Shown here: piece after piece, positions 1-64,000 of the stretch
How the letters are laid out: each line of letters starts with the position of its first letter
Position numbering within the stretch: position 1 is the first letter of the stretch
IMG/VR virus record: IMGVR_UViG_3300032116_000031
Span: 1 to 64,000 of that record
DNA length: 64,000 nucleotides
Source of the DNA: a virus
Reading direction: 5' to 3' (one strand)
The notes under the pieces: model-generated
Seen by the model: the letters and a program-made list of their open reading frames with translations, nothing else
What the model was told of the DNA's origin: nothing
Databases searched by the model: none
Made by a program: the position numbers and the translations under genes

Positions 1-2962
1 ATTGTTTTGGGATAATACAAATAAGCGGTTAGGAGTTGGCACTATATCTCCAAGTACAGCCTTTCACGTTCAAGGAGCAAGCACATTGGCTGGATTAACA
101 ACAGTATCTGGTGATATTAGACCTTCTGTAAATAACACCTATAACGTAGGTTCCTCGACATTAGGATTTCTTGGAATGTATGCCTCAAATAGTGGTATTT
201 GGTATTTTGGTAGTGCTGAATTTGCAAGGCGCGGAGGTTCTGGAGGTGTAGAATTTTCCACAGCTGGCAATAATTTAACAATTTTTAATTCAGACAGAAC
301 GGCCGAAATCGGAAGATTTACAAGCACGAATAGAAATTTATTATTAGGTACTACTTCCGATGTTGCGCGCTTGCACGTCGTAGGCTCTGGAACCAGCTCC
401 TCAACTTGGACAGCCCAATTTCACAACAGCGCAGGGAATAACAACGCGCTTATGATACGCGATGATGGGAATATCGGTATTAACACTAATACCCCTAACG
501 CACGGTTGCAGGTTCAAGGTGCTGATACAAGCAATTCAAATTGGACGGCGCAATTCCATAACTCCCTCGGAAATAGCAACTCCTTAATGATCAGAAATGA
601 CGGGAATGTGGGGATTGGTACAACAGGAACAACAGCGAGATTGGTTGTCAGAGCAAGCGGTTCTTCATCAGGTTCAACAGCTATGCTTGTTGAAAATAGT
701 GGAGGAACATCTATGTTAATGGTTAGAGAAGATGGTAATGTGGGGATTGGAACAAATACACCAAGTTTTAATTTAGAAGTTGTCGGCCAATCAAGGATTG
801 GGGGTAACTTTGATGTATCGACAAATACTTCTTTTTTTGTAACAGGGTCAAGGACTGATCGTAGAATTACAAATACTTTTACTGGTTCAATAACCAACTC
901 TGTAGGGTACTTTGCTGGCACTGTTGATATGAGAGGAAGTCAAGCATTTACAGCATTTAATGGAATGACATTTGCAGTAAATAACCAAAATACAAGCGCA
1001 AGTAATAATATCACAGCTGGCAATTTTACAGTAACAAATGACGCGGCAAATGCAGGATTGAGCAGAGGTATTGGAGTTGTAGGTAGATTTGTTAATTCTT
1101 CAAATGTTGCAGCTAATGATATTAGATGCGTTCAAGGCGATGTTAGCAATTTATTAACTGGAAGCACAATAAGTAATTTGTATTTGTATAGAGCTGAAGT
1201 GGCCTCTAATTTGGGGACAATAACAAACACATACGGTTATTTTGTTGGAGATATAACTGCTGGTACACAAGTTAATACACCTTATAGTTTCTATGCTATT
1301 GATCCAAATGCCTTTAACTATTTTGCGGGATCAACAGGTATAGGCACCACAACACCAGCGCAAACCCTTGACGTTGCTGGTACGATGCGTTTGACGGGAT
1401 CAACTGGAACGGGAACAACCTTAATGGCTAGGAATGCAGCTGGAGATGTTTCGGCTGTTACGGTTGGAAGTGGTTTGAATTTATCTAATAATACCTTAAC
1501 AGCAACAGGCGGTGGAACAGGGACTCTAACAGGTTCGGGAACAGCAACACAAGTTGCCTTTTGGGGTGGTACAACGGGTTCAACATCAACAGCTTTATCA
1601 GGAAGTTCAAGTTTATATTGGGATGGTATAAACAATCGTTTGGGGATAGGTACATCAACGCCTTCTGCACCCCTCACAATAAAAAGTTACGGTAATTCAA
1701 TTTCAACAAATGAAGCGTTTAGCATATTCAACAGTGCTGCAACACCATTAAATTTATTAACGGTACTTGAAAACGGTAATATTGGGATTGGTGGTCAAAC
1801 CTCACCTATCTATAAATTAGATATTTTAGGTAATCTTCGTTTGGGTACTTCATCTATTCAATTTGGTATCGGAGAAAGCGGTGGTAACAGCGTTATATTG
1901 GGCTCATTGACAAATCACCCCTATAGATTTATTGTAAATACAAATGAAGCTGCTCGTTTTACAACAGATCGTAATTTAAGTATAGGTGCGACTGGTTCTA
2001 CAGCTAGATTATTAGTTGTCGGTTCACAACCAAGTGGAACAACAACGTGGACGGCGCAATTCCATAATGCACTCGGAAATAGCAATTCTTTGATGATCAG
2101 AGATGATGGTAATGTGGGGGTTGGGACAAGTACCCCTAATTTTAAATTAACAGTCCAAGCAAATGATGCTGGTTTACTTGTAAGTGGTGCTAACGTATCT
2201 CCTTTCACTCAAATCATTGCTAGTTTTGTTTACGGAGGAAACGGTAATACTATAAATGTAGAAAATAGGGGTGGTAGAGCATCTTTTCAAGCGAGAGCAA
2301 CTACAGCAGTAGGAGCAGCTGCATCTCCTTTGTTTTTAAACCCAAATGGAGGAACTGTTAGTGTTAATAACGATAATCCAGATGCTTCTGCTATTTTTGA
2401 TGTTAGAAGTACCACACAGGGCTTCCTCCCACCGAGGATGTCAACAGCTAATAGGAACTTAATTTCATCCCCTGCAACAGGTCTTCAGGTTTATAATAGC
2501 AGTTTAAATGTGATGCAGCATTATAACGGTGTATCATGGGTAAATGAAGCTAATCCTATATTAACTCGTGTTTCCACTGGTACAACACAGGTTGAGTTGT
2601 TTTTGGACGGCGTTTCTTCACGGTTTGGTCTTGTGGGTACCAATAAGGTTTGGAATTTTAGAATACAATTATGTGCTATTGTCGCTTCCGCTGGAACAGG
2701 AACTTTAGATATAGCTGATTCTTATATATCCGAACATTTAATCGGAATAAAAAGATCAGGTTCAAGCATTAATGTTGTTGGCGGCGGCGTTGTTCAAAAT
2801 TTAATCGGCGCGAATACACAAATGGAAGATTCTGTTGTAACAATAACGGGCGATAGCGGAACCGAATCCATAAGGGTGTTTTATACCCCGCCTTCGGGTG
2901 CCGCTGCAAATACGGTTATAAGAATAAGTGCAACATTATATTATACCGAAGCTGGTGTGTAG
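1..2962 (+). CDS. Giant tail-fibre protein A, 5'-truncated by window edge
   Basis: This is the C-terminal 986 residues of a repetitive phage tail fibre, presumably used for host attachment. The reading frame is open to the window edge. Its apparent TTG start is not real, because the same FWDNTNKRLG segment lies deep inside the third fibre gene at about 8410. Repeated units carry the signatures WTAQFHN, LMIRxDGNVGIGT and GTMRLTGSTGTG. A segment near 2398-2560 (TTQGFLPPRM, GLQVYN) is typical of Bacteroidetes fibres and surface proteins. The last 130 residues form a non-repetitive, probably globular tip. A copy of the dispersed GGACGGCG word follows the stop codon directly. The fibre role is inferred from architecture; receptor and exact virion position are unknown. 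Confidence 0.85.
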   Translation, partial: LFWDNTNKRLGVGTISPSTAFHVQGASTLAGLTTVSGDIRPSVNNTYNVGSSTLGFLGMYASNSGIWYFGSAEFARRGGSGGVEFSTAGNNLTIFNSDRTAEIGRFTSTNRNLLLGTTSDVARLHVVGSGTSSSTWTAQFHNSAGNNNALMIRDDGNIGINTNTPNARLQVQGADTSNSNWTAQFHNSLGNSNSLMIRNDGNVGIGTTGTTARLVVRASGSSSGSTAMLVENSGGTSMLMVREDGNVGIGTNTPSFNLEVVGQSRIGGNFDVSTNTSFFVTGSRTDRRITNTFTGSITNSVGYFAGTVDMRGSQAFTAFNGMTFAVNNQNTSASNNITAGNFTVTNDAANAGLSRGIGVVGRFVNSSNVAANDIRCVQGDVSNLLTGSTISNLYLYRAEVASNLGTITNTYGYFVGDITAGTQVNTPYSFYAIDPNAFNYFAGSTGIGTTTPAQTLDVAGTMRLTGSTGTGTTLMARNAAGDVSAVTVGSGLNLSNNTLTATGGGTGTLTGSGTATQVAFWGGTTGSTSTALSGSSSLYWDGINNRLGIGTSTPSAPLTIKSYGNSISTNEAFSIFNSAATPLNLLTVLENGNIGIGGQTSPIYKLDILGNLRLGTSSIQFGIGESGGNSVILGSLTNHPYRFIVNTNEAARFTTDRNLSIGATGSTARLLVVGSQPSGTTTWTAQFHNALGNSNSLMIRDDGNVGVGTSTPNFKLTVQANDAGLLVSGANVSPFTQIIASFVYGGNGNTINVENRGGRASFQARATTAVGAAASPLFLNPNGGTVSVNNDNPDASAIFDVRSTTQGFLPPRMSTANRNLISSPATGLQVYNSSLNVMQHYNGVSWVNEANPILTRVSTGTTQVELFLDGVSSRFGLVGTNKVWNFRIQLCAIVASAGTGTLDIADSYISEHLIGIKRSGSSINVVGGGVVQNLIGANTQMEDSVVTITGDSGTESIRVFYTPPSGAAANTVIRISATLYYTEAGV

Positions 2963-2963
2963 T

Positions 2964-2980
2964 GGGGTGGACGGCGAAAT
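2964..2980 (+). repeat. Intergenic copy of dispersed word after fibre A
   Basis: An exact 17-base copy, GGGGTGGACGGCGAAAT, begins two bases after the stop codon of fibre A, in the 56-base gap before fibre B. It has no inverted partner here, so it is not itself a hairpin terminator. Confidence 0.9.
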
Positions 2981-3018
2981 ATATAAAAACTAAATAAAAA
3001 AAACTATAAACATATAAC

Positions 3019-6000
3019 ATGGCAAATATAATAAATTTTCCTTCTGGAAAGGTTGGTATAGGGACAGAAAATCCCCAACAAACCCTTGATATCGCTGGAA
3101 CATTACGTTTATCGGGTTCGACGGGAACGGGAACAACATTGATGGCAAGAAACGCATCGGGTGATGTTTCCGCTGTTACTATCGGTGTCGGATTAAATTT
3201 ATCAAATAATAGCCTGACCGCAACGGGCGGCGGAACGGGTACGGTTTCGGGTTCGGGAACCGCAACCCAAATCGCTTTTTGGGATGGTGCAACGGGCACA
3301 ACATCATCATCCCTTGCAAGCAGCGCAAATTTATATTGGAATAATGTTAATAGCCGTTTGGGTGTGGGTACCAATACTCCCACAAGAACATTAGATGTAG
3401 TAGGTGATTTATCTATTGGTTCATCACACAAGTGGACTATCTCTTCTAATATTTTTTCTCTTCCAAATAGCACAAATGCTTTTATAAGCCTACAAAGTGA
3501 TAGGTATTTGAATATAACTAATTCAAGTTCCACTGTTGGTATAATATCCTTCGATCATAATAATCGTAATACTTTTATAGGTAATAGAATTTCAAATCCA
3601 ATCACGGAGGCTAGATTAGTTGTGGCTGGTTCTGGTATTACAGCAGCAGGGTGGACGGCGCAATTCCATAACAGCGGTGGTACAAATAACTCTTTAGTGA
3701 TAAGAAATGACGGTAATGTTGGTGTAGGTACTGTTGATTTAAACTCTCGTCTTCAAGTTCAAGGCGCTGATACAAGTGATACGGGGTGGACGGCGCAATT
3801 CCATAACTCCCTTGGAAATAGCAATTCCTTAATGATCAGAAATGACGGGAATGTGGGGATTGGAACAACAGGAACAACGGCAAGGTTAATAATACAAGGT
3901 ACGGGATCTAGTAGTGCAGCTACAATGGCTGTTGTAAATAGTGGTGGAACTAATTCATTAAGAGTTCTTGACAACGGATCTGTTTTAGTTAATTTAACAA
4001 ACGCTAGTTCTCCGATCACACTATTTGAAGTTAATAGTAGAGGTAGATTTTGGGGTGGTATTGAATTAGGTGGTTTTGCTATTGCTAGAATCGACGGGTC
4101 AGGTAACTATTTTAAAAATGTAACTGGGTCTAACGGCTTCGGTTTTTATAATACATCTGGTTTTAACGGTACAATCGGGCAATTTTTTTGGTCCGAATTT
4201 AGTACAAATATTAACCCTACGTCTGGTTCAGCTGAATTTAGTGTACTTAAATTATCTCCAACTTTTAATTTAAGTGGCACTGCTGCAACAACTGTAATAG
4301 GTTTAGATTATAATCCAGTCATAAATTCAATAGTTAACGGTAAAAATTATGCAGCTCTTTTTCGTTCTGGTTCTGTAGGTATTGGTACATCAACACCAGT
4401 GCAAACCCTTGACGTTGCTGGTACGATGCGTTTGACGGGATCAACTGGAACGGGAACAACTTTAATGGCTAGGAATGCGGATGGTGATGTTTCGGCTGTT
4501 ACGGTCGGAAGTGGTTTGAATTTATCTAATAATACCTTAACAGCAACAGGTGGTGGAACGGGTGCGGTTTCTGGTTCGGGAACAGCAACACAAATCGCTT
4601 TTTGGGGTGGTACAACGGGTTCAACATCAACAGCTTTATCAGGAAGTTCGAATTTATATTGGGATGGTATAAACAATCGTTTGGGGATAGGTACGTCAAC
4701 ACCTGCTGCTAGATTAGATGTTGGTAATGGGGTTATAGGTATAACAGGGTCGATTGGTTTTACCAATAATAGTAGAATGATCACATTTAATGATGCTAAT
4801 AACGGGATGCTTTATACTGGTTTTGGAGGTCATAGGTTTTCAGTTTTTAATCAGACAACTTATCAAAACGCTTTAGTTATAACAGGAAATAGTCCCACAC
4901 CAAATGTAGGTATAGCAGTTGAAGCACCTGTAGCAAGATTACAGGTTCAAGGATCAGATACAAGTGATACGGGGTGGACGGCGCAATTCCATAATTCTCT
5001 TGGAAACAACAATTCCTTAATGATCAGAAATGATGGAAATGTTGGGGTTGGTACAAGTGGTACGACAGCAAGATTTGTTGTCAGAGCAAGTGGTTCTTCA
5101 ACTGGTTCAACAGCTATGCTTATTCAAAATAGCGGTGGAACTACTTTATTAAGAGTTAGGGAAGATGGAAATGTTGGGATTGGTACAGCAGAACCAACTA
5201 ATAGACTTTATGTTGACGGTTCAACTTACGTAGGTAGCTTAACTGTATTAGGAGGCATAAACAGTATTACTGGTAGTATATTTTTAGCTAGCGCTAGATC
5301 TATCCAATTTGGAAGTAATACTTCTATTATAGGACAAGATGGTAGTTCTGGTTTTATTAGATATACAGTTAATAACAATGAAATATTTAGAGCAACTACA
5401 ACATCTATAGGCATAGGCACCATAACACCAGCGCAAACCCTTCACGTTGCTGGTACGATGCGTTTAACTGGATCAACTGGAACGGGAACAACCTTAATGG
5501 CTAGGAATGCAGATGGGGATGTTTCGGCTGTGACGGTTGGAAGTGGCTTGAATTTATCTAATAATACCTTAACAGCAACGGGTGGTGGTAGTGGAACTGT
5601 TTCTGGTTCGGGAACAGCAACACAAGTTGCCTTTTGGGATAATACAACTTCTTTAGCAGGTAATTCCAATTTGTATTGGGATAATGTTAATAGCCGTTTG
5701 GGTGTGGGGATTACAACACCAACATCAAATCTTGATGTTGTCGGTTCTGTGGAATTTCAAAACCCTTCAACTGCTTTTGATGGGGGTGTTTTGGGGTCAG
5801 AATTGTTAACCACAGGTACAGGTACAAACTGGACTGGGACAAGTTTCGCTACGGGTTATCTTCATGCTACTGGTAGTACTGTTGCTTTGGTGTCATCTGC
5901 TTCTATTTCAAATGGACAATATTATCAGGTTGTCGTTACAGTATCAGGAAGAACAACTGGTAGTATAACATTCAGTATCGGTGGCTATACCAGTTCAAGT

Positions 6001-7881
6001 ATCAGTACAAATACAACTACAACAGTAGGACCTTTTACTACTAGTACAGCTAGCTTTACAGTGACACCAACAAACGATTTTGATGGTACTGTTTTAGCAT
6101 CTGTAAAAGTAATAACTGCTGGTTCAGCTTCTTTTGTTGGTAAAAATAGTGCTGGAACAATAGTTTACGAGGAGAGATTGAGCAATTCAACTACAAATAT
6201 TTTTCAAGGTATTAATGCTGGACCAAGAAATACTACTGGGCTTAATAATATCTTTATAGGACCTTCAGCTGGTAATTCAAATACTACAGGTAATAATAAC
6301 CTTTTTATCGGACTCAATGCAGGATTAGTTAATAGTATTGCAAATAATAACACTTTTATAGGAACTTCAGCTGGTTTTTCAAATACTATTGGAGATTCTA
6401 ATACTTTTATAGGTGCTGGAGCTGGAGTTAATAATACATCTGGATCTAATAACTTCTTTTTAGGTAGAAATACAGGTCTTTCAAATACTATAGGTGTTAA
6501 TAATTTATATATAGGAACATTTTCAGGTGTCTTTTCAGTAAGTGGAGGCAGCAATGTTTATTTAGGTGGAAATACAGGTCGTAATAATGTTGGTGGGTCA
6601 AGTAATGTATTAATTGGTTTAAATGCTGGTAGATATTATAGTGAGTCTACTTTAGATGATACTTCTATAAATAACAGTATTTTTATCGGTGCAGAAACTA
6701 GATCAACTTTATCTGGTCAAACAAACCAAATTATTATTGCAAATAATGGTCGCGGCCTTGGATCCAATACAACCGTTTTAGGAAACACAAGTACGGTTCA
6801 AACCCACCTACACGGTAATCTTACTCTTGGATCAACATCTTCACCTACTGCAAGAATGGTAGTTGTTGGTTCTGGAAGTAGTAATACTGGGTGGACGGCG
6901 CAATTCCATAATGTTCTCGGTAATAGCAACTCTTTGATGATTAGAGACGATGGTAATGTGGGGTTTGGGACTGATGCACCTACTGGTAAAATAGATGCTA
7001 GATCTGATTCAGGTGTTATTGCTTTTTTTGGAGTTGCAAATGGAGGTACTAGACTTTCAGTTAATTCAAATGGCAGAGTTGGTTTAGGTTTAGTTGGGTG
7101 GATTCCAACGACAGACGGAGGACAAAATATAACCACGGGAGCAGGCGGCTGTTTTATTGGTTATGATGCAAGTGGAGATTTAGCATATACTAATGTTGCA
7201 AGCGTTACATTAGGAAGGCCATTGAATAGACTGTTAAATGCAACAACAAATACTCAAAGGATGGTAGATATTGTGGGTAATTTTTCTCCCACAAGCGGAA
7301 ATGCCACTTTTTATGATTTAGGTATTATTCCAATAATAAACCAAACAGGGGGTGCGAGTGGTATAACAAGAGGGGTATTCGTAAACCCAACACTTACAGC
7401 AGCAGCTAATTGGAGATCAATTGAATGGACAAATAACAGTGGCTTTGGTTTATATGGTTCAGGCACCGCAACCAACTATCTTGCAGGATCTTTGGGAATA
7501 GGAACCGATGCCCCAGCGCAAACCCTTCACGTTGCTGGTACGATGCGTTTGACTGGATCAACTGGAACTGGAACAACCTTAATGGCTAGAAATGCGAATG
7601 GGGATGTTTCGGCGGTTACATTGGGCACGGGCGTTGTATTATCCAATAATGTTATATCGGTTGCATTATCCCCGAAAGCGGAAACCCCAAGCGGTTTGGT
7701 TAATGGTTCCAATATAACATATACATTGGCATCCACACCTATAGCAAACCAAAGTGTGATGGTATTCTTAAACGGTGTTGCTCAATATAATGGTATTGAT
7801 TACACTGTAAGCGGAACCACGATAACGTTTGGAACAGCGCCCGCGAATGGATCAAGCATATTTGCATATTATATGGCGTAG
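3019..7881 (+). CDS. Giant tail-fibre protein B
   Basis: This 1620-residue fibre is a paralogue of its neighbours and is probably part of the same adsorption apparatus. It contains four copies of a module with the signatures GTMRLTGSTGTG, LMARN and GLNLSNNTLTATGGG (near 3085, 4405, 5450 and 7530). It also has four WTAQFHN units and a jelly-roll-like segment (GSELLTTG, NWTGTSF; about 5790-6130) that recurs in fibre C. At about 6200-6640 it has a run of short NTFIGxxAGxSN repeats like those of beta-roll adhesin stalks. The C-terminus (VFLNGVAQYNGIDYTVSG) is a common phage-fibre tip domain. Start ATG at 3019 follows an AT-rich leader. Confidence 0.88.
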   Translation: MANIINFPSGKVGIGTENPQQTLDIAGTLRLSGSTGTGTTLMARNASGDVSAVTIGVGLNLSNNSLTATGGGTGTVSGSGTATQIAFWDGATGTTSSSLASSANLYWNNVNSRLGVGTNTPTRTLDVVGDLSIGSSHKWTISSNIFSLPNSTNAFISLQSDRYLNITNSSSTVGIISFDHNNRNTFIGNRISNPITEARLVVAGSGITAAGWTAQFHNSGGTNNSLVIRNDGNVGVGTVDLNSRLQVQGADTSDTGWTAQFHNSLGNSNSLMIRNDGNVGIGTTGTTARLIIQGTGSSSAATMAVVNSGGTNSLRVLDNGSVLVNLTNASSPITLFEVNSRGRFWGGIELGGFAIARIDGSGNYFKNVTGSNGFGFYNTSGFNGTIGQFFWSEFSTNINPTSGSAEFSVLKLSPTFNLSGTAATTVIGLDYNPVINSIVNGKNYAALFRSGSVGIGTSTPVQTLDVAGTMRLTGSTGTGTTLMARNADGDVSAVTVGSGLNLSNNTLTATGGGTGAVSGSGTATQIAFWGGTTGSTSTALSGSSNLYWDGINNRLGIGTSTPAARLDVGNGVIGITGSIGFTNNSRMITFNDANNGMLYTGFGGHRFSVFNQTTYQNALVITGNSPTPNVGIAVEAPVARLQVQGSDTSDTGWTAQFHNSLGNNNSLMIRNDGNVGVGTSGTTARFVVRASGSSTGSTAMLIQNSGGTTLLRVREDGNVGIGTAEPTNRLYVDGSTYVGSLTVLGGINSITGSIFLASARSIQFGSNTSIIGQDGSSGFIRYTVNNNEIFRATTTSIGIGTITPAQTLHVAGTMRLTGSTGTGTTLMARNADGDVSAVTVGSGLNLSNNTLTATGGGSGTVSGSGTATQVAFWDNTTSLAGNSNLYWDNVNSRLGVGITTPTSNLDVVGSVEFQNPSTAFDGGVLGSELLTTGTGTNWTGTSFATGYLHATGSTVALVSSASISNGQYYQVVVTVSGRTTGSITFSIGGYTSSSISTNTTTTVGPFTTSTASFTVTPTNDFDGTVLASVKVITAGSASFVGKNSAGTIVYEERLSNSTTNIFQGINAGPRNTTGLNNIFIGPSAGNSNTTGNNNLFIGLNAGLVNSIANNNTFIGTSAGFSNTIGDSNTFIGAGAGVNNTSGSNNFFLGRNTGLSNTIGVNNLYIGTFSGVFSVSGGSNVYLGGNTGRNNVGGSSNVLIGLNAGRYYSESTLDDTSINNSIFIGAETRSTLSGQTNQIIIANNGRGLGSNTTVLGNTSTVQTHLHGNLTLGSTSSPTARMVVVGSGSSNTGWTAQFHNVLGNSNSLMIRDDGNVGFGTDAPTGKIDARSDSGVIAFFGVANGGTRLSVNSNGRVGLGLVGWIPTTDGGQNITTGAGGCFIGYDASGDLAYTNVASVTLGRPLNRLLNATTNTQRMVDIVGNFSPTSGNATFYDLGIIPIINQTGGASGITRGVFVNPTLTAAANWRSIEWTNNSGFGLYGSGTATNYLAGSLGIGTDAPAQTLHVAGTMRLTGSTGTGTTLMARNANGDVSAVTLGTGVVLSNNVISVALSPKAETPSGLVNGSNITYTLASTPIANQSVMVFLNGVAQYNGIDYTVSGTTITFGTAPANGSSIFAYYMA

Positions 7882-7886
7882 TGAGA

Positions 7887-7948
7887 GGGTGGACGGCGAA
7901 AAATAAAATAATAAATCCGCCGTCCACCCCATTTTCGCCGTCCACACC
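7887..7948. repeat. Three-copy cluster of dispersed word forming a hairpin
   Basis: Just after the stop of fibre B, GGGTGGACGGCG (7887-7898) is followed by its perfect inverted copy (7918-7929). This gives a 12-bp stem with a 19-base loop. A third copy, again inverted, lies at 7932-7948. The stem could act as a terminator or RNA-processing site between fibres B and C, although no T-run follows it directly. Confidence 0.85.
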
Positions 7949-7978
7949 TATTTATAAAAAAAACCTTTTTCATAAAAA

Positions 7979-10900
7979 ATGCCACAAAATAAAATAAGAA
8001 CAGAAGATATTGTTGATTCGCAAATAACCTATGCGAAGATACAAAACGTATCCAATAATAATCTATTATTGGGAAGAAATACAGCAGGAGCGGGGCTTAT
8101 AGAAGAATTAAATGCAGCCACCGCAAAAGCAATATTGGCGTTAAATAATGTTGAAAATGTCGCATTATCAACATGGACAGGTTCAACAAATATTAATACC
8201 CTCGGAACCATCACCCAAGGAACATGGTCGGGATCCACAATATCCATTGATAAAGGCGGAACAGGGCTTAATACCTTGGGAACCGCAAATCAGGTGCTTG
8301 CCGTTAATTCGGGAGGAACCGCCCTGCAATATGTTACACCATTAAGCGGAACAGGTACAGCAGGACAGGTTACTTTTTGGACAGGAACAAATTCTCAAGG
8401 GGGGGATAATGGTTTGTTTTGGGATAATACAAATAAGCGGTTAGGCGTTGGCACAAATGCACCAGCGCATAGACTACAGATTTTAGGGCCTAGTGCAAGG
8501 TTTGAGAACTCGAGCGGAACATTTGAGTTTGATATTGTTGGAGGAGGTACGACCTCACGCATACAAACAACAGCGACAGGCATGGCTTTGGGAACCTTAT
8601 CAAATAACGCTTTGATTTTTTGGATGAATGCGAGCGAAAGAATGAGAATTAATTCATCAACTGGACACGTCGGTATAAACCAAACAGCACCAGCAGCCCG
8701 CCTTCACGTAGTAGGATCCAGCACAGGCACGACGGCTTGGACCGCACAATTCCATAACAGCGGTGGTACAAGCAATTCCTTGATGATCAGAGATGATGGG
8801 AATATTGGTATTAACACTAATACCCCTAACGCACGGTTGCAGGTTCATGGTGCTGATACAGCAGATACAGGGTGGACGGCGCAATTCCATAATTCCCTCG
8901 GAAATAGCAATTCCTTGATGATCAGAAACGACGGTAATGTGGGTATTGGAACAAATGCACCAGCAGCTAAATTAGAAGTGGATCCAATTGTAAATCAAAC
9001 AGGTATTCTTGTAGCAGGATATAGTCTTACTGGTTCAAGCACTATACCTGCAATTGATATCACAGGTGCTTGGAATACTAGTGGTATAGCAACATTAATT
9101 AGAGGAAATCTAACAAATAATGTTTCAGCTGCTACTAGTAGGCTTATAGATTTACAGGTAAGTGGCACAAGCCAATTTAGGGTTTTACCTAACGGTACTA
9201 TTAATGGATCAGAACTTATAGGGCAATTGAGTGGAACTATAGCAGTTAGATCTAATTTAACTAATGTTGCAGGTAATTATGTAACTATAGATAATAATAG
9301 TTCAAATATTACCACTACAACAGGTATAGTTAGTGGTGTTATAATACGATCATCTTATATTCCACCAAGCGGTACTGGAGTGTTTGTTGGATTAAATTTA
9401 AACCATACAATCAATCAATCAAGTGGAAGTGGTTCGACTGGGATAACAAGGGGGCTTCTTGTAAATCCCGCGTTAACATCTGCTTTTGATTGGAGATCAA
9501 TTGAATGGACAAATAATACTGGTTGGGGTTTGTACGGTTCTGGTACAGCAAATAACTATTTGGCTGGTAACTTGAGTGTGGGTACAAGTGGAACAACGGC
9601 TAGATTGGTTGTTAGAGGTAGTGGTGCTACATCAGGTTCAACAGCTATGCTTGTTGAAAATAGTGGAGGAACATCTATGTTAATGGTTAGAGAAGACGGT
9701 AATGTGGGGATTGGAACGAATGCACCAACTACTCGTTTAGATGTCAGCGGAACGGCAAGAGTACAGGGGACGACTACAATAACACCCGCTGCTAATACTT
9801 CAGCTATTACAAGTACTGGATATTCTGTTACAGGTAGTGATACAACAAGAATGATTGATCTATCTGGCACATGGAATACGACTGGGAATGTTACTGCTAT
9901 TAATTTGGATATAACTAATACAGCAAGTGGTGTTAATTCTAATTTAATTAATTGTTCTATAAATGGAACAACAAATATTTTTTCAGTAAGAAGAACAGGT
10001 GAAGTTGCTGTACAAAATTTATATTCGTTTCATTCAAGTAACGGAACACTTTCTGCAACTTCAACACTCACAATACAAACGGCTGCATCGCAAACAGGAG
10101 GTATTTTTTTAAATAAAAGTGCTTCTGTTACTGCTACATCTGGAGATTTTCCTACAATAACTTTAAATAATATATCAAATTCATTTGCTCCTACAAGTGG
10201 TACTGCTACATTTACTTCTATAAGAGCCATACCTACTATCAACCAAACAGGTGGGGCAAATGGTATAACAAGAGGGATAATCGTAAGCCCCACATTAACA
10301 TCTGCTTTTGATTGGAGATCAATTGAATGGACAAATAGTTCTGGTTGGGGTCTTTACGGTGAAGGCACCGCAAATAACTATTTAGGAGGTAATTTAAGTG
10401 TTGGTACAACAGGGTCAACAGCTAGATTGGTGGTGGTTGGTTCTCAACCAAGTGGAACGACAACATGGACAGCTCAATTCCATAATGCCCTTGGAAACAG
10501 CAACTCTTTGATGATCAGAGATGACGGAAATGTGGGTATTGGAACGAGTACACCAACATCAAGACTTGATGTTGTGGGTACGGTTGAATTTCAAAATCCA
10601 TCGGCGGCTTTTGACACCCCGTCTTTTGGATCTGAACTGTTAACTACAGGTGCAGGTACAAACTGGACTGGAACAAGTTTTGCTAGTGGATACACACACA
10701 CTACTGGTAGCACCGCAGCTTTAACTAGTGCATTTACACCTTTAAATGGTCAAATTTATAGAGTTGTAGTAACTACTACAAACCTTATATTTGGTCAAAG
10801 TGTTACAGTTACTTTTGGAGGAGTTTTAGATCAAACAATTACTTCTAATACAACAATTACTTTTGATAGTAGAACAATTAATACATCTGCTTTAGTAATT

Positions 10901-11938
10901 ACACCATCAAATAATTTTACTGGTACTGTTACTGCAAGTGTAAAAGTTATTTCACCAACTAGTCCTTTATTTGTAGTTAGAGCTAGCACAAATAATACTA
11001 TTTACCAGCAAATATTTAACACTAATGGTACTAACCTAATTCAGGGAACTGACGCTGGAAAATATACTACAACTGGAAGTGATAATTTATTTCAAGGGTC
11101 TAATAGTGGCATTTATAATACTGGTGGCTCCTTTAATGTATTTCAAGGAGGTGATTCAGGCTTCTTTAACACTAATGGTAATAATAACGTTTTTCAGGGT
11201 TATAGAGCTGGTTTTACTAATAGAACAGGTGGTGAAAATCTTTTTCAAGGAGCTGGAGCTGGTTATTCAAATACTATAGGTAATGCTAATACATTTGTAG
11301 GACGTAGTGCTGGTTACAGTAATACTACTGGTAATTGGAATGTTTTTCAAGGGGCTTATTCAGGTTTTTATAATACAAACGGTAGTTTAAATGTATCAAT
11401 AGGATATTTAGCTGGATATTACATAACAGCTGGTACTATAAATACCAAATTAGATAACTCAATTTTAATTGGTCACGATACAAGAGTACCTGCAACAGGT
11501 CAAACAAATCAAATTGTTATAGGTGATCAAGCTAGAGGTCTTGGTTCTAACACCACTGTTATAGGTAATACTGGTACCACTATTTCACTCATACATGGTA
11601 ATGTAAGTGCAGGTGAAACAAACCCTAAAAACAAACTGGAAACAAGTGGTTCTTTTGGTAGGGGGTCTTTGGTACAAGTAAGTACTTCTTCTTATACTGT
11701 AGGAGACAACGATACTTGGATTAGAGTAAGTACTGCAACTGGATCCGTTACTTTAACTTTACCAGATCCGACAGCTTGGATAAGAAGAGAAATTATGATT
11801 ATAAGAACAAGTGGTGCTACAGTTATATCTGCATCTAGTAATGTTGTAAAGTTCGCGGGTGCTGGTACAGCAATATTAGGTGGAGATGATTTACGTTGTA
11901 CTTTGGTTTCAGATGGAACAAATTGGTATTTTATGTAA
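7979..11938 (+). CDS. Giant tail-fibre protein C
   Basis: This 1319-residue fibre differs from A and B at its N-terminus (IRTEDIVDSQITYAKIQNVS, then IDKGGTGLNTLG), a style common at the virion-attached end of phage fibres. The middle carries WTAQFHN/NVGIGT units and a TRGxxVxPxLTSAFDWRSIEWTN module that occurs twice. A GSELLTTG jelly-roll-like segment (about 10620-10960) is shared with fibre B. A NxFQGxxxGxxNT beta-roll-like array (about 11040-11400) follows. The last 100 residues form a distinct tip (VTLTLPDPTAWIRREIMIIR). The gene ends before a strong bidirectional terminator. The attachment role is inferred. Confidence 0.87.
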   Translation: MPQNKIRTEDIVDSQITYAKIQNVSNNNLLLGRNTAGAGLIEELNAATAKAILALNNVENVALSTWTGSTNINTLGTITQGTWSGSTISIDKGGTGLNTLGTANQVLAVNSGGTALQYVTPLSGTGTAGQVTFWTGTNSQGGDNGLFWDNTNKRLGVGTNAPAHRLQILGPSARFENSSGTFEFDIVGGGTTSRIQTTATGMALGTLSNNALIFWMNASERMRINSSTGHVGINQTAPAARLHVVGSSTGTTAWTAQFHNSGGTSNSLMIRDDGNIGINTNTPNARLQVHGADTADTGWTAQFHNSLGNSNSLMIRNDGNVGIGTNAPAAKLEVDPIVNQTGILVAGYSLTGSSTIPAIDITGAWNTSGIATLIRGNLTNNVSAATSRLIDLQVSGTSQFRVLPNGTINGSELIGQLSGTIAVRSNLTNVAGNYVTIDNNSSNITTTTGIVSGVIIRSSYIPPSGTGVFVGLNLNHTINQSSGSGSTGITRGLLVNPALTSAFDWRSIEWTNNTGWGLYGSGTANNYLAGNLSVGTSGTTARLVVRGSGATSGSTAMLVENSGGTSMLMVREDGNVGIGTNAPTTRLDVSGTARVQGTTTITPAANTSAITSTGYSVTGSDTTRMIDLSGTWNTTGNVTAINLDITNTASGVNSNLINCSINGTTNIFSVRRTGEVAVQNLYSFHSSNGTLSATSTLTIQTAASQTGGIFLNKSASVTATSGDFPTITLNNISNSFAPTSGTATFTSIRAIPTINQTGGANGITRGIIVSPTLTSAFDWRSIEWTNSSGWGLYGEGTANNYLGGNLSVGTTGSTARLVVVGSQPSGTTTWTAQFHNALGNSNSLMIRDDGNVGIGTSTPTSRLDVVGTVEFQNPSAAFDTPSFGSELLTTGAGTNWTGTSFASGYTHTTGSTAALTSAFTPLNGQIYRVVVTTTNLIFGQSVTVTFGGVLDQTITSNTTITFDSRTINTSALVITPSNNFTGTVTASVKVISPTSPLFVVRASTNNTIYQQIFNTNGTNLIQGTDAGKYTTTGSDNLFQGSNSGIYNTGGSFNVFQGGDSGFFNTNGNNNVFQGYRAGFTNRTGGENLFQGAGAGYSNTIGNANTFVGRSAGYSNTTGNWNVFQGAYSGFYNTNGSLNVSIGYLAGYYITAGTINTKLDNSILIGHDTRVPATGQTNQIVIGDQARGLGSNTTVIGNTGTTISLIHGNVSAGETNPKNKLETSGSFGRGSLVQVSTSSYTVGDNDTWIRVSTATGSVTLTLPDPTAWIRREIMIIRTSGATVISASSNVVKFAGAGTAILGGDDLRCTLVSDGTNWYFM

Positions 11939-11952
11939 TAATTTTCATAACA

Positions 11953-11982
11953 AAAACGGCACATCAATTGATGTGCCGTTTT
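11953..11982. terminator. Bidirectional terminator, perfect 30-bp palindrome
   Basis: The 30 bases form a perfect palindrome centred on AATT. It has A-rich and T-rich ends and a GC-containing stem, so it gives a stem and U-tract on either strand. It sits between the converging fibre C gene and the small gene at 11991. Confidence 0.9.
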
Positions 11983-11990
11983 CTTATTTA

Positions 11991-12236
11991 CTATTTCTGA
12001 CTAACAAAAAGCATTTTGATTGGTCTGATATAATTATCGACGAAATAGTTCCCTAAATCTCCGATTTTTTCTATTGTCGTTTTATGATATTTATCTTTTC
12101 TTTTCTCATAAACGATTTCAGCCGATCGAAGCTCTGCTTCATTAACTGGTGTTTCAATTGTTTTCTTTCGTGATCTTGTTGTTTTTGTTTCGGATGGCAT
12201 TGTTTCCAAGCCTTTTTTCAATTCATTTTTTTTCAT
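11991..12236 (-). CDS. Small basic hypothetical protein
   Basis: This 81-residue protein is rich in lysine and arginine (KTTRSRKKTIETP), with a C-terminal segment containing an aromatic stretch (GNYFVDNYIRPIKMLF). No family was recognised. It has its own host-type promoter in the upstream gap and ends at the shared bidirectional terminator, so it is probably transcribed alone. A DNA- or RNA-associated role would fit its charge but is only a guess. Confidence 0.7.
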   Translation of the reverse strand: MKKNELKKGLETMPSETKTTRSRKKTIETPVNEAELRSAEIVYEKRKDKYHKTTIEKIGDLGNYFVDNYIRPIKMLFVSQK

Positions 12237-12258
12237 AGATAAAATAATTTTTATAACG

Positions 12259-12289
12259 CAAAGATAAAGTCAAAAATTGAAATATGCAA
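12259..12289 (-). promoter_or_regulatory. Bacteroidetes-type promoter for the 81-residue gene
   Basis: On the - strand, TTG is followed after 20 bases by TATCTTTG. This matches the TTG-N17..23-TAnnTTTG pattern of Bacteroidetes housekeeping promoters. The -7 element ends 22 bases before the ATG at 12236. Confidence 0.65.
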
Positions 12290-12826
12290 CTATTGGAAGT
12301 AATTATTTTCAAAATAAAGTAGTTGATACTTGTCGGTAAAGTCAATTAATCTTAGAACGCTTAGCAAATCGGCGTATTCTTTAACGCTATCGTTTTGGAT
12401 TTCTCTATATTTTTGTAAGAAATCAAATGTGGCTACATCTTTCAAAAGGATATTTTTAGATGTTTCATTGTACGCTACGAACAAATTATATTCCAAGTTA
12501 TAGGCATAATTGATAATGTCAATCAAATTATCCAATTCGTAGCTTGTTTTAACCGTTGGGATAGTCGGTACAACATTCCATTGAACGAGATAATCCATAA
12601 TACCCTGTGCATGAGCTAACTCTGAACTACTTTCATTTTGGAAAAATGCACCTGCTTTCATAAATCCCTGCTCATTACACCAATTGGCTGCATTAAGATA
12701 GAAATAATGTGCGGTGAATTCGTCTGCGATTCTTTTTGTAAGCAATTCTACAATGGCTGAATCTAATACTTTTGGAGTAATCGGCTCCATATTATACTCC
12801 GTTGGTTTATTGTCTTCTACTTTCAT
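12290..12826 (-). CDS. Phage-encoded non-haem ferritin-like protein
   Basis: This 178-residue protein has the ferritin four-helix pattern. E36 (IADEFTAHYFYL), E69 and H72 (SSELAHAQG) keep the 33- and 3-residue spacing of the E, E and H of the bacterial ferroxidase A site. E112 (YNLEYNLF) and the YREIQNDSVKEYADLL helix match the later metal-binding helices. Known ferritins oxidise Fe(II) and store it in a 24-mer cage; whether this one assembles is unknown. It lies between a small basic gene and three small membrane-protein genes. It could manage host iron or oxidative stress, or be a virion component. The family assignment is fairly secure; the role in infection is inference. Confidence 0.8.
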   Translation of the reverse strand: MKVEDNKPTEYNMEPITPKVLDSAIVELLTKRIADEFTAHYFYLNAANWCNEQGFMKAGAFFQNESSSELAHAQGIMDYLVQWNVVPTIPTVKTSYELDNLIDIINYAYNLEYNLFVAYNETSKNILLKDVATFDFLQKYREIQNDSVKEYADLLSVLRLIDFTDKYQLLYFENNYFQ

Positions 12827-12827
12827 A

Positions 12828-13097
12828 TTATTTTTGTTTGTTTATTTCATTATAAATATTATTAATGGTGGATTTAAGGATAGTTAATTCATCTTCAAAG
12901 GATCTTTGGAGGTCTATGTTATTCCTCTCAATATCCCTGAAAGCTTCATTAATTAATTCATTGAGGTTGTTTATTCGATTTTCATGTAATTCCACTTGTC
13001 TACGCACTTGATACAAGGTGTAAAACAAATAGATAAAAGAGGTTAATAATAGGATGCTTAGAGATCCCAATGTAAATGATAAAATATTGATTTCCAT
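12828..13097 (-). CDS. Small membrane protein with coiled coil
   Basis: This 89-residue protein has one hydrophobic segment at about residues 5-27 (LGSLSILLLTSFIYLFY). A charged, predicted coiled-coil tail rich in N, E and R follows. It is the first of three adjacent small membrane-protein genes with nearly no spacing, which suggests co-transcription and possibly a shared membrane role such as lysis control or superinfection exclusion. No family was recognised. Confidence 0.7.
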   Translation of the reverse strand: MEINILSFTLGSLSILLLTSFIYLFYTLYQVRRQVELHENRINNLNELINEAFRDIERNNIDLQRSFEDELTILKSTINNIYNEINKQK

Positions 13098-13098
13098 A

Positions 13099-13467
13099 TT
13101 ATGTAAGGTTATTTAATTCTTTTAATTTTTCATTTATAACTTCCATCTGTATTGATGTTAATAAAATGTCTTTATTGGGGGAGAAGTACCAGAAATTAAA
13201 GTCATTAATATTTCGTTTAATAAATGAGCCCAAATTACTTATTTCATGTTCTTTTATTTCATATTTATCTTCTTCTATTTTATTAAAAGCTATTTGATGG
13301 TTTATTATTTTACTTTTTGTTTTTTCAGCTTCTTTTAAGGAATGGAACAGTATTGCGAGGAAAACAATAATGTATAGGATGAAAAATTTATTGAAGTAAA
13401 ATAAAGATATTAATATGAATATAAAGTTCAATAAAAGTAAGGAATTTTTTAGTAGTTTGTTTGGCAT
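13099..13467 (-). CDS. Small membrane protein, two hydrophobic segments
   Basis: This 122-residue protein has a very hydrophobic N-terminal third (LLLLNFIFILISLFY and FFILYIIVFLAILFH), probably a membrane hairpin. A soluble, charged tail follows. Its ATG at 13467 directly follows a copy of the dispersed GGACGGCG word that fills the whole gap to the previous gene. Function is unknown; its neighbours are also small membrane proteins. Confidence 0.65.
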   Translation of the reverse strand: MPNKLLKNSLLLLNFIFILISLFYFNKFFILYIIVFLAILFHSLKEAEKTKSKIINHQIAFNKIEEDKYEIKEHEISNLGSFIKRNINDFNFWYFSPNKDILLTSIQMEVINEKLKELNNLT

Positions 13468-13479
13468 TGGACGGCGAAA
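13468..13479 (+). repeat. Dispersed word exactly filling an intergenic gap
   Basis: TGGACGGCGAAA occupies all twelve bases between the stop codon of the 76-residue gene (13480-13482) and the start codon of the 122-residue gene (13465-13467), both on the - strand. Confidence 0.85.
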
Positions 13480-13710
13480 TTATTTACCGAAAAAAAATGT
13501 TCTGAAATTTATTGCCCATGTCTTACACATACCTAAACAATCCCTCACAGTCTTCCTCTGGTTGAATATCTCTATGAAGAAATATAGTAGCAATCCCAAT
13601 AGTAAGACAGAAATAAAATATGTCAGATAAGGCAATAATTGGAAATATAAGTAAACGATTCCAATAGTTAAGATAATAACTAATAAATTTTTAAATGTTT
13701 CGTTAAGCAT
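13480..13710 (-). CDS. Small membrane protein
   Basis: This 76-residue protein has two adjacent hydrophobic stretches (LLVIILTIGIVYLYFQLL and YLTYFISVLLLGLLLYFF) and a short basic tail. It overlaps the end of the upstream fusion gene by eight bases, so the two are probably translated from one message. No family was recognised. Confidence 0.65.
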   Translation of the reverse strand: MLNETFKNLLVIILTIGIVYLYFQLLPYLTYFISVLLLGLLLYFFIEIFNQRKTVRDCLGMCKTWAINFRTFFFGK

Positions 13711-14518
13711 GTTTAATTTTGTTTATAAATTCTTTAAAATTGTTTACTCTGTAATGCCCAACATCATATTTAATGTTGTGATTTCTGGTCATTAAATAAC
13801 AGGTGATTCCGTTGCTTTGACAATCAATGAAATTATAAATCGAATCGTCAACAAAAATATCACACTTACCTTTTAACACTTCAGATTTTTTTCCTCCGTC
13901 TACATTAATCATTTCACCTTTGGGAAAACCGCTTCTTTCTAACCACATTTCAATTACTTCGTCGCTACAAGGTCTTGATGTGACATAACCCATAATAGGG
14001 TATGTTATTTCTTCAGGGTCTATTATTGTAGGCAAGGACAACCAAAAGTCGTCGTCATTTTTAATCTTATGAAAATTATTCCTAAAACGATAATCATTCC
14101 AATCCGTCGGGGGTTCACTATCTAATTTCAAATAGCTTAAAAAGTGTCGCTCGAAATCGGCTAATACCCCATCAATATCGCAATAGACTCGTTTGAAACC
14201 TTTTTTATACCAAGCTCTTCTATCATCACCTTGTGGGTAAATATGATAAAATGCGCTTAAAAAATGTGCGTTAGCTTGAACATGGTCCATGTGTAACAAG
14301 CCTGATTCTGGATCATAATCTTCTCCTGCTTCAAAGGCGTTTAAATGCCGTTTTAAAGACGCTAAAACAGAAACCCAAGAAAATCCTTTTTCCCAATTTC
14401 GGGGTTCATATTTTTCAGCGCCCATCGTTAAAACAGTCACTAAACCTTCATAGGCTTTTGGGTGTACTAAATCTGATCGTAGTTTGCCATTGTTGTATCT
14501 TATTGCTTTGTGATCCAT
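13703..14518 (-). CDS. dATP/dGTP diphosphohydrolase-like domain fused to HAD-type 5'-nucleotidase
   Basis: This is a two-domain protein of 271 residues. Residues 1 to about 105 match the phage dATP/dGTP diphosphohydrolase N-terminal family (MazG-like all-alpha NTP pyrophosphatase). Signatures are RYNNGKLRSDLVHPKAYEGL, GAEKYEPRNWEKG and RHLNAFEAGEDYDPESGLLHMDH in shortened view. Residues from about 108 form a HAD domain with catalytic DIDGVLADF, a TSRPCSDE motif and the FVDDS acidic motif, as in 5'(3')-deoxyribonucleotidases. Together they could turn a dNTP into dNMP plus pyrophosphate and then a nucleoside, reshaping the nucleotide pool. The gene sits next to a nucleotidyltransferase gene. 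The fusion is seen directly; substrate specificity is inferred. Confidence 0.8.
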   Translation of the reverse strand: MDHKAIRYNNGKLRSDLVHPKAYEGLVTVLTMGAEKYEPRNWEKGFSWVSVLASLKRHLNAFEAGEDYDPESGLLHMDHVQANAHFLSAFYHIYPQGDDRRAWYKKGFKRVYCDIDGVLADFERHFLSYLKLDSEPPTDWNDYRFRNNFHKIKNDDDFWLSLPTIIDPEEITYPIMGYVTSRPCSDEVIEMWLERSGFPKGEMINVDGGKKSEVLKGKCDIFVDDSIYNFIDCQSNGITCYLMTRNHNIKYDVGHYRVNNFKEFINKIKHA

Positions 14519-14519
14519 A

Positions 14520-15449
14520 TTACCAATTAATTTTATTTCTTATTTCTATTAACAATTTATGTGTAAATTCTTCATCGACTTGATCTGGGATATTAAGCCT
14601 ATCTATTTCGCCGTCCAACCTCTTAATCCTCTTCTCCAATTCATTAATCAATTCAATATGATCCACGTTACCGTTTCTAATATCAATCAATTCTTTTCTA
14701 TTATCCCTGTAAACTTTCATCGAACCAGTATTAATTAATTCCTCCAATGAATCCAAAATCCTTTTAGCGTGCATTAAACTTTTGCCGTCCACCAACAAAC
14801 CATTATCGTCAACAACATTCCTGACCCCTTGAAAAAACAAATAACCAACAGGCGTTTCTCCTTTGGGGATATAAGAAGAATAAATTCCACCTATATCTGA
14901 AATAATCCCCTTATATAGTTTTGTTTTCTTATAATATAATGGAAAACTGCTTTTATTCTCATAATCCTTACAGAAAAGACCTAAATTGTTAATATCATAA
15001 CCATTCAATTTTAAGAAATCATTTAGAGGCATTTCTTTACCATCAAGGGTTATAACAAAGGCCAAATCAAACATATTCTTAATCTTTGACTTCTTAATGT
15101 TTTGAACCGCCATTCCAATAAAGGCATTCTTTATTTTTTTGGTAATAAAGATATTTCTGTTCTCAATTAACAAATTGAAAACAGGGTCCTTGTGTAAAAT
15201 AAATCTATCATCAGTGAAAAGCATCTCTAATAGAGATGGATTACCGCTTTTAAGCAATTGAATAAATCGCCTAATTTCATAACCAACATAATCCTTATTG
15301 ACATTTATTTGCTCAACATATTTAAACCCAAGTATGCTTTCTGGGTGTTGAATGTATACAAATTTTTTGTCAACATCAGAAGTGATAATGTCAGTGTTGT
15401 AGCTAACGCTACCAGTAATTGATTCGAATAATATTTTTTTATCTTCCAT
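14520..15449 (-). CDS. DNA polymerase beta-superfamily nucleotidyltransferase
   Basis: This 309-residue protein starts with the nucleotidyltransferase motif GSVSYNTDIITSDVDKKFV, equivalent to the GSxxYGTxxxxSDxD motif of the RlaP-like predicted nucleotidyltransferases. The aspartates would bind metal. EIRRFIQLLKSGNPSLLEML is the usual helical segment that follows in this family. T4-type phages carry relatives whose targets are not established. It has its own host-type promoter. One exact (LDGEI) and one one-mismatch (VDGKS) copy of the dispersed word lie in its C-terminal half. Confidence 0.75.
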   Translation of the reverse strand: MEDKKILFESITGSVSYNTDIITSDVDKKFVYIQHPESILGFKYVEQINVNKDYVGYEIRRFIQLLKSGNPSLLEMLFTDDRFILHKDPVFNLLIENRNIFITKKIKNAFIGMAVQNIKKSKIKNMFDLAFVITLDGKEMPLNDFLKLNGYDINNLGLFCKDYENKSSFPLYYKKTKLYKGIISDIGGIYSSYIPKGETPVGYLFFQGVRNVVDDNGLLVDGKSLMHAKRILDSLEELINTGSMKVYRDNRKELIDIRNGNVDHIELINELEKRIKRLDGEIDRLNIPDQVDEEFTHKLLIEIRNKINW

Positions 15450-15456
15450 AACAATG

Positions 15457-15488
15457 CAAAGATAAGGCTAATCGAATCAATTATCCAA
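15457..15488 (-). promoter_or_regulatory. Bacteroidetes-type promoter for the nucleotidyltransferase gene
   Basis: TTG, 21 bases, then TATCTTTG reads on the - strand. The -7 element ends only seven bases before the ATG at 15449, so the message would be leaderless or nearly so. Confidence 0.6.
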
Positions 15489-15507
15489 GTTTTTCTTAAA
15501 CTTTTTT

Positions 15508-16284
15508 TTAATAATCCAATAAAGAGGATTTTAACATTGTTTTGCCAAATAAATTCTCGCGGTGCATGCGGGAAAATAAATCCTTTAACCATGATTTTAC
15601 TTCTTTTTCACCATGTTCGGATTTAAGTCTTTGAAATATGGTATTTAAAGAAGTGTACTTATTAAACAAATCAGATAAGGTCATTTGGTCCCAAATATCT
15701 TCGTGATCCTTTTTTAATGATTTTATGGCATGGATTTGAGCATTAACCTCATAAAAAGCCATATTAACATCTTTCTTATATCTATTTTTATATTTAGGGT
15801 TATCGCTATCTACTGTTTTTTTAACAGGTTTATATATGCTTTGTTTGTTCAAGCTATCATCTAACCAATGCGTTAATTCATGGTAGATGGAGGCTTTTAA
15901 TCTAAACGGTGTTATTTCATTAAAGATTGTTTTTTCTTGACTGGGTGATAAATCTCCAAATTCGCCGTCTATTAAATATTCTAGTGCGTTTAAATTGGGT
16001 GATATTTGAATTATTTTATCAGAGGGATTATAAAAGTTTCCTTTAAAATCCATTTTACCATATATAATTATTGGATTTATTTCATCTGCTTTTTGTGCTA
16101 ATTCAGATGGTAAATATTTACTAAGGATAGATTTAACTTTAAAATTATGATAAGCTGCTTCTTTTAATTCTGGGTCATCAGTTGAATTGAAATCCTCCAT
16201 GAATTTATCGAAACCTAATTTTTTATAGATGAAGTCTACATCATCAAAAATTTCATAAGTTGCTTCTGCTAAGATTTTTTTCAT
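15508..16284 (-). CDS. Putative zinc metallopeptidase (HELTHW)
   Basis: This protein of about 258 residues contains HELTHWLDD, the HExxH zinc-binding and catalytic motif of metallopeptidases. FYEVNAQIHAIKS downstream probably supplies a third ligand. The start is placed at ATG 16284 (MKKILAEA), one base after the stop of the upstream gene; an ATG five codons earlier would overlap that gene. It could process virion proteins or act on host proteins; its substrate is unknown. A one-mismatch copy of the dispersed word lies near 15962 (LIDGEFG). Confidence 0.7.
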   Translation of the reverse strand: MKKILAEATYEIFDDVDFIYKKLGFDKFMEDFNSTDDPELKEAAYHNFKVKSILSKYLPSELAQKADEINPIIIYGKMDFKGNFYNPSDKIIQISPNLNALEYLIDGEFGDLSPSQEKTIFNEITPFRLKASIYHELTHWLDDSLNKQSIYKPVKKTVDSDNPKYKNRYKKDVNMAFYEVNAQIHAIKSLKKDHEDIWDQMTLSDLFNKYTSLNTIFQRLKSEHGEKEVKSWLKDLFSRMHRENLFGKTMLKSSLLDY

Positions 16285-16285
16285 A

Positions 16286-17155
16286 TTATAATAAATCACT
16301 TACAGGCTTTGTGCTCCAGAATTTGCAGCTCCAATAGCTTGCTGTTGTTTTATCTTTTCTTGTATCGCATTTGTGTCTTGCTCTGAAATTCTTTCTTCTT
16401 TTTGGATCATCTCTTTTAATTTCCATATTCTTATCCCCAAAATTAACCTTTATAATTTTGCCCGTTTTTGGGTTTTTAACGTAGACCTTATATTTCTTTA
16501 CATCGCCTTTTATGGGTTTGTTTAAAGACACCTTTCTTCCCTTATATTCTGCTTCTGTGAGGACTTCTCCTTGTTCTTGCATACTATTACAGTACTCTAT
16601 TAGATTCTCTATTACAGAGCGTTTTGAGAGGGTTATTTCGTTGGACGGCGAAAAATGCTTTGATTCAGCAATTCCTCCCTTGTCTATTGTCGCAAATTTC
16701 TCTAACCTTGGAAATGCAGGGTCATCTGTAACCTCCTTCTTCCTTTTTTCCCTCATAGCATCCCATGTTTGGGGTTTCATTAACATGTGGTTCTTTACCA
16801 AATATTTTACCTCGTCTGCATCAGCATCTTCAAATGAATTAATCCAATCAGCGTAATCCTCCACTATTTTTGCAGATACTTTTTCGTGACCGTGAGCAGT
16901 AGGTAATCCTGTTTTAGGGCTGATTTCATAAGTATCCATCTTTCCTAAATCGTGGAATAATGCTGCTAAAATTACATTAGGCTCGTCACTGAAATTCTTA
17001 TATGCTCTTCTTAAAACATAAATGATGTGTTTTAAGGTATTTCCCTCTGGATGAAAATTCGGATTTTGTTTTGCGTCCCACTGCTTGAATAACAATTCCT
17101 TTAAGTCGGCTGGCATTGATTTTATCAAATCTTGATAATTATCTGGTAATTTCAT
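16286..17155 (-). CDS. HD-domain phosphohydrolase with C-terminal RARHxC module
   Basis: This 289-residue protein has H43 (KHIIYVL), H68-D69 (AALFHDLGK) and GHEKVSA around 89-95. This is the histidine-aspartate pattern of HD phosphohydrolases, closest to the HD domain of tRNA nucleotidyltransferases. Residues from about 210 form a separate module (YKVYVKNPKTGKI, KRRKNFRARHKC, SYWSCKFW) that recurs at the ends of unrelated T4-like phage proteins and contains conserved cysteines, possibly metal-binding. The nucleotide substrate is unknown. The dispersed word encodes FSPSN near 16642. Confidence 0.75.
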   Translation of the reverse strand: MKLPDNYQDLIKSMPADLKELLFKQWDAKQNPNFHPEGNTLKHIIYVLRRAYKNFSDEPNVILAALFHDLGKMDTYEISPKTGLPTAHGHEKVSAKIVEDYADWINSFEDADADEVKYLVKNHMLMKPQTWDAMREKRKKEVTDDPAFPRLEKFATIDKGGIAESKHFSPSNEITLSKRSVIENLIEYCNSMQEQGEVLTEAEYKGRKVSLNKPIKGDVKKYKVYVKNPKTGKIIKVNFGDKNMEIKRDDPKRRKNFRARHKCDTRKDKTTASYWSCKFWSTKPVSDLL

Positions 17156-17188
17156 ATTAAAAATGAATTTTAATATAAATATCTGTTA

Positions 17189-17530
17189 TTATAATAGTGG
17201 GATATTTTTATTTTTCACTATTAACTGCTCAAAATTTAATTGTTCTTTACCATATTTGTTCGCATAAACCGATTTAATAATCTTTACATTTTTACCATTC
17301 AGATTTAATTTTTTGAAATCGCTATACTCCATATTAGCTGTTAAATCATATTCCTTATTGGTCTTCAGATTTTTAACTGTCACTTTTGCAAGTGCGTTCT
17401 CATTTTTTGTAATGTTTACGATTTGATAGGTTGTTTCTTCCTTTTTTTGAAAACGCATATCTAAGTTATTCCATTCAGAAAGAAACATATAAGTGAAGCA
17501 AAATAATAAAATTAAATTGAAAGTTTTCAT
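17189..17530 (-). CDS. Signal-peptide or membrane-anchored hypothetical protein
   Basis: This 113-residue protein has an N-terminal hydrophobic segment (MKTFNLILLFCFTYMFLSEW). A small, probably beta-rich domain follows (YQIVNITKNENALAKVTVKN). It is probably exported to the periplasm or anchored in the inner membrane. It lies two bases downstream of another membrane-anchored gene. No family was recognised. Confidence 0.65.
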   Translation of the reverse strand: MKTFNLILLFCFTYMFLSEWNNLDMRFQKKEETTYQIVNITKNENALAKVTVKNLKTNKEYDLTANMEYSDFKKLNLNGKNVKIIKSVYANKYGKEQLNFEQLIVKNKNIPLL

Positions 17531-17532
17531 AA

Positions 17533-18054
17533 TTAAGACAAGATGTTTATTTTATTAGCAAATATTTTTTTCAATTCTCTGAATATTAATGGGTAATCTT
17601 TTTTTTGGAGTTCTTTGGATTCGTATAAAGGAATATAAATGGTTGCATCACTATAATTATTCTTCTCAAGATATAATTTCAATTCGTCGAAAGCCAAGAG
17701 CAGTAACAATTCGCTTATTTCGCCGTCCACCACACAACCCAAACTAATGCTACGTAAACTATGATCAAAGTTAAGAGTTTTTAATAACTTATCAGGTTGG
17801 TATTTTTCTTCAGAAAAATACAATAAAATTGATTTTGTTTTGTGCCTAGGAGAAATATCTTTTTCAAAATTTAAAGTGAATAATCCCTTATAAAAATATA
17901 AGTTATCTTCCGTATAATAATAGTTAGACGGACCTAAAATAACAACTTTAATATTGTTTATTTTTTTCTCAAAAGGGCGATAATCGAAGGAATTCTGTAA
18001 AATAAACAGAATAAATAATAATACCATTAAACCAAATAAAACGTATTCTAACAT
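17533..18054 (-). CDS. N-terminally anchored membrane protein
   Basis: This 173-residue protein begins MLEYVLFGLMVLLFILFIL, one transmembrane anchor, followed by a soluble domain. The ATG at 18054 is preferred to an upstream GTG at 18063, which lies inside a strong hairpin. A TATCTTTG element sits 19 bases upstream within that hairpin. The dispersed word encodes VDGEI near 17717. No family was recognised; proximity to a lipoprotein and another anchored protein suggests an envelope role. Confidence 0.65.
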   Translation of the reverse strand: MLEYVLFGLMVLLFILFILQNSFDYRPFEKKINNIKVVILGPSNYYYTEDNLYFYKGLFTLNFEKDISPRHKTKSILLYFSEEKYQPDKLLKTLNFDHSLRSISLGCVVDGEISELLLLLAFDELKLYLEKNNYSDATIYIPLYESKELQKKDYPLIFRELKKIFANKINILS

Positions 18055-18089
18055 AAAAGCCACATCTTTTGTGCAAAGATATGGCTTTT
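18055..18089 (-). terminator. Hairpin terminator overlapping a promoter element
   Basis: A 15-bp stem with one C-A mismatch (18055-18069 with 18075-18089) and a 5-base loop ends four T residues before the ATG at 18054. It would terminate the lipoprotein message. The - strand TATCTTTG (18074-18081), a possible -7 element for the next gene, lies inside the stem. Confidence 0.65.
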
Positions 18090-18114
18090 TTTGATTTACT
18101 GAAACCTTTTTTAA

Positions 18115-18531
18115 TTATTTTTTTAAGCAATTATAGAAAAAGAACACTGTATCTGAAATAGATAAAGAAATTGTTGTTTCGTTGTTTCTGTTATCTACCA
18201 GCAAATGAGTTTTATTTATTTCGCTTTTGCTTAAACTATCCGCTTTATATAGCACCTGACTAACGCCGTTATTATCGTAAGTCTGTTTATTGATAACTGT
18301 GAGTTCAATCTGGTGATAAGGTAATTGAAGATAAATTATGCTATCTGAAAGATATATTCTCGATGTGTCAAAGTGCTGAACGTCATCTCCATATTTCTTT
18401 AAAGATTGTGAGGAATAATATACATCACCTTTAAAATTTTCTAAATAGTTTGTTTCTGTTTGAGGGGTGGACGGCGAAAAGCAACCTCCTAATAAAATCA
18501 GGACCAATAAGCTTAGAATTTTCTTTACCAT
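18115..18531 (-). CDS. Lipoprotein
   Basis: This 138-residue protein has a classic lipoprotein signal: MVKKILSLLVLILLGGC, with the lipobox LLGG/C at residues 14-17. The mature protein would be lipid-anchored in the host envelope. Immediately after the lipidated cysteine, residues FSPSTP are encoded by a copy of the dispersed word. Phage lipoproteins often block superinfection or support lysis (spanins), but nothing here decides between them. It is followed by a hairpin terminator. Confidence 0.75.
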   Translation of the reverse strand: MVKKILSLLVLILLGGCFSPSTPQTETNYLENFKGDVYYSSQSLKKYGDDVQHFDTSRIYLSDSIIYLQLPYHQIELTVINKQTYDNNGVSQVLYKADSLSKSEINKTHLLVDNRNNETTISLSISDTVFFFYNCLKK

Positions 18532-18673
18532 TTTTTTTGTTGTCTTTAATTGTTATGTAAATTGCTCCCAGTAAAGCCCCAAACTGATCATTTATGCAAT
18601 TCTCGTAATAATATATAAGTGCGTCAGGGGTTAAAATACAAAGGATTTTTGATTTAATATTAGTTCGTTTCAT
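18431..18673 (-). CDS. Possible small protein overlapping the lipoprotein gene
   Basis: This 80-codon frame starts in the gap upstream of the lipoprotein gene and overlaps its first 101 bases in another frame. The first 50 residues (MKRTNIKSKILCILTPDALI) look protein-like; the part inside the lipoprotein gene may be only a shadow. It could be a real overlapping gene or a fragment shortened by frameshift. Confidence 0.3.
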   Translation of the reverse strand: MKRTNIKSKILCILTPDALIYYYENCINDQFGALLGAIYITIKDNKKNGKENSKLIGPDFIRRLLFAVHPSNRNKLFRKF

Positions 18674-18689
18674 TATATAATAAATAAAT

Positions 18690-18717
18690 ATGCGGGGGCC
18701 GACTAAAACCCCCGCAT
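18690..18717 (-). terminator. GC-rich hairpin terminator
   Basis: A perfect 9-bp stem (ATGCGGGGG with CCCCCGCAT) and 10-base loop lies four bases after the stop of the UVR-motif gene and is followed by an AT-rich stretch. Confidence 0.75.
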
Positions 18718-18721
18718 CTGA

Positions 18722-19156
18722 TTATTGAGATATAGACTTAATCTTATCTCTTAATATGGCAGCCTCCTCGTATTTTTCTTCTTCAACTAATTTCATCAGT
18801 TTCATATTCAAATCCTTCAACATCTCTTCAGCAGTTTTGTTCATCTCATGTCGCTCATTATCTTTTTTTATAGATTCCTCTAATTTGTTATTTAATTCCA
18901 CAACCTCTTTCTGAATAATAACCGCCTGCTCGAAATTCTCTGCATCCACCACTTTACGTAACTCATTTCTTTTTTCTTTAAGTTCTTTCCTAAGTAGTTC
19001 CGTGGCTTCAGATGAAGCCCTCTTTAATTGGTTTTGTTCTGGATCATAAACAAAATAGAAATATTGCGGCTTGTATCTCACCGATTGACTTGTAGAAGTA
19101 TAGTTTTTTTCTATTTCGTTGAGGTAATTAATGATTTGTTCTAATAAGTTATTCAT
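18722..19156 (-). CDS. Coiled-coil protein with two UVR-like motifs
   Basis: This protein of about 144 residues is mostly helical. It has two UVR-type motifs, AENFEQAVIIQKEVVELN and EEKYEEAAILRDKIKSI, the helical hairpins by which UvrB and UvrC bind each other and which also occur in McsA-type adaptors. The start is placed at ATG 19156 (MNNLLEQI); an upstream in-frame ATG at 19201 is possible. It may act as an adaptor or protein-interaction factor; no enzymatic domain is visible. Confidence 0.65.
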   Translation of the reverse strand: MNNLLEQIINYLNEIEKNYTSTSQSVRYKPQYFYFVYDPEQNQLKRASSEATELLRKELKEKRNELRKVVDAENFEQAVIIQKEVVELNNKLEESIKKDNERHEMNKTAEEMLKDLNMKLMKLVEEEKYEEAAILRDKIKSISQ

Positions 19157-19305
19157 AGTAATTAAGATTTTTTTATGAGGAATAATCAAAGAATGTTCCA
19201 ATTTATTTTCTATGTCATTTTTTCATAATATATAAATTTACAAAGACAATTTGACATGTGCAATTTTTTTCTTTATTTTATATATTTATAGTAAAATTAT
19301 AGACC

Positions 19306-19473
19306 ATGTGTAGCTGCAACAAAAATAAGAGTATTAACTCAACAAGCTCAACAAACAATCAAAGATCTTTTGTTTCTAATAATACTGTTAGCAGTGCTAA
19401 TAATAACGTTAAGAAAACAAGGGAGGAGCTTTTAGCTGAATTAAGAAGAAGAATAGCAAAAGCCACTAAGTAA
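19306..19473 (+). CDS. Small 55-residue protein with N-terminal CSC motif
   Basis: A short frame on the + strand starts ATG-TGT-AGC-TGC (MCSCNKNK) and ends REELLAELRRRIAKATK. The first half is rich in serine and asparagine; the second half is a basic amphipathic helix. It lies alone in the opposite orientation to its neighbours, with an AT-rich leader and a terminator right after its stop, as expected of a real gene. Function is unknown; the two cysteines might bind metal. Confidence 0.6.
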   Translation: MCSCNKNKSINSTSSTNNQRSFVSNNTVSSANNNVKKTREELLAELRRRIAKATK

Positions 19474-19474
19474 A

Positions 19475-19508
19475 AAAACGGAAAGCAATTGATTTTGCTT
19501 TCCGTTTT
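19475..19508. terminator. Bidirectional hairpin terminator
   Basis: A perfect 14-bp stem (19475-19488 with 19495-19508) and 6-base loop, with A-rich and T-rich flanks, lies between the 55-residue gene on + and the converging gene on -. Confidence 0.85.
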
Positions 19509-19512
19509 ATCT

Positions 19513-19998
19513 TTAATTATTAACCTTCACTTTGGCGCTCTTTTTAGCACTTTCACCCATTTCATTTAGCTTTTCAAATAATCCTTCTATATGAAGGTTC
19601 AAGGCTTCCAGCTTATTGAATTCGTACTTCCTAAGAATACCGCTAAATTCTTGTACGTTAGGGGTTACAATTGTTGTCGTGTCTTTTTCAAAATCAAAAC
19701 CCATTTGAGCATAAATCTTATCAATCATCATGATTTGATATTCTTCGCTTTCAACCATGTTAAAGATGTCATCATTGATTACAATAACAAAATCTGGTAC
19801 TTTTGAATTATTATTCTCATAAGCGGCATGTTTAACAATTTCAGGTGTTTTATATACCTTACCGCATAGTCCAATAGGATTGAACTTCATTTTGGGATTA
19901 TGAAGCAGCGAGTAGGTACAAACCTGATGCAAACCTGTTTGCTCAAAACGTGATTCAAAAAGTGCTTCTGTGAATTCTGATACTTTAGTTAATTCCAT
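19513..19998 (-). CDS. Degenerate phage metallopeptidase-like protein
   Basis: This 161-residue protein follows the layout of the small phage putative metallopeptidases: a DFVIVIND segment, a helix where HExxH normally sits, then a PNVQEFSGILRKY segment matching the usual HDVEEFxxVVRR end. Here the helix reads IMMIDKIYAQMG and has no HExxH. If the assignment is right, the protein has lost zinc catalysis and may be structural or regulatory. The match is from remembered family patterns, so a different origin is possible. Confidence 0.5.
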   Translation of the reverse strand: MELTKVSEFTEALFESRFEQTGLHQVCTYSLLHNPKMKFNPIGLCGKVYKTPEIVKHAAYENNNSKVPDFVIVINDDIFNMVESEEYQIMMIDKIYAQMGFDFEKDTTTIVTPNVQEFSGILRKYEFNKLEALNLHIEGLFEKLNEMGESAKKSAKVKVNN

Positions 19999-20018
19999 AA
20001 ATTTAAAAAATTTAATAG

Positions 20019-20315
20019 TTAAGATTCAATATTGTTGTAGTTAACATAGTTATTCAGAATGCCTTCTGGTAACTGCTGCAAAGATACAAACTTATTTGTT
20101 AAAGAATCAAAAAATAAATCACATTTTTGCTTTTTTATTTCATTAATATCGTAGTTATCTATATTCTCTATTTCATAAGCGCACCACCAATTAAATTCAG
20201 TGAATACAATATAATCCAAATAATAATATTTTGAGTCTATTAAAGCTATTCCTCTTATGACGTGTTTATTTCTATTTTTAGGATTAGTTTCTAATATTTT
20301 TTTTATCCATTGCAT
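20019..20315 (-). CDS. Hypothetical protein
   Basis: This 98-residue protein is rich in aromatic residues (YYYLDYIVFTEFNWWCAYEI) and probably a small alpha/beta fold. It is divergent from the next gene across a 22-base gap. No family was recognised. Confidence 0.55.
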   Translation of the reverse strand: MQWIKKILETNPKNRNKHVIRGIALIDSKYYYLDYIVFTEFNWWCAYEIENIDNYDINEIKKQKCDLFFDSLTNKFVSLQQLPEGILNNYVNYNNIES

Positions 20316-20337
20316 ATAGTTATAATAAATTTTAATT

Positions 20338-20949
20338 ATGAGTCAATTTGTATTTAGTGTGTATAAAACTGTAAATAACAGACTGAAAAAGAAACCGTTA
20401 TTCAGTTCAGGCAAATATAGGGAATCTTTAAAGTTTTTTAAAGAAGAAATAGATCAAAACAATAAAAATGTATTATATCACTTAAGATATAAGTCTAATA
20501 TGGTAGATGTTACCTTAGAGCGTTATTTTTTAGTTTTAGTGAAGGAGCATAAAAATGGGCATAAGGAAATAGTAAAACAGGAGGAGTATCTAATAGAAGA
20601 AAAATTCTATGTTTACGGCTTAGAAAAAAGATTAACCGTTGTGGAATTATTTGAGGAAATTATCCCCAAATTCTCCGAGCATTTTACCACAGTAAGAATG
20701 TTTAAAAATAAAATAGTCTTTGAATCAGGGGATAAACTGGAGTGTATTCTAACTAAGAATTTATATGAATGTAAAAGGCTTTACACCTATTTAAACTCTG
20801 CTTTCAAAGCCCGAAAAATAAGTGCTTTCTTATTCCTAGGAAAAGTCCCAGACACACCTACGGAAATTAAAAGGGATTTAATAGAACGACTAGTTGATTT
20901 AACTGGTTTGTCGCATTTCCAATTTAGGCGAAATAAAACAAGGCATTAA
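20338..20949 (+). CDS. Hypothetical protein
   Basis: This 203-residue basic protein has no signal peptide or membrane segment. Its C-terminus is helical (IKRDLIERLVDLTGLSHFQF). It is one of few + strand genes outside the fibres, and its stop overlaps the end of the converging gene by four bases. No family was recognised. Confidence 0.65.
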   Translation: MSQFVFSVYKTVNNRLKKKPLFSSGKYRESLKFFKEEIDQNNKNVLYHLRYKSNMVDVTLERYFLVLVKEHKNGHKEIVKQEEYLIEEKFYVYGLEKRLTVVELFEEIIPKFSEHFTTVRMFKNKIVFESGDKLECILTKNLYECKRLYTYLNSAFKARKISAFLFLGKVPDTPTEIKRDLIERLVDLTGLSHFQFRRNKTRH

Positions 20950-21176
20950 TTATATAATCGCCAAACAAATCTCCAAAGAAACAATTTAAAACGGAACCAA
21001 TAGTTTCCGAAGGATACCTTATGATATTTCTTATTGGATCTAATGTCTGCTTTTTGTTTGATTAAATTATCAAAGTCTTTTTTTCTTTGGGCTTCGATTA
21101 TTTTTTTATTGCTATCATTGTCTTCCTGTAATTCTGACAATTGTGTTTCAATTTCCTTATATTTACCTTCTAACAT
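20946..21176 (-). CDS. Small coiled-coil protein
   Basis: This 76-residue protein has a charged N-terminal coiled coil (YKEIETQLSELQEDNDSNKK) and a basic, tryptophan-rich C-terminus (YWFRFKLFLWRFVWRLYN) that could contact a membrane. It is divergent from the membrane-protein gene at 21186. No family was recognised. Confidence 0.5.
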   Translation of the reverse strand: MLEGKYKEIETQLSELQEDNDSNKKIIEAQRKKDFDNLIKQKADIRSNKKYHKVSFGNYWFRFKLFLWRFVWRLYN

Positions 21177-21185
21177 AATTTAACT

Positions 21186-21602
21186 ATGGATTTTAATTCT
21201 TTATTTTGGATTTTCTCATCTATTGGGATGACACATATTATCACTGGGACTTCTATTTTTGAAAAAATTAGAGCAAAAGTATTTTACTATTCCCCTGATT
21301 TTTTCGGAGTATTAGTCGGTTGCCCTACTTGCATGGGTTTTTGGGTTGGTGTATTTTTATCACTGTTTTTCCCAATAGTTCAAATATATGATTTAAGTTC
21401 TGAAATTATAACAAACTCCACGGTAAAATTGTTTGCATTGTTTTTTTTACATGGCTGTTTTTCTTCTGCTATTAATTGGCTAACTCACCTTTTTGTTACC
21501 TACTTGGATGTTAAAACTACACACGTTGAAATTAAAAACCAGCTAATAATAGAAAATCCGTTAGAAATTGCAAAGCAAATCCTAACGGAAAATCAAAAGT
21601 AG
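21186..21602 (+). CDS. DUF1360-like membrane protein
   Basis: This 138-residue protein has three to four hydrophobic segments. GCPTCMGFWVGVFLSLFF matches the CxxCxxFWxG signature of small DUF1360-type membrane proteins found in bacteria and large phages. The paired cysteines may bind metal or form a disulphide. The biological role of the family is unknown. It converges on a Cys-rich gene with an 11-base gap. Confidence 0.65.
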   Translation: MDFNSLFWIFSSIGMTHIITGTSIFEKIRAKVFYYSPDFFGVLVGCPTCMGFWVGVFLSLFFPIVQIYDLSSEIITNSTVKLFALFFLHGCFSSAINWLTHLFVTYLDVKTTHVEIKNQLIIENPLEIAKQILTENQK

Positions 21603-21613
21603 TTTTATTCTAT

Positions 21614-21874
21614 TTAGTTTGATGTTAAACAAACATAATCGTTGGAGAACAAGCAATCTAAATTGTTTGCCAAAAGATTGTCATCACAGCAATTGATAGG
21701 GCTTCCTACACATACTGTGGCACATTGCAACTGTAATCCATCTTCAACTAAGACCATTTGTTGAATTACGTTTTTTTGTGCTATTTGCTGCAACAAGTTA
21801 TCCCACCAGAAGTCAACATTTCTACCTTCTGTTACGTGGATATATCGGTTATTGTTATAAGATTGTATTTTCAT
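21614..21874 (-). CDS. Small cysteine-rich protein
   Basis: This 86-residue protein has six cysteines concentrated in its C-terminal half (CATVCVGSPINCCDDN), suggesting disulphides or metal binding. No signal peptide is visible. No family was recognised. Confidence 0.5.
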   Translation of the reverse strand: MKIQSYNNNRYIHVTEGRNVDFWWDNLLQQIAQKNVIQQMVLVEDGLQLQCATVCVGSPINCCDDNLLANNLDCLFSNDYVCLTSN

Positions 21875-21896
21875 TTTATTTAGAGGTTTTATTGGC

Positions 21897-23315
21897 TTAT
21901 TGTTCTTCTGTTTTTGATTTCAAAGGCTTTACGTAAACTCTATAAACATTTGATCCCAAATTATCAATATCGTTTCTGTATTTGAATCCTAAGTTATCTT
22001 CGCCTTCCATATCATTAATCATGAAGTGAGCGTTACCGTAGTGTTTTACCACCTCTTTAATGAACTTTTCTATTTTCTCTTCATCTTCATCTGAAAGACC
22101 AGAGAAATCCCCGTTAATCAAAGCTGATAGAGCCCATTCTGGAACCAAGTATTCTACTAAGTCATTGTCTACTTCTTCATTTAGAGTTTTTTTAGTGAAG
22201 AAATCGAATTCTACTTTTTTAGATTTCACTGGCTTGGTCCAACTTTTATGTTCAAATAGTTGATTTAATTTTGCATTTGCTTTTTCTTCAGCTATTAAAT
22301 TTCTTTGTTCAAGCACTGTTGCTGAACCTTCATTCCATTCAATTAAAAATAGATTGCCTTTACCATCTAACATTTCAAATCTAGTGTTGTCATTTTTCAC
22401 TTTATTAGGAATTGACTCTTGTAGTTGAGAAACATTACTTGCAAAATCGTATTTTTCTGAATTAAATTTGAATCTTAGCATTTTACCTTCATTTATTTTA
22501 AAACCTAGTGCCGCAACACCATGTCTGTGTGTTCCTTTTGTTTTTTTAAGTTCCTTGGCATCATCGATACCTACTTTTAGGGTTTCAATATCTGAACCTA
22601 ACTGGAACAAGTTTGTATTTGTAGGGTTCTCTTCTTTCACCTTAGCCTTCGCTAACGCTGCTTGCATTAATTTAATACCTGTTGGATCCTTAGATAGTTC
22701 TTTTGTGATTCTTTCTTTGAACTCGTCTGTTAGACCATCATACATCAAATCTAAATTAGTGCTATTTTCCTTGAATTGATTCGGAATACCATCACCATTA
22801 TAATCGTTATTATCATTGTAATAATTTGGTTTTTCAGCTTTTAAAATGTCTTGATATACAATATTTATTTTATCTTCTACTTCTTTAACATTTTTCTTAC
22901 TTCCTTCACCGTTAGCTTTTCTATAATTTTTAACTAACTTATAATTCGGGTGTTCAGCCTCTTCTTTAAAAAGTTCAGCTCCAATTCTAAGGATTTCCTC
23001 ATTCATCATTTCTAAATCGTTGACATCTACAACATCAGTATAAGGGCTAATTGTTCTACGCATAAAAGCACCTTTACTCTTTGGAGTAGCCAATGGAAGT
23101 TCCATTCCGCCTCCTACACTACCTGTACTTGTCATTTCGTCGAGGTAATCAAAAAGAAGATCTTCATCATCAAATTTTCTTTTTTTACCGTCTTCCTTTT
23201 CATAGACGAATACTTTTCCTGCTGCACTATTTTCAACAGTGATTAGGTGTTCGCCGTCCACCATCATCTTATTTTCCCCTAGAAATGTGGTTCTATTTAA
23301 TTGTTTCTTATTCAT
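21897..23315 (-). CDS. Large hypothetical protein with a conserved C-terminal phage domain
   Basis: This 472-residue acidic protein has no membrane segments. The C-terminal 85 residues (VPEWALSALINGDFSGLSDE, then KYRNDIDNLGSNVYRVYV) resemble a small domain found alone or appended to other proteins in phages and plasmids, of unknown function. The N-terminal part is unassigned. The dispersed word encodes VDGEH near residue 19. It is probably co-transcribed with the downstream-oriented neighbours on the - strand. A scaffold or virion-internal role is possible but not shown. Confidence 0.6.
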   Translation of the reverse strand: MNKKQLNRTTFLGENKMMVDGEHLITVENSAAGKVFVYEKEDGKKRKFDDEDLLFDYLDEMTSTGSVGGGMELPLATPKSKGAFMRRTISPYTDVVDVNDLEMMNEEILRIGAELFKEEAEHPNYKLVKNYRKANGEGSKKNVKEVEDKINIVYQDILKAEKPNYYNDNNDYNGDGIPNQFKENSTNLDLMYDGLTDEFKERITKELSKDPTGIKLMQAALAKAKVKEENPTNTNLFQLGSDIETLKVGIDDAKELKKTKGTHRHGVAALGFKINEGKMLRFKFNSEKYDFASNVSQLQESIPNKVKNDNTRFEMLDGKGNLFLIEWNEGSATVLEQRNLIAEEKANAKLNQLFEHKSWTKPVKSKKVEFDFFTKKTLNEEVDNDLVEYLVPEWALSALINGDFSGLSDEDEEKIEKFIKEVVKHYGNAHFMINDMEGEDNLGFKYRNDIDNLGSNVYRVYVKPLKSKTEEQ

Positions 23316-23317
23316 TT

Positions 23318-23728
23318 TTATTTTTCAGATAAAGTTTTGCAAATTTTTTGGAACCCCGTATTATAATATATATACAATACTCTTAAAGATTCAGCTGTAT
23401 TATCTTTCATTTCAAAGTTATTAACACTAATAAAAACACCAGAACCACCGCCGTACTTATAAATAAAACTGATTGATTCTTGGATTGTACCAGCTACTTC
23501 AATTAGAGTAACGTTTTTATTATTATCCTTTGAAAAATTAAAATAATCGATTTTTAAAGGGGCGTTAATTAACTTAGATGATAGTTCTTTTTTAAAGGTA
23601 TCATACTCTTCATCACCACTTTTAAAAGACTTTTTTTGGTTATCTACTTTTTCTACTGCTTCCTCTTCTTCAAGAAGTAAACCGCTTTTAATAGAATTTA
23701 ATATGTTTCTTGATACACTGTCTAACAT
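23318..23728 (-). CDS. Hypothetical protein
   Basis: This 136-residue protein has an acidic N-terminal segment (LLLEEEEAVEKVDNQKK) and a beta-rich C-terminal half. It sits two bases upstream of the 472-residue gene and is probably its operon partner. No family was recognised. Confidence 0.6.
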   Translation of the reverse strand: MLDSVSRNILNSIKSGLLLEEEEAVEKVDNQKKSFKSGDEEYDTFKKELSSKLINAPLKIDYFNFSKDNNKNVTLIEVAGTIQESISFIYKYGGGSGVFISVNNFEMKDNTAESLRVLYIYYNTGFQKICKTLSEK

Positions 23729-23753
23729 CTTTTTTAGTTTATTATTAATAAAT

Positions 23754-23789
23754 ATATCGCTAATAACATATTTCAGCTATTAGCGATAT
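23754..23789. terminator. Hairpin terminator
   Basis: A perfect 12-bp stem (ATATCGCTAATA and its complement) with a 12-base loop begins four bases after the stop of the downstream-oriented gene at 23793. It probably ends that message on the - strand. Confidence 0.75.
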
Positions 23790-23792
23790 TTT

Positions 23793-24827
23793 TTATTTAT
23801 TTTCAGGTTTTAAACCTGCAATAGTGAATTTATCTGTGATTTTAATATCACCTACTGGGCGTTTAACTTCTCTGACCTTTAAGATTTTTTCTTCATCTTG
23901 TATCGGATCGTTATCTCTTGCTACTTCATGTAAAATGTCGGTCCATATTTGAATACCATCATTTTTATCTCTCTTTGGTTCTAACTTTTTTTTTTCAAGA
24001 GATGGAGTAGCAGGGTTAAAGCTAAATGTTCTTTTAGTTTTTACTACTTCATTTTCTGTTTGTTGTTCAGGGGTGGACGGCGAAATATATGCTGGTTCAG
24101 TTGGCAATGAAATTTCGTTTCCGATTTCCTCCCTTAATTCAGTTAAAATTTCTTCCCTATTCTTTTTTAATTCGTCTATTGGAATAGTTGGCTTTTCTGT
24201 AACAACTTCACTTTCAGTCGGTGTTGATTCAGGTTCAATTTGTTTAGTAATCTTAATGTCACCTAAATCATCTATCGGTTCAACAGGAGGAGTATTTCCA
24301 CCATCATTATTATCTATCGGTTTAATCTTGGTGTTTAAGTTCTTTGTTTGACTTTTCAAAGACAATTTAGCCCAAAGGAAAACAATAGGACTCAAATAAA
24401 ATAAGCCGTTAGAATAAGCTAAAACCCTTTTATAGTTAGCTAGCTCCAATTCATCCCCGTAAGCTATCTCAAACATAGGTTTGAATAATTCTTGGAAAGC
24501 TATAAAATAAACTGATTCAACTTGAATGTTAATGTAGCTGTAAAAGATATTTCCAATCCCTTGAACAATAATACCAAAAATGAAAGGAATCCAAGCTACG
24601 CTAGTGTATCTAATAGCCAACATAGAACCCAAAATAAAAAGTTCTGTGGCAATAGCTGTGATAACATAAAAAGGAGCTTTATTCGTTAGTGTCCAGTACT
24701 CCATAACGTGAAAGAATGAAGTTAAACTAACGAACATAATAATAACCGTAAATATAAAATCAGCTATCTTATGATTCTCTTCAAATTCACTTTTTATGTT
24801 TTTTAAAAAAGAAAAGAAATTTTGCAT
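23793..24827 (-). CDS. Four-helix membrane protein with long disordered tail
   Basis: This 344-residue protein has a membrane domain (about residues 20-165; for example FIFTVIIMFVSLTSFF and WIPFIFGIIVQGIGNIFY). A proline- and charge-rich cytoplasmic tail of about 175 residues follows. The tail holds FNPATPSLEKKK-like segments and a copy of the dispersed word encoding ISPSTP. It is the last gene of a run starting with the sigma-factor gene. A sensor, exclusion or membrane-anchoring role is possible; no family was recognised. Confidence 0.65.
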   Translation of the reverse strand: MQNFFSFLKNIKSEFEENHKIADFIFTVIIMFVSLTSFFHVMEYWTLTNKAPFYVITAIATELFILGSMLAIRYTSVAWIPFIFGIIVQGIGNIFYSYINIQVESVYFIAFQELFKPMFEIAYGDELELANYKRVLAYSNGLFYLSPIVFLWAKLSLKSQTKNLNTKIKPIDNNDGGNTPPVEPIDDLGDIKITKQIEPESTPTESEVVTEKPTIPIDELKKNREEILTELREEIGNEISLPTEPAYISPSTPEQQTENEVVKTKRTFSFNPATPSLEKKKLEPKRDKNDGIQIWTDILHEVARDNDPIQDEEKILKVREVKRPVGDIKITDKFTIAGLKPENK

Positions 24828-24832
24828 CTAAA

Positions 24833-25108
24833 TTATTTTTTTGTTTTTGTTGTATCCGAACCGTTTAAGTAAGCATTAACATCTTTTACTTTATCCAATT
24901 CTTTTTCTTTAATTAACATATCTTTTGTTTGTTGTTCCAAATCTTCTTTTGTAATAAGATTCTCATTCAGGGCTTTCGTATTTTTCTTAGTTGTTCTAAG
25001 ATCGTTTGAAAGCTGACAAGAATTAACTTTAAGGCTGAATACAAACAAAAGAATTAGTGCCTGTAAAGATAGGCTAATTAGTTTAAAATGTTCATTTAAA
25101 AATTTCAT
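24833..25108 (-). CDS. Small anchored coiled-coil protein, possible i-spanin-like
   Basis: This 91-residue protein has an N-terminal transmembrane anchor (LISLSLQALILLFVFSLKV) followed by a periplasmic coiled-coil region (ENLITKEDLEQQTKDMLIKE). The layout resembles inner-membrane spanins, which fuse host membranes during lysis, but no outer-membrane partner lies beside it. It overlaps the start of the gene at 25092 by 17 bases. Confidence 0.45.
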   Translation of the reverse strand: MKFLNEHFKLISLSLQALILLFVFSLKVNSCQLSNDLRTTKKNTKALNENLITKEDLEQQTKDMLIKEKELDKVKDVNAYLNGSDTTKTKK

Positions 25109-26318
25109 ACTTTACAATTTTTTTTCTGATTTTGTCTTTTATGTTTTTTATTAATTTGTTATACGTTTGGAAACTATACACCGTACCTACTTTTAAATCA
25201 GTTTTAATTTGATACAATGTATCATCTGTATTTAATTGATTAAAGCTATTGTTCTCTACAACTTCTAAGCAATCAGAGATGTCCTTATTGTTTAAATACA
25301 CGGATTTAATATTTCTGGCACCAAAAGTTAACTCCAAACAGTTATTTGCTTGATGATTTTCGATATAGATATGAGATATAGGTCTAATAACATCGTTTTT
25401 AACCTCTTCTGTTTTCTTATGCTTGGCATATCTATGTACATAAAATTTATAACAAATAACCCCTTCATCTGTTTCTATTTTTATTATATTTTCAGCTCTC
25501 TTATATAATCTTTTTTTATCCTGTTGATTATAAGGTTTCAACAAGAAGATTATTTCAGATATGTCAATATTAGTATAGAAAGCATAGTTAATGACTTCTT
25601 TTTCTCTCTTAGATAAAGAATCAACAATATTGTTTAATATCTGATTTTTATCTACTAACTCAAAATTTTGTTCCTGTTCGTCGCTAATCAAATCAAATAG
25701 TTCAACTGAATCTTCGCCTTCTTCACCTACTGTATTGTTACCTGACACAATATTATAAATGCGGTTCTTTTCTCCAAAAATAAACTCTTTATTTTTATAC
25801 GTTACTACTTCACCCACTTCAGGGTATCTTCCGTTATTCTTAACAAATTCATCAAACGCCTTTGATTCAGCAGATAAATCCTTCAAAATATTATCTGGGA
25901 TTCTGATAAAGTTACCGTAATCCTTCAACGCTCTATAAAAATACATCGGTAAACGGCTTCTAAAGTAGGTTGGTAATGTCCCTAAATCGGGGTTATAATC
26001 CGATTCATCTAAGACATGTACCAATGCTAAATTAGCTTCCTGTTGTAAATCCTTTACATCTACTTTATTACTTCCTGTTTTTAAAATCAATTTGTTAACC
26101 AATTGTAAAGCCAAGGGATAAAGGCTGTCTAATAGTTTATCCCTGCTCTTTAAATCGCCGTTCTTTTTCCAGTCAATGAATAATTTAGACTTTTCATCAT
26201 GAGATAAGAAAGGATTTTCTGAATTTTGCTTTTTCAGTTTCCTTGCTTTCTTTGTTACGATTTGGGTCCAAAAAGTGTTGTTCTCTACAAATCCATTAAT
26301 TTCTTCGTTATAACTCAT
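25092..26318 (-). CDS. Sigma-70-family RNA polymerase sigma factor
   Basis: This 408-residue protein shows region 2 features (LYPLALQLVNKLIL, DVKDLQQEANLALVHVLDE, GTLPTYFRSRLPMYFYRALKDYG cut short here) and an IRIPDNI segment. A region 3-like stretch (FVKNNGRYPEVGEV) and a region 4-like start (VDSLSKREKEVINYAFYTN) follow. The C-terminal 130 residues are unusual for sigma factors. It would redirect host RNA polymerase to phage promoters. Its ATG overlaps the stop of the SbcC-like gene by one base. A second, different sigma factor lies at 51622, so the two may serve different times in infection. Confidence 0.75.
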   Translation of the reverse strand: MSYNEEINGFVENNTFWTQIVTKKARKLKKQNSENPFLSHDEKSKLFIDWKKNGDLKSRDKLLDSLYPLALQLVNKLILKTGSNKVDVKDLQQEANLALVHVLDESDYNPDLGTLPTYFRSRLPMYFYRALKDYGNFIRIPDNILKDLSAESKAFDEFVKNNGRYPEVGEVVTYKNKEFIFGEKNRIYNIVSGNNTVGEEGEDSVELFDLISDEQEQNFELVDKNQILNNIVDSLSKREKEVINYAFYTNIDISEIIFLLKPYNQQDKKRLYKRAENIIKIETDEGVICYKFYVHRYAKHKKTEEVKNDVIRPISHIYIENHQANNCLELTFGARNIKSVYLNNKDISDCLEVVENNSFNQLNTDDTLYQIKTDLKVGTVYSFQTYNKLIKNIKDKIRKKIVKYEIFK

Positions 26319-28801
26319 TATCCTACAATTTTTGAAATATTGTTGTTTTTTACAATTTTTATATTATCGTTACACCATTCTGCTACTTCTTCATTATGTG
26401 TTATCAAAGCTACTGTTTCAAAGATATTCAAAAGCTTTTCAACTACTTTATAAACTCTTGGTAAGAATGGAGATGATACTGCAACAAAGACTTCATCTAG
26501 GATGAATATATTTGAGATAGGAACAACCATTTTTGATAAGAGTAGATAATGTAGTGCAAGTAATAGAACTGTCTTCTCGTAGCCACTTCCTTCAGCCATA
26601 TTGAATTCTAAACCGTTTCTTTCAAAGTAGAATTCGATAGCGTCGTTTTCTATTTTGATGGACGGCGAAAAATCATCTTCTGCTAAAACAGCTTTCAAAT
26701 CCTGATTAATATCTTCGGCTAAATCACCTAAGATTTTCATTGCTAAACCACCTTTACTGTGAACATCAACATAAGTCTTAAAGATTTTGTCTTTCTTTAA
26801 TTCCTCGTTAATCCTTTCTTCATTCACCGTGAAAAAGGTTGTTAATGTAAGATTTCTATTAATCTGTTCGTTGTTAATGAATATATTAGCATCGTTTTGA
26901 TTAATGAGCTTCTGTAAAGATTCTATTTTATCTTCATTAATCTTTATATTCTGATTTAGCTCTTCGTTGGCTTTCAAATCATTGGTGAATAAGCCGATAT
27001 TTTTTAGACGCTCTTGTAGCTCTGAATTTCTAGTTTTAAGACTATTAATTTCAGACTTCAATATATTAATCCTCGCCTCGGTTTTTTCATTTGAACTGAT
27101 GTTATTTAGATCCTTCTGATGATTCAGAATTTCATCCTTAATAACATTAATCTTCTCTTGTTTATTATCTGAAATCTTAGTTTTTAAACTTGATATTTCA
27201 TTTGTCAACTTCTTTTTATACTCTATCTCGTCTTCTTTAATTTTATCTGTAAGTTTAGTTAAAGATTCTTTTGCCTTAACACCTTCCTCTTTTACTTCTT
27301 CTAGTTTTTTAGACAAGCCCTCAATTTCTGATTTAATGCCTTCTTTCTTTGCTTTATTGTCGCTAACACCGTTGCAAAGGTTGCACGTAACAACATCTGG
27401 AGTGTTCTCTAAAAGTTCTTCTTTATTCTTTTTATCAGCCGATACAGTGATATAATCACTTCTAAGTTGCTCGATTTTTGATTCAATCTCTTTTTTCTCA
27501 TTTAGTTGAATTGCTGAAACAACATAATTAGAGTACATATGGTTCAATATCTCTAATTCTTCAGAGAGTTTTTTATCTTCTTGAACCTTTGATATATCAA
27601 CCTGTAAACTAGAAATTGTTTCTTGAATTTCATTGGCAGTACGGTCTACTACTACAATGTTTTTTTGCAAAGAAACTATTTCATTTTCCTTGGATTCTAT
27701 TTTTTCATTGTTTGATTTAATAGCTTGTTCCAAAGATTCAGGTGTTTCTCCCAACAATGAATCAGGTACGCCTTTCAGTTGATTAGCGTATTTTTTATTC
27801 TCCTCTTTTAACTTGTTTATATCTTGTTTATATGCACCAGATTCATCTTCGTATTTCTTATTAGAAGCCAATAAATCATTGTTACTTTTATTGAGATTAA
27901 AAAGCTCCAAATGTATATTAACATCTTGGTATTCTTTCGCAAGCGAATTAGCAAGGAATGTATTGTATTGCTTCTTCGCTATTTGCGCCTTCTCTTCAAT
28001 ATTTCCCAAACCAAAATAATTCAAGAACATCCTGTAACGCTCTGTTGGTTTAGTATTCAACCATTTTTCGATAGAAAAGGTATCAAAGAATGAAATGAAC
28101 AAGAAGTCTTTGATTTTGCCCACCATCTTGTCAAATTGGGCAATATCAATTAGTGTGCCGTCACAGTTTATTGTTACGCGCTGTGATACTTTACCAGCTT
28201 GATTTTTAGTGAAATCCCTTCTGATAAAATAAGTTTTTCCTTCGATTTCAATTTCACCTTCAACGTTTGCGATATTCAAAGGGGAGAACCTATTGACGAT
28301 AGATGACAATGTTGTTCGTTCTTGGTTAGAGCGATAAAACTCACCAAACAATAGGATTTTTAATGCGCGGATAAGATTAGACTTACCACCCATATTATGA
28401 GGTTCAGAGAATATTCTCAAAATACCTCTATTCTCTAATTCAACATTAAATTCATTGAATGATAGAATATTTTTACCTCCGAACCATTTAACCCTAAATT
28501 GTTTTGCACCATCATTTTGATCTGTAATTAAATTAGAGATTTCGCCGTCCAACTCAAAAAAAGAATCAACATCTACATCTGGGTAATTATCGTTTAAATA
28601 ATTCTCATAAATCTTTCTTAAATTGTTATTTAGAACATTAGAACGATTATCCTCAAAAGCTTCACTCTTGATCTTCCGACCTTTGATTTTCACATCTAAA
28701 TCATCTCCGTATTCTGATTTAATGTTTTTCTCCAATTCGATTTTTTCCAATTCAGAAATCGAATCTTCAACTTCTACTACTATTTGCGAAAATGGTTTCA
28801 T
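26318..28801 (-). CDS. SbcC/Rad50-like recombination nuclease ATPase subunit (T4 gp46-like)
   Basis: This 827-residue SMC-type protein forms a nuclease complex with the adjacent SbcD-like protein for recombination-dependent replication and host DNA breakdown. Walker A is PHNMGGKS at about 134-141, a zinc hook CNLC lies near residue 476, long coiled coils flank it, and an ABC signature-like AEGSGYEKT and Walker B IFILDE lie near the C-terminus. Two oddities stand out. About 100 extra N-terminal residues precede the ATPase head, and the first P-loop glycine is proline. The dispersed word occurs twice (LDGEI in the N-terminal extension, FSPSI near the C-terminus). Confidence 0.88.
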   Translation of the reverse strand: MKPFSQIVVEVEDSISELEKIELEKNIKSEYGDDLDVKIKGRKIKSEAFEDNRSNVLNNNLRKIYENYLNDNYPDVDVDSFFELDGEISNLITDQNDGAKQFRVKWFGGKNILSFNEFNVELENRGILRIFSEPHNMGGKSNLIRALKILLFGEFYRSNQERTTLSSIVNRFSPLNIANVEGEIEIEGKTYFIRRDFTKNQAGKVSQRVTINCDGTLIDIAQFDKMVGKIKDFLFISFFDTFSIEKWLNTKPTERYRMFLNYFGLGNIEEKAQIAKKQYNTFLANSLAKEYQDVNIHLELFNLNKSNNDLLASNKKYEDESGAYKQDINKLKEENKKYANQLKGVPDSLLGETPESLEQAIKSNNEKIESKENEIVSLQKNIVVVDRTANEIQETISSLQVDISKVQEDKKLSEELEILNHMYSNYVVSAIQLNEKKEIESKIEQLRSDYITVSADKKNKEELLENTPDVVTCNLCNGVSDNKAKKEGIKSEIEGLSKKLEEVKEEGVKAKESLTKLTDKIKEDEIEYKKKLTNEISSLKTKISDNKQEKINVIKDEILNHQKDLNNISSNEKTEARINILKSEINSLKTRNSELQERLKNIGLFTNDLKANEELNQNIKINEDKIESLQKLINQNDANIFINNEQINRNLTLTTFFTVNEERINEELKKDKIFKTYVDVHSKGGLAMKILGDLAEDINQDLKAVLAEDDFSPSIKIENDAIEFYFERNGLEFNMAEGSGYEKTVLLLALHYLLLSKMVVPISNIFILDEVFVAVSSPFLPRVYKVVEKLLNIFETVALITHNEEVAEWCNDNIKIVKNNNISKIVG

Positions 28802-28804
28802 ATA

Positions 28805-29611
28805 TTACTTTAAGTTTGTTATTACAACGTTTTTAATACTGTCGTTATATGATTTAATTTTTAATTTGTATTTTCCGTAACTATTTGTTAATTCAACGAA
28901 TGAGTAATCTAAGGTCTGTACATCCAAAATTCCGTAACCATGGTAATGAACATACTCCCCAAAGTTTTGCTGATACAAAGAGCCACAATAATAACAATCA
29001 TACCCTTTGTGGCTTATCTTTTGCGGATAATGTATATCACCCATTAAGACAATACTACAACCCTTAAAAAGACTACTTTCTGTTTCATGTTCCTGCATCT
29101 TTTTTTCAAAAACAGGATTCAAAGGGTTCTTGCAATTCCTTAAAGGAGCATGATATAATCCTATTAGAATATCTGAACCTATATCATCCTGATTCAATTG
29201 CAGTGCAAAGTTATCTAAAAAACTGTAATGTGCAAAATTTATTCCATAAAAATTAAAAATTTCTGAATATTTGGAATAATATAGATTGCTATCCCCTATC
29301 GCTTCAACAATAGGGGTAATAGCATCCATCCTAGTTCTATTCTTAGGTAAATCATGATTACCTATCGTGATACACACAGGGTGTATTTCTAAGCACCTCT
29401 TTATCGTTTTTACCATAAGGAGATTTGCTTCATTCGAAACGTGCTCATGATTATCAAATATGTCTCCAGTAATACAGATAATAGCTTGCTCGTAATCCAA
29501 ACTATGCGAATTAATTGACCCTAAAAGCAAATCAATTGATTCCTTAAATTCTTCATGTCTATCTATATTCCGTAAATGCCAATCGGCTGTATGAAATATC
29601 TTTTTTATCAT
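28805..29611 (-). CDS. SbcD/Mre11-like recombination nuclease subunit (T4 gp47-like)
   Basis: This 268-residue calcineurin-like phosphoesterase has all the expected metal-binding motifs: TADWH (10-13), TGDIFDN (about 48-54), GNHD (about 83-86), YHAP and GDIHYPQ. It pairs with the SbcC-like ATPase encoded three bases downstream to process DNA ends. Its start overlaps the stop of the PD-(D/E)XK nuclease gene by four bases. This places nuclease, SbcD, SbcC and sigma factor in one transcriptional unit behind the promoter at 30942. The assignment is secure. Confidence 0.9.
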   Translation of the reverse strand: MIKKIFHTADWHLRNIDRHEEFKESIDLLLGSINSHSLDYEQAIICITGDIFDNHEHVSNEANLLMVKTIKRCLEIHPVCITIGNHDLPKNRTRMDAITPIVEAIGDSNLYYSKYSEIFNFYGINFAHYSFLDNFALQLNQDDIGSDILIGLYHAPLRNCKNPLNPVFEKKMQEHETESSLFKGCSIVLMGDIHYPQKISHKGYDCYYCGSLYQQNFGEYVHYHGYGILDVQTLDYSFVELTNSYGKYKLKIKSYNDSIKNVVITNLK

Positions 29612-30921
29612 CCTTTAATTGTTTTACTTAGATTATCACTAATTTTTTTAACAAATTCTTTATAATGTAATCTGTTTGTTTCTTTATCTTCAAAATCCAA
29701 TTTTCCGCTTTTCCTTTTCTTTTCAATGTCTTCATACAAAAGCTTTGTTAAAACATTATGGTGATTTTCGGGAATGCCATCAAAAATACCCGAAACCCTA
29801 AACCGTTCCTTATATGTGTTCTGGAAGTTTAAGAAATGCTTTAGAACCATTTCAGCTCTGTCTAACATAATAGGAAGTTCAATTAATTCGAATTCCTTTT
29901 TCTGTCTATCGAAATAGGTTATCCTAGCCCCTTTAAATTGCCGTCCAAACTCTTTTTCCTGTATATGACCGTAGATATTCAATTGTAATCCATAAGTCGA
30001 AAAGGAAGTCTCTGGCATATCTTCACAGGGCTCCTTTAGATTTTTTCCATATTCATTCTCAAAGGTAAATGATTTATTGGTCTTGTGATCTTCAATTTCA
30101 AAATTAATATCATCAAAGATAACTTCAACATCAGTAGTACCACAAATCTCATAGGTAGGCGAGAAGTTTACCTTCTCTGGAACAATAACTTCGTTTTTAT
30201 ATGGTCTAACTTGATTAAATTTATAAACAATCCAGTTCATAAAATCAATAGGTGAAAGATCCATATTATAAACCGAGAAAAAATCTTTATTGTTCCCTTT
30301 ACCTACCTTTTCCAGTATTTCGATTAACTCTGAATACTTCTCTTGAATCCCTTGAATCTTTTTCATTTTAAAGAGGGGATCAGAAAAGCCTTGTACATCC
30401 AAGAAATGCAACTCAATGCTTTCATGGATCATGTGACCGTAATGACGTGATAACATATTAGTAGCTTCCCATATATTGAGAATCTCTTCTTTTGTCATCA
30501 CTGAATCATCATCATTCAAGTAGAAACCTTTTAATTGAATATTTGGGTTAGCTGCTTTAATAATCTTCAATTCTTGTGCTAACTCATTAGGGGAGGAATA
30601 TTTTGTTAAAGCTTTATATATTTTTTTATCATTATATCTCTCATAAGGTCTTAGTTTACCATATATGATATAATCGAATAAAAGACTCTTCATTTGGCTT
30701 TTATCGCCACCAGCTTTTATATACCAAGCTATGAATTTATTATATTGATTGATGATTGCATCAATAACATTATCTTTTTCAAAATCGCTTTTTAATAGCG
30801 ACAAAGCCGTGGTAACTGAATTATATAAGTTACCAGTCTTCTTATGAACATATACGTGATTGATTTCCTCCAAATAAACTTCTGATTCGGAGTATTTTTT
30901 AAATAGTTCTATTTTATCCAT
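29608..30921 (-). CDS. PD-(D/E)XK nuclease, RecB/Cas4-type
   Basis: This 437-residue protein starts with a segment common in phage nucleases (HVYVHKKTGNLYNSVTTAL). It has a nuclease core: GTTDVEVIF gives the first metal-binding aspartate, FEIEDHKTNK the (D/E)xK pair, and YGLQLNIYGHI the QxxxY motif of the RecB group. It is probably an exonuclease acting with the SbcCD-like pair. It is the first gene behind a good host-type promoter. A one-mismatch copy of the dispersed word encodes FGRQF. Confidence 0.75.
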   Translation of the reverse strand: MDKIELFKKYSESEVYLEEINHVYVHKKTGNLYNSVTTALSLLKSDFEKDNVIDAIINQYNKFIAWYIKAGGDKSQMKSLLFDYIIYGKLRPYERYNDKKIYKALTKYSSPNELAQELKIIKAANPNIQLKGFYLNDDDSVMTKEEILNIWEATNMLSRHYGHMIHESIELHFLDVQGFSDPLFKMKKIQGIQEKYSELIEILEKVGKGNNKDFFSVYNMDLSPIDFMNWIVYKFNQVRPYKNEVIVPEKVNFSPTYEICGTTDVEVIFDDINFEIEDHKTNKSFTFENEYGKNLKEPCEDMPETSFSTYGLQLNIYGHIQEKEFGRQFKGARITYFDRQKKEFELIELPIMLDRAEMVLKHFLNFQNTYKERFRVSGIFDGIPENHHNVLTKLLYEDIEKKRKSGKLDFEDKETNRLHYKEFVKKISDNLSKTIKG

Positions 30922-30941
30922 TATTACAAATTAAGTTTCCA

Positions 30942-30973
30942 CAAAGGTAAAGACTTTTTTTGTAATAATCAAA
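30942..30973 (-). promoter_or_regulatory. Bacteroidetes-type promoter for the recombination operon
   Basis: TTTG, 20 bases, then TACCTTTG on the - strand is an excellent match to the Bacteroidetes -33/-7 pattern. The -7 element ends 20 bases before the ATG at 30921. It would drive nuclease, SbcD, SbcC, sigma factor and downstream genes early in infection by host polymerase. Confidence 0.75.
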
Positions 30974-30976
30974 TTA

Positions 30977-31744
30977 TTATAGCGCTATGTTGATATATTT
31001 TTCTATTTCAACGGTATTTTTCAAGTAATGGTATTTTTCTTTATCTTTTTCAGCCTTAGTTCCCTTCAATCCTTTACTAAACTTTTCGTATTCGATTATT
31101 TTTTTAATTAGTTCAATTGTTAAATTAACATCTTTGGGTTCACAGGCCCATTCATTATTCTTTTGTTTATGCCCTAAGACAACGGTTATTGAATCTGCTC
31201 TATCAAAATTTTTCTTGTCGATGGATAAATTGTTATTCATCAGCCAAACTATCGTTGGATACCTTTGAGCTATTAACGATAGAACTATTAACTTTTTATA
31301 TTCTGATACTACCTTACGATCTAATACTCCATTAAACACCCCAAAGAGTGATTTTGATTTACCTCCAACTAATTCAGGTAAACCAAATCTTCTTGCTTCA
31401 TCAACTGTAATATAACTTATTTTACATTTAAAATTAGCTCTTAAGGAAGCATAGACCATACCTCCAAAATAATTCAACAAGGCTGCTGTATCAGTTTGTT
31501 GTGAGCTAATCAATGGAGTTTCCAATACTATTTCCACTATGTCATTGAGAGGATAATTCTCCACTAAAAAATTAACAACCAAGTTACATTTTTCTAAAAG
31601 AATGTCTTCCTTTGATAACGTTTCATCTTTAACTATCGGTGAAACATGGTTCAATTCTAAAAGTCTACCGTCGGAAGCAAATAAGCTGATTCCGACGGTA
31701 GAAGTAGAAACGTCTAACCCTAATATTAAATTATTATTTTCCAT
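30977..31744 (-). CDS. RuvC-like Holliday junction resolvase
   Basis: This 255-residue protein has an RNase H-fold core with the acidic residues of the RuvC group: GLDVSTSTVG at about 9-18, VLETPL near 78 and RADSITVVLG near 186. It would cut branched DNA before packaging, in place of T4 endonuclease VII. A long insertion in the middle and a helical C-terminus are extra. It lies next to the recombination operon but outside its promoter. Confidence 0.75.
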   Translation of the reverse strand: MENNNLILGLDVSTSTVGISLFASDGRLLELNHVSPIVKDETLSKEDILLEKCNLVVNFLVENYPLNDIVEIVLETPLISSQQTDTAALLNYFGGMVYASLRANFKCKISYITVDEARRFGLPELVGGKSKSLFGVFNGVLDRKVVSEYKKLIVLSLIAQRYPTIVWLMNNNLSIDKKNFDRADSITVVLGHKQKNNEWACEPKDVNLTIELIKKIIEYEKFSKGLKGTKAEKDKEKYHYLKNTVEIEKYINIAL

Positions 31745-31780
31745 TAAGGTTAAATATATAAAAAAATTACTTATTTTATT

Positions 31781-33811
31781 TTAGAAATCCATTTGTATTT
31801 CTATTAACGATTTGGTGTTTTCTTGAATTTCTATTTGTTCATAGAATGAATTAATCATCACCAAATTATACTTATCATCGTAGATTCCTATTTCTGTTAA
31901 TTTAAGGTTTTGATTCGTGTTCCATGTAGGATTATCAGTGCGGATAATTGAATCGGAATCCAATACCAATTCAAAGATTGTTTTATACACACAGGCTCCT
32001 ATTTCAACTGCTATATTTCCGTATAAAAATTCTTCACAACCGAATCCCATAACATTAGGGCAATTAACATCAGGCACATTCAATACATTCAAATTATAGG
32101 GCGTTTCAGTTGCTATTCTAGCTGCATTAACAATAAAACCTGTTTGAGCTGAATTTTGAACTTCTAATTTTAATGGATTAATAGTGTTACCAATTAAATC
32201 TACTAAAAAGTTATTAGTATAATCAATTGCTTTCCATTGGCTTGATACAGGTCTTGCACCGTTATCTACTATTTGGTAAAGTATTTTAAAACGGTGGAAG
32301 CTAAAACCTAAACCATCATAACCTACTGCTTCTCTTTGACGCATATAGGGTAATAGCCCTGTTCTTTCCATATAGAATTCAACATCTTTATCTGAAGTTG
32401 TTGTATTGACAAATTTCAGATATTGTTGTTGTGGTAATATATGTTGTACTACTGTATCTGCTTCCAACGTATATGTCATATACATTGTTTTTCCTTTAGG
32501 TAGTATTCCTGTTCCAGAGGTGGACGGCGAAATCATTTTTCCCGCTAATTTTGGTAAGGTGAAATTACGATTTGCCTTATAACTCAAAGCCCCTAATAAA
32601 TCAGGATTATGGATAACTACTATTTGAAGAGTGTTATATATTCTTCCAACAACCAAAGGTGTACCACTAGGCTGTATTAAAGTAGAATCTTCAACTAAAT
32701 CATAGTACTCAATATTTGTATTTGCTACATACTTCTTAGTGGTATCTGCAACAAAAGTCATTCCCAAAACATTGCCTGTACCTGATCCTCCAGCAAAATA
32801 CCTTCTATGCCACATTATATGTTGCAACTGTAATTTGAAATCGTTTGGTTCGGCAATATAAAAATGCTCACCATATAAATTAGTCTTATTGGTATTGCTA
32901 TAATGTATAATACCTATGGACCTAATATAGTCATCATCAATCGCAAATAATTTATCTTCACAATTAGGGTTAGGGACTTCATCAGGGCAATCAACATTGA
33001 ACCCTAAATACTCTTTTTCGCCTATGTAATTGTAAGAGCAATACTCATTGAATTGCTGTTGCTCATCTTGAGTACCTATAACATTTTCACCCCAAATAAT
33101 ATTGAAATTCCAAACGTAAGTATCTTCATTTAAGCACTCCAACTTAAAATTCAAATTCTCGTAATCCCATAAAGTATTTACATTTGTCGATTTATAATAA
33201 TCTATATCTTTATCGTAAATGTAATATTCAATCAATAAATCATTATAATTCAAATAAGGTAAATTCCTATCTAATTCAATTATAGTAGAAGTAGGAGATT
33301 TGTAAATTTTAAAGAAAAGGTACAACACAGGTTGAGTAGTTGCAGATGGAGCAATGTATCCTGTTGTTGGATTAGCAATCTTAAACATAATAATATCACC
33401 ATCTTCAAAATCGGTGTTTTGAAGATCGATGAATTTAGTTCCATTTAATTGCTGTGAAAAAACATTACCTTGTTTCTTTACAAACTTGCTATCTAATTTA
33501 ATAGAGTAGTTTTTCGTTTCATCAAAAAAGCCTCTTTCTTTCGCAGGGTTATGAATACAACATTCCAACACTTTTACGCCGTCCAACACCTGAAACGGAT
33601 TACAATCTTCAGCTGTTAAGAATGTTTTCAAATTAGGATTCTTATCTTTGGGTTTCAAAACGAATTGAGAGCCAGTGTTGTTATAATCAACTTGACTATC
33701 ACCAAAAGAATAATATTTAAAATTCAAATTACCTTCAGCTATTTTTTGCCGTCCAACAGCGGTAATTTTTGATGAAATTAACGGTACGTTTATTTTATTT
33801 AAAAAGCTCAT
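31781..33811 (-). CDS. Large virion (tail/baseplate) protein
   Basis: This 676-residue, beta-rich protein has no export signal. The N-terminus (NVPLISSKITAVGRQKIAEG, then YYSFGDSQVDY) resembles tail-associated proteins of large phages. It is the last gene of a 14-kb block of overlapping - strand genes that includes baseplate gp6- and gp5-like genes, so a baseplate or fibre-attachment role is likely. It overlaps the upstream gene by four bases. It carries copies of the dispersed word near 32519 (ISPST) and 33577 (LDGVK), and a one-mismatch copy near 33745. Confidence 0.65.
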   Translation of the reverse strand: MSFLNKINVPLISSKITAVGRQKIAEGNLNFKYYSFGDSQVDYNNTGSQFVLKPKDKNPNLKTFLTAEDCNPFQVLDGVKVLECCIHNPAKERGFFDETKNYSIKLDSKFVKKQGNVFSQQLNGTKFIDLQNTDFEDGDIIMFKIANPTTGYIAPSATTQPVLYLFFKIYKSPTSTIIELDRNLPYLNYNDLLIEYYIYDKDIDYYKSTNVNTLWDYENLNFKLECLNEDTYVWNFNIIWGENVIGTQDEQQQFNEYCSYNYIGEKEYLGFNVDCPDEVPNPNCEDKLFAIDDDYIRSIGIIHYSNTNKTNLYGEHFYIAEPNDFKLQLQHIMWHRRYFAGGSGTGNVLGMTFVADTTKKYVANTNIEYYDLVEDSTLIQPSGTPLVVGRIYNTLQIVVIHNPDLLGALSYKANRNFTLPKLAGKMISPSTSGTGILPKGKTMYMTYTLEADTVVQHILPQQQYLKFVNTTTSDKDVEFYMERTGLLPYMRQREAVGYDGLGFSFHRFKILYQIVDNGARPVSSQWKAIDYTNNFLVDLIGNTINPLKLEVQNSAQTGFIVNAARIATETPYNLNVLNVPDVNCPNVMGFGCEEFLYGNIAVEIGACVYKTIFELVLDSDSIIRTDNPTWNTNQNLKLTEIGIYDDKYNLVMINSFYEQIEIQENTKSLIEIQMDF

Positions 33812-36333
33812 ATGCAGGTTTCAAAATTTTGATTTGGGAAATCATATCTTTGTTTGTATTCGTTGGTAGTTTTATCATATTGTATCAATCTACCAGCCCC
33901 ATAATTGGATTCACTAAAGTTCGTTGGAACAGCAAAAGATTCAATTAAACAATCCCCGCTAACTTCCCTGTAAAACTGATCTATCTTGGATTCGTAAGGA
34001 ATAGGATTATTACAAGAATCCAAAGCTTTAGTTTCACAAGTTATAATTACTTCGTTGCTTTCATCTCCATAAGTAATCACATAATTCTTATATTGGAATT
34101 TCTGCTGGTGGAATAAGAAATTGCTATAAAACTTATGGTGATCTTTCCATATAACGGTTTCTGGTATGACTTGTTTAATTAAATCTAACCAAGAATTATT
34201 AATTTTAGAAAGAACCTTAAACATAAATTCATAATCCAACTCCTTGCTTTTAGCAGAGCAGAAATCAAAACTATTCAAATATAATTCATATAAATGACAA
34301 TAGTAATAATACGATTCACTAGTTAATAGATTCCTAACAGGAATAAATTCTTTTTCTATCTTATCCAGCGACATATCCTTGAAAATCTTATGGAACAAAT
34401 GCTCATATTTTTTCAAGAAAGCCACTACATCATTTTTAACATAGTTAGGTATATCAACTTTTAAAGTTAATTCCTTTGTATTTAGAATATCTTTGTTGGT
34501 ATCTAAATCATATGTTGCTTTAACATTATCTTCAAGTAATTCTAAATCAAAGCCGAAATTATAAGGTATTATTACACATTCACTCTTATCAGTAAAGCAA
34601 ACCTTAAACAACTTAATATCATCTAATAAAACCTTAGTCCCTCCAAAACCGAAGCCAGCCAAGAACATACCTAATTTAACTTCGGTATTCAATAGATTAG
34701 CAGGAACTCTAATGTTAGCAGTGCGCCAACTAATATCAAAGTTATCATTAATATCATCAGGGCAAGCTTCGCCTAATTCAACCCTTATTAACTCTTTTAA
34801 GTTATAACAATCTTCAGTGGTACCAGATAATTCAAAATATAATTTATCTGTTCTGGGGTTAATATCTAACTCTAACTGTCTGTAATTTTCAGTATTGTTT
34901 TTAATTTGACTGTATAAAGTTAAATTATCCAATATAGATAAAATAGTTGCATCTGTTTTATTATTAAAATAATCAATAATGTCACCGCAGCTTAATATTA
35001 ATCTATACTTAAATTCAAAATAATAATCACACGTTGTGCTACCACTATTCAAGAAGAAGAAATCTTCTACACCGTTTAAATTGAATGTGAAATCAGCTTC
35101 ACTACATTCACATGATCCATCGTCAACAACTGCATCAGGATTATAATTATCAGCCAAGGGATTAGTACATCCAGTTATAAAAATACAAGACCCATCGTTA
35201 AAATTGGCGTTCGGATTATAGTTACTTGCAAATGGATTAGTGCAACCAGCGATGGGCACAAATACAGGTGGGTATTGGCAACTACCATCATCAATAACGG
35301 CAATTGGATTATAATTTAAACTATTTGGATCGGTACAACCTGATATTATTGGATATACACAAGAGCCATCGTCTATTGTTGCACAGGGATTATAATTTAA
35401 ACTAATTGGGTCAGTACAGCCATATATATCACCACCCTCTAGTACATAAACACTTTGACATACCTCATTGGTAATTTCACCGTCTATATCGTATTCATAA
35501 GCACATCTAAGATCTTCAAAAAATACTTGTCGCTCGTAGGTGCAACTACCGCTTGCTAATTGTATAACAAATTTACCTTTATAATTTACATAAAAGGAGG
35601 GGCTAATGAATTCTACCTCTAAATTGTTAGTTTGATTAGTAGGATTATTAATAGGTAGTACGGTGACTTCATTATCTATATTAGTTAATTCAACATAACC
35701 TCCGATAGGGTATATGTTATTTGCTGCTATATTTATCTCAATTTGTGATAAAACAGGTCTAAGAACACCCGCAATATAATTGGCTTCTCGTAAAACCCTT
35801 AACTCTACTGTTTGACACTCGCAATTACAAGAACCATCATCTTGTGTTGCTTCAGGATTATAATTAGGTGCAAAGGGATTAGTACATCCTAATACAGGAG
35901 GTCTATCAGTTTCTTCGAGAATAAATTCATTATAACAAATCTCCGATATAGAAGGCTCTTCTCCTTCCCCATTTGGAAAACTTATATAATCACAAGGTAA
36001 TTCATTGGTATCGTTTAAGTTAATTGTTTTCTCGTAATAACAAGTACCACCATTTAATTCTAATATTACTTTAACTGTATTATCAGTAAAAAAAGCCTCG
36101 TCATCTAATTCAAACGTAGCAAAGGTAGTTGAATTAGTTGGATTATAAATGGGTATTATTGTTATATTTTGAGATGGGTCCCCTAACTCCAAATAACCTG
36201 TTATAGGAGTTGTGGAAGTACCACTAAAAACGCTAATCGATAATTCAGAGTTATAATTGTAAACGGGGTTAATACCGCCTCCATTATTATCGAATTGTTT
36301 TAATACATCTATTTTTATCGTTGGACAAGACAT
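33808..36333 (-). CDS. Virion protein with five GCTxP...DDGSC repeats
   Basis: This 841-residue protein contains five copies of a calcium-loop-like repeat (GCTNPFAPNYNPEA...DDGSC and variants) at about residues 147-425. The repeat is otherwise typical of secreted and surface proteins of Bacteroidetes. Two other beta domains alternate with the repeats (for example LRVLREANYIAGVLRPVLSQ). The C-terminal 300 residues are different and helical. Its position in the tail/baseplate block suggests a virion surface protein. The repeats were probably gained from a Bacteroidetes host; this is inference. Confidence 0.7.
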   Translation of the reverse strand: MSCPTIKIDVLKQFDNNGGGINPVYNYNSELSISVFSGTSTTPITGYLELGDPSQNITIIPIYNPTNSTTFATFELDDEAFFTDNTVKVILELNGGTCYYEKTINLNDTNELPCDYISFPNGEGEEPSISEICYNEFILEETDRPPVLGCTNPFAPNYNPEATQDDGSCNCECQTVELRVLREANYIAGVLRPVLSQIEINIAANNIYPIGGYVELTNIDNEVTVLPINNPTNQTNNLEVEFISPSFYVNYKGKFVIQLASGSCTYERQVFFEDLRCAYEYDIDGEITNEVCQSVYVLEGGDIYGCTDPISLNYNPCATIDDGSCVYPIISGCTDPNSLNYNPIAVIDDGSCQYPPVFVPIAGCTNPFASNYNPNANFNDGSCIFITGCTNPLADNYNPDAVVDDGSCECSEADFTFNLNGVEDFFFLNSGSTTCDYYFEFKYRLILSCGDIIDYFNNKTDATILSILDNLTLYSQIKNNTENYRQLELDINPRTDKLYFELSGTTEDCYNLKELIRVELGEACPDDINDNFDISWRTANIRVPANLLNTEVKLGMFLAGFGFGGTKVLLDDIKLFKVCFTDKSECVIIPYNFGFDLELLEDNVKATYDLDTNKDILNTKELTLKVDIPNYVKNDVVAFLKKYEHLFHKIFKDMSLDKIEKEFIPVRNLLTSESYYYYCHLYELYLNSFDFCSAKSKELDYEFMFKVLSKINNSWLDLIKQVIPETVIWKDHHKFYSNFLFHQQKFQYKNYVITYGDESNEVIITCETKALDSCNNPIPYESKIDQFYREVSGDCLIESFAVPTNFSESNYGAGRLIQYDKTTNEYKQRYDFPNQNFETCI

Positions 36334-38924
36334 TATGTTAAAATATTACTATAAGAATCAGGTACGTTCACTTGTGTGCAATTTACTCTTAAACTATAAT
36401 TATCAGTGTATTCACATCCGTTAGATAATGTAATCACTATATCAATATCTAAATCAATAAAGTTTAGTCTAGGTGTGAAATCCACGTAAACTGCTTTTAC
36501 TCCATTTTCATTATTGAATATTTCTGTTATCACATTTCCAATCAACACGCCTGTTCCACCTGATCCTTTAGTTATGGTCATAACAACTGTATCAACGGTC
36601 GCATCAAAAGGTACGTTATCTAACGAATATGTAACGTTAATTCTTGTATTCGATACATCTAAATTAGAAACACATTCACCCGTAGAGTCTAATTGTATGA
36701 AGTCACATTCAACAGGTGTTTCATTGCATTCTATTAAGCGCGTTATTATGCCGCTGGTACATCCAAGTGCATCTATAACTTCAACAGCAATAGTTTCACC
36801 ATTCGGTAATAAATCGCCGTTCTCATTACCATTAACAATATAAGGAGCCGTACCACCACTATAAGATAATAATACAGTTGCATCCCCAGTAAGATTGCCA
36901 TTTAGATCGTAGTTACAAACATAACTTAATGAAACAATGATAGGATTATTAACACATTCAGGTATATAACAATAAGTTGTTCCAGTTAAAGTTAATGATT
37001 CACAGCCTATACTGTCTTCAATGTAAACAGAATAAGGTTGATTTACTGGAAATATATCACCATCATTAGCACCATGGAATATATACGGAGGAATTCCACC
37101 ATACCCTTTAACATTAAGTTTTATTTCATCTGGACCTATACATTCTTGCCAAACATCAATTATAGGTCCTGTACATCCAGAATAAAGTATTTTGGGTTCT
37201 AAGTGTATTTGTAGGGCTTGATCGTTATTTTCTATTTCACAACCGCACTCATCAAACAATGTTTCTTTAAGAACATCATCTACAACACCGCTTTGGGAAA
37301 AGTAACAAGAATCTGGTGCCAAATAGTAATCAAATGTGGTGCCTGATCCTTCAAATCCGTATTCATATAATGATGTTTGAGTGATTTCTCTATTTGTTAT
37401 TGTTTTATATTTACCGTTCAAATTCTCGTCTAAGACATAGAATTGTGACCAATAATCAGAATCTTCAAATATGTAATTAGACCTGTATTTAGGATAGCCA
37501 TCTTCATCAACTGAAATATTCAATAGTTCATCGTTACCGTAAATAATATTAAGATACTGTTTGAGCAGCGTAACATCTATTGGACCGCTAATTTTCTTAA
37601 TATGTTCCTTAAAGTTAATTAACTCTTTTGGGATATTAAAGAAATCAAAAATAAACTCTACTGCTGCTCTTGTTCCTTTCGATTTAACTAACCAAGTGAG
37701 AACTAAACCTAATTCCTTCTTCTTTTCTAATGGTAGGGTTTGATTTATTTTTATACCATGGGATGAAATATAATAATCCAATAATTCTATTGGCATATTA
37801 TCTTCACCATCATAGGTTAATATATTAATATTTTTTAGGCTGTTAACAAACTTATATTGTTCATCGAATCCAAAAGCATAAACTGATAACAGTACTTCTA
37901 ATTTATCCCCTTGATTTTCTGTACTTTCAAAGTTTTCTAATATAGGTAGAAATAGGTTTGGTTCTACATATTTTCTAAGAACAAGGTTTGTTTCATATTC
38001 ATCTTGTTTTTTAGCGTAATTTATTAGAATTTCTTTGAATGTATCAAATTTAAAGGTGCTAAGGTCTACATTATATTTATCTGTTTTTGGGAATATAATT
38101 GTTAGGTTATATTCCAGTATATAATTTCTATCAGTTAATTTACTATCCTTAAAGTCTATATAGAAACCATCTTCTTTTTCATTTCTCATTAATATAGAAA
38201 CGAATAGAGGAGAATTATCTGTGTATTGGGTTTTTATGGTGGTGGACGGCGAAATGTAGGATATTTTACTATGGTTGCCTATCTCAAAGGGCTTACCTTC
38301 AACTTCAATAGACATGAAGCTGTTTTTAAATTTAGGAGCCCCTTGGAAATTGGTAATCCTATATTTTTCGCCGTCCACCTCAAACTCATAATCCCCAAAC
38401 CAATCTTTTAAATTCCTGTACTTAGAAAATTTCTCTCTATTGTTTAAATCAATATTAAGATAATTAATATCTAAGGGATTATATAAGAAATTAGTATTAA
38501 CTACAAAACTACTCCTATTTGTTATAGGATTGTAAGAAACATTCAATATGTTAAAACCGCTGGTACCATTAACATTATCCTCAATGATAATAGCAGCAGG
38601 GTAATTATAATAAATGTAATCTAAAGCTTGTAAGAAGTTTTTTTCAACTGAACTATATTTTATAAAGCTGGTTAAATCCTTTTTGTTGACTTGAAGGGTA
38701 ACATTCTTAAAAGCTTCATTAGTAGTGGATGGAAGTACAGCTACATTCTGAACATCGGCTAACGTATAACTTATAACGTTTTGAAATACATTATAAGAAT
38801 TCGTAATCTTAGTAGAATTCAAATTAGACGTAACACTGAAATCGCCCGCTTGTACCAGATAAGTTATAAAGGGCGTTGCAGTGTTTGTTTTGTGTTCATT
38901 GTAGGGAATATAGATATACTTCAT
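36333..38924 (-). CDS. Tail/baseplate protein with SprB-like repeats
   Basis: This 863-residue protein has a middle segment (LVLTWLVKSKGTRAAVEFIF) recalling the tail-protein I/baseplate-wedge family. Two to three C-terminal modules with GGIPPYIFHGAN...IEDSIGCES and GGTAPYIVNGNE...IDALGCTSG follow. These match the SprB-type repeat of Bacteroidetes gliding adhesins. Two copies of the dispersed word face each other 110 bases apart (38241 and 38366), encoding ISPST and VDGEK. A structural role is inferred from position and domain style. Confidence 0.7.
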   Translation of the reverse strand: MKYIYIPYNEHKTNTATPFITYLVQAGDFSVTSNLNSTKITNSYNVFQNVISYTLADVQNVAVLPSTTNEAFKNVTLQVNKKDLTSFIKYSSVEKNFLQALDYIYYNYPAAIIIEDNVNGTSGFNILNVSYNPITNRSSFVVNTNFLYNPLDINYLNIDLNNREKFSKYRNLKDWFGDYEFEVDGEKYRITNFQGAPKFKNSFMSIEVEGKPFEIGNHSKISYISPSTTIKTQYTDNSPLFVSILMRNEKEDGFYIDFKDSKLTDRNYILEYNLTIIFPKTDKYNVDLSTFKFDTFKEILINYAKKQDEYETNLVLRKYVEPNLFLPILENFESTENQGDKLEVLLSVYAFGFDEQYKFVNSLKNINILTYDGEDNMPIELLDYYISSHGIKINQTLPLEKKKELGLVLTWLVKSKGTRAAVEFIFDFFNIPKELINFKEHIKKISGPIDVTLLKQYLNIIYGNDELLNISVDEDGYPKYRSNYIFEDSDYWSQFYVLDENLNGKYKTITNREITQTSLYEYGFEGSGTTFDYYLAPDSCYFSQSGVVDDVLKETLFDECGCEIENNDQALQIHLEPKILYSGCTGPIIDVWQECIGPDEIKLNVKGYGGIPPYIFHGANDGDIFPVNQPYSVYIEDSIGCESLTLTGTTYCYIPECVNNPIIVSLSYVCNYDLNGNLTGDATVLLSYSGGTAPYIVNGNENGDLLPNGETIAVEVIDALGCTSGIITRLIECNETPVECDFIQLDSTGECVSNLDVSNTRINVTYSLDNVPFDATVDTVVMTITKGSGGTGVLIGNVITEIFNNENGVKAVYVDFTPRLNFIDLDIDIVITLSNGCEYTDNYSLRVNCTQVNVPDSYSNILT

Positions 38925-38930
38925 CTTATA

Positions 38931-39836
38931 TTACGGACCAGTTATTATATTAAATTCTTGTGTAAAGTCAATATCAGTTCTGTTTTCTTTGACTTCATAT
39001 AAATTCTCATTTGTGAAGTCATCTTTAATAACGTATTCATTGAATTGCTTGTAAATTTCGTTATCGTTATTGTAGTATGTTCTAGTACCATTTTGTATAT
39101 TCTTAGCTTGATTACCAAAAATACCTATTGCTAATGTATCTATATCGTGTTCTACCAATTCTAACTCTAATGCAACAGGGTCAAAATAAGTATTCGATAT
39201 TATAATTTCCTGATTTGGAACACCAATATAAGGGAACGCGCTAGGTTTTACGTTGAAAGCGGTGGACGGCGTAACAGTGCAAAATAACAACGTAGATGCG
39301 TCATTTAATCTATATTTAATAGATTTTTGAGTGGTTGTATTTAAGTTATCAGAAATTGGCTCAACCCTAAAACAAGAAGTTACAATCCTAAATAAATTTT
39401 GCACCTTTCTTTCTGTTACATTCAAAGCCGTATTGATATATTCAATACGGTGGCCAATTAATCCATTATTCTCGAACATAAATAAGTCCTCTGGTGGAAC
39501 AGTATTCAAATCAATTATAATACCTTTAATATCAGGCTTTGCAGCTAAAACACCACAATCTAAAATTCTTAACTTAACTTCTTTAGGTCTAATATAAACA
39601 GTGTATATACCCAACTGATTGAATACATTTGTAGGCAATCTTAAATTATATAATCCACCTAATATCCTGTTTGTTTGAGTCGGATGATCCAATTTAAACA
39701 ATATTTGACTTGGATTAAGAGGAGTTACTACTGTTGGTGCAACCGTCCGATCAGCTATGTAAGTGTAATAAGCTTCGACATCTGTTGCGATATTAATATC
39801 TGCTGGTCTTATATTTCCAAAAGTTCCTGTTGCCAT
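38931..39836 (-). CDS. Virion-block protein
   Basis: This 301-residue protein is predicted beta-rich with no signal or membrane segment (starts MATGTFGNIRPADINIATDV). It lies between tail proteins with minimal spacing, so it is probably a baseplate or tail component. The dispersed word near 39261 encodes TPST in a third flavour (GGCGTAAC rather than GGCGAAAT). No family was recognised. Confidence 0.6.
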   Translation of the reverse strand: MATGTFGNIRPADINIATDVEAYYTYIADRTVAPTVVTPLNPSQILFKLDHPTQTNRILGGLYNLRLPTNVFNQLGIYTVYIRPKEVKLRILDCGVLAAKPDIKGIIIDLNTVPPEDLFMFENNGLIGHRIEYINTALNVTERKVQNLFRIVTSCFRVEPISDNLNTTTQKSIKYRLNDASTLLFCTVTPSTAFNVKPSAFPYIGVPNQEIIISNTYFDPVALELELVEHDIDTLAIGIFGNQAKNIQNGTRTYYNNDNEIYKQFNEYVIKDDFTNENLYEVKENRTDIDFTQEFNIITGP

Positions 39837-40660
39837 TATAAATTTAATTTAAAATAATTGTTTCTGTATGTGGCTAAATCATCTAAGGTATTTACTTCAC
39901 CTAATATATAATGATTTTGAAACACATCATATCCTCCTCTATCTATATTTATACCATTTTCAATTTCAGCGATAGATGTTATGCCAATTAATTTATCATC
40001 TTTTACTAATTCTTCCAAAGAAGTATTATTTTCAGTCCATCCTTGCCCTTTTGCCTCGAAATCAACTCGATTTATAGGTATAAAAGAATCTGTTTTTTTA
40101 TCATATATTAACCTAGTTTCAACAAAAGACTCATGATATTTTACACCAGTACCTAAAACATATTGAGTTCCATCTGCTGCATTTATAACATAATTTATAA
40201 AAGAAGGTGTTTTTTGTAAAATTGCGCTATAACTATTTTCCTCTATGGAATAGTTAGTGTTTATTTGTGGTGCACCGTAATATTCTAATTCATCTAACCT
40301 AGAAGAAGTCTGACCTGTCAATATATAATTTCCAGTGGTCAAATAACTTTCCAAAGGGACACCGCTAATTCTAACTATCGGATCAGGGGTAGCAGTAGAC
40401 GTACTTGCAGATTGTATAAACTGATATTGGTCGTAGATACCTATATCTATATGAGTAGTAGTTAAAGGTATTGTGAAATATATGAAGTTAGTTTTAAATC
40501 TACCGTAATTAGGGTTCTCAACATATTTGGCATCAATATGTAAATCAGTTGCAGGTTTGCAATCTGTTTTATTTACTTTTAAATCCAAGGCATCATTTAT
40601 ATCACCACCGTTTCTATCTAAAAGTGATTCTAAGCTAACTTTCCTATGTAATAAGCGCAT
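39836..40660 (-). CDS. Virion-block protein
   Basis: This 274-residue protein has no recognised domain. It overlaps the previous gene by one base and the next by 17. It has a moderately acidic, beta-rich composition typical of the tail proteins around it. It is probably a baseplate component. Confidence 0.55.
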   Translation of the reverse strand: MRLLHRKVSLESLLDRNGGDINDALDLKVNKTDCKPATDLHIDAKYVENPNYGRFKTNFIYFTIPLTTTHIDIGIYDQYQFIQSASTSTATPDPIVRISGVPLESYLTTGNYILTGQTSSRLDELEYYGAPQINTNYSIEENSYSAILQKTPSFINYVINAADGTQYVLGTGVKYHESFVETRLIYDKKTDSFIPINRVDFEAKGQGWTENNTSLEELVKDDKLIGITSIAEIENGINIDRGGYDVFQNHYILGEVNTLDDLATYRNNYFKLNL

Positions 40661-41372
40661 ATAAATCTATTTTCAGGGTGTTTGCAATATATTGTAAGGT
40701 ATTACCATTCGTATCGAATACAAATTCCTTTCCTGTGAAATTAACTTTAACGTATTCATCTAAATTTGTAACAGTTGCATTTGTTAAATTTTTATATGGA
40801 TAGAATTTATAAGAAACGCCGTCCAACGCATTATTAAAATTAAAAGTAACATACAAAGAAAATGGAGAAATATATTCATTCTTAGGTAGATAAATATAAA
40901 AGCCTTCCGTTTCATTTATTGCAACAGTTGGATTTTTTATTTTAAAAACCATTGGAATATCGTTAGTTAAACTTGTCAAACCATAAATGTCTAATAAATT
41001 TGACCTCTGAACAAATATATCACTTTGAAACTGTAATGTTTGCTGTAATCTGTCAGGTGAATCGTAATAAAAGATATTTAAAAAAGAATATCTCAATCTG
41101 TTATAAAAATAAAACACATCTGACCCCGTAAAACCCATATCACCATAGGTCATAGGTACTCCTTCTTCTTTAAAAAGAGTAACTATAATTTCGTCTACCC
41201 CAGCAAACATGTATCTGGTTATTTCATAATCTTCTTGTTTAGGGATAGCTTTTAAGACCTGTTCTGTAACAAAAGACTCTGATATAGCCTCATCTTTATC
41301 TGCAACATCGAAAGACAAGTCTAACGGTATTATGAAATCAGTGTCTAATCTTTTTATTTTATATTTTAACAT
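40644..41372 (-). CDS. Virion-block protein
   Basis: This 242-residue, aromatic-rich protein (YFYNRLRYSFLNIFYYDS) lies in the tail block and overlaps both neighbours. The dispersed word near 40817 encodes LDGVS. No family was recognised; a tail or baseplate role is inferred from context. Confidence 0.55.
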   Translation of the reverse strand: MLKYKIKRLDTDFIIPLDLSFDVADKDEAISESFVTEQVLKAIPKQEDYEITRYMFAGVDEIIVTLFKEEGVPMTYGDMGFTGSDVFYFYNRLRYSFLNIFYYDSPDRLQQTLQFQSDIFVQRSNLLDIYGLTSLTNDIPMVFKIKNPTVAINETEGFYIYLPKNEYISPFSLYVTFNFNNALDGVSYKFYPYKNLTNATVTNLDEYVKVNFTGKEFVFDTNGNTLQYIANTLKIDLYALIT

Positions 41373-42883
41373 ATCTTTTCAACGTCTATTATTTTGCTAG
41401 GGGTTAAATCAATACAATTTCCAGCTATTAAAGCATTGCTTCCAATATCGTATCTATTACATGGATCCTGTCTTTTTATGAAGACATTGAAATTAGAATA
41501 AACGTAGTGATGCTTATTTAAAAATGGATACCCGTCAGTAATAGTTATATTTCTCCATTGCCTAATCCCATTAATATCTTCTGCGTAATCTGGTACTGTT
41601 ACTACTCCATCATCTTTAAATATTATATCTGATAGATCTCTTATTTGTTGTCTATAATGAGGTGTATAATAATAAGATTCGCATAATGTATTATCTAATC
41701 TGTTTTTTGTGTTGAAGATGTGGACGGCGAAATTTAACTCCGTTTCAAGCATAACCGACTTATTATATTCAACTATATTACCAAAAAAATACTCTTGGGT
41801 TGTAGTTAAAGTTTCAACAGGTAATAAAGTACCCCCTTGATAAACAGTATTGAAATCATAGTTGATATTAGAAATAGAAACATTAATTGCGCTTAAAGTT
41901 TCACCCCAAAAATCGCTATGTTTATTCTTGACTACCGTAACAAATAATTCAGTTAAAGGTCTATTCAAATTATCCACTAAACCTTCAATATTCACCCCTT
42001 CAGGATACACAAAAGAAACATTGGTGTCATTGTATATGTTTTTAGAGAAAGACGTTCTGAAGGCATCGTAGTCGCTAATTTCAGTTAATTTCTTATACCA
42101 TCTGGAATAATACTCCGATTCATAGTCCCCTATCACCTTTTTAAACCTGTATTTATCAGCTACTACATCTGTTATAAAATCTAATTTCTCATCAACAAAA
42201 AAAACATTCTTTTTATAACTGTTATCGTTGGTTCCAACTTGATAAACAGTGCATTTCTTTACAAAGCCATTCACATTGTAAATGTTGACGCTATCACCAG
42301 CAGCTAAATTGTGTGTCAGAGGGCAAGCAAAATAAGTTAACATTTTTCCATCGACCTCTGCATCAGCAGAACCCATTAAAGCAATCCCTTCTGAAATATC
42401 AATTCCATTAAATAGTAAAGGCTGCAAGTTTTTTTCAGCAGAATAGGTGACAAACAAACTCCATTCGTCTTTTTTTGTTAGATTAAATCTTTCTTTCTTT
42501 GGTTCTAATTCTGTTCTATTGCAAGGGGTTTCATTATCCTTATAATAAAACCAACCTTTGTCTTTAAACAATACTTGATCTAAAGTATATCTGTCTAAAC
42601 CTGTTTCAGGATCAAAATATTTAAAATCCTCCACTGATTCATAACCATTGACTCCATCGTAATTACATAAAATATTGGTGCCAACTAAAAATATATTTCC
42701 ATATATTCTGTAATCAAAAGATTTACTTCTTTCTTCTAAATAAACCTCATAATTAGATACCGTTTCCCTAATAACATCAATAGGCAATAAACTAGCATCC
42801 TGTTGTATATCTAAGTTTAGATGAGTATCTTCTTCAGAAGCTAAAAGAAATCTTTTTGAAGGTAATAAAAATTTATTTTCCAT
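41366..42883 (-). CDS. Virion-block protein
   Basis: This 505-residue protein is probably a structural tail component. A central stretch (LTHNLAAGDSVNIYNVNGFV) resembles beta-barrel tail or fibre connector domains. It overlaps the 811-residue gene by one base. The dispersed word at 41720 is read in a different frame here and encodes FAVH. No family was recognised. Confidence 0.55.
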   Translation of the reverse strand: MENKFLLPSKRFLLASEEDTHLNLDIQQDASLLPIDVIRETVSNYEVYLEERSKSFDYRIYGNIFLVGTNILCNYDGVNGYESVEDFKYFDPETGLDRYTLDQVLFKDKGWFYYKDNETPCNRTELEPKKERFNLTKKDEWSLFVTYSAEKNLQPLLFNGIDISEGIALMGSADAEVDGKMLTYFACPLTHNLAAGDSVNIYNVNGFVKKCTVYQVGTNDNSYKKNVFFVDEKLDFITDVVADKYRFKKVIGDYESEYYSRWYKKLTEISDYDAFRTSFSKNIYNDTNVSFVYPEGVNIEGLVDNLNRPLTELFVTVVKNKHSDFWGETLSAINVSISNINYDFNTVYQGGTLLPVETLTTTQEYFFGNIVEYNKSVMLETELNFAVHIFNTKNRLDNTLCESYYYTPHYRQQIRDLSDIIFKDDGVVTVPDYAEDINGIRQWRNITITDGYPFLNKHHYVYSNFNVFIKRQDPCNRYDIGSNALIAGNCIDLTPSKIIDVEKIC

Positions 42884-45318
42884 TAATCACAGTCATTAAA
42901 ATATTTTTTCAATAAGTTATCTAAGGCATTATTACCTCTAACCAAACCAAAGTAAAAGTAATAGGGATGAATTCTTTTGTGTTGTTCATTTTGAGTGCAT
43001 GGCAAACACTCATCATAATTAAATTCAGCTACATTTTCTAATGTACCAGTATCATCATCGAATTCCCTAAAATAAGCTAAATCAAAACCATTGTTTGTGT
43101 AATTGTTATAATCAAAAACGTTATTAAAATACCTCCAGTTTTCGCAGAGATAACGCCTTAATTCAATATTTAATCTATTGTAACCAACAGGCTCGGTTCT
43201 ACCATTAGTATTAGGATCGTATTCTGGGAAATTATCAAAGTTGCCTTGCAATTCATAATTATTAAATTCAGAATACTCTTCTGTTGATATTTGACTCTTT
43301 AATTGTAGTGCGTTACGATTTACCCTATTAAGAATTACGCCTTCAACATTATATAGTAAGTCACCACCTTCATTTTCTTGATAAGTAGTAGGAGGGAAAT
43401 CTTTAATGATATAAGGTATATTATCAATATCACAAGATGACATTGATCCTAATTCCATAATATTAGTAGCCAACAAAAGTTTGCTTTTTTCTGAAGGATG
43501 TAAATGAACCCAAGTATCTAAATTAGCTTTAACGTCGTGGCGTGCAGCATAATAAAAGAAATCATCGTATTTAAAAATTAAACCCAAATCAACATCTTCT
43601 AATTTACCTGAACTTTTAAATGCGATAGATTCTTTAATTGAAGTTTTTCTACAAGTGTTTCTATAGTTTAGTGGATTATCACTACTTAAACCATCACAAT
43701 CAAAATCACAATACTCTTCCCATTTTTTTGAACCGTTAGTTGTTTTTGATTTATATGCGAACGCTGGAGCATACAAGGATCCAGAAACCCAATCATTATA
43801 AAATGAAAAATTAACCAAGCCCAACGCTTTCGCTAAATTGTTTTTTTGGCAATCGGCCCATGCTTCGGGTTCTAATTCTTCACCGTTACATTCTAACGTA
43901 ATGTCATCAATTAAAAGAAGATTTATTCCTTTAACTATCGTAGAAAATAAACTAATAAAAGCGCTTAAAGTAGCATACAATGGAGATTGTCTAAATTCTA
44001 CTCTATTATATGGGAATGGATAATTAGAATCACATTGATCAATATCCTTTATTGAGATATTATTAAAATTACCTTTTGCGTAATTAGGGATATATTGTGA
44101 TACGGTGTATATTTTTTTCCAAGAAACCTCAAAAAAATCATCATCGTGTGTTTCAGTACCAAATTGAAAACGATTGTAAAGGTTAGGTATCAAAAAAGTA
44201 CCTGCTCTTGAAACACCTTTAAAGAATTTGTAATTAAAATTATCGCTACTAATCCTAAACCTAACTTTTGAAGTGGTAGGTAAACCTTTACTCGGATCTG
44301 AACTTAATACAATATTCCCTAATTCATCAGTTATTACCCTTGTCATATTCATAGGGATTAAAGTAGTAAAATTACCGCTTTCATCTATTTCACTATTAAT
44401 AGGAAAATATTCTACTCCATCAATGAAATCAGAAACTTTCCTAATCATTTCTATATTCCCTTTACTTGGTTTTAAGGAACAATTATTCCCAACCCTAGCA
44501 CTAGGTTTACATCTTCTATTGATTCTCTTACCCTCATCGTCTGTAAAAATAGCACCAAAGAATGTTGCATGAGGTGTTATATCAATAGGTAAGTTAAAAT
44601 TTAATTGTGTTATTCCAATTTCATTTATTGTCCTATCACCCCAAAAAGGTATAATATTAACGGATTGATTCAATGACTGAACTTGAGGTAAAGAATCCAA
44701 ATCTTTACCCTGTTTAAATTTATTAAATGAATTGAAATAGTTAGGAGAAACCCCTTGGGCAATTAAATCATAAGGTCTTAATGATACGAAACCAATGTCG
44801 CTTAAATCAACATCTAAATGAATGTTTTGAGAACCGATAGGTATTCCAACAATCATATAATCACCGCTGATATTCGTTACGGTGTTATATTTATAATATT
44901 TTTCATAAACCTCAATCCAAATCTCGTTATCTAATATCTCATTTTTTTCTGGGAAAGTTCCTATTGGAGTATGGCAACCAGCCTGTTTTTCTTTTGGTAA
45001 TAAATTATACCTAACACCGTCTGGTCCTTTATCATACGGTGTTTTAAAATCATAAAAAGATTTTAATAGAACGTTTGAATCATCTTCTTCGGTAATAGGT
45101 ATAAATACTGATATTTTTGCATTAGGAATCCCGAATCCTCCGTTAGTCGTGACCCTACCAACTAATACTCCATAGTTTGCATCGTGTAATCTATATACTT
45201 CATCAGAATTTAATTTTAAAGAAAGGACTTCTAAAAAATCAAATTTTTGAGATAGGTTTACAACTAAATTAGTGTTTTCTGCTTCGAGGTTCGCTCTTAT
45301 TCTAACGGATTTTTCCAT
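42883..45318 (-). CDS. Large virion protein with carboxypeptidase-regulatory-like Ig domain
   Basis: This 811-residue protein has an N-terminal region (GVLVGRVTTNGGFGIPNAKI...ISGDYMIVGIPIGSQNI) with the layout of a carboxypeptidase-regulatory or CNA-B-like beta-sandwich. Such domains are common in phage virion and Bacteroidetes surface proteins. Many cysteines in the C-terminal half (for example CDFDCDGLSSDN) are unusual for this genome. No copy of the dispersed word was found in this gene. It is probably a baseplate or whisker protein. Confidence 0.6.
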   Translation of the reverse strand: MEKSVRIRANLEAENTNLVVNLSQKFDFLEVLSLKLNSDEVYRLHDANYGVLVGRVTTNGGFGIPNAKISVFIPITEEDDSNVLLKSFYDFKTPYDKGPDGVRYNLLPKEKQAGCHTPIGTFPEKNEILDNEIWIEVYEKYYKYNTVTNISGDYMIVGIPIGSQNIHLDVDLSDIGFVSLRPYDLIAQGVSPNYFNSFNKFKQGKDLDSLPQVQSLNQSVNIIPFWGDRTINEIGITQLNFNLPIDITPHATFFGAIFTDDEGKRINRRCKPSARVGNNCSLKPSKGNIEMIRKVSDFIDGVEYFPINSEIDESGNFTTLIPMNMTRVITDELGNIVLSSDPSKGLPTTSKVRFRISSDNFNYKFFKGVSRAGTFLIPNLYNRFQFGTETHDDDFFEVSWKKIYTVSQYIPNYAKGNFNNISIKDIDQCDSNYPFPYNRVEFRQSPLYATLSAFISLFSTIVKGINLLLIDDITLECNGEELEPEAWADCQKNNLAKALGLVNFSFYNDWVSGSLYAPAFAYKSKTTNGSKKWEEYCDFDCDGLSSDNPLNYRNTCRKTSIKESIAFKSSGKLEDVDLGLIFKYDDFFYYAARHDVKANLDTWVHLHPSEKSKLLLATNIMELGSMSSCDIDNIPYIIKDFPPTTYQENEGGDLLYNVEGVILNRVNRNALQLKSQISTEEYSEFNNYELQGNFDNFPEYDPNTNGRTEPVGYNRLNIELRRYLCENWRYFNNVFDYNNYTNNGFDLAYFREFDDDTGTLENVAEFNYDECLPCTQNEQHKRIHPYYFYFGLVRGNNALDNLLKKYFNDCD

Positions 45319-45356
45319 ATATGTTAAATATATGAAAAAGTAAAACAGTTTTATCC

Positions 45357-47174
45357 TTAGAAGGCAAAATTAATCTTTATATCTGTTTCAGGGAATTTAA
45401 TTTCATATATTTCATCGTATTCCACGAACAAAGTTTGGTGAAGGCTTAAATCTATTTCCTTTGTAGTCGCATCCACGAAAGGCATTGAAGTTTGATTCAA
45501 TGAGTAATTACCGCCTACTTTATTAAAGATTCTTATAGATGTAACATTTAATACATTACCTATGTTATTTAGGGATTCTATTAAATCAGATAGGTATATG
45601 TTATTTCCAAAATAATTCTGTGTAGAGAAGTAGGATGTTATTTGTTGGACGGCGTTTCTTAAAATTTCTACTTTATCTGAAGTCTTAGTTACATATAAAG
45701 TTATATCAAATCCTATATTAATAATCTTTCCATCCCTAACTAAAATATAATCATTTATTGATCTATATTTTGACAAGTAACTAGCTATATTCTCTTTTAA
45801 GGTAGTTGTAGATTCATTCGTTAATTTTGAATTTTCATCTATACCGCAAATAACAACTTCAATTTTATTATCTAACTTCGCAACAGATGTACGGTATGGG
45901 GCACCGAAATTACCAGACATTAAATTTATTCTGTTATAATAATCTTCCAACGTGATACATCTATTTTGAGCTGAAAAATTAAACTTAATTAGATTTCTTA
46001 ATTCTTCAATGGTTAATTGATCCTTACCCCCAAGTGCAGGTAAAGGATTATTAACTTTAACAGATGCCTTAACCAAGGCGTTTTTAGTTTGATTTGTTCC
46101 ATTAACAATAATGTTAATGTTATTAACGGTATTTAAAACATTTGCACCGATATTCGTTCTAAGACCTCCACCTGTCCTATATTGTATGAATAAAGTGGTA
46201 TTTGTTCTGGGGATTGAACCTAAGCTATTATTATTAATTTCGCCGTCCAACTGCTTAAACAACAAATCATTATTAGCTACATAATCCGAAAAGAAAGAAG
46301 TATCTTGACTTCCATTTCCAAATCTAACAAAACAATACCCTTTATCAGTATATTCAGTCATATACTTATTATAAACAGTCTTCCATTCTCCCACCTTAAT
46401 AGCTGAATTATCAGAAAGAGCTTGTGGTTTCTCAATAAAAACTTGTTTTTCAGCTAAACTGTCTACTTGATACCATTTATTGCTTTCTGTTTCCCATTCA
46501 ACAAGCGTAGGCAATCTACTATAATCAGTGCCATCTAAACTTATTACCCTATCAATAGATATAACATCATTATCAGGTAAAGCTATTTCTAAGAAAGGAA
46601 CTGTATCGCTTGACGTTATTACCTTTTTATAAAATTTAGTAACACCATTAGATACTATCTCTCTTTTTGTGATAGTGTAAGAAACTATATTTCCTGTTGA
46701 ATCAATATTAGGTACAACAGTTCTATTTGGAACACCTGTCTGTGAGAAAGGAGAAGCAAAGTCAACATCATTCAATGTTTCAAAAATTAAGTTTGCTCCT
46801 GTTATTTGTGCGCCTCTTACAATAATAGGGCAATATTGTAAATCAAAACTATTACCGCTTACAGGTAAATCAACTGAAATATCACAAATGGTGATAGACG
46901 GTGACTTAGAAGTGATTTTTAAACCGAAGGTTCTGGCGATAGCATATAAAGAACGTCTTTCTTGAGCATAATCGATATTGTTTTCCTGATACGCTCTATC
47001 CGTATTAAAAGATAACATATCACCCACAGCCGCATTTAACTCTATTAGCATCATGCCTATGCTAGCATCATTAAAATCAACATAATAATCAGGGTAATTA
47101 TTTTTTACAAACGTAACTAACTCATTCCTGATTGAGCGAAAATCTCGGCTATAATAGTTTATCTTTTTTTCCAT
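45357..47174 (-). CDS. Baseplate wedge protein, T4 gp6/baseplate-J-like
   Basis: This 605-residue protein has the gp6-like N-terminus (DFRSIRNELVTFVKNNYPDY, DASIGMMLIELNAAVGDML, DRAYQENNIDYAQERRSLY) and a typical C-terminal half (TLEDYYNRINLMSGNFGAPYR shortened). In T4 this protein forms the inner baseplate ring and triggers sheath contraction. This is the best evidence that the phage has a contractile tail. Two dispersed-word copies lie here (LDGEI at 46237 and, in another frame, NAVQQ at 45646). Confidence 0.85.
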   Translation of the reverse strand: MEKKINYYSRDFRSIRNELVTFVKNNYPDYYVDFNDASIGMMLIELNAAVGDMLSFNTDRAYQENNIDYAQERRSLYAIARTFGLKITSKSPSITICDISVDLPVSGNSFDLQYCPIIVRGAQITGANLIFETLNDVDFASPFSQTGVPNRTVVPNIDSTGNIVSYTITKREIVSNGVTKFYKKVITSSDTVPFLEIALPDNDVISIDRVISLDGTDYSRLPTLVEWETESNKWYQVDSLAEKQVFIEKPQALSDNSAIKVGEWKTVYNKYMTEYTDKGYCFVRFGNGSQDTSFFSDYVANNDLLFKQLDGEINNNSLGSIPRTNTTLFIQYRTGGGLRTNIGANVLNTVNNINIIVNGTNQTKNALVKASVKVNNPLPALGGKDQLTIEELRNLIKFNFSAQNRCITLEDYYNRINLMSGNFGAPYRTSVAKLDNKIEVVICGIDENSKLTNESTTTLKENIASYLSKYRSINDYILVRDGKIINIGFDITLYVTKTSDKVEILRNAVQQITSYFSTQNYFGNNIYLSDLIESLNNIGNVLNVTSIRIFNKVGGNYSLNQTSMPFVDATTKEIDLSLHQTLFVEYDEIYEIKFPETDIKINFAF

Positions 47175-47238
47175 TTTTTATTAATATTCAAATAAATATT
47201 AAAAATAAGAATTTTTTCACCTTTTTAAATAATATCAC

Positions 47239-47246
47239 TATATTTG
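47239..47246 (+). promoter_or_regulatory. Possible -7 promoter element (TATATTTG)
   Basis: TATATTTG matches TAnnTTTG and lies 24 bases before the ATG at 47271, but no TTG is seen at the right distance upstream. The 96-base gap between the divergent genes is otherwise only AT-rich. Confidence 0.35.
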
Positions 47247-47270
47247 CAGTTAAATTAAATATTTGTAAAT

Positions 47271-47762
47271 ATGGAATTAGATTACAGTAAATTTTTAACG
47301 CTAGGTAAAGAAATCGAAGAAAGGTTCAGATACAATTTCAATAGATTTCTTATAACTAGCTCATTAGAGGACCAGAAAGGTGTTGACTTAACTTTAAATC
47401 TTACTTTTGATGTAAAGAAAGCTAGAAAGATTAGAAGAAAAGACGATAATGTATCCTATGATAAAATGTGGATAGAATATAAAAACGTCTACGGTAAAAA
47501 GGGATCAATATGTAAAAAGAATTTAGATTTTTTTATAATTGAATCCGAAAACAGTTGGTTAGTTAAAAGCAGAAAGGACGCATACGAATTATTCGTTGAA
47601 CAAGCCAAAGGAAAAGAATTAAAATACTTAGATAGCAAAGTAGAAGTTGAATTATATCAACCATACCGAAGATTAGGTAGAGAAGATGTAATTATGTTAG
47701 TTGAAATGAATAACCCTAAATGGCCGACCGTAATGGATATTCCTAAAGGATTACCCAGTTAA
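47271..47762 (+). CDS. Putative PD-(D/E)XK-type nuclease
   Basis: This 163-residue protein is on the opposite strand to the tail block. LTFDVKKARKIRRKD and MWIEYKNVYGKKGS match a group of small phage proteins with a restriction-endonuclease-like fold, supplying an acidic residue and an (E)xK pair. DFFIIESENSWLVKSRKDAY is the usual following segment. The target is unknown; host DNA degradation or DNA repair is possible. Its end overlaps the stop of the converging gp5-like gene by 12 bases. Confidence 0.6.
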   Translation: MELDYSKFLTLGKEIEERFRYNFNRFLITSSLEDQKGVDLTLNLTFDVKKARKIRRKDDNVSYDKMWIEYKNVYGKKGSICKKNLDFFIIESENSWLVKSRKDAYELFVEQAKGKELKYLDSKVEVELYQPYRRLGREDVIMLVEMNNPKWPTVMDIPKGLPS

Positions 47763-48974
47763 AACATTCTTATTAAGAATACGCTGCAAATCGAAATTTA
47801 ATAGCTTCAGGAGATTTTCTTCTCTTACCGCTACCATAGCGTGTTCAGGGTGAATATGTGTTGCCAACACATCCCTCATTAAACTTAATAGCTCAACAAG
47901 GCGATCACCGTAAGGTATTGGATGGCCTTTTTCAGCTAAATTAACAATATCTGCATCTGTAACTAAATCAGGTTGTTTCTTTAAATCAAATTCATTGTTT
48001 AAATGACTAACCAGAAATATTTTATCAGATACAGTTAAAGAAGTTGAAAAATCCAAATACTTTTCAACTAATATATTTTCCTCCCTATTCGTATCTAACG
48101 GTGTTGGAGGATATAATTTAGGTAAAGCAGCTAAAGATGGATCTGTAGAAGTTAGTTTCCACAAAGGATATGTTGACTGTAAAGTTAATAATTGTGATTT
48201 AATCTCTACTACTAATTCATCTTTACTGCTTTTAGTATATCTAGTCGAAGATATTACTTTAATATTTGTAAGATTTGATATGTCTTTAACTATTATTGTC
48301 GCAGCAAAATCGCTTATGAACTGCACCACGAATTCAATTGTAGGATTCTTAAATGTTTTTACATTAAGGTTTTTCTTTTCTACCTTTTTATCTTTTTTCT
48401 CTGGAAAGCTTAATAACTGATACGATGGATTTACTTTATTAAATTTTAAGGGATTATTAAGCTCATGCCCACCTACCCTCAAAAGTAATTGTCTTTCCTT
48501 TAAGAATATATTAACATTATTTCTACCGTTAATTGAAATTTCATCTTTCTTTGCAAAAATACCTTTACTTTCAGCAATAGTAGAAGATTTCTTTGGATAC
48601 TTCAATATACCATCAGGATAATGCCTGTTACTTTCGTAGGCAAAGTCTTGATTTTCTATATTGTATACATTTGAATGTACTACACTGATCCAATATCTTA
48701 TATCTTTACTGTTGTAATTAGAAGTATTATAAACATTCCTAAACATTAAAGTTACTCTTTCACCTACTTTTGGTAGTATTCTGAAGAAGGAAAAATTAAA
48801 TAAAGGGAAACATAAAGGTAAGTCTTCGTCATTTAAAGCAGTGTCTATCTCTTTAATCCTAACCCTAATTATACCATTCTCTTCGCCGTCCAACAAACTA
48901 ACGACTTCCCCTTCAAATATATTTTTACTATAAAAAATATCCGAACGACTACTACTAAATTCAGATGAAAACAT
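47751..48974 (-). CDS. Baseplate hub OB-fold protein, T4 gp5-like N-terminus
   Basis: This 407-residue protein has an N-terminal domain (FEGEVVSLLDGEENGIIRVR...LPKVGERVTLMF) with the OB-fold pattern of gp5/gpV-type hub and spike proteins. The rest lacks a lysozyme domain and the glycine-rich beta-helix of the classical spike, so it may be a hub protein only. It sits among baseplate genes. The dispersed word (LLDGEE) lies in the middle of the OB fold at 48882. Confidence 0.6.
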   Translation of the reverse strand: MFSSEFSSSRSDIFYSKNIFEGEVVSLLDGEENGIIRVRIKEIDTALNDEDLPLCFPLFNFSFFRILPKVGERVTLMFRNVYNTSNYNSKDIRYWISVVHSNVYNIENQDFAYESNRHYPDGILKYPKKSSTIAESKGIFAKKDEISINGRNNVNIFLKERQLLLRVGGHELNNPLKFNKVNPSYQLLSFPEKKDKKVEKKNLNVKTFKNPTIEFVVQFISDFAATIIVKDISNLTNIKVISSTRYTKSSKDELVVEIKSQLLTLQSTYPLWKLTSTDPSLAALPKLYPPTPLDTNREENILVEKYLDFSTSLTVSDKIFLVSHLNNEFDLKKQPDLVTDADIVNLAEKGHPIPYGDRLVELLSLMRDVLATHIHPEHAMVAVREENLLKLLNFDLQRILNKNVLTG

Positions 48975-48980
48975 AATTCT

Positions 48981-49448
48981 TTAATTTAATTTTTTATAAT
49001 CAGGGTATTTCTCTAAGTCTGCTGCACTAACAGCAAGGTAAGGATTGTTATCTTTTACCAAAATAAAAAAGGGCTCCCTATAATCCTTATACTCATAATA
49101 ATACAAACCTTTCGGAACATCAGATGATCTAAGGTATCTTAAAGTACTTCTAAAGTTTATTAAATCTTCTACTTGGAAACAATTATCAGACTTTACAGTT
49201 TTCTTCATGAAAGTAGTAGTAACTGCCGAATTTCTAACGATAGCTACAAGATATTCATTCATCTTTCTGATAAAAAACAAATTTACAACAAAATTACCTT
49301 TAGGAAATCTAGTGTATTTTAAAGTTTCAACTCTTTTACCAACAGCATCATTTAGTTTCTGACCTAATTCTTTACCAATCAATCTTTCTAAATAACGTTC
49401 ATCAAAGTGAAATGTTGTAAACGCTTCGGATATTAGTACTTTTTTCAT
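48981..49448 (-). CDS. Hypothetical protein in tail block
   Basis: This 155-residue protein starts MKKVLISEAFTTFHFDERYL. It shares an MKKxLxEA-type N-terminus with the metallopeptidase at 15508, and is otherwise a small alpha/beta protein. No family was recognised. Context suggests baseplate assembly. Confidence 0.6.
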   Translation of the reverse strand: MKKVLISEAFTTFHFDERYLERLIGKELGQKLNDAVGKRVETLKYTRFPKGNFVVNLFFIRKMNEYLVAIVRNSAVTTTFMKKTVKSDNCFQVEDLINFRSTLRYLRSSDVPKGLYYYEYKDYREPFFILVKDNNPYLAVSAADLEKYPDYKKLN

Positions 49449-49461
49449 AAAAATAAATATT

Positions 49462-49869
49462 CTATTGAATTATTCCTTTACCTATCGCATAACTAGTTGT
49501 TGTACCTTGACTTACCACAGGAACACCCAAGGCAACTCCTGTTGTAGTAACAGGTACACCAGCGGGAATTACTACTGTTACTTTCGCATTTTTGATGATA
49601 TGTTCTACAATTGTTTCTACAATAATATATAAGCCTTTATCATTTAAGGATTCGCTTCCATCAGGTAATAATCCAACAGGTAATCCTAATTTTTGTCTTT
49701 TGTTTAATATTTCTTTTGTAATATCCCTAACCGATAACCCCTTCTTATTATCTGCTCCAAGCAAAATAAGCGGAGCAGGTATGTTAGCTGGCTTGCTAAT
49801 ACCTTTATCTAATAATGAATTCAAAAATTTTATTAATTCATTAATATCACTGAAATCTACGTTCTCCAT
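49462..49869 (-). CDS. Hypothetical virion-block protein
   Basis: This 135-residue protein has a helical N-terminal half. Its C-terminus is rich in valine, threonine and glycine (VTVVIPAGVPVTTTGVALGV), perhaps forming beta structure. It overlaps the 438-residue gene by one base. No family was recognised; it is probably a tail component. Confidence 0.55.
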   Translation of the reverse strand: MENVDFSDINELIKFLNSLLDKGISKPANIPAPLILLGADNKKGLSVRDITKEILNKRQKLGLPVGLLPDGSESLNDKGLYIIVETIVEHIIKNAKVTVVIPAGVPVTTTGVALGVPVVSQGTTTSYAIGKGIIQ

Positions 49870-51185
49870 TATATTATTGATAATAATGATCTAATTTGTA
49901 GTATTTGTAATCTAAGTTGTTCCTGTTCTTTTTTGATATTGTTTTCTTGGATAATATCATTTAGTTCTCTAATTATGATAACAACCAAATATCTAATTAC
50001 AGCCTGAATAATTCTTTTCTTTATAATATCAAATAAGAATTTTCTATGCTCCTTAAAGAAATCTTTGAAATCAGAGCCAATATTCACATTAACTGACATC
50101 AAAGCAAACATTCTGATAAAGAGAATGTTCTTAGGTGTTAATATATTTCGAGTAATAGATTTAATTACCGTTTTGAAAAATAACTTAAATAACGTGTCAG
50201 CATACGTTTGCTTATCCGAAGGTAATACCATACCTGAAGTTTGATTAACAAGATAATCAAAGTTGATAGTATAAATTTCTTCATTATATTGAGATACATT
50301 AATTAAATCTGTTACAAATGATTGTAGTAAATCGTAATCATAGCTAACATAATTTACTTCGCAATCTATGAACTCATAATACCCATCTTTCCTCTTCTCC
50401 ACTCTATCGTTTACTTCTTCGGTATCAAAGGTGAAAAAGGAATCATCTACATTAAAGCTGTCTGTTATTCTTTCTAAAATTATCTCTAATTCAACTTGAT
50501 TGTTTAAATTCTTTTTAGAAAAGTTAGCTAGCGTATTCTTTAATTTAGAAGTTAATACCCCAAAATTAGTATCTATTAAATCCGAAACCACAACTATATT
50601 ATCGAAGAACACAGTATTATTCATGTATAGGGTAACAAAATCATATATTGTTTTCCCTTGTAATGAATCATCTAATTTAACATAAAGATCTTGGTTAAGG
50701 TATTTTATGACTAAAATTGATTTCCAATTATATTCTATACCTTGATTATTGATAGCCTGATAAATTAGTTTATCGAGATTATCAGGATAATCAACATAAT
50801 AACTTTTACCTTCTGGGCTATCTGGATCAATTTTCAATAATCCAAAGAAATCTAACTCTGTGATTTTAAAAATTTTAAATTGAAAGAAATGTGAAGGTAT
50901 TAATGTATCTGTTTTACATTGATAATATTTGACTATATTTTCTTTGAAATACTTAAATAAATCGTCATTTAAAAGTTTTAATTCTGAAATTAAGAACTTT
51001 ATGAATTCGGATTTTGCTTTATTACCTCCAAACAATAATACAAATAAATCCAAGATGAAATCCAAGGGGTTTTCTCTGGATACTGATGATAAAGAATCAA
51101 AAGAGATTATCTTTGAAAAAGCTTCATTCGTAGCCTTCAAATTTTCAATTTTTTGAAGCAGGTCCTTTTTAAAGTTTACTGGCAT
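49869..51185 (-). CDS. Large helical virion-block protein
   Basis: This 438-residue protein is rich in helix, phenylalanine and lysine. Its C-terminal hydrophobic and coiled-coil region (AVIRYLVVIIIRELNDIIQE) could be a tail-tube-internal or tape-measure-linked segment. On the - strand TATCTTTG lies seven bases upstream of the ATG and TATAAATA-like sequence lies just beyond, so transcription may start here. No family was recognised. Confidence 0.55.
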   Translation of the reverse strand: MPVNFKKDLLQKIENLKATNEAFSKIISFDSLSSVSRENPLDFILDLFVLLFGGNKAKSEFIKFLISELKLLNDDLFKYFKENIVKYYQCKTDTLIPSHFFQFKIFKITELDFFGLLKIDPDSPEGKSYYVDYPDNLDKLIYQAINNQGIEYNWKSILVIKYLNQDLYVKLDDSLQGKTIYDFVTLYMNNTVFFDNIVVVSDLIDTNFGVLTSKLKNTLANFSKKNLNNQVELEIILERITDSFNVDDSFFTFDTEEVNDRVEKRKDGYYEFIDCEVNYVSYDYDLLQSFVTDLINVSQYNEEIYTINFDYLVNQTSGMVLPSDKQTYADTLFKLFFKTVIKSITRNILTPKNILFIRMFALMSVNVNIGSDFKDFFKEHRKFLFDIIKKRIIQAVIRYLVVIIIRELNDIIQENNIKKEQEQLRLQILQIRSLLSII

Positions 51186-51210
51186 TTTATTTCAAAGATA
51201 ATCCCTTTAT

Positions 51211-51600
51211 TTATAGTTTTAATTTTAAATTCTTACGGATACTTTCCAATTCTTTATCCGTTAATAAAGGTTCGTTATCGGATGTAGAATCTTCTGTTTT
51301 GTCTTTAACCTCATCATTTCTATTTAAGATTGCATTGCCATAAAATTTAACCAAGTCAATTTTATTTTTATTGTTGACATTGATAATATCCAAGGTTTTA
51401 TTAGACAATGAATCTAAAATTTCAATCTCTTTTAGCGTTCGGTTTTCATCACTACCTTCAATCTCTTTGGCCCTTAGAATTTCTTCTTCACGCTTTTTGA
51501 ACATATGTAGCGCCCTTTTTTCTTGACGTTCTAAGTCATTAAAAGTTAATTGGATTCGCTCTAACAAGCCATCTAAACTGGCTGGAATTTTACTTTTCAT
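51211..51600 (-). CDS. Small helical protein next to the late sigma gene
   Basis: This 129-residue, highly charged, helical protein (FNDLERQEKRALHMFKKREE) ends in a basic helix (DKELESIRKNLKLKL). It lies 21 bases downstream of the gp55-like sigma gene. T4 pairs gp55 with the small coactivator gp33; this gene is a candidate for such a partner on position and size only, without a sequence match. Confidence 0.5.
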   Translation of the reverse strand: MKSKIPASLDGLLERIQLTFNDLERQEKRALHMFKKREEEILRAKEIEGSDENRTLKEIEILDSLSNKTLDIINVNNKNKIDLVKFYGNAILNRNDEVKDKTEDSTSDNEPLLTDKELESIRKNLKLKL

Positions 51601-51621
51601 AATCTCGTTTCTTTATAAATA

Positions 51622-52398
51622 TTACAAATCTTCGTCTAAATCCCTTAAAAACTTCCTTTTCTTTTTTGTGTAGAAGTTTTTATAAAATTTTAGACTTTGA
51701 CTTATTTGTGTTGTATTTAGTAAAGTCATGTTTCGGATACATTCCAAAATAAAATTCTTCTTAAATTTTTTAGTGTCGTCTAAATAAATTTTATCCCAAT
51801 TTTTTGTTATCTCAATTATGGCTATCCCGACTTTAATGTCTGACTCTTTCAAGCCGTGTTTTTCAATATTTATATCTAAATTTGAATTATCCAATAAAGC
51901 CTCGATTTCTATAACTATTAGTTCAAAAAATTGGTGCATCAAAGAATCTTCTGTATATTCCTCATCTATAATATCAGCACCTTCATTTACTGTTCTATAA
52001 ACATCATCGTAAAGAATAACTTTCTTTTTATCTTTAGTTTCTTTTTTACGATTATTTTGCAATCTTCTCTTTATTATGGTACCAAAGTAAGAAAAAGATT
52101 TTTTGCCTCTGTCTGGATCAAACATATGGATTTTCATATGTAAGAATGATAAGGTGTCATCAAACAAATCCTTATAAGACATTTTAGCACTATACAATTT
52201 ATAACGATTTATTATTGATTCCGTCATTTTTTCTAAGGGTTTCTTTAACAAATCGTTATAAATTTGATTCTTTTCTTCATCGGAAGAAGATTTTAAGTAT
52301 CTAACAACCGCTTCTTCTTGTTCGGTTGAAAAATAACCTGAAAGCGTATTTATGTCATTAGTATTAGCATTTTTCGGTTTACGTCCTCTTTTAGCCAT
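51622..52398 (-). CDS. gp55-like late sigma factor
   Basis: This 258-residue protein has a conserved block FDPDRGKKSFSYFGTIIKRR, with NRKKETKDKKK just after. It matches region 2 of the T4/cyanophage gp55 late-transcription sigma factors, where it contacts core polymerase and the late promoter -10 box. LYSAKMSYKDLFDDTLSFLH precedes it. The N-terminus is basic (AKRGRKPKN). In T4 this class of factor transcribes virion genes, which fits the adjacent tail block lacking host-type promoters. Confidence 0.75.
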   Translation of the reverse strand: MAKRGRKPKNANTNDINTLSGYFSTEQEEAVVRYLKSSSDEEKNQIYNDLLKKPLEKMTESIINRYKLYSAKMSYKDLFDDTLSFLHMKIHMFDPDRGKKSFSYFGTIIKRRLQNNRKKETKDKKKVILYDDVYRTVNEGADIIDEEYTEDSLMHQFFELIVIEIEALLDNSNLDINIEKHGLKESDIKVGIAIIEITKNWDKIYLDDTKKFKKNFILECIRNMTLLNTTQISQSLKFYKNFYTKKKRKFLRDLDEDL

Positions 52399-52425
52399 TA
52401 AAATTAGATTAAAAAATAAAAGGCT

Positions 52426-53208
52426 TTAACCTTCATATGTTATATGTCTGTCTTCACTGAAGAAATATTCTTTTTTTGCTAAGTCTTGATAAAATTTAAT
52501 TTCAAGTTTATCCAAAGAATCATAGTATGCCGTTAGGCTACCTTCTCTCTTGATTCTATGTCTAACCATTAATTTAGGTATTACCATTACTTCGGATAGC
52601 TGATTCAAAATCCTCAAGAAATATTCGTATTCAAAGTATTTTTTGATACTATGTTTATATCCGCCATTATCAATAAATTCAGCTGTTTTGTATATAGCTG
52701 ATGTAAAGGAGAACAAGGACATTTTCTTCAATGTTTCAAAATCCAAATACCCTTGTTTATCTGTATAATTCATACTCCATGCTAATTCATTCACCATATT
52801 AGTAAAGGATTCGCCGTCGAACTCCAAGTTAATAGGAAGGAATACTGATACATTTGGATATGCTTTTGAATACTCTTCTGTGTATGTTACAAAGGTATTA
52901 TTTAATACGTCGTCATATTGTAGTACGGTGAAGTAGGGCGTGGATATGGAGGTTTGGACGGCGAAATTAATGACCTCCGTATAATTTGGATAAAGTTCCC
53001 TCAATTCCTCTGGAAGATCAAGGAAGTTTAATTTCAAGCCAAATGTATTGGATGCTTCTACTTGCTTTTTCAAATCCGCAAAAGTAGCAACCAATATATC
53101 GAAGTCTTTACTATCTTGTTTAGCCAATGACTCAAACATTTCTATAATATAGCTATCTTCGACATCTAGCTTATGAATTGGTATAATTACTGTTAATTTA
53201 TTGCTCAT
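52426..53208 (-). CDS. Family 2-like glycosyltransferase
   Basis: This 260-residue GT-A fold protein begins LTVIIPIHKLD and carries a DxD-like QYDDVLNN motif. It probably moves a sugar from a nucleotide donor. It overlaps the GT-B-type gene by 11 bases, so the two are co-translated. Targets could be virion proteins, phage DNA or host surface glycans. It carries one exact (INFAVQ at 52955) and one mismatched (FDGES) copy of the dispersed word. Confidence 0.7.
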   Translation of the reverse strand: MSNKLTVIIPIHKLDVEDSYIIEMFESLAKQDSKDFDILVATFADLKKQVEASNTFGLKLNFLDLPEELRELYPNYTEVINFAVQTSISTPYFTVLQYDDVLNNTFVTYTEEYSKAYPNVSVFLPINLEFDGESFTNMVNELAWSMNYTDKQGYLDFETLKKMSLFSFTSAIYKTAEFIDNGGYKHSIKKYFEYEYFLRILNQLSEVMVIPKLMVRHRIKREGSLTAYYDSLDKLEIKFYQDLAKKEYFFSEDRHITYEG

Positions 53209-54301
53209 CTTGATATTTTTTAATTGTTAGATTTACTTTTTCGATTTTGCTTTCAAAAATCCTATTAAAGGTTGCTTTTGTTTGATTTGTAAAGTTTTGT
53301 TCGTTGTATGGCTCCACTGTTTTTTGCATGTTGTCATACATCTGCTGTGGAACATCACCCAACAGCCAATTCTCAACAAAACGTGCTATATAATCAGGTA
53401 TCGCTAAAATATTAGATAGATACACCGCATTATCACTCAATTTGATATTATCTCCTTCGATATTTTCAGCCCATTCTGGGATTAAATCTGGAATTTTAAC
53501 AATTACAGGAACTCCTGATTTCATTGACTCCAAGGGAAATGTACCAAAGGTAGCGTAATCATCAATCCAAATAGATAAACAAGTTTCTTTTAGTGCCTCT
53601 GCAAAACTTTCTTTAGGTAAATTACCAAGGGTTTTAAAAGAGAACCAAGAATACATAGGATATTTTTGGTAGAATAGTTTTGCTACTCTTTCCAAGTCGT
53701 CTTGATTTCTACTGATAATTGATATTATTGGTTTTTGTGGAAGGGTGGACGGCGAAAAGACATCCGAAATGGCGGGATTAATAACGTAAGTATTTTTAAC
53801 AGGTTGATATTCAGCTAAAAAAGTTTTCATCTTATTAGATGTTGTAATAGCATGATCCACACCATAAAAACTCCAACCTTCGCCTGCATTCATATATTTG
53901 AAAATAAATGAGTGAGATTGACAAATTACTACTGTATCAGAAGGAAGTTTACTCTCCCAAAGCTTTTTAATTAAGTCAGCATATAGCTCTGGAATAAAAA
54001 AAGTATCGGAACCGTTAATTTGATACTCTGGATTATTATTCATTGTCGTGATTGAAATATGCTTCAACGAGGAATATCTTTCACCCATCCAATTCTGAAC
54101 ACCGACAAATTTTTCCTTTTCGTGTAACATAATGACCTTGTACCCTTCATCATCCATTATACCTGCTATCTTGTATATGTATTCAATTGAAGCCATTGGA
54201 GTGCCATTAGTGTCGGCGACAAAAAAGAATAATCTTCCTTCCTTATTCTCTATTTTGCCCCTTAGCTCTACCAATTTTTCTATTATTTCTTTATTTTCCA
54301 T
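53198..54301 (-). CDS. GT-B-type glycosyltransferase
   Basis: This 367-residue protein has a two-Rossmann layout. Its C-terminal half (SIISRNQDDLERVAKLFYQK...ATFGTFPLESMKSGVPVIV) has the donor-binding pattern of GT4-type enzymes. No signal peptide is visible, so it acts in the host cytoplasm. It stands in a cluster with two other glycosyltransferase genes. A dispersed-word copy encodes FSPST at 53743, in the linker between the two domains. Confidence 0.72.
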   Translation of the reverse strand: MENKEIIEKLVELRGKIENKEGRLFFFVADTNGTPMASIEYIYKIAGIMDDEGYKVIMLHEKEKFVGVQNWMGERYSSLKHISITTMNNNPEYQINGSDTFFIPELYADLIKKLWESKLPSDTVVICQSHSFIFKYMNAGEGWSFYGVDHAITTSNKMKTFLAEYQPVKNTYVINPAISDVFSPSTLPQKPIISIISRNQDDLERVAKLFYQKYPMYSWFSFKTLGNLPKESFAEALKETCLSIWIDDYATFGTFPLESMKSGVPVIVKIPDLIPEWAENIEGDNIKLSDNAVYLSNILAIPDYIARFVENWLLGDVPQQMYDNMQKTVEPYNEQNFTNQTKATFNRIFESKIEKVNLTIKKYQDEQ

Positions 54302-54968
54302 TTTTGAATATGTTTAATAATGCTTTTAAGTTTTTTATTTTTTTGCCTTGTTTTAAATGCTTGTTATTTTCAGTTTCAATTTTGAAAAGCTTTCTGTTCT
54401 TGGGTTTGTTTTCAATTATATAATTGTCAGCTGTTATTATCATTTTATAATCATCCCAAATGTCTTCATACGAAGAAACAAACCTCAAATTATTTAATTT
54501 ACATTTTTCTCTGGATAAGAAGAAAAGAGTCGCTGGTTTACTATTACCTATTTCCATGGAAACTAAATCGACCTCTATACCCTTTGAATTAAAATAGTTT
54601 TGTAACTCGTGGAAATCGTTAATAACATCTTTGTAAGTAACATTGGTTTTAGCTCCAATTTCAAAACTCATTTGCTCATAGAGGAATCTAAGAAAAAATT
54701 CTTTTGACTGTAACTCTATTTTAGAAGTTATATACATCGGATCAACCTTACCTTCCAAATTTAAGATTTTATTTTCTATTTTATTTTCTGTAATTTGTTG
54801 AATATCACCCTCATCATCCAATTCCCCAAATTCAAAGTCATCGCCTCGATCTATTTTTTCTTCATTGAACTGCTCTTCTTCTTCCAAATAGACATTATAA
54901 ACTTCCTTAAATGTATCATAATATCTTCTGATAACATCATTTATTGTTATTGCAATTCTTTTTTTCAT
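54291..54968 (-). CDS. Hypothetical protein between glycosyltransferases
   Basis: This 225-residue protein has a helical, acidic N-terminal half (VYLEEEEQFNEEKIDRGDDF). Its alpha/beta C-terminal half (SMEIGNSKPATLFFLSREKC...DYKMIITADNYII) could be a HAD- or Rossmann-like fold. It overlaps both neighbouring genes. The function is not recognised; a pathway link to the glycosyltransferases is possible. Confidence 0.55.
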   Translation of the reverse strand: MKKRIAITINDVIRRYYDTFKEVYNVYLEEEEQFNEEKIDRGDDFEFGELDDEGDIQQITENKIENKILNLEGKVDPMYITSKIELQSKEFFLRFLYEQMSFEIGAKTNVTYKDVINDFHELQNYFNSKGIEVDLVSMEIGNSKPATLFFLSREKCKLNNLRFVSSYEDIWDDYKMIITADNYIIENKPKNRKLFKIETENNKHLKQGKKIKNLKALLNIFKNGK

Positions 54969-56536
54969 AGTATTACGATATAATTTTTTAATTTATGTTT
55001 ATATTCTATAATTTTTGGTTGTAAGACTTCCACAAAGTCCCTGTTTATTCTTTGAATTTTATCGGGATTTTCATCTCTTGTAAGCGATTCGTAATGATAA
55101 CATACAGCATCTCCTTGATAGAAGTTAGTTTTATCTTGTTTAGCTAATATATCTAAATTCAAAACTACATCTTCAAAACATTCAACTGTGTTTTCATTGA
55201 AGCCATTTACCTTTTCAAATAGTTTTTTGTTGACCAACAAAAAGGCCCCAGTTGATCCCACCATGTTTGAAGACAGTTTACTGTTGAAGGAATAATAACT
55301 TTTCAAACCATAATGAGAAGCGCCTATTCTTTTGGCTTTATCAACATATAAAATAATACCTGCATGTTGGATTCTTAAATTAGGATATAATAGTCTACAT
55401 CCAACCGTACCGCACCTGTGCTTGTTTTTTTGATACGTTAAAACCATTAAATCAAGGGCGTTGTTGATTAATTGAATATCATTATTACAGAATAATAATA
55501 GTTCTTCGTCATTAAAATAAGTTTTAATTAATTCATTGTTATTTTTTGCAAAATTATAGTAGTCTAATTGATGAATTTTTAATTTAATATTCTTATGATC
55601 CAACGCGGTTATTTGTTCGACATATGAATTTAAAGCAAGTAAAGACTCTTCAGATGAACCAGTATCGCCAACTACTATATTAAGATTAATGTTTTTATTT
55701 GTTTTCTTGATTAAAGAATTAATACATTTAATCAAGTAATCTATTTTATCCTTAGTTAAAATAACAACACCGACGGAAACACTATTCACCTGTACAGGAT
55801 TTATTTTTGCTATGTCTGTTAAATTAGGTCTGGTTTGGATAGGTAAGAGATCTTGATACATTTCCAAAAATACATTTCGATTAAAATACCAAGAATTAGA
55901 TACTTGACCTATACTTTTATGGTGAATTTTAAATGAAGTGGTTACACCTATTTTAACTCCTTCTAAAAAGTTTTCTACACTAAAACAAACGTCATAAAAG
56001 TGGAAACCTTTTATCTTTTCATTGAAGTTCTTCTTTATCCTATCTTTTTTCAGAGCAATAAAAACGCCGTCCAACACACAAACATTCATCACAAAATCAT
56101 GATGACTAGAAAATTCAGAATCATATTTTACTAGTTTACCATTAATTTCTCTTTCGTGAGAAACAATTCCAGCTAAGTCAGCCCTATTCTCCCACCAAAT
56201 ACCACTTTTATTTAAAGAGGTTGCTCCAGCTAATCCAATAATTCCATAATCAGTTGTTTCAAATATCTCTATTATTTTTTCATCCCACCCTTTAGGTAAA
56301 ACAATATCATCGTGGGCTAAAACTAATATCTCATCTTCCCCACACATATCCAAAGCTTTATTGTAAGCTTGTGTTAAAGAATATTGATTATCATTTTCAA
56401 ATTCAACAATCCTAACATCAGTTTTCAAAGAATTTAATATCTTTTTCCGATTTTCTTCTGATTTTTTTCTAGTACTATAAAAATAGAGCATATTTATATT
56501 TGAGTAATCTATAAGTTTTTTTAAACATTGTTGCAT
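54965..56536 (-). CDS. Two-domain family 2 glycosyltransferase
   Basis: This 523-residue protein has two GT-A-like domains. The N-terminal one carries LTQAYNKALDMCGEDEILVLAHDD. The second starts VGVVILTKDKIDYLIKCINS with DTGSSEESL, CNNDIQLINN and VNGFNENTVECFEDVVLNLD. The tandem layout resembles bifunctional polysaccharide synthases, so it could add alternating sugars. A dispersed-word copy encodes VLDGVF at 56065. Confidence 0.75.
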   Translation of the reverse strand: MQQCLKKLIDYSNINMLYFYSTRKKSEENRKKILNSLKTDVRIVEFENDNQYSLTQAYNKALDMCGEDEILVLAHDDIVLPKGWDEKIIEIFETTDYGIIGLAGATSLNKSGIWWENRADLAGIVSHEREINGKLVKYDSEFSSHHDFVMNVCVLDGVFIALKKDRIKKNFNEKIKGFHFYDVCFSVENFLEGVKIGVTTSFKIHHKSIGQVSNSWYFNRNVFLEMYQDLLPIQTRPNLTDIAKINPVQVNSVSVGVVILTKDKIDYLIKCINSLIKKTNKNINLNIVVGDTGSSEESLLALNSYVEQITALDHKNIKLKIHQLDYYNFAKNNNELIKTYFNDEELLLFCNNDIQLINNALDLMVLTYQKNKHRCGTVGCRLLYPNLRIQHAGIILYVDKAKRIGASHYGLKSYYSFNSKLSSNMVGSTGAFLLVNKKLFEKVNGFNENTVECFEDVVLNLDILAKQDKTNFYQGDAVCYHYESLTRDENPDKIQRINRDFVEVLQPKIIEYKHKLKNYIVIL

Positions 56537-56634
56537 TAAATATAAGGAAGCTTTAAAAGTTTTATTTTATTACCTATATTTACCTTATTATTTATTAATA
56601 TTTTTTACACAATACAAACAAAATTTTTTAAACT

Positions 56635-56868
56635 ATGAAATGGTTCACACTTGACATTTTGCGTCAAATTTTAATGGTAGCAGGCGCTATCGCAGTAGGT
56701 ATGGGTTGGAAAGACCAAGAATCAGTAAATATGCTTATCGGTATTCTTATGTCGGTTGCTGGTGCTGTTTGGCAACTTTTTGATCACAGCGCTGTCCAAG
56801 AAGAAGTTAGAAGTTTGAAGGAAGAGGTTAGAAGCTTCAGAGAGTTGAAGCCTACTAGCAAGAAATAA
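56635..56868 (+). CDS. Holin-like small membrane protein
   Basis: This 77-residue protein has two hydrophobic segments (LRQILMVAGAIAVGMGW and NMLIGILMSVAGAVWQLF) and a charged coiled-coil tail with a repeated EEVRSxxE unit. The layout matches the Pam3-gp28-type holin family, which opens the inner membrane at lysis. It is transcribed alone on + and closed by a terminator. No endolysin lies beside it, so the lysis role is inferred. Confidence 0.65.
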   Translation: MKWFTLDILRQILMVAGAIAVGMGWKDQESVNMLIGILMSVAGAVWQLFDHSAVQEEVRSLKEEVRSFRELKPTSKK

Positions 56869-56892
56869 TAATTTGATAGGCAAAAAAAAAGA

Positions 56893-56925
56893 CCGCAGCA
56901 TATTTCTATGTTGCGGTTTTTTTTT
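56893..56925. terminator. Bidirectional terminator
   Basis: A 10-bp stem with one G-T pair (56893-56902 with 56907-56916) and a 4-base loop is flanked by an A-run and a T-run. It separates the converging holin-like gene and the gene at 56924. Confidence 0.85.
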
Positions 56926-57517
56926 ATTTAAAAAATTCGTCAAGGGAATCTAACATTATCAGATAGAAAATTATTAAAGTGATATGTTCTTTAAAATTAT
57001 CCGAATCAATTAATAGATTAAAAGTGTCTTCTATTCTTAATTTCACAATTTCTTCCGTCGACAATGTAGAAAAAATTCCTTTGGGTTTTAAGTAGAAATT
57101 AAGGTTTATAAAATTTAATTCTACATCATTAATTAAATTCTTTTCTATTTCTTCTAATAGTTTTATCGGAGTTAATTCTTCTTCCAATTCTGATCTTAGA
57201 ATTATTAAATGCAATAAAAAATATTTTAGTAATTCCTTCTTTTCAGTTATATTGAATTTTAAATCTTTATATTCACTAAAAATATTTAAAGGCTTGGAAG
57301 CGTAATTTGAAATCAAATATTCTAAAATACTTTTCCTTTCAAACACTGTAAAATATTGATAACTCGTCTTTGTAAAATAACTTTTAATTTTTCTTACAAC
57401 TTTTAAGGGTTCAAAAGACTCAATATTTTTATTTTGAATTATTGGTTTATTACCTACCACGCTAAAATAATAGTCATCAGTAAAACTTGAATTCTCCTCG
57501 TTTATAATATATTCCAT
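56924..57517 (-). CDS. Hypothetical helical protein
   Basis: This 197-residue protein is mostly helical, with many leucine and isoleucine residues in the C-terminal half. It ends at the shared terminator and follows the 289-residue gene by 11 bases. No family was recognised. Confidence 0.6.
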   Translation of the reverse strand: MEYIINEENSSFTDDYYFSVVGNKPIIQNKNIESFEPLKVVRKIKSYFTKTSYQYFTVFERKSILEYLISNYASKPLNIFSEYKDLKFNITEKKELLKYFLLHLIILRSELEEELTPIKLLEEIEKNLINDVELNFINLNFYLKPKGIFSTLSTEEIVKLRIEDTFNLLIDSDNFKEHITLIIFYLIMLDSLDEFFK

Positions 57518-57528
57518 AGAAATAATTT

Positions 57529-58398
57529 TTAAATTGATTTTTTTAATTTAACATATATAACGAAAGTCTTAATTATTTCGTAAATCATTTGATATGGATC
57601 ATCTATATTTTTCTTTTCCTTGAAATATTTCACCAATGGAGCCTCTTCACTGTAAAGTTTAAAAGAAAAGAACATATAATCATATAAATGGAAAAATAAC
57701 ATGCTGGTATAAACCTCTGTCGTTTCTTCAGAAGTTATGTCTACTTTATGGTTTTCATTGTCTTCAAACATTTCAACTAAAACGTCCACAGCCTCATTTA
57801 TGTCTTTTGGTAGCAGGTCTTTTATTTTCTTTTCACTAAGTTTATTTTTTTCGTATAAGGCTATCTCTTCATCTGTCAAGATATTTTCATATTTACTGTG
57901 CCCTATCTTATTCTTAATATCTTTTGATAAATCCAAATTTAACTCATACGTTAATTGGGAAAAATTATCCGTTTTAAATTTATCTTTTAACACCTTAATA
58001 ACAGGAGATTTATCGTAAAATAAAAATAATTCATCGTAGATGAAACTGGAGAAGGGATGGTAAAAGAAAGAAGTTATCACTTCAACGCTTGAACTTTTAA
58101 ACATCTTTTCTAAGTCTTCATCATACTCCAATAAATCCAAGCATTTCTCCAATACGCCTTCGTAAGTTGAAGGAAGGGCATCAAGTTGTGTCTGAATAAA
58201 ATCCTTTAACAATTTTACATCTTCTTTTTTATTCCCAGATTCAGCTAAATCAATGAAATAATTAAAGAACATAATCATTGTGTAGTTACTGTCAAAGTCG
58301 AATTGTGGATTCTCATATGTATCCTTTTTAACAGCCTTGATTATTTCTGATAGATTATATTTGATTATATTTGAATCCTTATTAATACTAAATTTCAT
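57529..58398 (-). CDS. Hypothetical helical protein
   Basis: This 289-residue, acidic, all-helical protein has repeated segments around aromatic helices (FNYFIDLAESGNKKEDVKLL). It overlaps the degenerate terminase-like gene by 11 bases. No family was recognised. Confidence 0.6.
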   Translation of the reverse strand: MKFSINKDSNIIKYNLSEIIKAVKKDTYENPQFDFDSNYTMIMFFNYFIDLAESGNKKEDVKLLKDFIQTQLDALPSTYEGVLEKCLDLLEYDEDLEKMFKSSSVEVITSFFYHPFSSFIYDELFLFYDKSPVIKVLKDKFKTDNFSQLTYELNLDLSKDIKNKIGHSKYENILTDEEIALYEKNKLSEKKIKDLLPKDINEAVDVLVEMFEDNENHKVDITSEETTEVYTSMLFFHLYDYMFFSFKLYSEEAPLVKYFKEKKNIDDPYQMIYEIIKTFVIYVKLKKSI

Positions 58399-59011
58399 TT
58401 TTAAATTCTCCTTTTATGATAGTTTCATACTCTAAGGTATAAACATCTTGGTTAAATAATAATTCTTTTATGTTTTGATCGTATTTTTCAGAGCGGACTA
58501 TTACCTTTTTAATTTTATCTTTTACCTCGTTTATATAATACAGGCTAGTAGGTGTATCGTAAGTCGCAACAATCATTTTCTCGCTAAATGCTGGAAGGTA
58601 TGTTGTAATATAATAATTCAATAAATGGTTATTATCATCCTTATCAACATAAGCTATTTTATACTTAAAATTTTCCTTTTCAGTTGTGAAATTGGATTTA
58701 TCATATTTCTTATAAGATATTACCGAAAAGACATTGTTATATACTTTAAAGAAATTATTATCATAATCATATTGTGCCTTATAATCATAATTTTCTTTTA
58801 AAATATCTTGAGCAAGATTTACAATGTAATTTTTAGTTTTGCCATCGTCGCAAATTATTAATATAGAGCAATCTTCCTCAAAGAAAAGTAAATCGCAGAA
58901 ATAGATAACCATTTGAGTAGTCAAGCCGACACTCTTTGGTTGACCTATAATGATTAACTCCTCTTTTGAGGAAGATATAACCTCTGATATTTTAGATACA
59001 TCTACTATCAT
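58388..59011 (-). CDS. Terminase-like ATPase fold with degenerate P-loop
   Basis: This 207-residue protein resembles the N-terminal ATPase half of T4 gp17-type large terminases. GQPKSVGLTTQMVIYFCDLL sits where RQxGKTTxxAxF normally lies, and the ICDDGKTKNYIVNLAQDIL helix follows. The invariant Walker A lysine is replaced by leucine, and the C-terminal nuclease domain is absent. It may be an inactive paralogue or a regulatory subunit of packaging or replication. Overlap of four bases with dUTPase puts it in that operon. The relationship is inference. Confidence 0.45.
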   Translation of the reverse strand: MIVDVSKISEVISSSKEELIIIGQPKSVGLTTQMVIYFCDLLFFEEDCSILIICDDGKTKNYIVNLAQDILKENYDYKAQYDYDNNFFKVYNNVFSVISYKKYDKSNFTTEKENFKYKIAYVDKDDNNHLLNYYITTYLPAFSEKMIVATYDTPTSLYYINEVKDKIKKVIVRSEKYDQNIKELLFNQDVYTLEYETIIKGEFKNEI

Positions 59012-59445
59012 TTACCTGTACTACCGAAACCACCTGTACCCCTTTCTGTATCGGAAAGGGTTTCTGCTTGTGTTATTTGGAAGTTATACCCTTCATTCTT
59101 TCTAAGAATCAATTGAGCTACTCTATCTCCCTGTTTAAAATTATGTTCCATAGAATCAATATGGTCTACTCGCCTCAATCTCATTTGTACTTCACCTCTG
59201 TAACTTGGATCAATAATTCCAACGGAATTGGCTTGTACCCAAGGTTCTTTACTAAGAGATGATCGAGGTACCAATTCCAAATAATAACCGTCTGGGGGTT
59301 CTACTGAAATACCTAATTTGATTACAAGGGCACCATTTATTTCATCGAAAGAATGTGCATATACATCAAAGCCTACATCTGTTGGGCTTGCCTTCGTTGG
59401 TAATTTTGAATCTGGGTGTAAAAGTTTTACTTTAATTTCGTTCAT
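59008..59445 (-). CDS. dut: dUTP diphosphatase
   Basis: This 145-residue trimeric-type dUTPase has all five motifs: DVGFDVYA, PRSSLS, GIIDPSYRGEVQMRL, GDRVAQLIL and the C-terminal RGTGGFGSTG. It hydrolyses dUTP to dUMP and pyrophosphate, keeping uracil out of phage DNA and feeding dTMP synthesis. It overlaps both neighbours by four bases, between a terminase-like gene and an exonuclease gene. The assignment is secure. Confidence 0.95.
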   Translation of the reverse strand: MNEIKVKLLHPDSKLPTKASPTDVGFDVYAHSFDEINGALVIKLGISVEPPDGYYLELVPRSSLSKEPWVQANSVGIIDPSYRGEVQMRLRRVDHIDSMEHNFKQGDRVAQLILRKNEGYNFQITQAETLSDTERGTGGFGSTGK

Positions 59446-60335
59446 ATTACTTGTTTTAAATTTTGCAAATAGTTAAATAGATTATATACAGTTGTAACAT
59501 CACTTTCACAGTAAGATACTAATTCTTTAATATCGAATTCATCTGAATAATAATATTTACCCATTGACTCTCCATTAACAGCTCCTTGTTTAGAGCTTTC
59601 AAATCCTAAGTTTAAAGCTATAGTATCTAATGTAGCATCGCCTGTTGCATTACCTGCTCTCCATTCTGATGCTGTATCAATAACTTTTTTATTCCAAGGC
59701 TGTTGAAATGGTTGGTGTAGAAAATAAGGCGTTATTAATCCATTCAAAGACATTCTCTTAGTGATAAAAGGAATATCGAAGAAATTGATGTTATGCCCTA
59801 CTACCCAAACATTACCGTTATTTTCCTTTGAAATTCGCTCATATAACTTGTTGATTCCAAATTGGAAATTCATTAAGAGTTCTAATTCATCGCCAACAAA
59901 AGAAATAGTCTGAAACTCGCCATTCTTTTTAAATCCCAAGCTAATACAAATAATTTTTGCATATTCAGGATAAAGGCCAGCTATTTCTCTGTACCGTGCA
60001 GCAGGTGATTCAGTTCTTTGATTCTTATAAATTTTCAGAAGCGTTTCTGGATTTATATCTGTTATATTAGATTCTTTTTCTAATTCATGAAAAAACGCAT
60101 CAATAATCTTACTTTTAGCTGATTCATCATAATTAGTCCATCTATCTAATTTTAACTCAAAACGCTTTTGTAGCTCTGGTGACAACTTATTATAATCATC
60201 ATAGTTAGCAACTGTTTCAATATCCAAGAAAATACATTCATCTGCTTTAATAGGCATATTATTCTTTGGATTAAGAAAGAACGTTCTACCTACTTCACTT
60301 TTTAATTCTGAAACCTTTTTGTTTGTGTATATCAT
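59442..60335 (-). CDS. 3'-5' exonuclease, PolB-exonuclease-like DEDDy
   Basis: This 297-residue protein has the DEDDy residues: FLDIETV (Exo I), VGHNINFFDIPFI (Exo II) and YCESDVTTVYNLF (Exo III). It matches the stand-alone exonucleases related to the proofreading domain of family B polymerases. It probably degrades or edits DNA ends during replication. It is the first gene behind a host-type promoter at 60352, followed by dUTPase. Confidence 0.82.
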   Translation of the reverse strand: MIYTNKKVSELKSEVGRTFFLNPKNNMPIKADECIFLDIETVANYDDYNKLSPELQKRFELKLDRWTNYDESAKSKIIDAFFHELEKESNITDINPETLLKIYKNQRTESPAARYREIAGLYPEYAKIICISLGFKKNGEFQTISFVGDELELLMNFQFGINKLYERISKENNGNVWVVGHNINFFDIPFITKRMSLNGLITPYFLHQPFQQPWNKKVIDTASEWRAGNATGDATLDTIALNLGFESSKQGAVNGESMGKYYYSDEFDIKELVSYCESDVTTVYNLFNYLQNLKQVI

Positions 60336-60351
60336 ATCTATTAATTTTCTG

Positions 60352-60382
60352 CAAAGGTAACTGTTTTAATCCAATCTACAAA
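60352..60382 (-). promoter_or_regulatory. Bacteroidetes-type promoter for exonuclease-dUTPase operon
   Basis: TTTG, 19 bases, then TACCTTTG on the - strand. The -7 element ends 16 bases before the ATG at 60335. The promoter overlaps the last codons of the upstream glycosyltransferase gene. Confidence 0.7.
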
Positions 60383-61515
60383 AGATTTCTATAAATTTCT
60401 GCTCTAATTTTAGTGGTGTCATCTAAATTGAAATTCTTAAAAACATATTGGTAGAGATTTTCTCCCATATCTATTCTCATTTGTTCCGATTCCACTAACT
60501 GCTTAACATATTTCATCCAATTTTTATGCTCTTTTCTGGGATCAACTATTAGGCAATTTTTTTCATGTTCGCCGTCCAAATAAGGCTGAACCCCACTAAC
60601 GATAATGGGCTTCTTCTTAACTCCAGCCTCAAGCATCTTTAAATTACTCTTATAATAATTGAATTTATTATCTTGTAAAGGGGCAAGAGCAATATCGATT
60701 TCATCATAAGATTGACAATATGAATTAATAGGTTTAGTCCATACACGCTTATATTTCATTTGATTCTGATAAGGATAAGGATCTTGAATGAACTCGTGAA
60801 GATACTCTATGAATTTATTGTCTTTAAAAGCATAGTTATCAGTAAACTCTATTTCCATTTTATGCCAAACAGAATTCAAAGCTGTTTCCCTAGCACTATT
60901 GAAGCCACATAACTGCATTTGGATATTCTTATTCATAGTAGAAGACATTACGCCTCTTAACAACTTAATATCTTCCAAATGAGAAGATCCAGCTACATAT
61001 CCAATATTCACAGTTTCATGTGGAATACTATTTATCTGATACTGTTTTTCTTTAAAATTAATAGAGTTAGGCAAGCAAACCACATTCTTATTATACTTTC
61101 TTAAAACATCAACAAAAAATTCTGATGTAGTAGTCACTAAATCTGCTTTCTTAATTGCAGCTAAGGTTTTCTCTTTGAGTTTGATATTTTTTGCAATTGC
61201 ATAATAAGGATGTAAAGCATGATATTCAAAATAATCATCAATATCGACAATTAATTTAATCCCCATGGATTTATATATATCCGTTTGTCTTCCGATAGCT
61301 TCTATTTGCTCTATCACTGAATGATAAAATATCGCGTCAAATTTTTTAACTCTTTCGGTATTTAAAATTTCTCTATCTTCTGCTAATTCAATGTAAAACT
61401 CATCTTTAAATAAGGTTTGGAGCTTAATGTGTGGATCAGATATTCTGTATTTATTGATACCTGAACTAGGGTCATTTAAAAGGAATACTAAAATTTTTTT
61501 TATATTTCTCGACAT
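60376..61515 (-). CDS. GT-B-type glycosyltransferase
   Basis: This protein of about 379 residues starts at ATG 61515 (MSRNIKKILVFLL); an upstream TTG at 61563 would begin within the promoter. VDIDDYFEY, LVTTTSEFFVDVLRKY, CLPNSINF and the C-terminal IALAPLQDNKFNYYKSNLKM with LEAGVKKKPII are typical of GT4-like enzymes. It is the fourth glycosyltransferase gene of the window. A dispersed-word copy encodes YLDGEH at 60568. Confidence 0.75.
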   Translation of the reverse strand: MSRNIKKILVFLLNDPSSGINKYRISDPHIKLQTLFKDEFYIELAEDREILNTERVKKFDAIFYHSVIEQIEAIGRQTDIYKSMGIKLIVDIDDYFEYHALHPYYAIAKNIKLKEKTLAAIKKADLVTTTSEFFVDVLRKYNKNVVCLPNSINFKEKQYQINSIPHETVNIGYVAGSSHLEDIKLLRGVMSSTMNKNIQMQLCGFNSARETALNSVWHKMEIEFTDNYAFKDNKFIEYLHEFIQDPYPYQNQMKYKRVWTKPINSYCQSYDEIDIALAPLQDNKFNYYKSNLKMLEAGVKKKPIIVSGVQPYLDGEHEKNCLIVDPRKEHKNWMKYVKQLVESEQMRIDMGENLYQYVFKNFNLDDTTKIRAEIYRNLL

Positions 61516-61530
61516 ACAAATTATTTTTAG

Positions 61531-61564
61531 CAAATATAATAAAAATTGAAAAAGATAACTCAAA
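61531..61564 (-). promoter_or_regulatory. Bacteroidetes-type promoter for the glycosyltransferase
   Basis: TTTG, 22 bases, then TATATTTG on the - strand, ending 15 bases before ATG 61515. The spacer is slightly long. It overlaps the apparent start of the divergent gene on +. Confidence 0.55.
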
Positions 61565-62106
61565 AATTTTTATTATTTAGTGGTTTTAGATATTCTTTTT
61601 ATAACGGAAGATCCCTTAATAAACATTGTATAGGGGAATTCACTGTACTGTGGAATTGTGTATATAGACTTCCTTATTATAGGTTTGATTATGAGTTGGA
61701 CGGCGAAATAGAAGAAGAAATAATCGCATTTAAAACAATTGGCTGCTGGATTATTATTTCCAACAGCCAAATACATAAAATCAACTACGAGGAAGAATTA
61801 TTAAACCTTAATCTACCTATTAAAAAAGATAATGAAAACTACGAATTTGTCTATATAATAAATTCGGCGATAGGATATAAAATAGGTAGAACTAAAAACA
61901 TTGATAATAGAAGTGCAATTTTTAATGTTAAATTGCCGTTCGAATGGTCTTTCTATGATATTCACATCGTAAAAGACTCAAAACGAGTTGAAAAATTGTT
62001 CCATTTGGTTTTCAAGAATAAAAGAATAAACGGAGAATGGTATGACCTAAACGCGGAAGATCTAAATGATATTAAACGCTTTTTACAAACTCCATATTCC
62101 CCTTAA
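61546..62106 (+). CDS. T5orf172 (GIY-YIG-like) domain protein
   Basis: This protein has up to 186 residues. The C-terminal half (FVYIINSAIGYKIGRTKNID, then RVEKLFHLVFKNKRINGEWY) is the T5orf172/MUG113 type domain, related to GIY-YIG nucleases. The N-terminal 90 residues are unassigned. No ATG exists in the frame; TTG 61546 is the first possible start, so the gene may use a non-standard start or be 5'-damaged. A dispersed-word copy encodes LDGEIEEE at 61696. Its end overlaps the converging gene by 35 bases. Confidence 0.65.
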   Translation: MKKITQKFLLFSGFRYSFYNGRSLNKHCIGEFTVLWNCVYRLPYYRFDYELDGEIEEEIIAFKTIGCWIIISNSQIHKINYEEELLNLNLPIKKDNENYEFVYIINSAIGYKIGRTKNIDNRSAIFNVKLPFEWSFYDIHIVKDSKRVEKLFHLVFKNKRINGEWYDLNAEDLNDIKRFLQTPYSP

Positions 62107-62521
62107 ATAAACTGTTACCTACCTTCAAAAATATAATTTGAGCATCAGAAGAAGAAGATTCACCTAAAATCATTTTATTCTTAAAATATGAATCCAACTC
62201 TTCTCTGATTATAGCTCTAATATTTTCATTCACTGCACTGCTTTCATTTAAACTTTGAGTGTTTTCTATTTCTGGATCCATTCTGAAATCAGTATCCTCT
62301 GGTAAATTAATATCATCCAATATTGATCTATGCTCCCCTTGCTGACCCTCAAATAATATATTTCCATCCATTTTGAAATCATCATCTTTAGACTTCTTAC
62401 TTTTAGTCTTAGATGATTTAGGAGCGCTATTTTCTTTAACTACTGTTTTTTTATTAGGCTTGCTATCATCAATACTAACATCTTTTGAAAGATTGGCTAG
62501 AAAATTATCTATATTACTCAT
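62072..62521 (-). CDS. Acidic/lysine-rich disordered protein
   Basis: This 149-residue protein has a lysine- and serine-rich disordered N-terminal half (APKSSKTKSKKSKDDD). An acidic middle and a helix (IRAIIREELDSYFKNKM) follow. The composition resembles phage prohead-core or scaffold-associated proteins, but no family was recognised. It is grouped with three small - strand genes. Confidence 0.55.
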   Translation of the reverse strand: MSNIDNFLANLSKDVSIDDSKPNKKTVVKENSAPKSSKTKSKKSKDDDFKMDGNILFEGQQGEHRSILDDINLPEDTDFRMDPEIENTQSLNESSAVNENIRAIIREELDSYFKNKMILGESSSSDAQIIFLKVGNSLFKGNMEFVKSV

Positions 62522-62527
62522 ATTTTA

Positions 62528-62881
62528 CTAATGTTTTTTAATAATGTTTTTTTCTAATGACGATAATCTTCTTTCAAGTAAAGGCATAAAATCTTCTTTT
62601 AATACTTCCAAAATAAGACCTTTTAAGTAGCTATCAATAGGATGATTTTTATTGTTTTCCGATTTATCGTTATTATCTTTGCTTTGTGTTAAAAATGTAG
62701 ATAACAATTCATTTCTATTTATTTTATTAGCCAATGATGATATATATGAATTGTCTATTCCTGCATCACCTTCAATATCAATTTCTTCTTCGTAAATTTC
62801 CATATCCTCTCCATCATCTTCAAATAAGTCTTCATTAATAATTTCATCATTGTTTGAATCAAGTCTTAATTTTCTATTCAT
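62528..62881 (-). CDS. Small acidic protein
   Basis: This 117-residue protein has a strongly acidic N-terminal half (EDLFEDDGEDMEIYEEEIDI) and a helical C-terminus (LLERRLSSLEKNIIKKH). The helix-containing end resembles that of the preceding protein in style. A scaffold or DNA-mimic role is possible; no family was recognised. Confidence 0.55.
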   Translation of the reverse strand: MNRKLRLDSNNDEIINEDLFEDDGEDMEIYEEEIDIEGDAGIDNSYISSLANKINRNELLSTFLTQSKDNNDKSENNKNHPIDSYLKGLILEVLKEDFMPLLERRLSSLEKNIIKKH

Positions 62882-62882
62882 A

Positions 62883-63317
62883 TTAAAATTTAGATTTTAC
62901 TTTATCGTAAAGTGATTTAACCATAGAAGAGTATTTACCAATTAATGCACTCTTATTCAATGGTATCTTCTTATCAATAGCTCTAAAAAGTTTATCCCCA
63001 TAACGATTATAGTCAGGTCTAACATCAAAGCTCTCACTCTGTGGCTCCCATCTGGTAATTTTGTCTATAACAAATATTTTCCAATCTGGTTGATCCGTTT
63101 GAGTAAAACCACTTCTTTGATAAGCCCTTATAGCTAATTTACCTGTAACAGTTTTACCTATAAGGTATGGTTCAATAAGTCTTTCACCGCCAACAGTATC
63201 ATCATCTCCGATATAATTTATTTTAACAATCTTTCTACCGAAAATACTATCAACGACTTGACTTATCCTAGGTGACTCAACTAAAAGTTCAGTTATGGTA
63301 TCTTTAAAACTTTTCAC
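62883..63317 (-). CDS. WYL-like domain protein
   Basis: This 144-residue protein follows the stand-alone WYL-like pattern of large phages: KIVKINYIGDD, GERLIEPYLIG, LAIRAYQRSG, WKIFVIDKITRWEP and FDVRPDYNRYGDKLF. WYL domains bind nucleic acids or nucleotides and regulate transcription or defence proteins; the phage forms have no helix-turn-helix. Whether this one is regulatory or structural is unknown. Confidence 0.65.
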   Translation of the reverse strand: MKSFKDTITELLVESPRISQVVDSIFGRKIVKINYIGDDDTVGGERLIEPYLIGKTVTGKLAIRAYQRSGFTQTDQPDWKIFVIDKITRWEPQSESFDVRPDYNRYGDKLFRAIDKKIPLNKSALIGKYSSMVKSLYDKVKSKF

Positions 63318-63338
63318 AAATATAGGTAATTTTATTTT

Positions 63339-63656
63339 TTATTGCGCAAAGCAATCGTATTTGTTATCAGGTGTATATTGGTTAACACTAAAAATAGCGT
63401 TTCTACCGCTACCAATTACAGAAGGTAAACCATTAATATCAACTGAACTACCGCCATTATTGGTGTCAAAAGAACCCCCAGTACCCTTTCCTTTTGCATT
63501 AACAGGATCATCAATGGCTCCCATAGCTTGAGTTGCATTTGGATGCGTCTGATCGTATTTCAAACCTGATTGGTCTTGATAAATATTTTTAACCAAAAGG
63601 TCTGTTCTAGTTGCCTTAGCGATTTCTTCTAGTCTTGAACATGTTGTGTTTGCCAT
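63339..63656 (-). CDS. Small glycine-rich protein
   Basis: This 105-residue protein has a helical start (CSRLEEIAKATRTDLLVKN) and a glycine- and asparagine-rich middle (KGKGTGGSFDTNNGGSSVDI). It is probably a virion-associated protein. No family was recognised. Confidence 0.5.
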   Translation of the reverse strand: MANTTCSRLEEIAKATRTDLLVKNIYQDQSGLKYDQTHPNATQAMGAIDDPVNAKGKGTGGSFDTNNGGSSVDINGLPSVIGSGRNAIFSVNQYTPDNKYDCFAQ

Positions 63657-63660
63657 AATA

Positions 63661-64000
63661 TTATTTATTTAATTTTTTGAGTATGTCTTCTGATATATAT
63701 ATTTTCGTTATTTTTTTCTCTGATTCATATATGGGTTTTTCCGTATTAGCCTTACCAGTAACATTTTTTTCATGTTGCTTTATATAAGCATTACTTTTAC
63801 CAGCTAAAGATAGGTTTTCTTTACTCCTTTCAACTGTTCTAGTTAATCTTTCTAATGTTGCAGTAGCCCATTTATAAAAAACATCTCCACCGTGTTCTAA
63901 TTTCTCTCTTGAATTATAAGTCCTATAATTTTTAACTATATTCCTTAAATCGTTATAGCTTATATTCCTATCTTCAATGAAGTTTTTTATCTGTGTGGCA
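63661..64000 (-). CDS. Helical hypothetical protein, 5' end beyond window
   Basis: The frame is open from the window edge to the stop at 63661-63663, giving the last 112 or so residues. They include GGDVFYKWATATLERLTRTV and end ISEDILKKLNK. The protein is helical and basic. It directly precedes the 105-residue gene in the same operon. No family was recognised. Confidence 0.6.
   Translation of the reverse strand, partial: ATQIKNFIEDRNISYNDLRNIVKNYRTYNSREKLEHGGDVFYKWATATLERLTRTVERSKENLSLAGKSNAYIKQHEKNVTGKANTEKPIYESEKKITKIYISEDILKKLNK

Follow-up and report, generated by a model that had tools for sequence, protein, structure and literature searches.

Stoperators of mycobacteriophages lie mainly between genes, follow the direction of transcription and are bound by a repressor, and the priming signals of T4-type replication are very short and frequent. 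Chi-like words have been established in only five bacterial species (PMC8022716). Host Chi is over-represented in lambdoid phages without recombinases and usually avoided by phages that carry a recombinase of their own (PMC3784561), and the stability of RecA filaments is highest on TGG repeats (PMC3763553). The word described here was found in a 64-kb window (the whole stretch of DNA that was analysed) of a 136-kb contig, G000. This contig is from a T4-like myovirus encoding the Gp23 capsid, the Gp20 portal, UvsX, SbcCD and PolB, and its host is probably a member of the Bacteroidota. UvsW-like and Dda/UvrD-like helicases are also encoded, and these, together with UvsX and SbcCD, form the set expected for T4-type recombination-dependent replication. 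Rfam and tRNA scans gave no matches.

A nine-base word and its occurrence in related phages

Within the window, the 8-mer GGACGGCG was matched exactly at 36 sites (23 on the plus strand and 13 on the minus strand), against a mean of 0.12 and a maximum of 1 in 100 dinucleotide-preserving shuffles of the same DNA. A sequence-only reading of the window had reported 35 copies (22 and 13), about 0.1 expected by chance and several copy-free gaps; the excess, the chance level and the gaps were confirmed, and the exact count was corrected. T precedes all 36 copies and so extends the invariant core to nine bases, TGGACGGCG (Table 1), an asymmetric word that is not palindromic. The whole contig contains 67 copies of it (39 plus, 28 minus), about 0.04–0.15 being expected. 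The 17-base unit proposed earlier was not sustained: GGGGTGGACGGCGAAAT occurs exactly only twice (starts 2964 and 24070) and in 24 copies at up to three mismatches (0.02 expected), its outer letters being preferences that are not fixed. One-mismatch variants of the 9-mer are almost missing, except at position 9. Seven such 9-mers were counted in the window; the five one-mismatch copies of the earlier reading refer to the 8-mer. Even spacing of the copies was not significant, and alternation of orientation was borderline, in G000 only. In close genome pairs, recombination breakpoints around words gave no clear signal. Searching the text of the literature for the word brought up unrelated sequences only.

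Table 1. Copies of the word and candidate partner genes in the window
Feature	Position	Strand	Context
Word TGGACGGCG	542..550	+	tail-fibre WTAQFHN copy
Word	2048..2056	+	tail-fibre WTAQFHN copy
Word	2604..2612	+	sense LDGV
Word	2968..2976	+	intergenic; inside exact 17-mer 2964-2980
Word	3652..3660	+	tail-fibre WTAQFHN copy
Word	3787..3795	+	tail-fibre WTAQFHN copy
Word	4975..4983	+	tail-fibre WTAQFHN copy
Word	6892..6900	+	tail-fibre WTAQFHN copy
Word	7890..7898	+	intergenic; hairpin arm 1, pairs with 7918
Word	7918..7926	-	intergenic; hairpin arm 2, pairs with 7890
Word	7936..7944	-	intergenic
Word	8873..8881	+	tail-fibre WTAQFHN copy; 2 differences in G001 ortholog
Word	13468..13476	+	within 12-bp gap directly upstream of minus-strand start codon at 13467
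Word	14609..14617	-	sense LDGE; conserved in G001
Word	16642..16650	+	antisense SPSN; conserved in G001
Word	17721..17729	-	sense VDGE; G001 ortholog without word
Word	18468..18476	+	antisense SPST; conserved in G001
Word	23252..23260	-	sense VDGE; conserved in G001
Word	24074..24082	+	antisense SPST; exact 17-mer 24070-24086; absent from G001
Word	26659..26667	+	antisense, SbcC-like gene; conserved in G001
Word	28543..28551	-	sense, SbcC-like gene; conserved in G001
Word	32521..32529	+	antisense; conserved in G001
Word	33577..33585	-	sense LDGV; conserved in G001
Word	38243..38251	+	antisense; conserved in G001
Word	38369..38377	-	sense VDGE; conserved in G001
Word	39263..39271	+	antisense TPST; conserved in G001
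Word	40817..40825	-	sense LDGV; LDGV retained in G001, other codons
Word	41721..41729	+	antisense FAVH; conserved in G001
Word	45646..45654	+	antisense, baseplate gene; conserved in G001 and G002
Word	46241..46249	-	sense; conserved in G001, absent in G002
Word	48884..48892	-	sense; conserved in G001 and G002
Word	52955..52963	+	antisense; conserved in G001 and G002
Word	53746..53754	+	antisense; conserved in G001 and G002
Word	56065..56073	-	sense; conserved in G001 and G002
Word	60570..60578	-	sense, glycosyltransferase-like gene; conserved in G001 and G002
Word	61697..61705	+	antisense FAVQ
Candidate recombination operon	26318..30921	-	SbcC-like, SbcD-like and exonuclease-like genes; possible word partners
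SbcC-like gene	26318-28801	-	candidate recombination operon
SbcD-like gene	28805-29611	-	candidate recombination operon
Exonuclease-like gene	29608-30921	-	437 aa; candidate recombination operon

The excess was also found in relatives, where the sequence-only reading had placed a decisive check: G001 (76% nucleotide identity to G000) holds 34 copies in 72 kb, G002 (61% identity) 49 copies in 66 kb and G003 28 copies, and the density in G000 and its close relatives is one per 1.4–2.2 kb. Members of the word-bearing clade share 78–83% capsid identity, and no copies were detected in 1.19 Mb of sequence, of similar GC, from 80 T4-like contigs that are more distant (43–51% capsid identity). Neither were AT-rich viral contigs outside the clade enriched in the word, with the exception of the unplaced contig L092, in which facing word pairs form intergenic hairpins. 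L092 has no proteins in common with G000 and a tetranucleotide use only partly alike, and searching the viral contigs for relatives of its DUF932 protein gave none. When sister T4-like contigs were searched for words of their own, most of the top-ranked words proved to be tandem protein repeats; the sole dispersed candidate, ATCGGCAA in L234, vanished on a whole-contig count.

Conservation of the word and its one-sided flank

In orthologous genes the word was exactly conserved at 24 of 29 sites in the closer pair of phages (background 14.5%) and at 14 of 25 in the more distant pair (background 2.9%), with a binomial P of about 1e-15 for each comparison. The word is thus under purifying selection on nucleotides and not on protein. 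Its wobble bases are fixed, whereas elsewhere GGC is retained at only 17–21% of conserved glycines; hence, the possibility raised earlier that the copies reduce to protein motifs with ordinary codons was checked and did not apply. The word in fact dictates protein, as in [LVM]DG[EVDAG], where 27 of 31 motifs are word-encoded, and several unrelated peptides are encoded by it according to frame and orientation. Both orientations were seen as claimed, although not all three frames: within the window the word is read in phases 0 and 1 when sense and in phases 1 and 2 when antisense, and sense phase 2 occurs only outside it. Only 6 of the 67 copies in the contig are intergenic (~91% are intragenic), sense and antisense both being common. 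The seven window copies within the repeated tail-fibre motif WTAQFHN are protein-repeat paralogs and not independent. Words were gained and lost by substitution and rarely through gaps, since orthologs lacking the word mostly align at unchanged length. Conservation across 61% identity points to a benefit to the phage itself.

G and T were enriched at synonymous positions 5' of the word only, whether the word is sense or antisense. With amino acids and codon usage controlled, G was raised 1.5-fold in the nearest 9 nt, fading by ~30 nt, in three phages; under the same controls no matching GT effect was observed downstream in any of the three. The upstream-minus-downstream GT skew was still significant to 480 nt in G000 and G001, and this long-range skew was absent in G002. 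At words present only in G002 the flank amounted to +0.356 per codon in G002 against +0.064 in the G000 ortholog, and at words present only in G000 to +0.326 against +0.004, showing that the GT flank is confined to the genome that carries the word. A weak AC-rich tendency 3' of the word and a local strand skew that flips sign at it were observed in G000 and G001. Ortholog conservation, frame independence and the polar flank together support the earlier proposal that the word acts at the DNA level. A polar GT flank at synonymous sites provides a general test for Chi-like sites from sequence alone.

Candidate functions of the word

The best reading, for which we consider the chances evenly balanced, is that TGGACGGCG is a candidate polar Chi-like signal for DNA-end processing and recombination. 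Among the options offered by the sequence-only reading this one best fits the conserved word and its polar GT flank, and a short, asymmetric and strongly over-represented word (67 copies against about 0.1 expected) is what is looked for in Chi. A helicase-nuclease, either from the host (AddAB/RecBCD type) or from the phage, would enter at a double-strand end, reach the word from its 3' side and cease degrading that strand, leaving a 3' single strand with its end close to the word. Loading of RecA or the phage UvsX would be favoured by the GT-rich sequence on the 5' side, and the flank has the appearance that a Chi site feeding such a filament should have; invasion, repair and recombination-dependent replication would then follow. 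With about one word per 2 kb in both directions, nearly any broken or entering end could be rescued within a few kb. Several observations weigh against the Chi-like reading. The orientations are mixed, without the replication-strand bias of E. coli Chi, although orientation with replication is not universal for Chi and may not apply to recombination-dependent phage replication. The 3' AC-rich tendency is not predicted, and G002 lacks the long-range skew. Phages with their own recombinase usually avoid host Chi and G000 has UvsX, which counts against the reading, as does the near-restriction to one clade, since a Chi of the host would be expected to benefit many of its phages. A PF12705 search recovered no AddAB/RecB-type nuclease in the phage.

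It is possible, if doubtful, that such a signal evolved within the T4-like lineage, its candidate reader being the phage resection machinery instead of the host AddAB/RecBCD. The SbcCD-exonuclease operon with UvsX would be an example of such a reader, by which the genome would steer its own recombination-dependent replication. A single-sequence structure model of the 437-aa exonuclease-like protein was unusable (pLDDT 34).

Just as doubtful is a dispersed site for a sequence-specific protein of the phage (ParB/nucleoid-like or stoperator-like) with a role in organising, condensing, segregating or packaging the genome. The restriction of the word to one clade, its sharp specificity and its roughly genome-wide spread would suit such a site; however, a one-sided GT flank over tens to hundreds of bases is not predicted by it, and stoperators in particular are disfavoured by the intragenic copies in either orientation.

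It is improbable that the word is a modification or self-recognition mark, for example one methylated by the host or the phage, through which phage DNA is protected against a nuclease or a defence system. The near-invariant word with one slightly relaxed position resembles an enzyme specificity and the clade restriction is compatible, but the polar flank is left unexplained, no methyltransferase was found among the phage proteins scanned (a scan that was not exhaustive) and known restriction systems favour loss of sites, not gain; the restriction evasion suggested earlier likewise predicts avoidance, the opposite of the enrichment observed. Quite improbable, too, is a role in replication, with the word serving the phage replisome as a primer, fork-stall or recombination-origin site. 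The sign change in strand skew is in its favour, but the direction (GT upstream, AC downstream) is opposite to that of an origin, the long-range skew is missing in G002 and known T4-type priming signals are of another kind.

The accumulation in the phage of a DNA uptake sequence belonging to a naturally competent host, another of the earlier suggestions, is highly improbable for a large and probably lytic phage. The 9-base core, the high density and the facing pairs that make hairpins between genes in L092 and at 7890-7926 of the window are in keeping with it, and USS accumulate in temperate Pasteurellaceae phages, whereas large (>150 kb), likely lytic ones are USS-poor (PMC6776037). Conservation over 61% identity indicates the phage's own benefit instead. 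Facing pairs, which should be frequent as terminators in such a host, gave only 12 matches among 84,980 species genomes (a set that may not include the phage's host), with a single locus in each and 0–4 copies of TGGACGGCGAAA apiece, which is the background level; the host genome was not found. Finally, a mini-repeat that spreads itself, or a conserved protein motif written in ordinary codons, which the seven tail-fibre paralogs alone would suit, is scarcely credible given gains and losses mostly without change in alignment length (copies arose by substitution, not by the insertion expected of a mobile repeat), several frames and orientations, conserved wobble bases where protein selection would leave codons free, and the retention of LDGV with different codons in G001 where the word is missing.

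Comparison with known systems

Flavobacterium phage immuto (Immutovirus) and Microcystis phage Mel-JY01 are T4-like, as is G000, and their capsid proteins are among the nearest in annotated records; unlike G000, they contain 0 and 3 copies of the word, respectively, and no comparable dispersed GC-rich word was found in either. Mycobacteriophage stoperators are, like the word, asymmetric sites (~13-bp) dispersed along a phage genome, but differ from it in gene context and orientation. The USS of Pasteurellaceae and the DUS of Neisseria share with it a core of 9–12 bases, hundreds of copies per Mb and inverted pairs that form terminator-like hairpins (for the word, in L092 and at one window locus), and uptake-type words occur in phages of competent hosts; the word differs in its conservation at orthologous positions and its GT-rich 5' flank.

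The Chi sites compared were GCTGGTGG of E. coli, with RecBCD, and the Chi-like motifs of H. influenzae, B. subtilis, L. lactis and S. aureus. Both they and the word are short, asymmetric, G-rich, over-represented and mainly intragenic, with a GT-rich pairing side and an action, in the case of the word a candidate one, through DNA and not protein. The sequence is different, and the word belongs to a UvsX-encoding T4-like phage; it shows no replication-strand bias and has an explicit one-sided GT flank. Earlier bioinformatic detection of Chi-like words was weak, whereas this word stands out several hundred-fold, against a median of 2.3-fold for Chi in lambdoid phages (PMC3784561). This excess, the nine fixed letters and the flank signature should allow its reader to be fished with an oligonucleotide. 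Were the word a host Chi, it would apparently be the first proposed for the Bacteroidota, the likely host phylum, and would help to link these phages to their host; were it the phage's own, it would be a novel means by which a virus directs its recombination.

Form and distribution of the word

The window covers positions 1-64,000 of a 136,214-base viral contig (G000). It contains 36 copies of the octamer GGACGGCG, where dinucleotide shuffles predict 0.12. Since T precedes every one of these copies, the fixed core is the 9-mer TGGACGGCG (hereafter the word), of which the entire contig contains 67 copies, 39 on the + strand and 28 on the - strand. The dispersed word proposed in the sequence-only reading was thus confirmed as a strong excess, whereas the 17-mer quoted there was exact at just two window sites. 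Variants with one mismatch were almost absent, with slight relaxation at the ninth base only; beyond the core, position -1 favoured G or T, position -2 favoured G, and AAA(T) tended to follow the word. The tail-fibre genes contain ten WTAQFHN repeats, seven of which use the word as coding sequence. These seven copies are protein paralogs; with them excluded, 60 independent copies entered the sequence logo and the flank statistics.

Related phage contigs also carried the word: 34 copies in G001 (IMG/VR 3300024301_000013, 71.8 kb), 49 in G002 (66.2 kb), 28 in G003 (39.7 kb) and 19 in G005 (46.5 kb), the last being identical to G000 across the 14 kb compared. Other fragments of the clade contained 0.2-0.9 words per kb; three copies were present in Microcystis phage Mel-JY01 and none in Flavobacterium phage immuto. 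Members of the word-bearing clade share 78-83% capsid identity where comparable. Because the word was absent from 80 viral contigs with 43-51% capsid identity (GC 28-38%; 1.19 Mb counted), it is a marker of this phage clade. Ten further copies (1.2 per kb) were found in the viral contig L092 (1-8330, 8.3 kb), which shows no homology to G000 or the T4-like clade and has DUF932, DUF3846 and pentapeptide genes. Eight of them are arranged in four facing pairs, each folding into a strong hairpin. L092 may be an early or other region of such a phage, or a different replicon of the same host.

The phage, its host and its exonuclease-like gene

G000 is a T4-like myovirus with Gp23 capsid, Gp20 portal, PolB, terminase and UvsX, and it also encodes SbcC/SbcD-like subunits, a DnaB-like helicase, and UvsW-like and UvrD/Dda-like helicases. 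Of 108 genes, 2 had Shine-Dalgarno sites; gene starts of the window and G002 were nearly devoid of such sites and had an A-rich leader at -14 to -10, a combination typical of Bacteroidota hosts. Given these two features and a Flavobacterium phage among the annotated relatives of the capsid, we infer a Bacteroidota host. The 437-aa protein of the SbcC-SbcD operon is 88% conserved in G001, versus ~70% for SbcC and SbcD, and contains putative RecB-like PD-(D/E)XK motifs recognised by eye; a Pfam match, a solved relative and a usable model were sought as confirmation of these motifs, and none was obtained.

Coordinates of features in the window and the rest of the contig (L009 and L011 numbering in brackets)
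Feature	Coordinates	Context	Observation
Facing word pair	window 7880-7950	between two tail-fibre genes	strong hairpin, -30.1 kcal/mol, z -7.2; third word adjoins it
dATP/dGTP diphosphohydrolase N-terminal domain + 5'-nucleotidase-like part	window 13703-14518		apparent fusion
SbcCD operon	window 26318-30921 (-)		
Exonuclease-like protein, 437 aa	window 29608-30921	SbcC-SbcD operon	match to exonuclease family
1.6-kb insertion, 24% GC	contig 75399-77016 (L009:11399-13016)	splits ribonucleotide reductase large subunit	HNH-endonuclease-like gene; zero words; missing from L153, a 98% identical relative
TnpB gene, IS605-type	contig 115985-117211 (L011:11985-13211)		zero words inside; ~40-43% identity to TnpB of many bacterial plasmids
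Caspase (Peptidase_C14) domain protein	contig 119488-120300 (L011:15488-16300)		E 1.2e-19

Conservation of the word and its one-sided flank

Codon-aligned orthologs were compared between G000 and G001 (76% nucleotide identity) and between G000 and G002 (61%). Exact conservation was observed for 24 of 29 in-gene words in the first pair, against 14.5% of non-word 9-mers, and for 14 of 25 in the second, against a background of 2.9% (P ~1e-15 in each case). Word gain or loss typically involved several base differences, mostly without gaps, indicating that words arise by substitution; the self-spreading mini-repeat suggested earlier failed on this account. The word shapes the encoded protein. GACGGC is the coding sequence of 39 Asp-Gly pairs, where 4.2 would be expected, 27 of 31 [LVM]DG[EVDAG] motifs are the word, and its harsh frames (Arg-Arg-Pro, Gly-Arg-Arg) are rare or absent.

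The flank was tested with amino acids held constant and codon usage as control. G and T were enriched, and A and C depleted, only on the 5' side of the word-carrying strand; G was enriched 1.5-fold in the three nearest codons, tapering off by ~30 nt, and no matching G/T effect was found 3' of the word in the same test. The 5' flank was seen in three phages, whether the word lay on the coding or the opposite strand of the gene. In a per-site sign-permutation test, with segments ending at adjacent words, the GT skew reached out to 480 nt in G000 (P = 0.0002) and in G001 (P ~0.01), and in G002 comprised the near part only; pooled z-scores are non-independent, as G000 and G001 have sites in common. 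When one of two orthologs had the word, that one alone had the GT excess (clear in G000/G002 and G001/G002), so the flank is tied to the presence of the word. Selection may have shaped this context, or the flank may record mutations (C to T, A to G) from recurrent exposure as single-stranded DNA. Word and flank together make up a genuine two-part DNA element under strong selection, novel in sequence and setting.

Candidate functions

A modification mark is possible. Dispersed architectural binding sites would fit the clade restriction of the word but not its polar flank. A DNA uptake sequence, also proposed earlier, is unlikely: a genome with repeated facing word pairs was looked for among 84,980 species genomes and none was found, and Pasteurellaceae USS accumulate in temperate phages, not in phages >150 kb (PMC6776037). 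Stoperator and protein-motif readings failed their tests; at 40817, for instance, G001 keeps LDGV without the word, so the protein there is independent of it.

The word is a candidate member of Chi; Chi-like action is the best-supported mechanism, which we consider about as likely as not. A Chi-type signal would account for the asymmetry of the word, its GT-rich 5' side, its high density and its occurrence irrespective of genes. The GT-rich side would be the strand retained as a 3' tail and then loaded with RecA or UvsX; RecA filaments reach their greatest stability on TGG repeats (PMC3763553). Two points weigh against this reading and leave room for a phage-encoded reader: phages with a recombinase of their own should avoid host Chi, and outside the clade the word was found in nothing except L092. 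In lambdoid phages host Chi is enriched by a median of 2.3-fold, chiefly where their own recombinase is missing (PMC3784561), whereas the excess of the word is several hundred-fold, in a phage that has UvsX.

Follow-up and report, generated by a model that had tools for sequence, protein, structure and literature searches.

The locus raises the question of what is achieved by a single phage frame that joins a dATP/dGTP diphosphohydrolase-like domain to a HAD nucleotidase, and whether such a frame refers to 2-aminoadenine (Z) or otherwise modified DNA in the phage. The window, i.e. the whole analysed stretch, covers the initial 64 kb of a virus record with a length of 136,214 bases; the record may be a fragment, and no exact terminal repeat was found in it. 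By ORF analysis of the window, a minus-strand open frame of 271 aa was determined at 13703-14518; in the same interval the plus strand is stop-rich throughout. The single two-domain frame of 271 residues given in the preliminary description was thereby confirmed at exactly these positions; the strand, which was not stated there, is minus. The gene starts 1 bp past the stop codon of its upstream neighbour (14520-15449), inside a long minus-strand gene array. Its leader is A-rich, and no obvious Shine-Dalgarno sequence was seen on inspection of the leader. The architecture is uncharacterised yet widespread and is already on record as phrog_37590, a family without an assigned function, which covered nearly the whole protein in the PHROG search (E 1.9e-69). 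No paper describing a DUF5664-HAD fusion was found in the literature search.

The N-terminal domain, aa 6-100 (14219-14503, minus strand), was matched by PF18909 (dGTP_diPhyd_N, DUF5664) with 101.5 bits against the curated cut-off of 27 (E 2.7e-29), and the same profile matched 55 of 55 fusions. The domain is predicted to be a dNTP pyrophosphohydrolase (dNTP -> dNMP + PPi). Across the 55 diverse fusions, G33, Y37, W42, G45, R57, H58, D67, D69 and H76 were invariant, the most conserved core (14291-14350, minus strand) being formed by R57 H58 (14345-14350), D67-D69 (14312-14320) and H76 (14291-14293). The invariant residues, except D67, are present also in the stand-alone DUF5664 of Arthrobacter phage Wayne (ALY10775.1), and 12 core positions, G33, K36, Y37, N41, W42, G45, R57, H58, G65, E66, D69 and H76, are identical in the Wayne and Acinetobacter phage SH-Ab 15497 proteins. 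The Wayne enzyme was recently determined to hydrolyse dATP, dUTP and dGTP to the corresponding dNMPs, with a kcat for dATP tenfold above that for dGTP (PMC12884076, published in 2026). A significant solved-structure relative of the DUF5664 model was not found in the PDB, where the structural matches had E values above 3. The neighbours, far from significant, included MazG/HisE-type all-alpha NTP pyrophosphatases, e.g. 2yxh and 7bgn; a MazG-like fold is not claimed on the basis of such weak matches.

The C-terminal domain, aa 109-269 (13712-14194, minus strand), has a predicted HAD fold of the 5'(3')-deoxyribonucleotidase (NT5C) type, and its expected reaction is dNMP -> dN + Pi. With the window protein alone, PF06941 (NT5C) resulted in 17.9 bits, below the curated cut-off of 24.8 (E 0.003), while 46 of the 55 fusion homologues were matched at E values up to 0.01, the best one at 6.7e-7. 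The E values of phrog_420 and phrog_2643 ('5'-3' deoxyribonucleotidase') with the HAD half were 3e-16 and 4e-5, respectively. The pLDDT of the AlphaFold model was 91.6. The seven best PDB matches determined with Foldseek were human and mouse 5'(3')-deoxyribonucleotidases (E 1e-5 to 1e-4, probability 1.00), 1z4i, 2i7d and 1q92 among the top ones. These mammalian enzymes, NT5C and NT5M, have the same HAD fold; in contrast to the fusion they are stand-alone, they share 15-19% identity with the fusion's HAD domain, and the substrate of the fusion is only predicted. All four HAD motifs are present with the catalytic residues intact and invariant in 55 of 55 fusions (all on the minus strand): motif I, D114-I-D116 (nucleophile and acid/base; 14171-14179), motif II, T180 (13979-13981), motif III, K211 (13886-13888), and motif IV, D224 D225 (Mg2+ binding; 13844-13849). 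The HAD assignment is weak by single sequence; judged from the aligned family and the predicted model, it is nevertheless clear.

The same half was matched also by phrog_415 'polynucleotide kinase' (aa 110-264, E 5e-6). The Pfam-assigned neighbours of the fusion gene within the window encode RlaP-like, HD and ferritin-like proteins, not replication proteins. The adjoining gene at 14520-15449 (minus strand) encodes an RlaP-type RNA-repair nucleotidyltransferase (PF10127, E 1e-16), and an HD-domain protein is encoded two genes further (16286-17155, minus strand). These observations would be accommodated if the HAD half were an end phosphatase, similar to the 3'-phosphatase of polynucleotide kinase, which acts with the RlaP-like and HD proteins in RNA/DNA end repair, DUF5664 only supplying or removing nucleotides. 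Such a role is improbable: among the other fusion loci only four have an RlaP homologue (median distance, 3.7 kb), deoxyribonucleotidases that act on free nucleotides rank first by fold, and the fusion does not include a kinase domain. A CCA-adding-like tRNA nucleotidyltransferase is encoded at 121430-122593 of the whole record, and it is possible that the RlaP-type, HD and CCA-adding-like genes form an RNA repair set. The ferritin-like gene of the array is situated at 12290-12826 (minus strand; PF00210, E 5e-20).

To determine the spread of the fusion, IMG/VR was scanned, and relatives were encoded on 144 viral contigs. Of these, 80 were kept and, together with isolates, resulted in 85 examined loci. 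Both domains were in one frame at 84 of the 85 loci. Since phrog_37590 covers the protein in nearly full length as well, the fusion is neither a chance event nor a frameshift artefact. The only exception was Maribacter phage Panino, in which the DUF5664 and HAD halves are neighbouring genes, 4 bp apart. The contigs bearing the fusion reach 365 kb. The same full-length two-domain protein was found in isolates with 30-46% identity: in Cellulophaga phages phi38:1 (gp014), phi40:1 and Calle (46%; Calle_1 gp043 is labelled '5' nucleotidase'), in Leptolyngbya phage Lbo-JY46 (42%) and in Salinibacter phages (30%). A tested function was not found in the literature for the phi38:1, Calle_1, Lbo-JY46 or Salinibacter phage proteins. 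A search of 84,980 genomes of bacteria and archaea detected only five relatives, one of them full length and belonging to a MAG, which indicates that this is essentially a phage protein. The GC content of the fusion loci varied from 24 to 57%; the fusion is therefore not strictly confined to low-GC loci, and low GC was not adopted as its explanation.

With a Panino-type query, 55 loci carrying DUF5664 without the fusion-type HAD were found. In the domain tree, the Panino DUF5664 sits in the stand-alone clade (100/100), apart from the fusions, yet the gene beside it encodes a fusion-type HAD (E 5e-21). It thus seems that the DUF5664-HAD coupling has arisen on more than one occasion. A single origin of the fusion was not adopted: the resolution of the domain tree, built from 97 columns, is too low, and its starred branches require a minimum of two changes. 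At four of the 55 stand-alone loci (L103, L108, L110, L148), a small HAD-type gene of another kind, with weak LNS2/NT5C matches, comes after DUF5664, hinting that DUF5664 has repeatedly been paired with phosphatases, here with an unrelated-looking HAD.

We consider, with a probability of about 0.6, that the fusion is a bifunctional dNTP-degrading enzyme of phages, which balances or cleans the dNTP pool during the replication of DNA with ordinary bases. In the proposed sequence of steps, the DUF5664 half would convert dNTP to dNMP and PPi, the substrates by homology being dATP, dGTP and dUTP, or non-canonical purine dNTPs. The tethered HAD deoxyribonucleotidase would then take the last phosphate and yield the deoxynucleoside, and this second step would make the first one hard to reverse. 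In this manner the pool might be kept balanced or clean alongside the phage's ribonucleotide reductase and dUTPase. That two hydrolytic steps work in series had been proposed earlier, and the idea is supported by the presence of PF18909 in the SH-Ab MazZ and by the dNMP products of a stand-alone DUF5664. The bifunctional reading is based on the PF18909 and whole-protein PHROG matches, the deoxyribonucleotidase fold, the invariant residues, the core shared with the Wayne enzyme and the recurrent pairing; it is from these that we infer the activity of both halves in the fusion protein, the step order, the preferred base and the physiological role. Genes of a Prim-Pol, a family A polymerase and a class II ribonucleotide reductase are among the commonest identifiable neighbours across the fusion loci, which fits an enzyme controlling the dNTP pool in the course of replication, whereas the window's own neighbourhood differs. 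In Cellulophaga and Salinibacter phages the fusion genes are situated beside or near DNA polymerase genes, unlike in the window, and the hosts and phage types differ as well. The phage's own NrdA, NrdB, dUTPase and NUDIX protein are in agreement with the bifunctional reading. On the other side, the NT5C score below the cut-off and the phrog_415 match leave room for a HAD domain acting on some other phosphomonoester, draining dATP by preference would appear wasteful for a genome of 68% AT, and the adjacent genes of the window are not those of replication. A substrate assay of any DUF5664-HAD fusion was not found in the literature. The outcome proposed for the fusion, net conversion of dNTP to deoxynucleoside, is the same as that of the dATP triphosphohydrolase DatZ; the latter, however, is a one-step HD-domain enzyme with no homology to the fusion.

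The same two reactions could serve house-cleaning instead of the level control of canonical dNTPs: the first domain would hydrolyse dNTPs that are damaged or non-canonical (dUTP, dITP, oxidised or methylated purines), and the nucleotidase step would block their re-phosphorylation. We regard this alternative as rather unlikely, while taking it seriously. It is in agreement with the dUTP activity of DUF5664 besides dATP and dGTP (PMC12884076), with the MazG/HisE-type pyrophosphatases 2yxh and 7bgn among the weak neighbours of the DUF5664 model, and with the mitochondrial deoxyribonucleotidase as a fold match of the second domain. However, the structural matches of the first domain are far from significance, and a damaged-base substrate is not reported for DUF5664 in PMC12884076. 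In addition, the phage already has a NUDIX protein and a separate dUTPase (PF00692 profile match; 59008-59445, minus strand), the latter making a pure dUTPase role of the fusion less needed.

The first domain had been linked previously to the MazZ family and, through it, to the possibility of a modified base. The part of this claim that stands is the N-terminal PF18909 domain, which the fusion has in common with MazZ of SH-Ab 15497 (DUF5664 + DUF550). The enzyme itself is different: MazZ carries the MazG-like domain PF04447 and works beside PurZ and DatZ, whereas in the window protein a HAD nucleotidase takes the place of PF04447. DUF550 (PF04447) was absent from both the fusion protein and the record, and it was detected in none of 16 fusion-type records, two Z-phage controls being positive. 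With these working controls, with the fusion outside the PurZ-linked clade and with no purZ in the record, membership of the fusion in MazZ was rejected. A connection with 2-aminoadenine, or with another modified purine, is likewise unsupported, as the search of the rest of the genome for PurZ, DpoZ and DatZ gave no match in the 136-kb record: PF00709 (PurA/PurZ) was not found there, while 14 of 14 control genomes were matched, and family A (DpoZ-type) polymerase (PF00476) and YfbR/DatZ-type HD (PF12917) were not found either. The DNA polymerase found in the record belongs to family B. Homologues of thymidylate synthase and nucleoside deoxyribosyltransferase (NDT) were not found in the record, and nothing obvious among other base-modification genes was seen in the Pfam/PHROG scans of most ORFs; these batch scans list families without member names, and some structural ORFs were outside the Pfam scan.

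Among 50 records with the fusion or its split form, PF00709 had no match in 46, including fully sequenced isolates. Taking into account that the record may be incomplete, this negative result across relatives strongly suggests that PurZ is absent from the virus. The other four fusion records (299-365 kb) have a PF00709 homologue with the motif GDEGKG or GDTGKG, in which the Asp (Asp13) is kept in 4 of 4; in phage PurZ this PurA Asp is replaced by Ser in 100% (PMC12884076). In comparison with the PDB, the L092 homologue gave E values of 1e-57 to 1e-41 with bacterial and archaeal PurA and 1e-19 to 1e-14 with PurZ, and the corresponding values of the L095 homologue were 5e-21 with PurA and 6e-4 with phiVC8 PurZ. 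As the Asp is retained in all four and the two compared proteins are nearer to PurA, these jumbo-record proteins were rejected as PurZ; by their sequences they are PurA-like. Of the four jumbo PurA homologues (L092-L096), three are of one type. The one of these three that was searched, L095, resembles Rhizobium, Vibrio and Mycobacterium phage proteins labelled '2-aminooxy adenylosuccinate synthetase' or PurA-like, with the Asp kept.

In the domain tree, the PurZ-linked DUF5664 domains of SH-Ab, JeffCo, PMBT28 and Kokobel2 form a clade (99/86) without the window protein, and the domains of Wayne and of Arthrobacter phage Gordon group together. The Wayne protein differs from the fusion by the missing HAD, by its other clade and by its position beside a PurZ0-type gene, which the genome of the window does not have. 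According to the survey in PMC12884076, DUF5664 occurs also in canonical-DNA phages, and Wayne-type domains are placed next to the domains of Arthrobacter phages whose DNA is canonical. As the PurZ-linked domains are separate as well, PF18909 alone is not evidence for Z-DNA. It is thus very improbable that the fusion serves Z- or other modified-purine DNA by removing the competing canonical purine dNTP, a strategy known from Z-phages (PMC8342488, PMC12884076) and suggested here by the PF18909 part of MazZ and by the preference of the Wayne enzyme, encoded beside a PurZ0-type gene, for dATP. Scarcely to be expected at all is a PurZ-free route to a modified purine in the fusion phages, in which the fusion would strip the canonical purine dNTP to the nucleoside and so deny it to the polymerase.

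The record carrying the fusion has a G+C content of 31.5% and includes genes for virion components of the T4 type (gp25, sheath, terminase, portal, major head protein). Flavobacterium phage immuto has the closest terminase, at only 25% identity; the host is therefore, by this sequence match, plausibly a Bacteroidota bacterium. Outside the window, at 74639-78026 of the record, NrdA is broken: the N-part (76863-78026) ends in an intein-like start, the C-part (74639-75814) opens with an intein-like end, and a GIY-YIG-like homing gene (75817-76851) is situated between them, an arrangement resembling a split intein within a fractured gene of ribonucleotide reductase. An IMP dehydrogenase/GMP reductase-like protein of purine metabolism, with a Cys-containing loop (PF00478, E 4e-37), is encoded at 117291-118397 (minus strand), and an IS605 OrfB/TnpB-like gene (PF01385, PF07282 in the batch scan) is located at 115985-117265 (minus strand).

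The PF18909 label 'dATP/dGTP diphosphohydrolase' must not be taken as a sign of 2-aminoadenine DNA. The fusion links the newly assayed DUF5664 domain (PMC12884076) to a predicted deoxynucleotidase in very diverse phages, including those with contigs of several hundred kilobases. Phages carry many enzymes of the dNTP pool, and for this one the fusion predicts a single assayable reaction, in which dNTP would be converted to the deoxynucleoside in two tethered steps.
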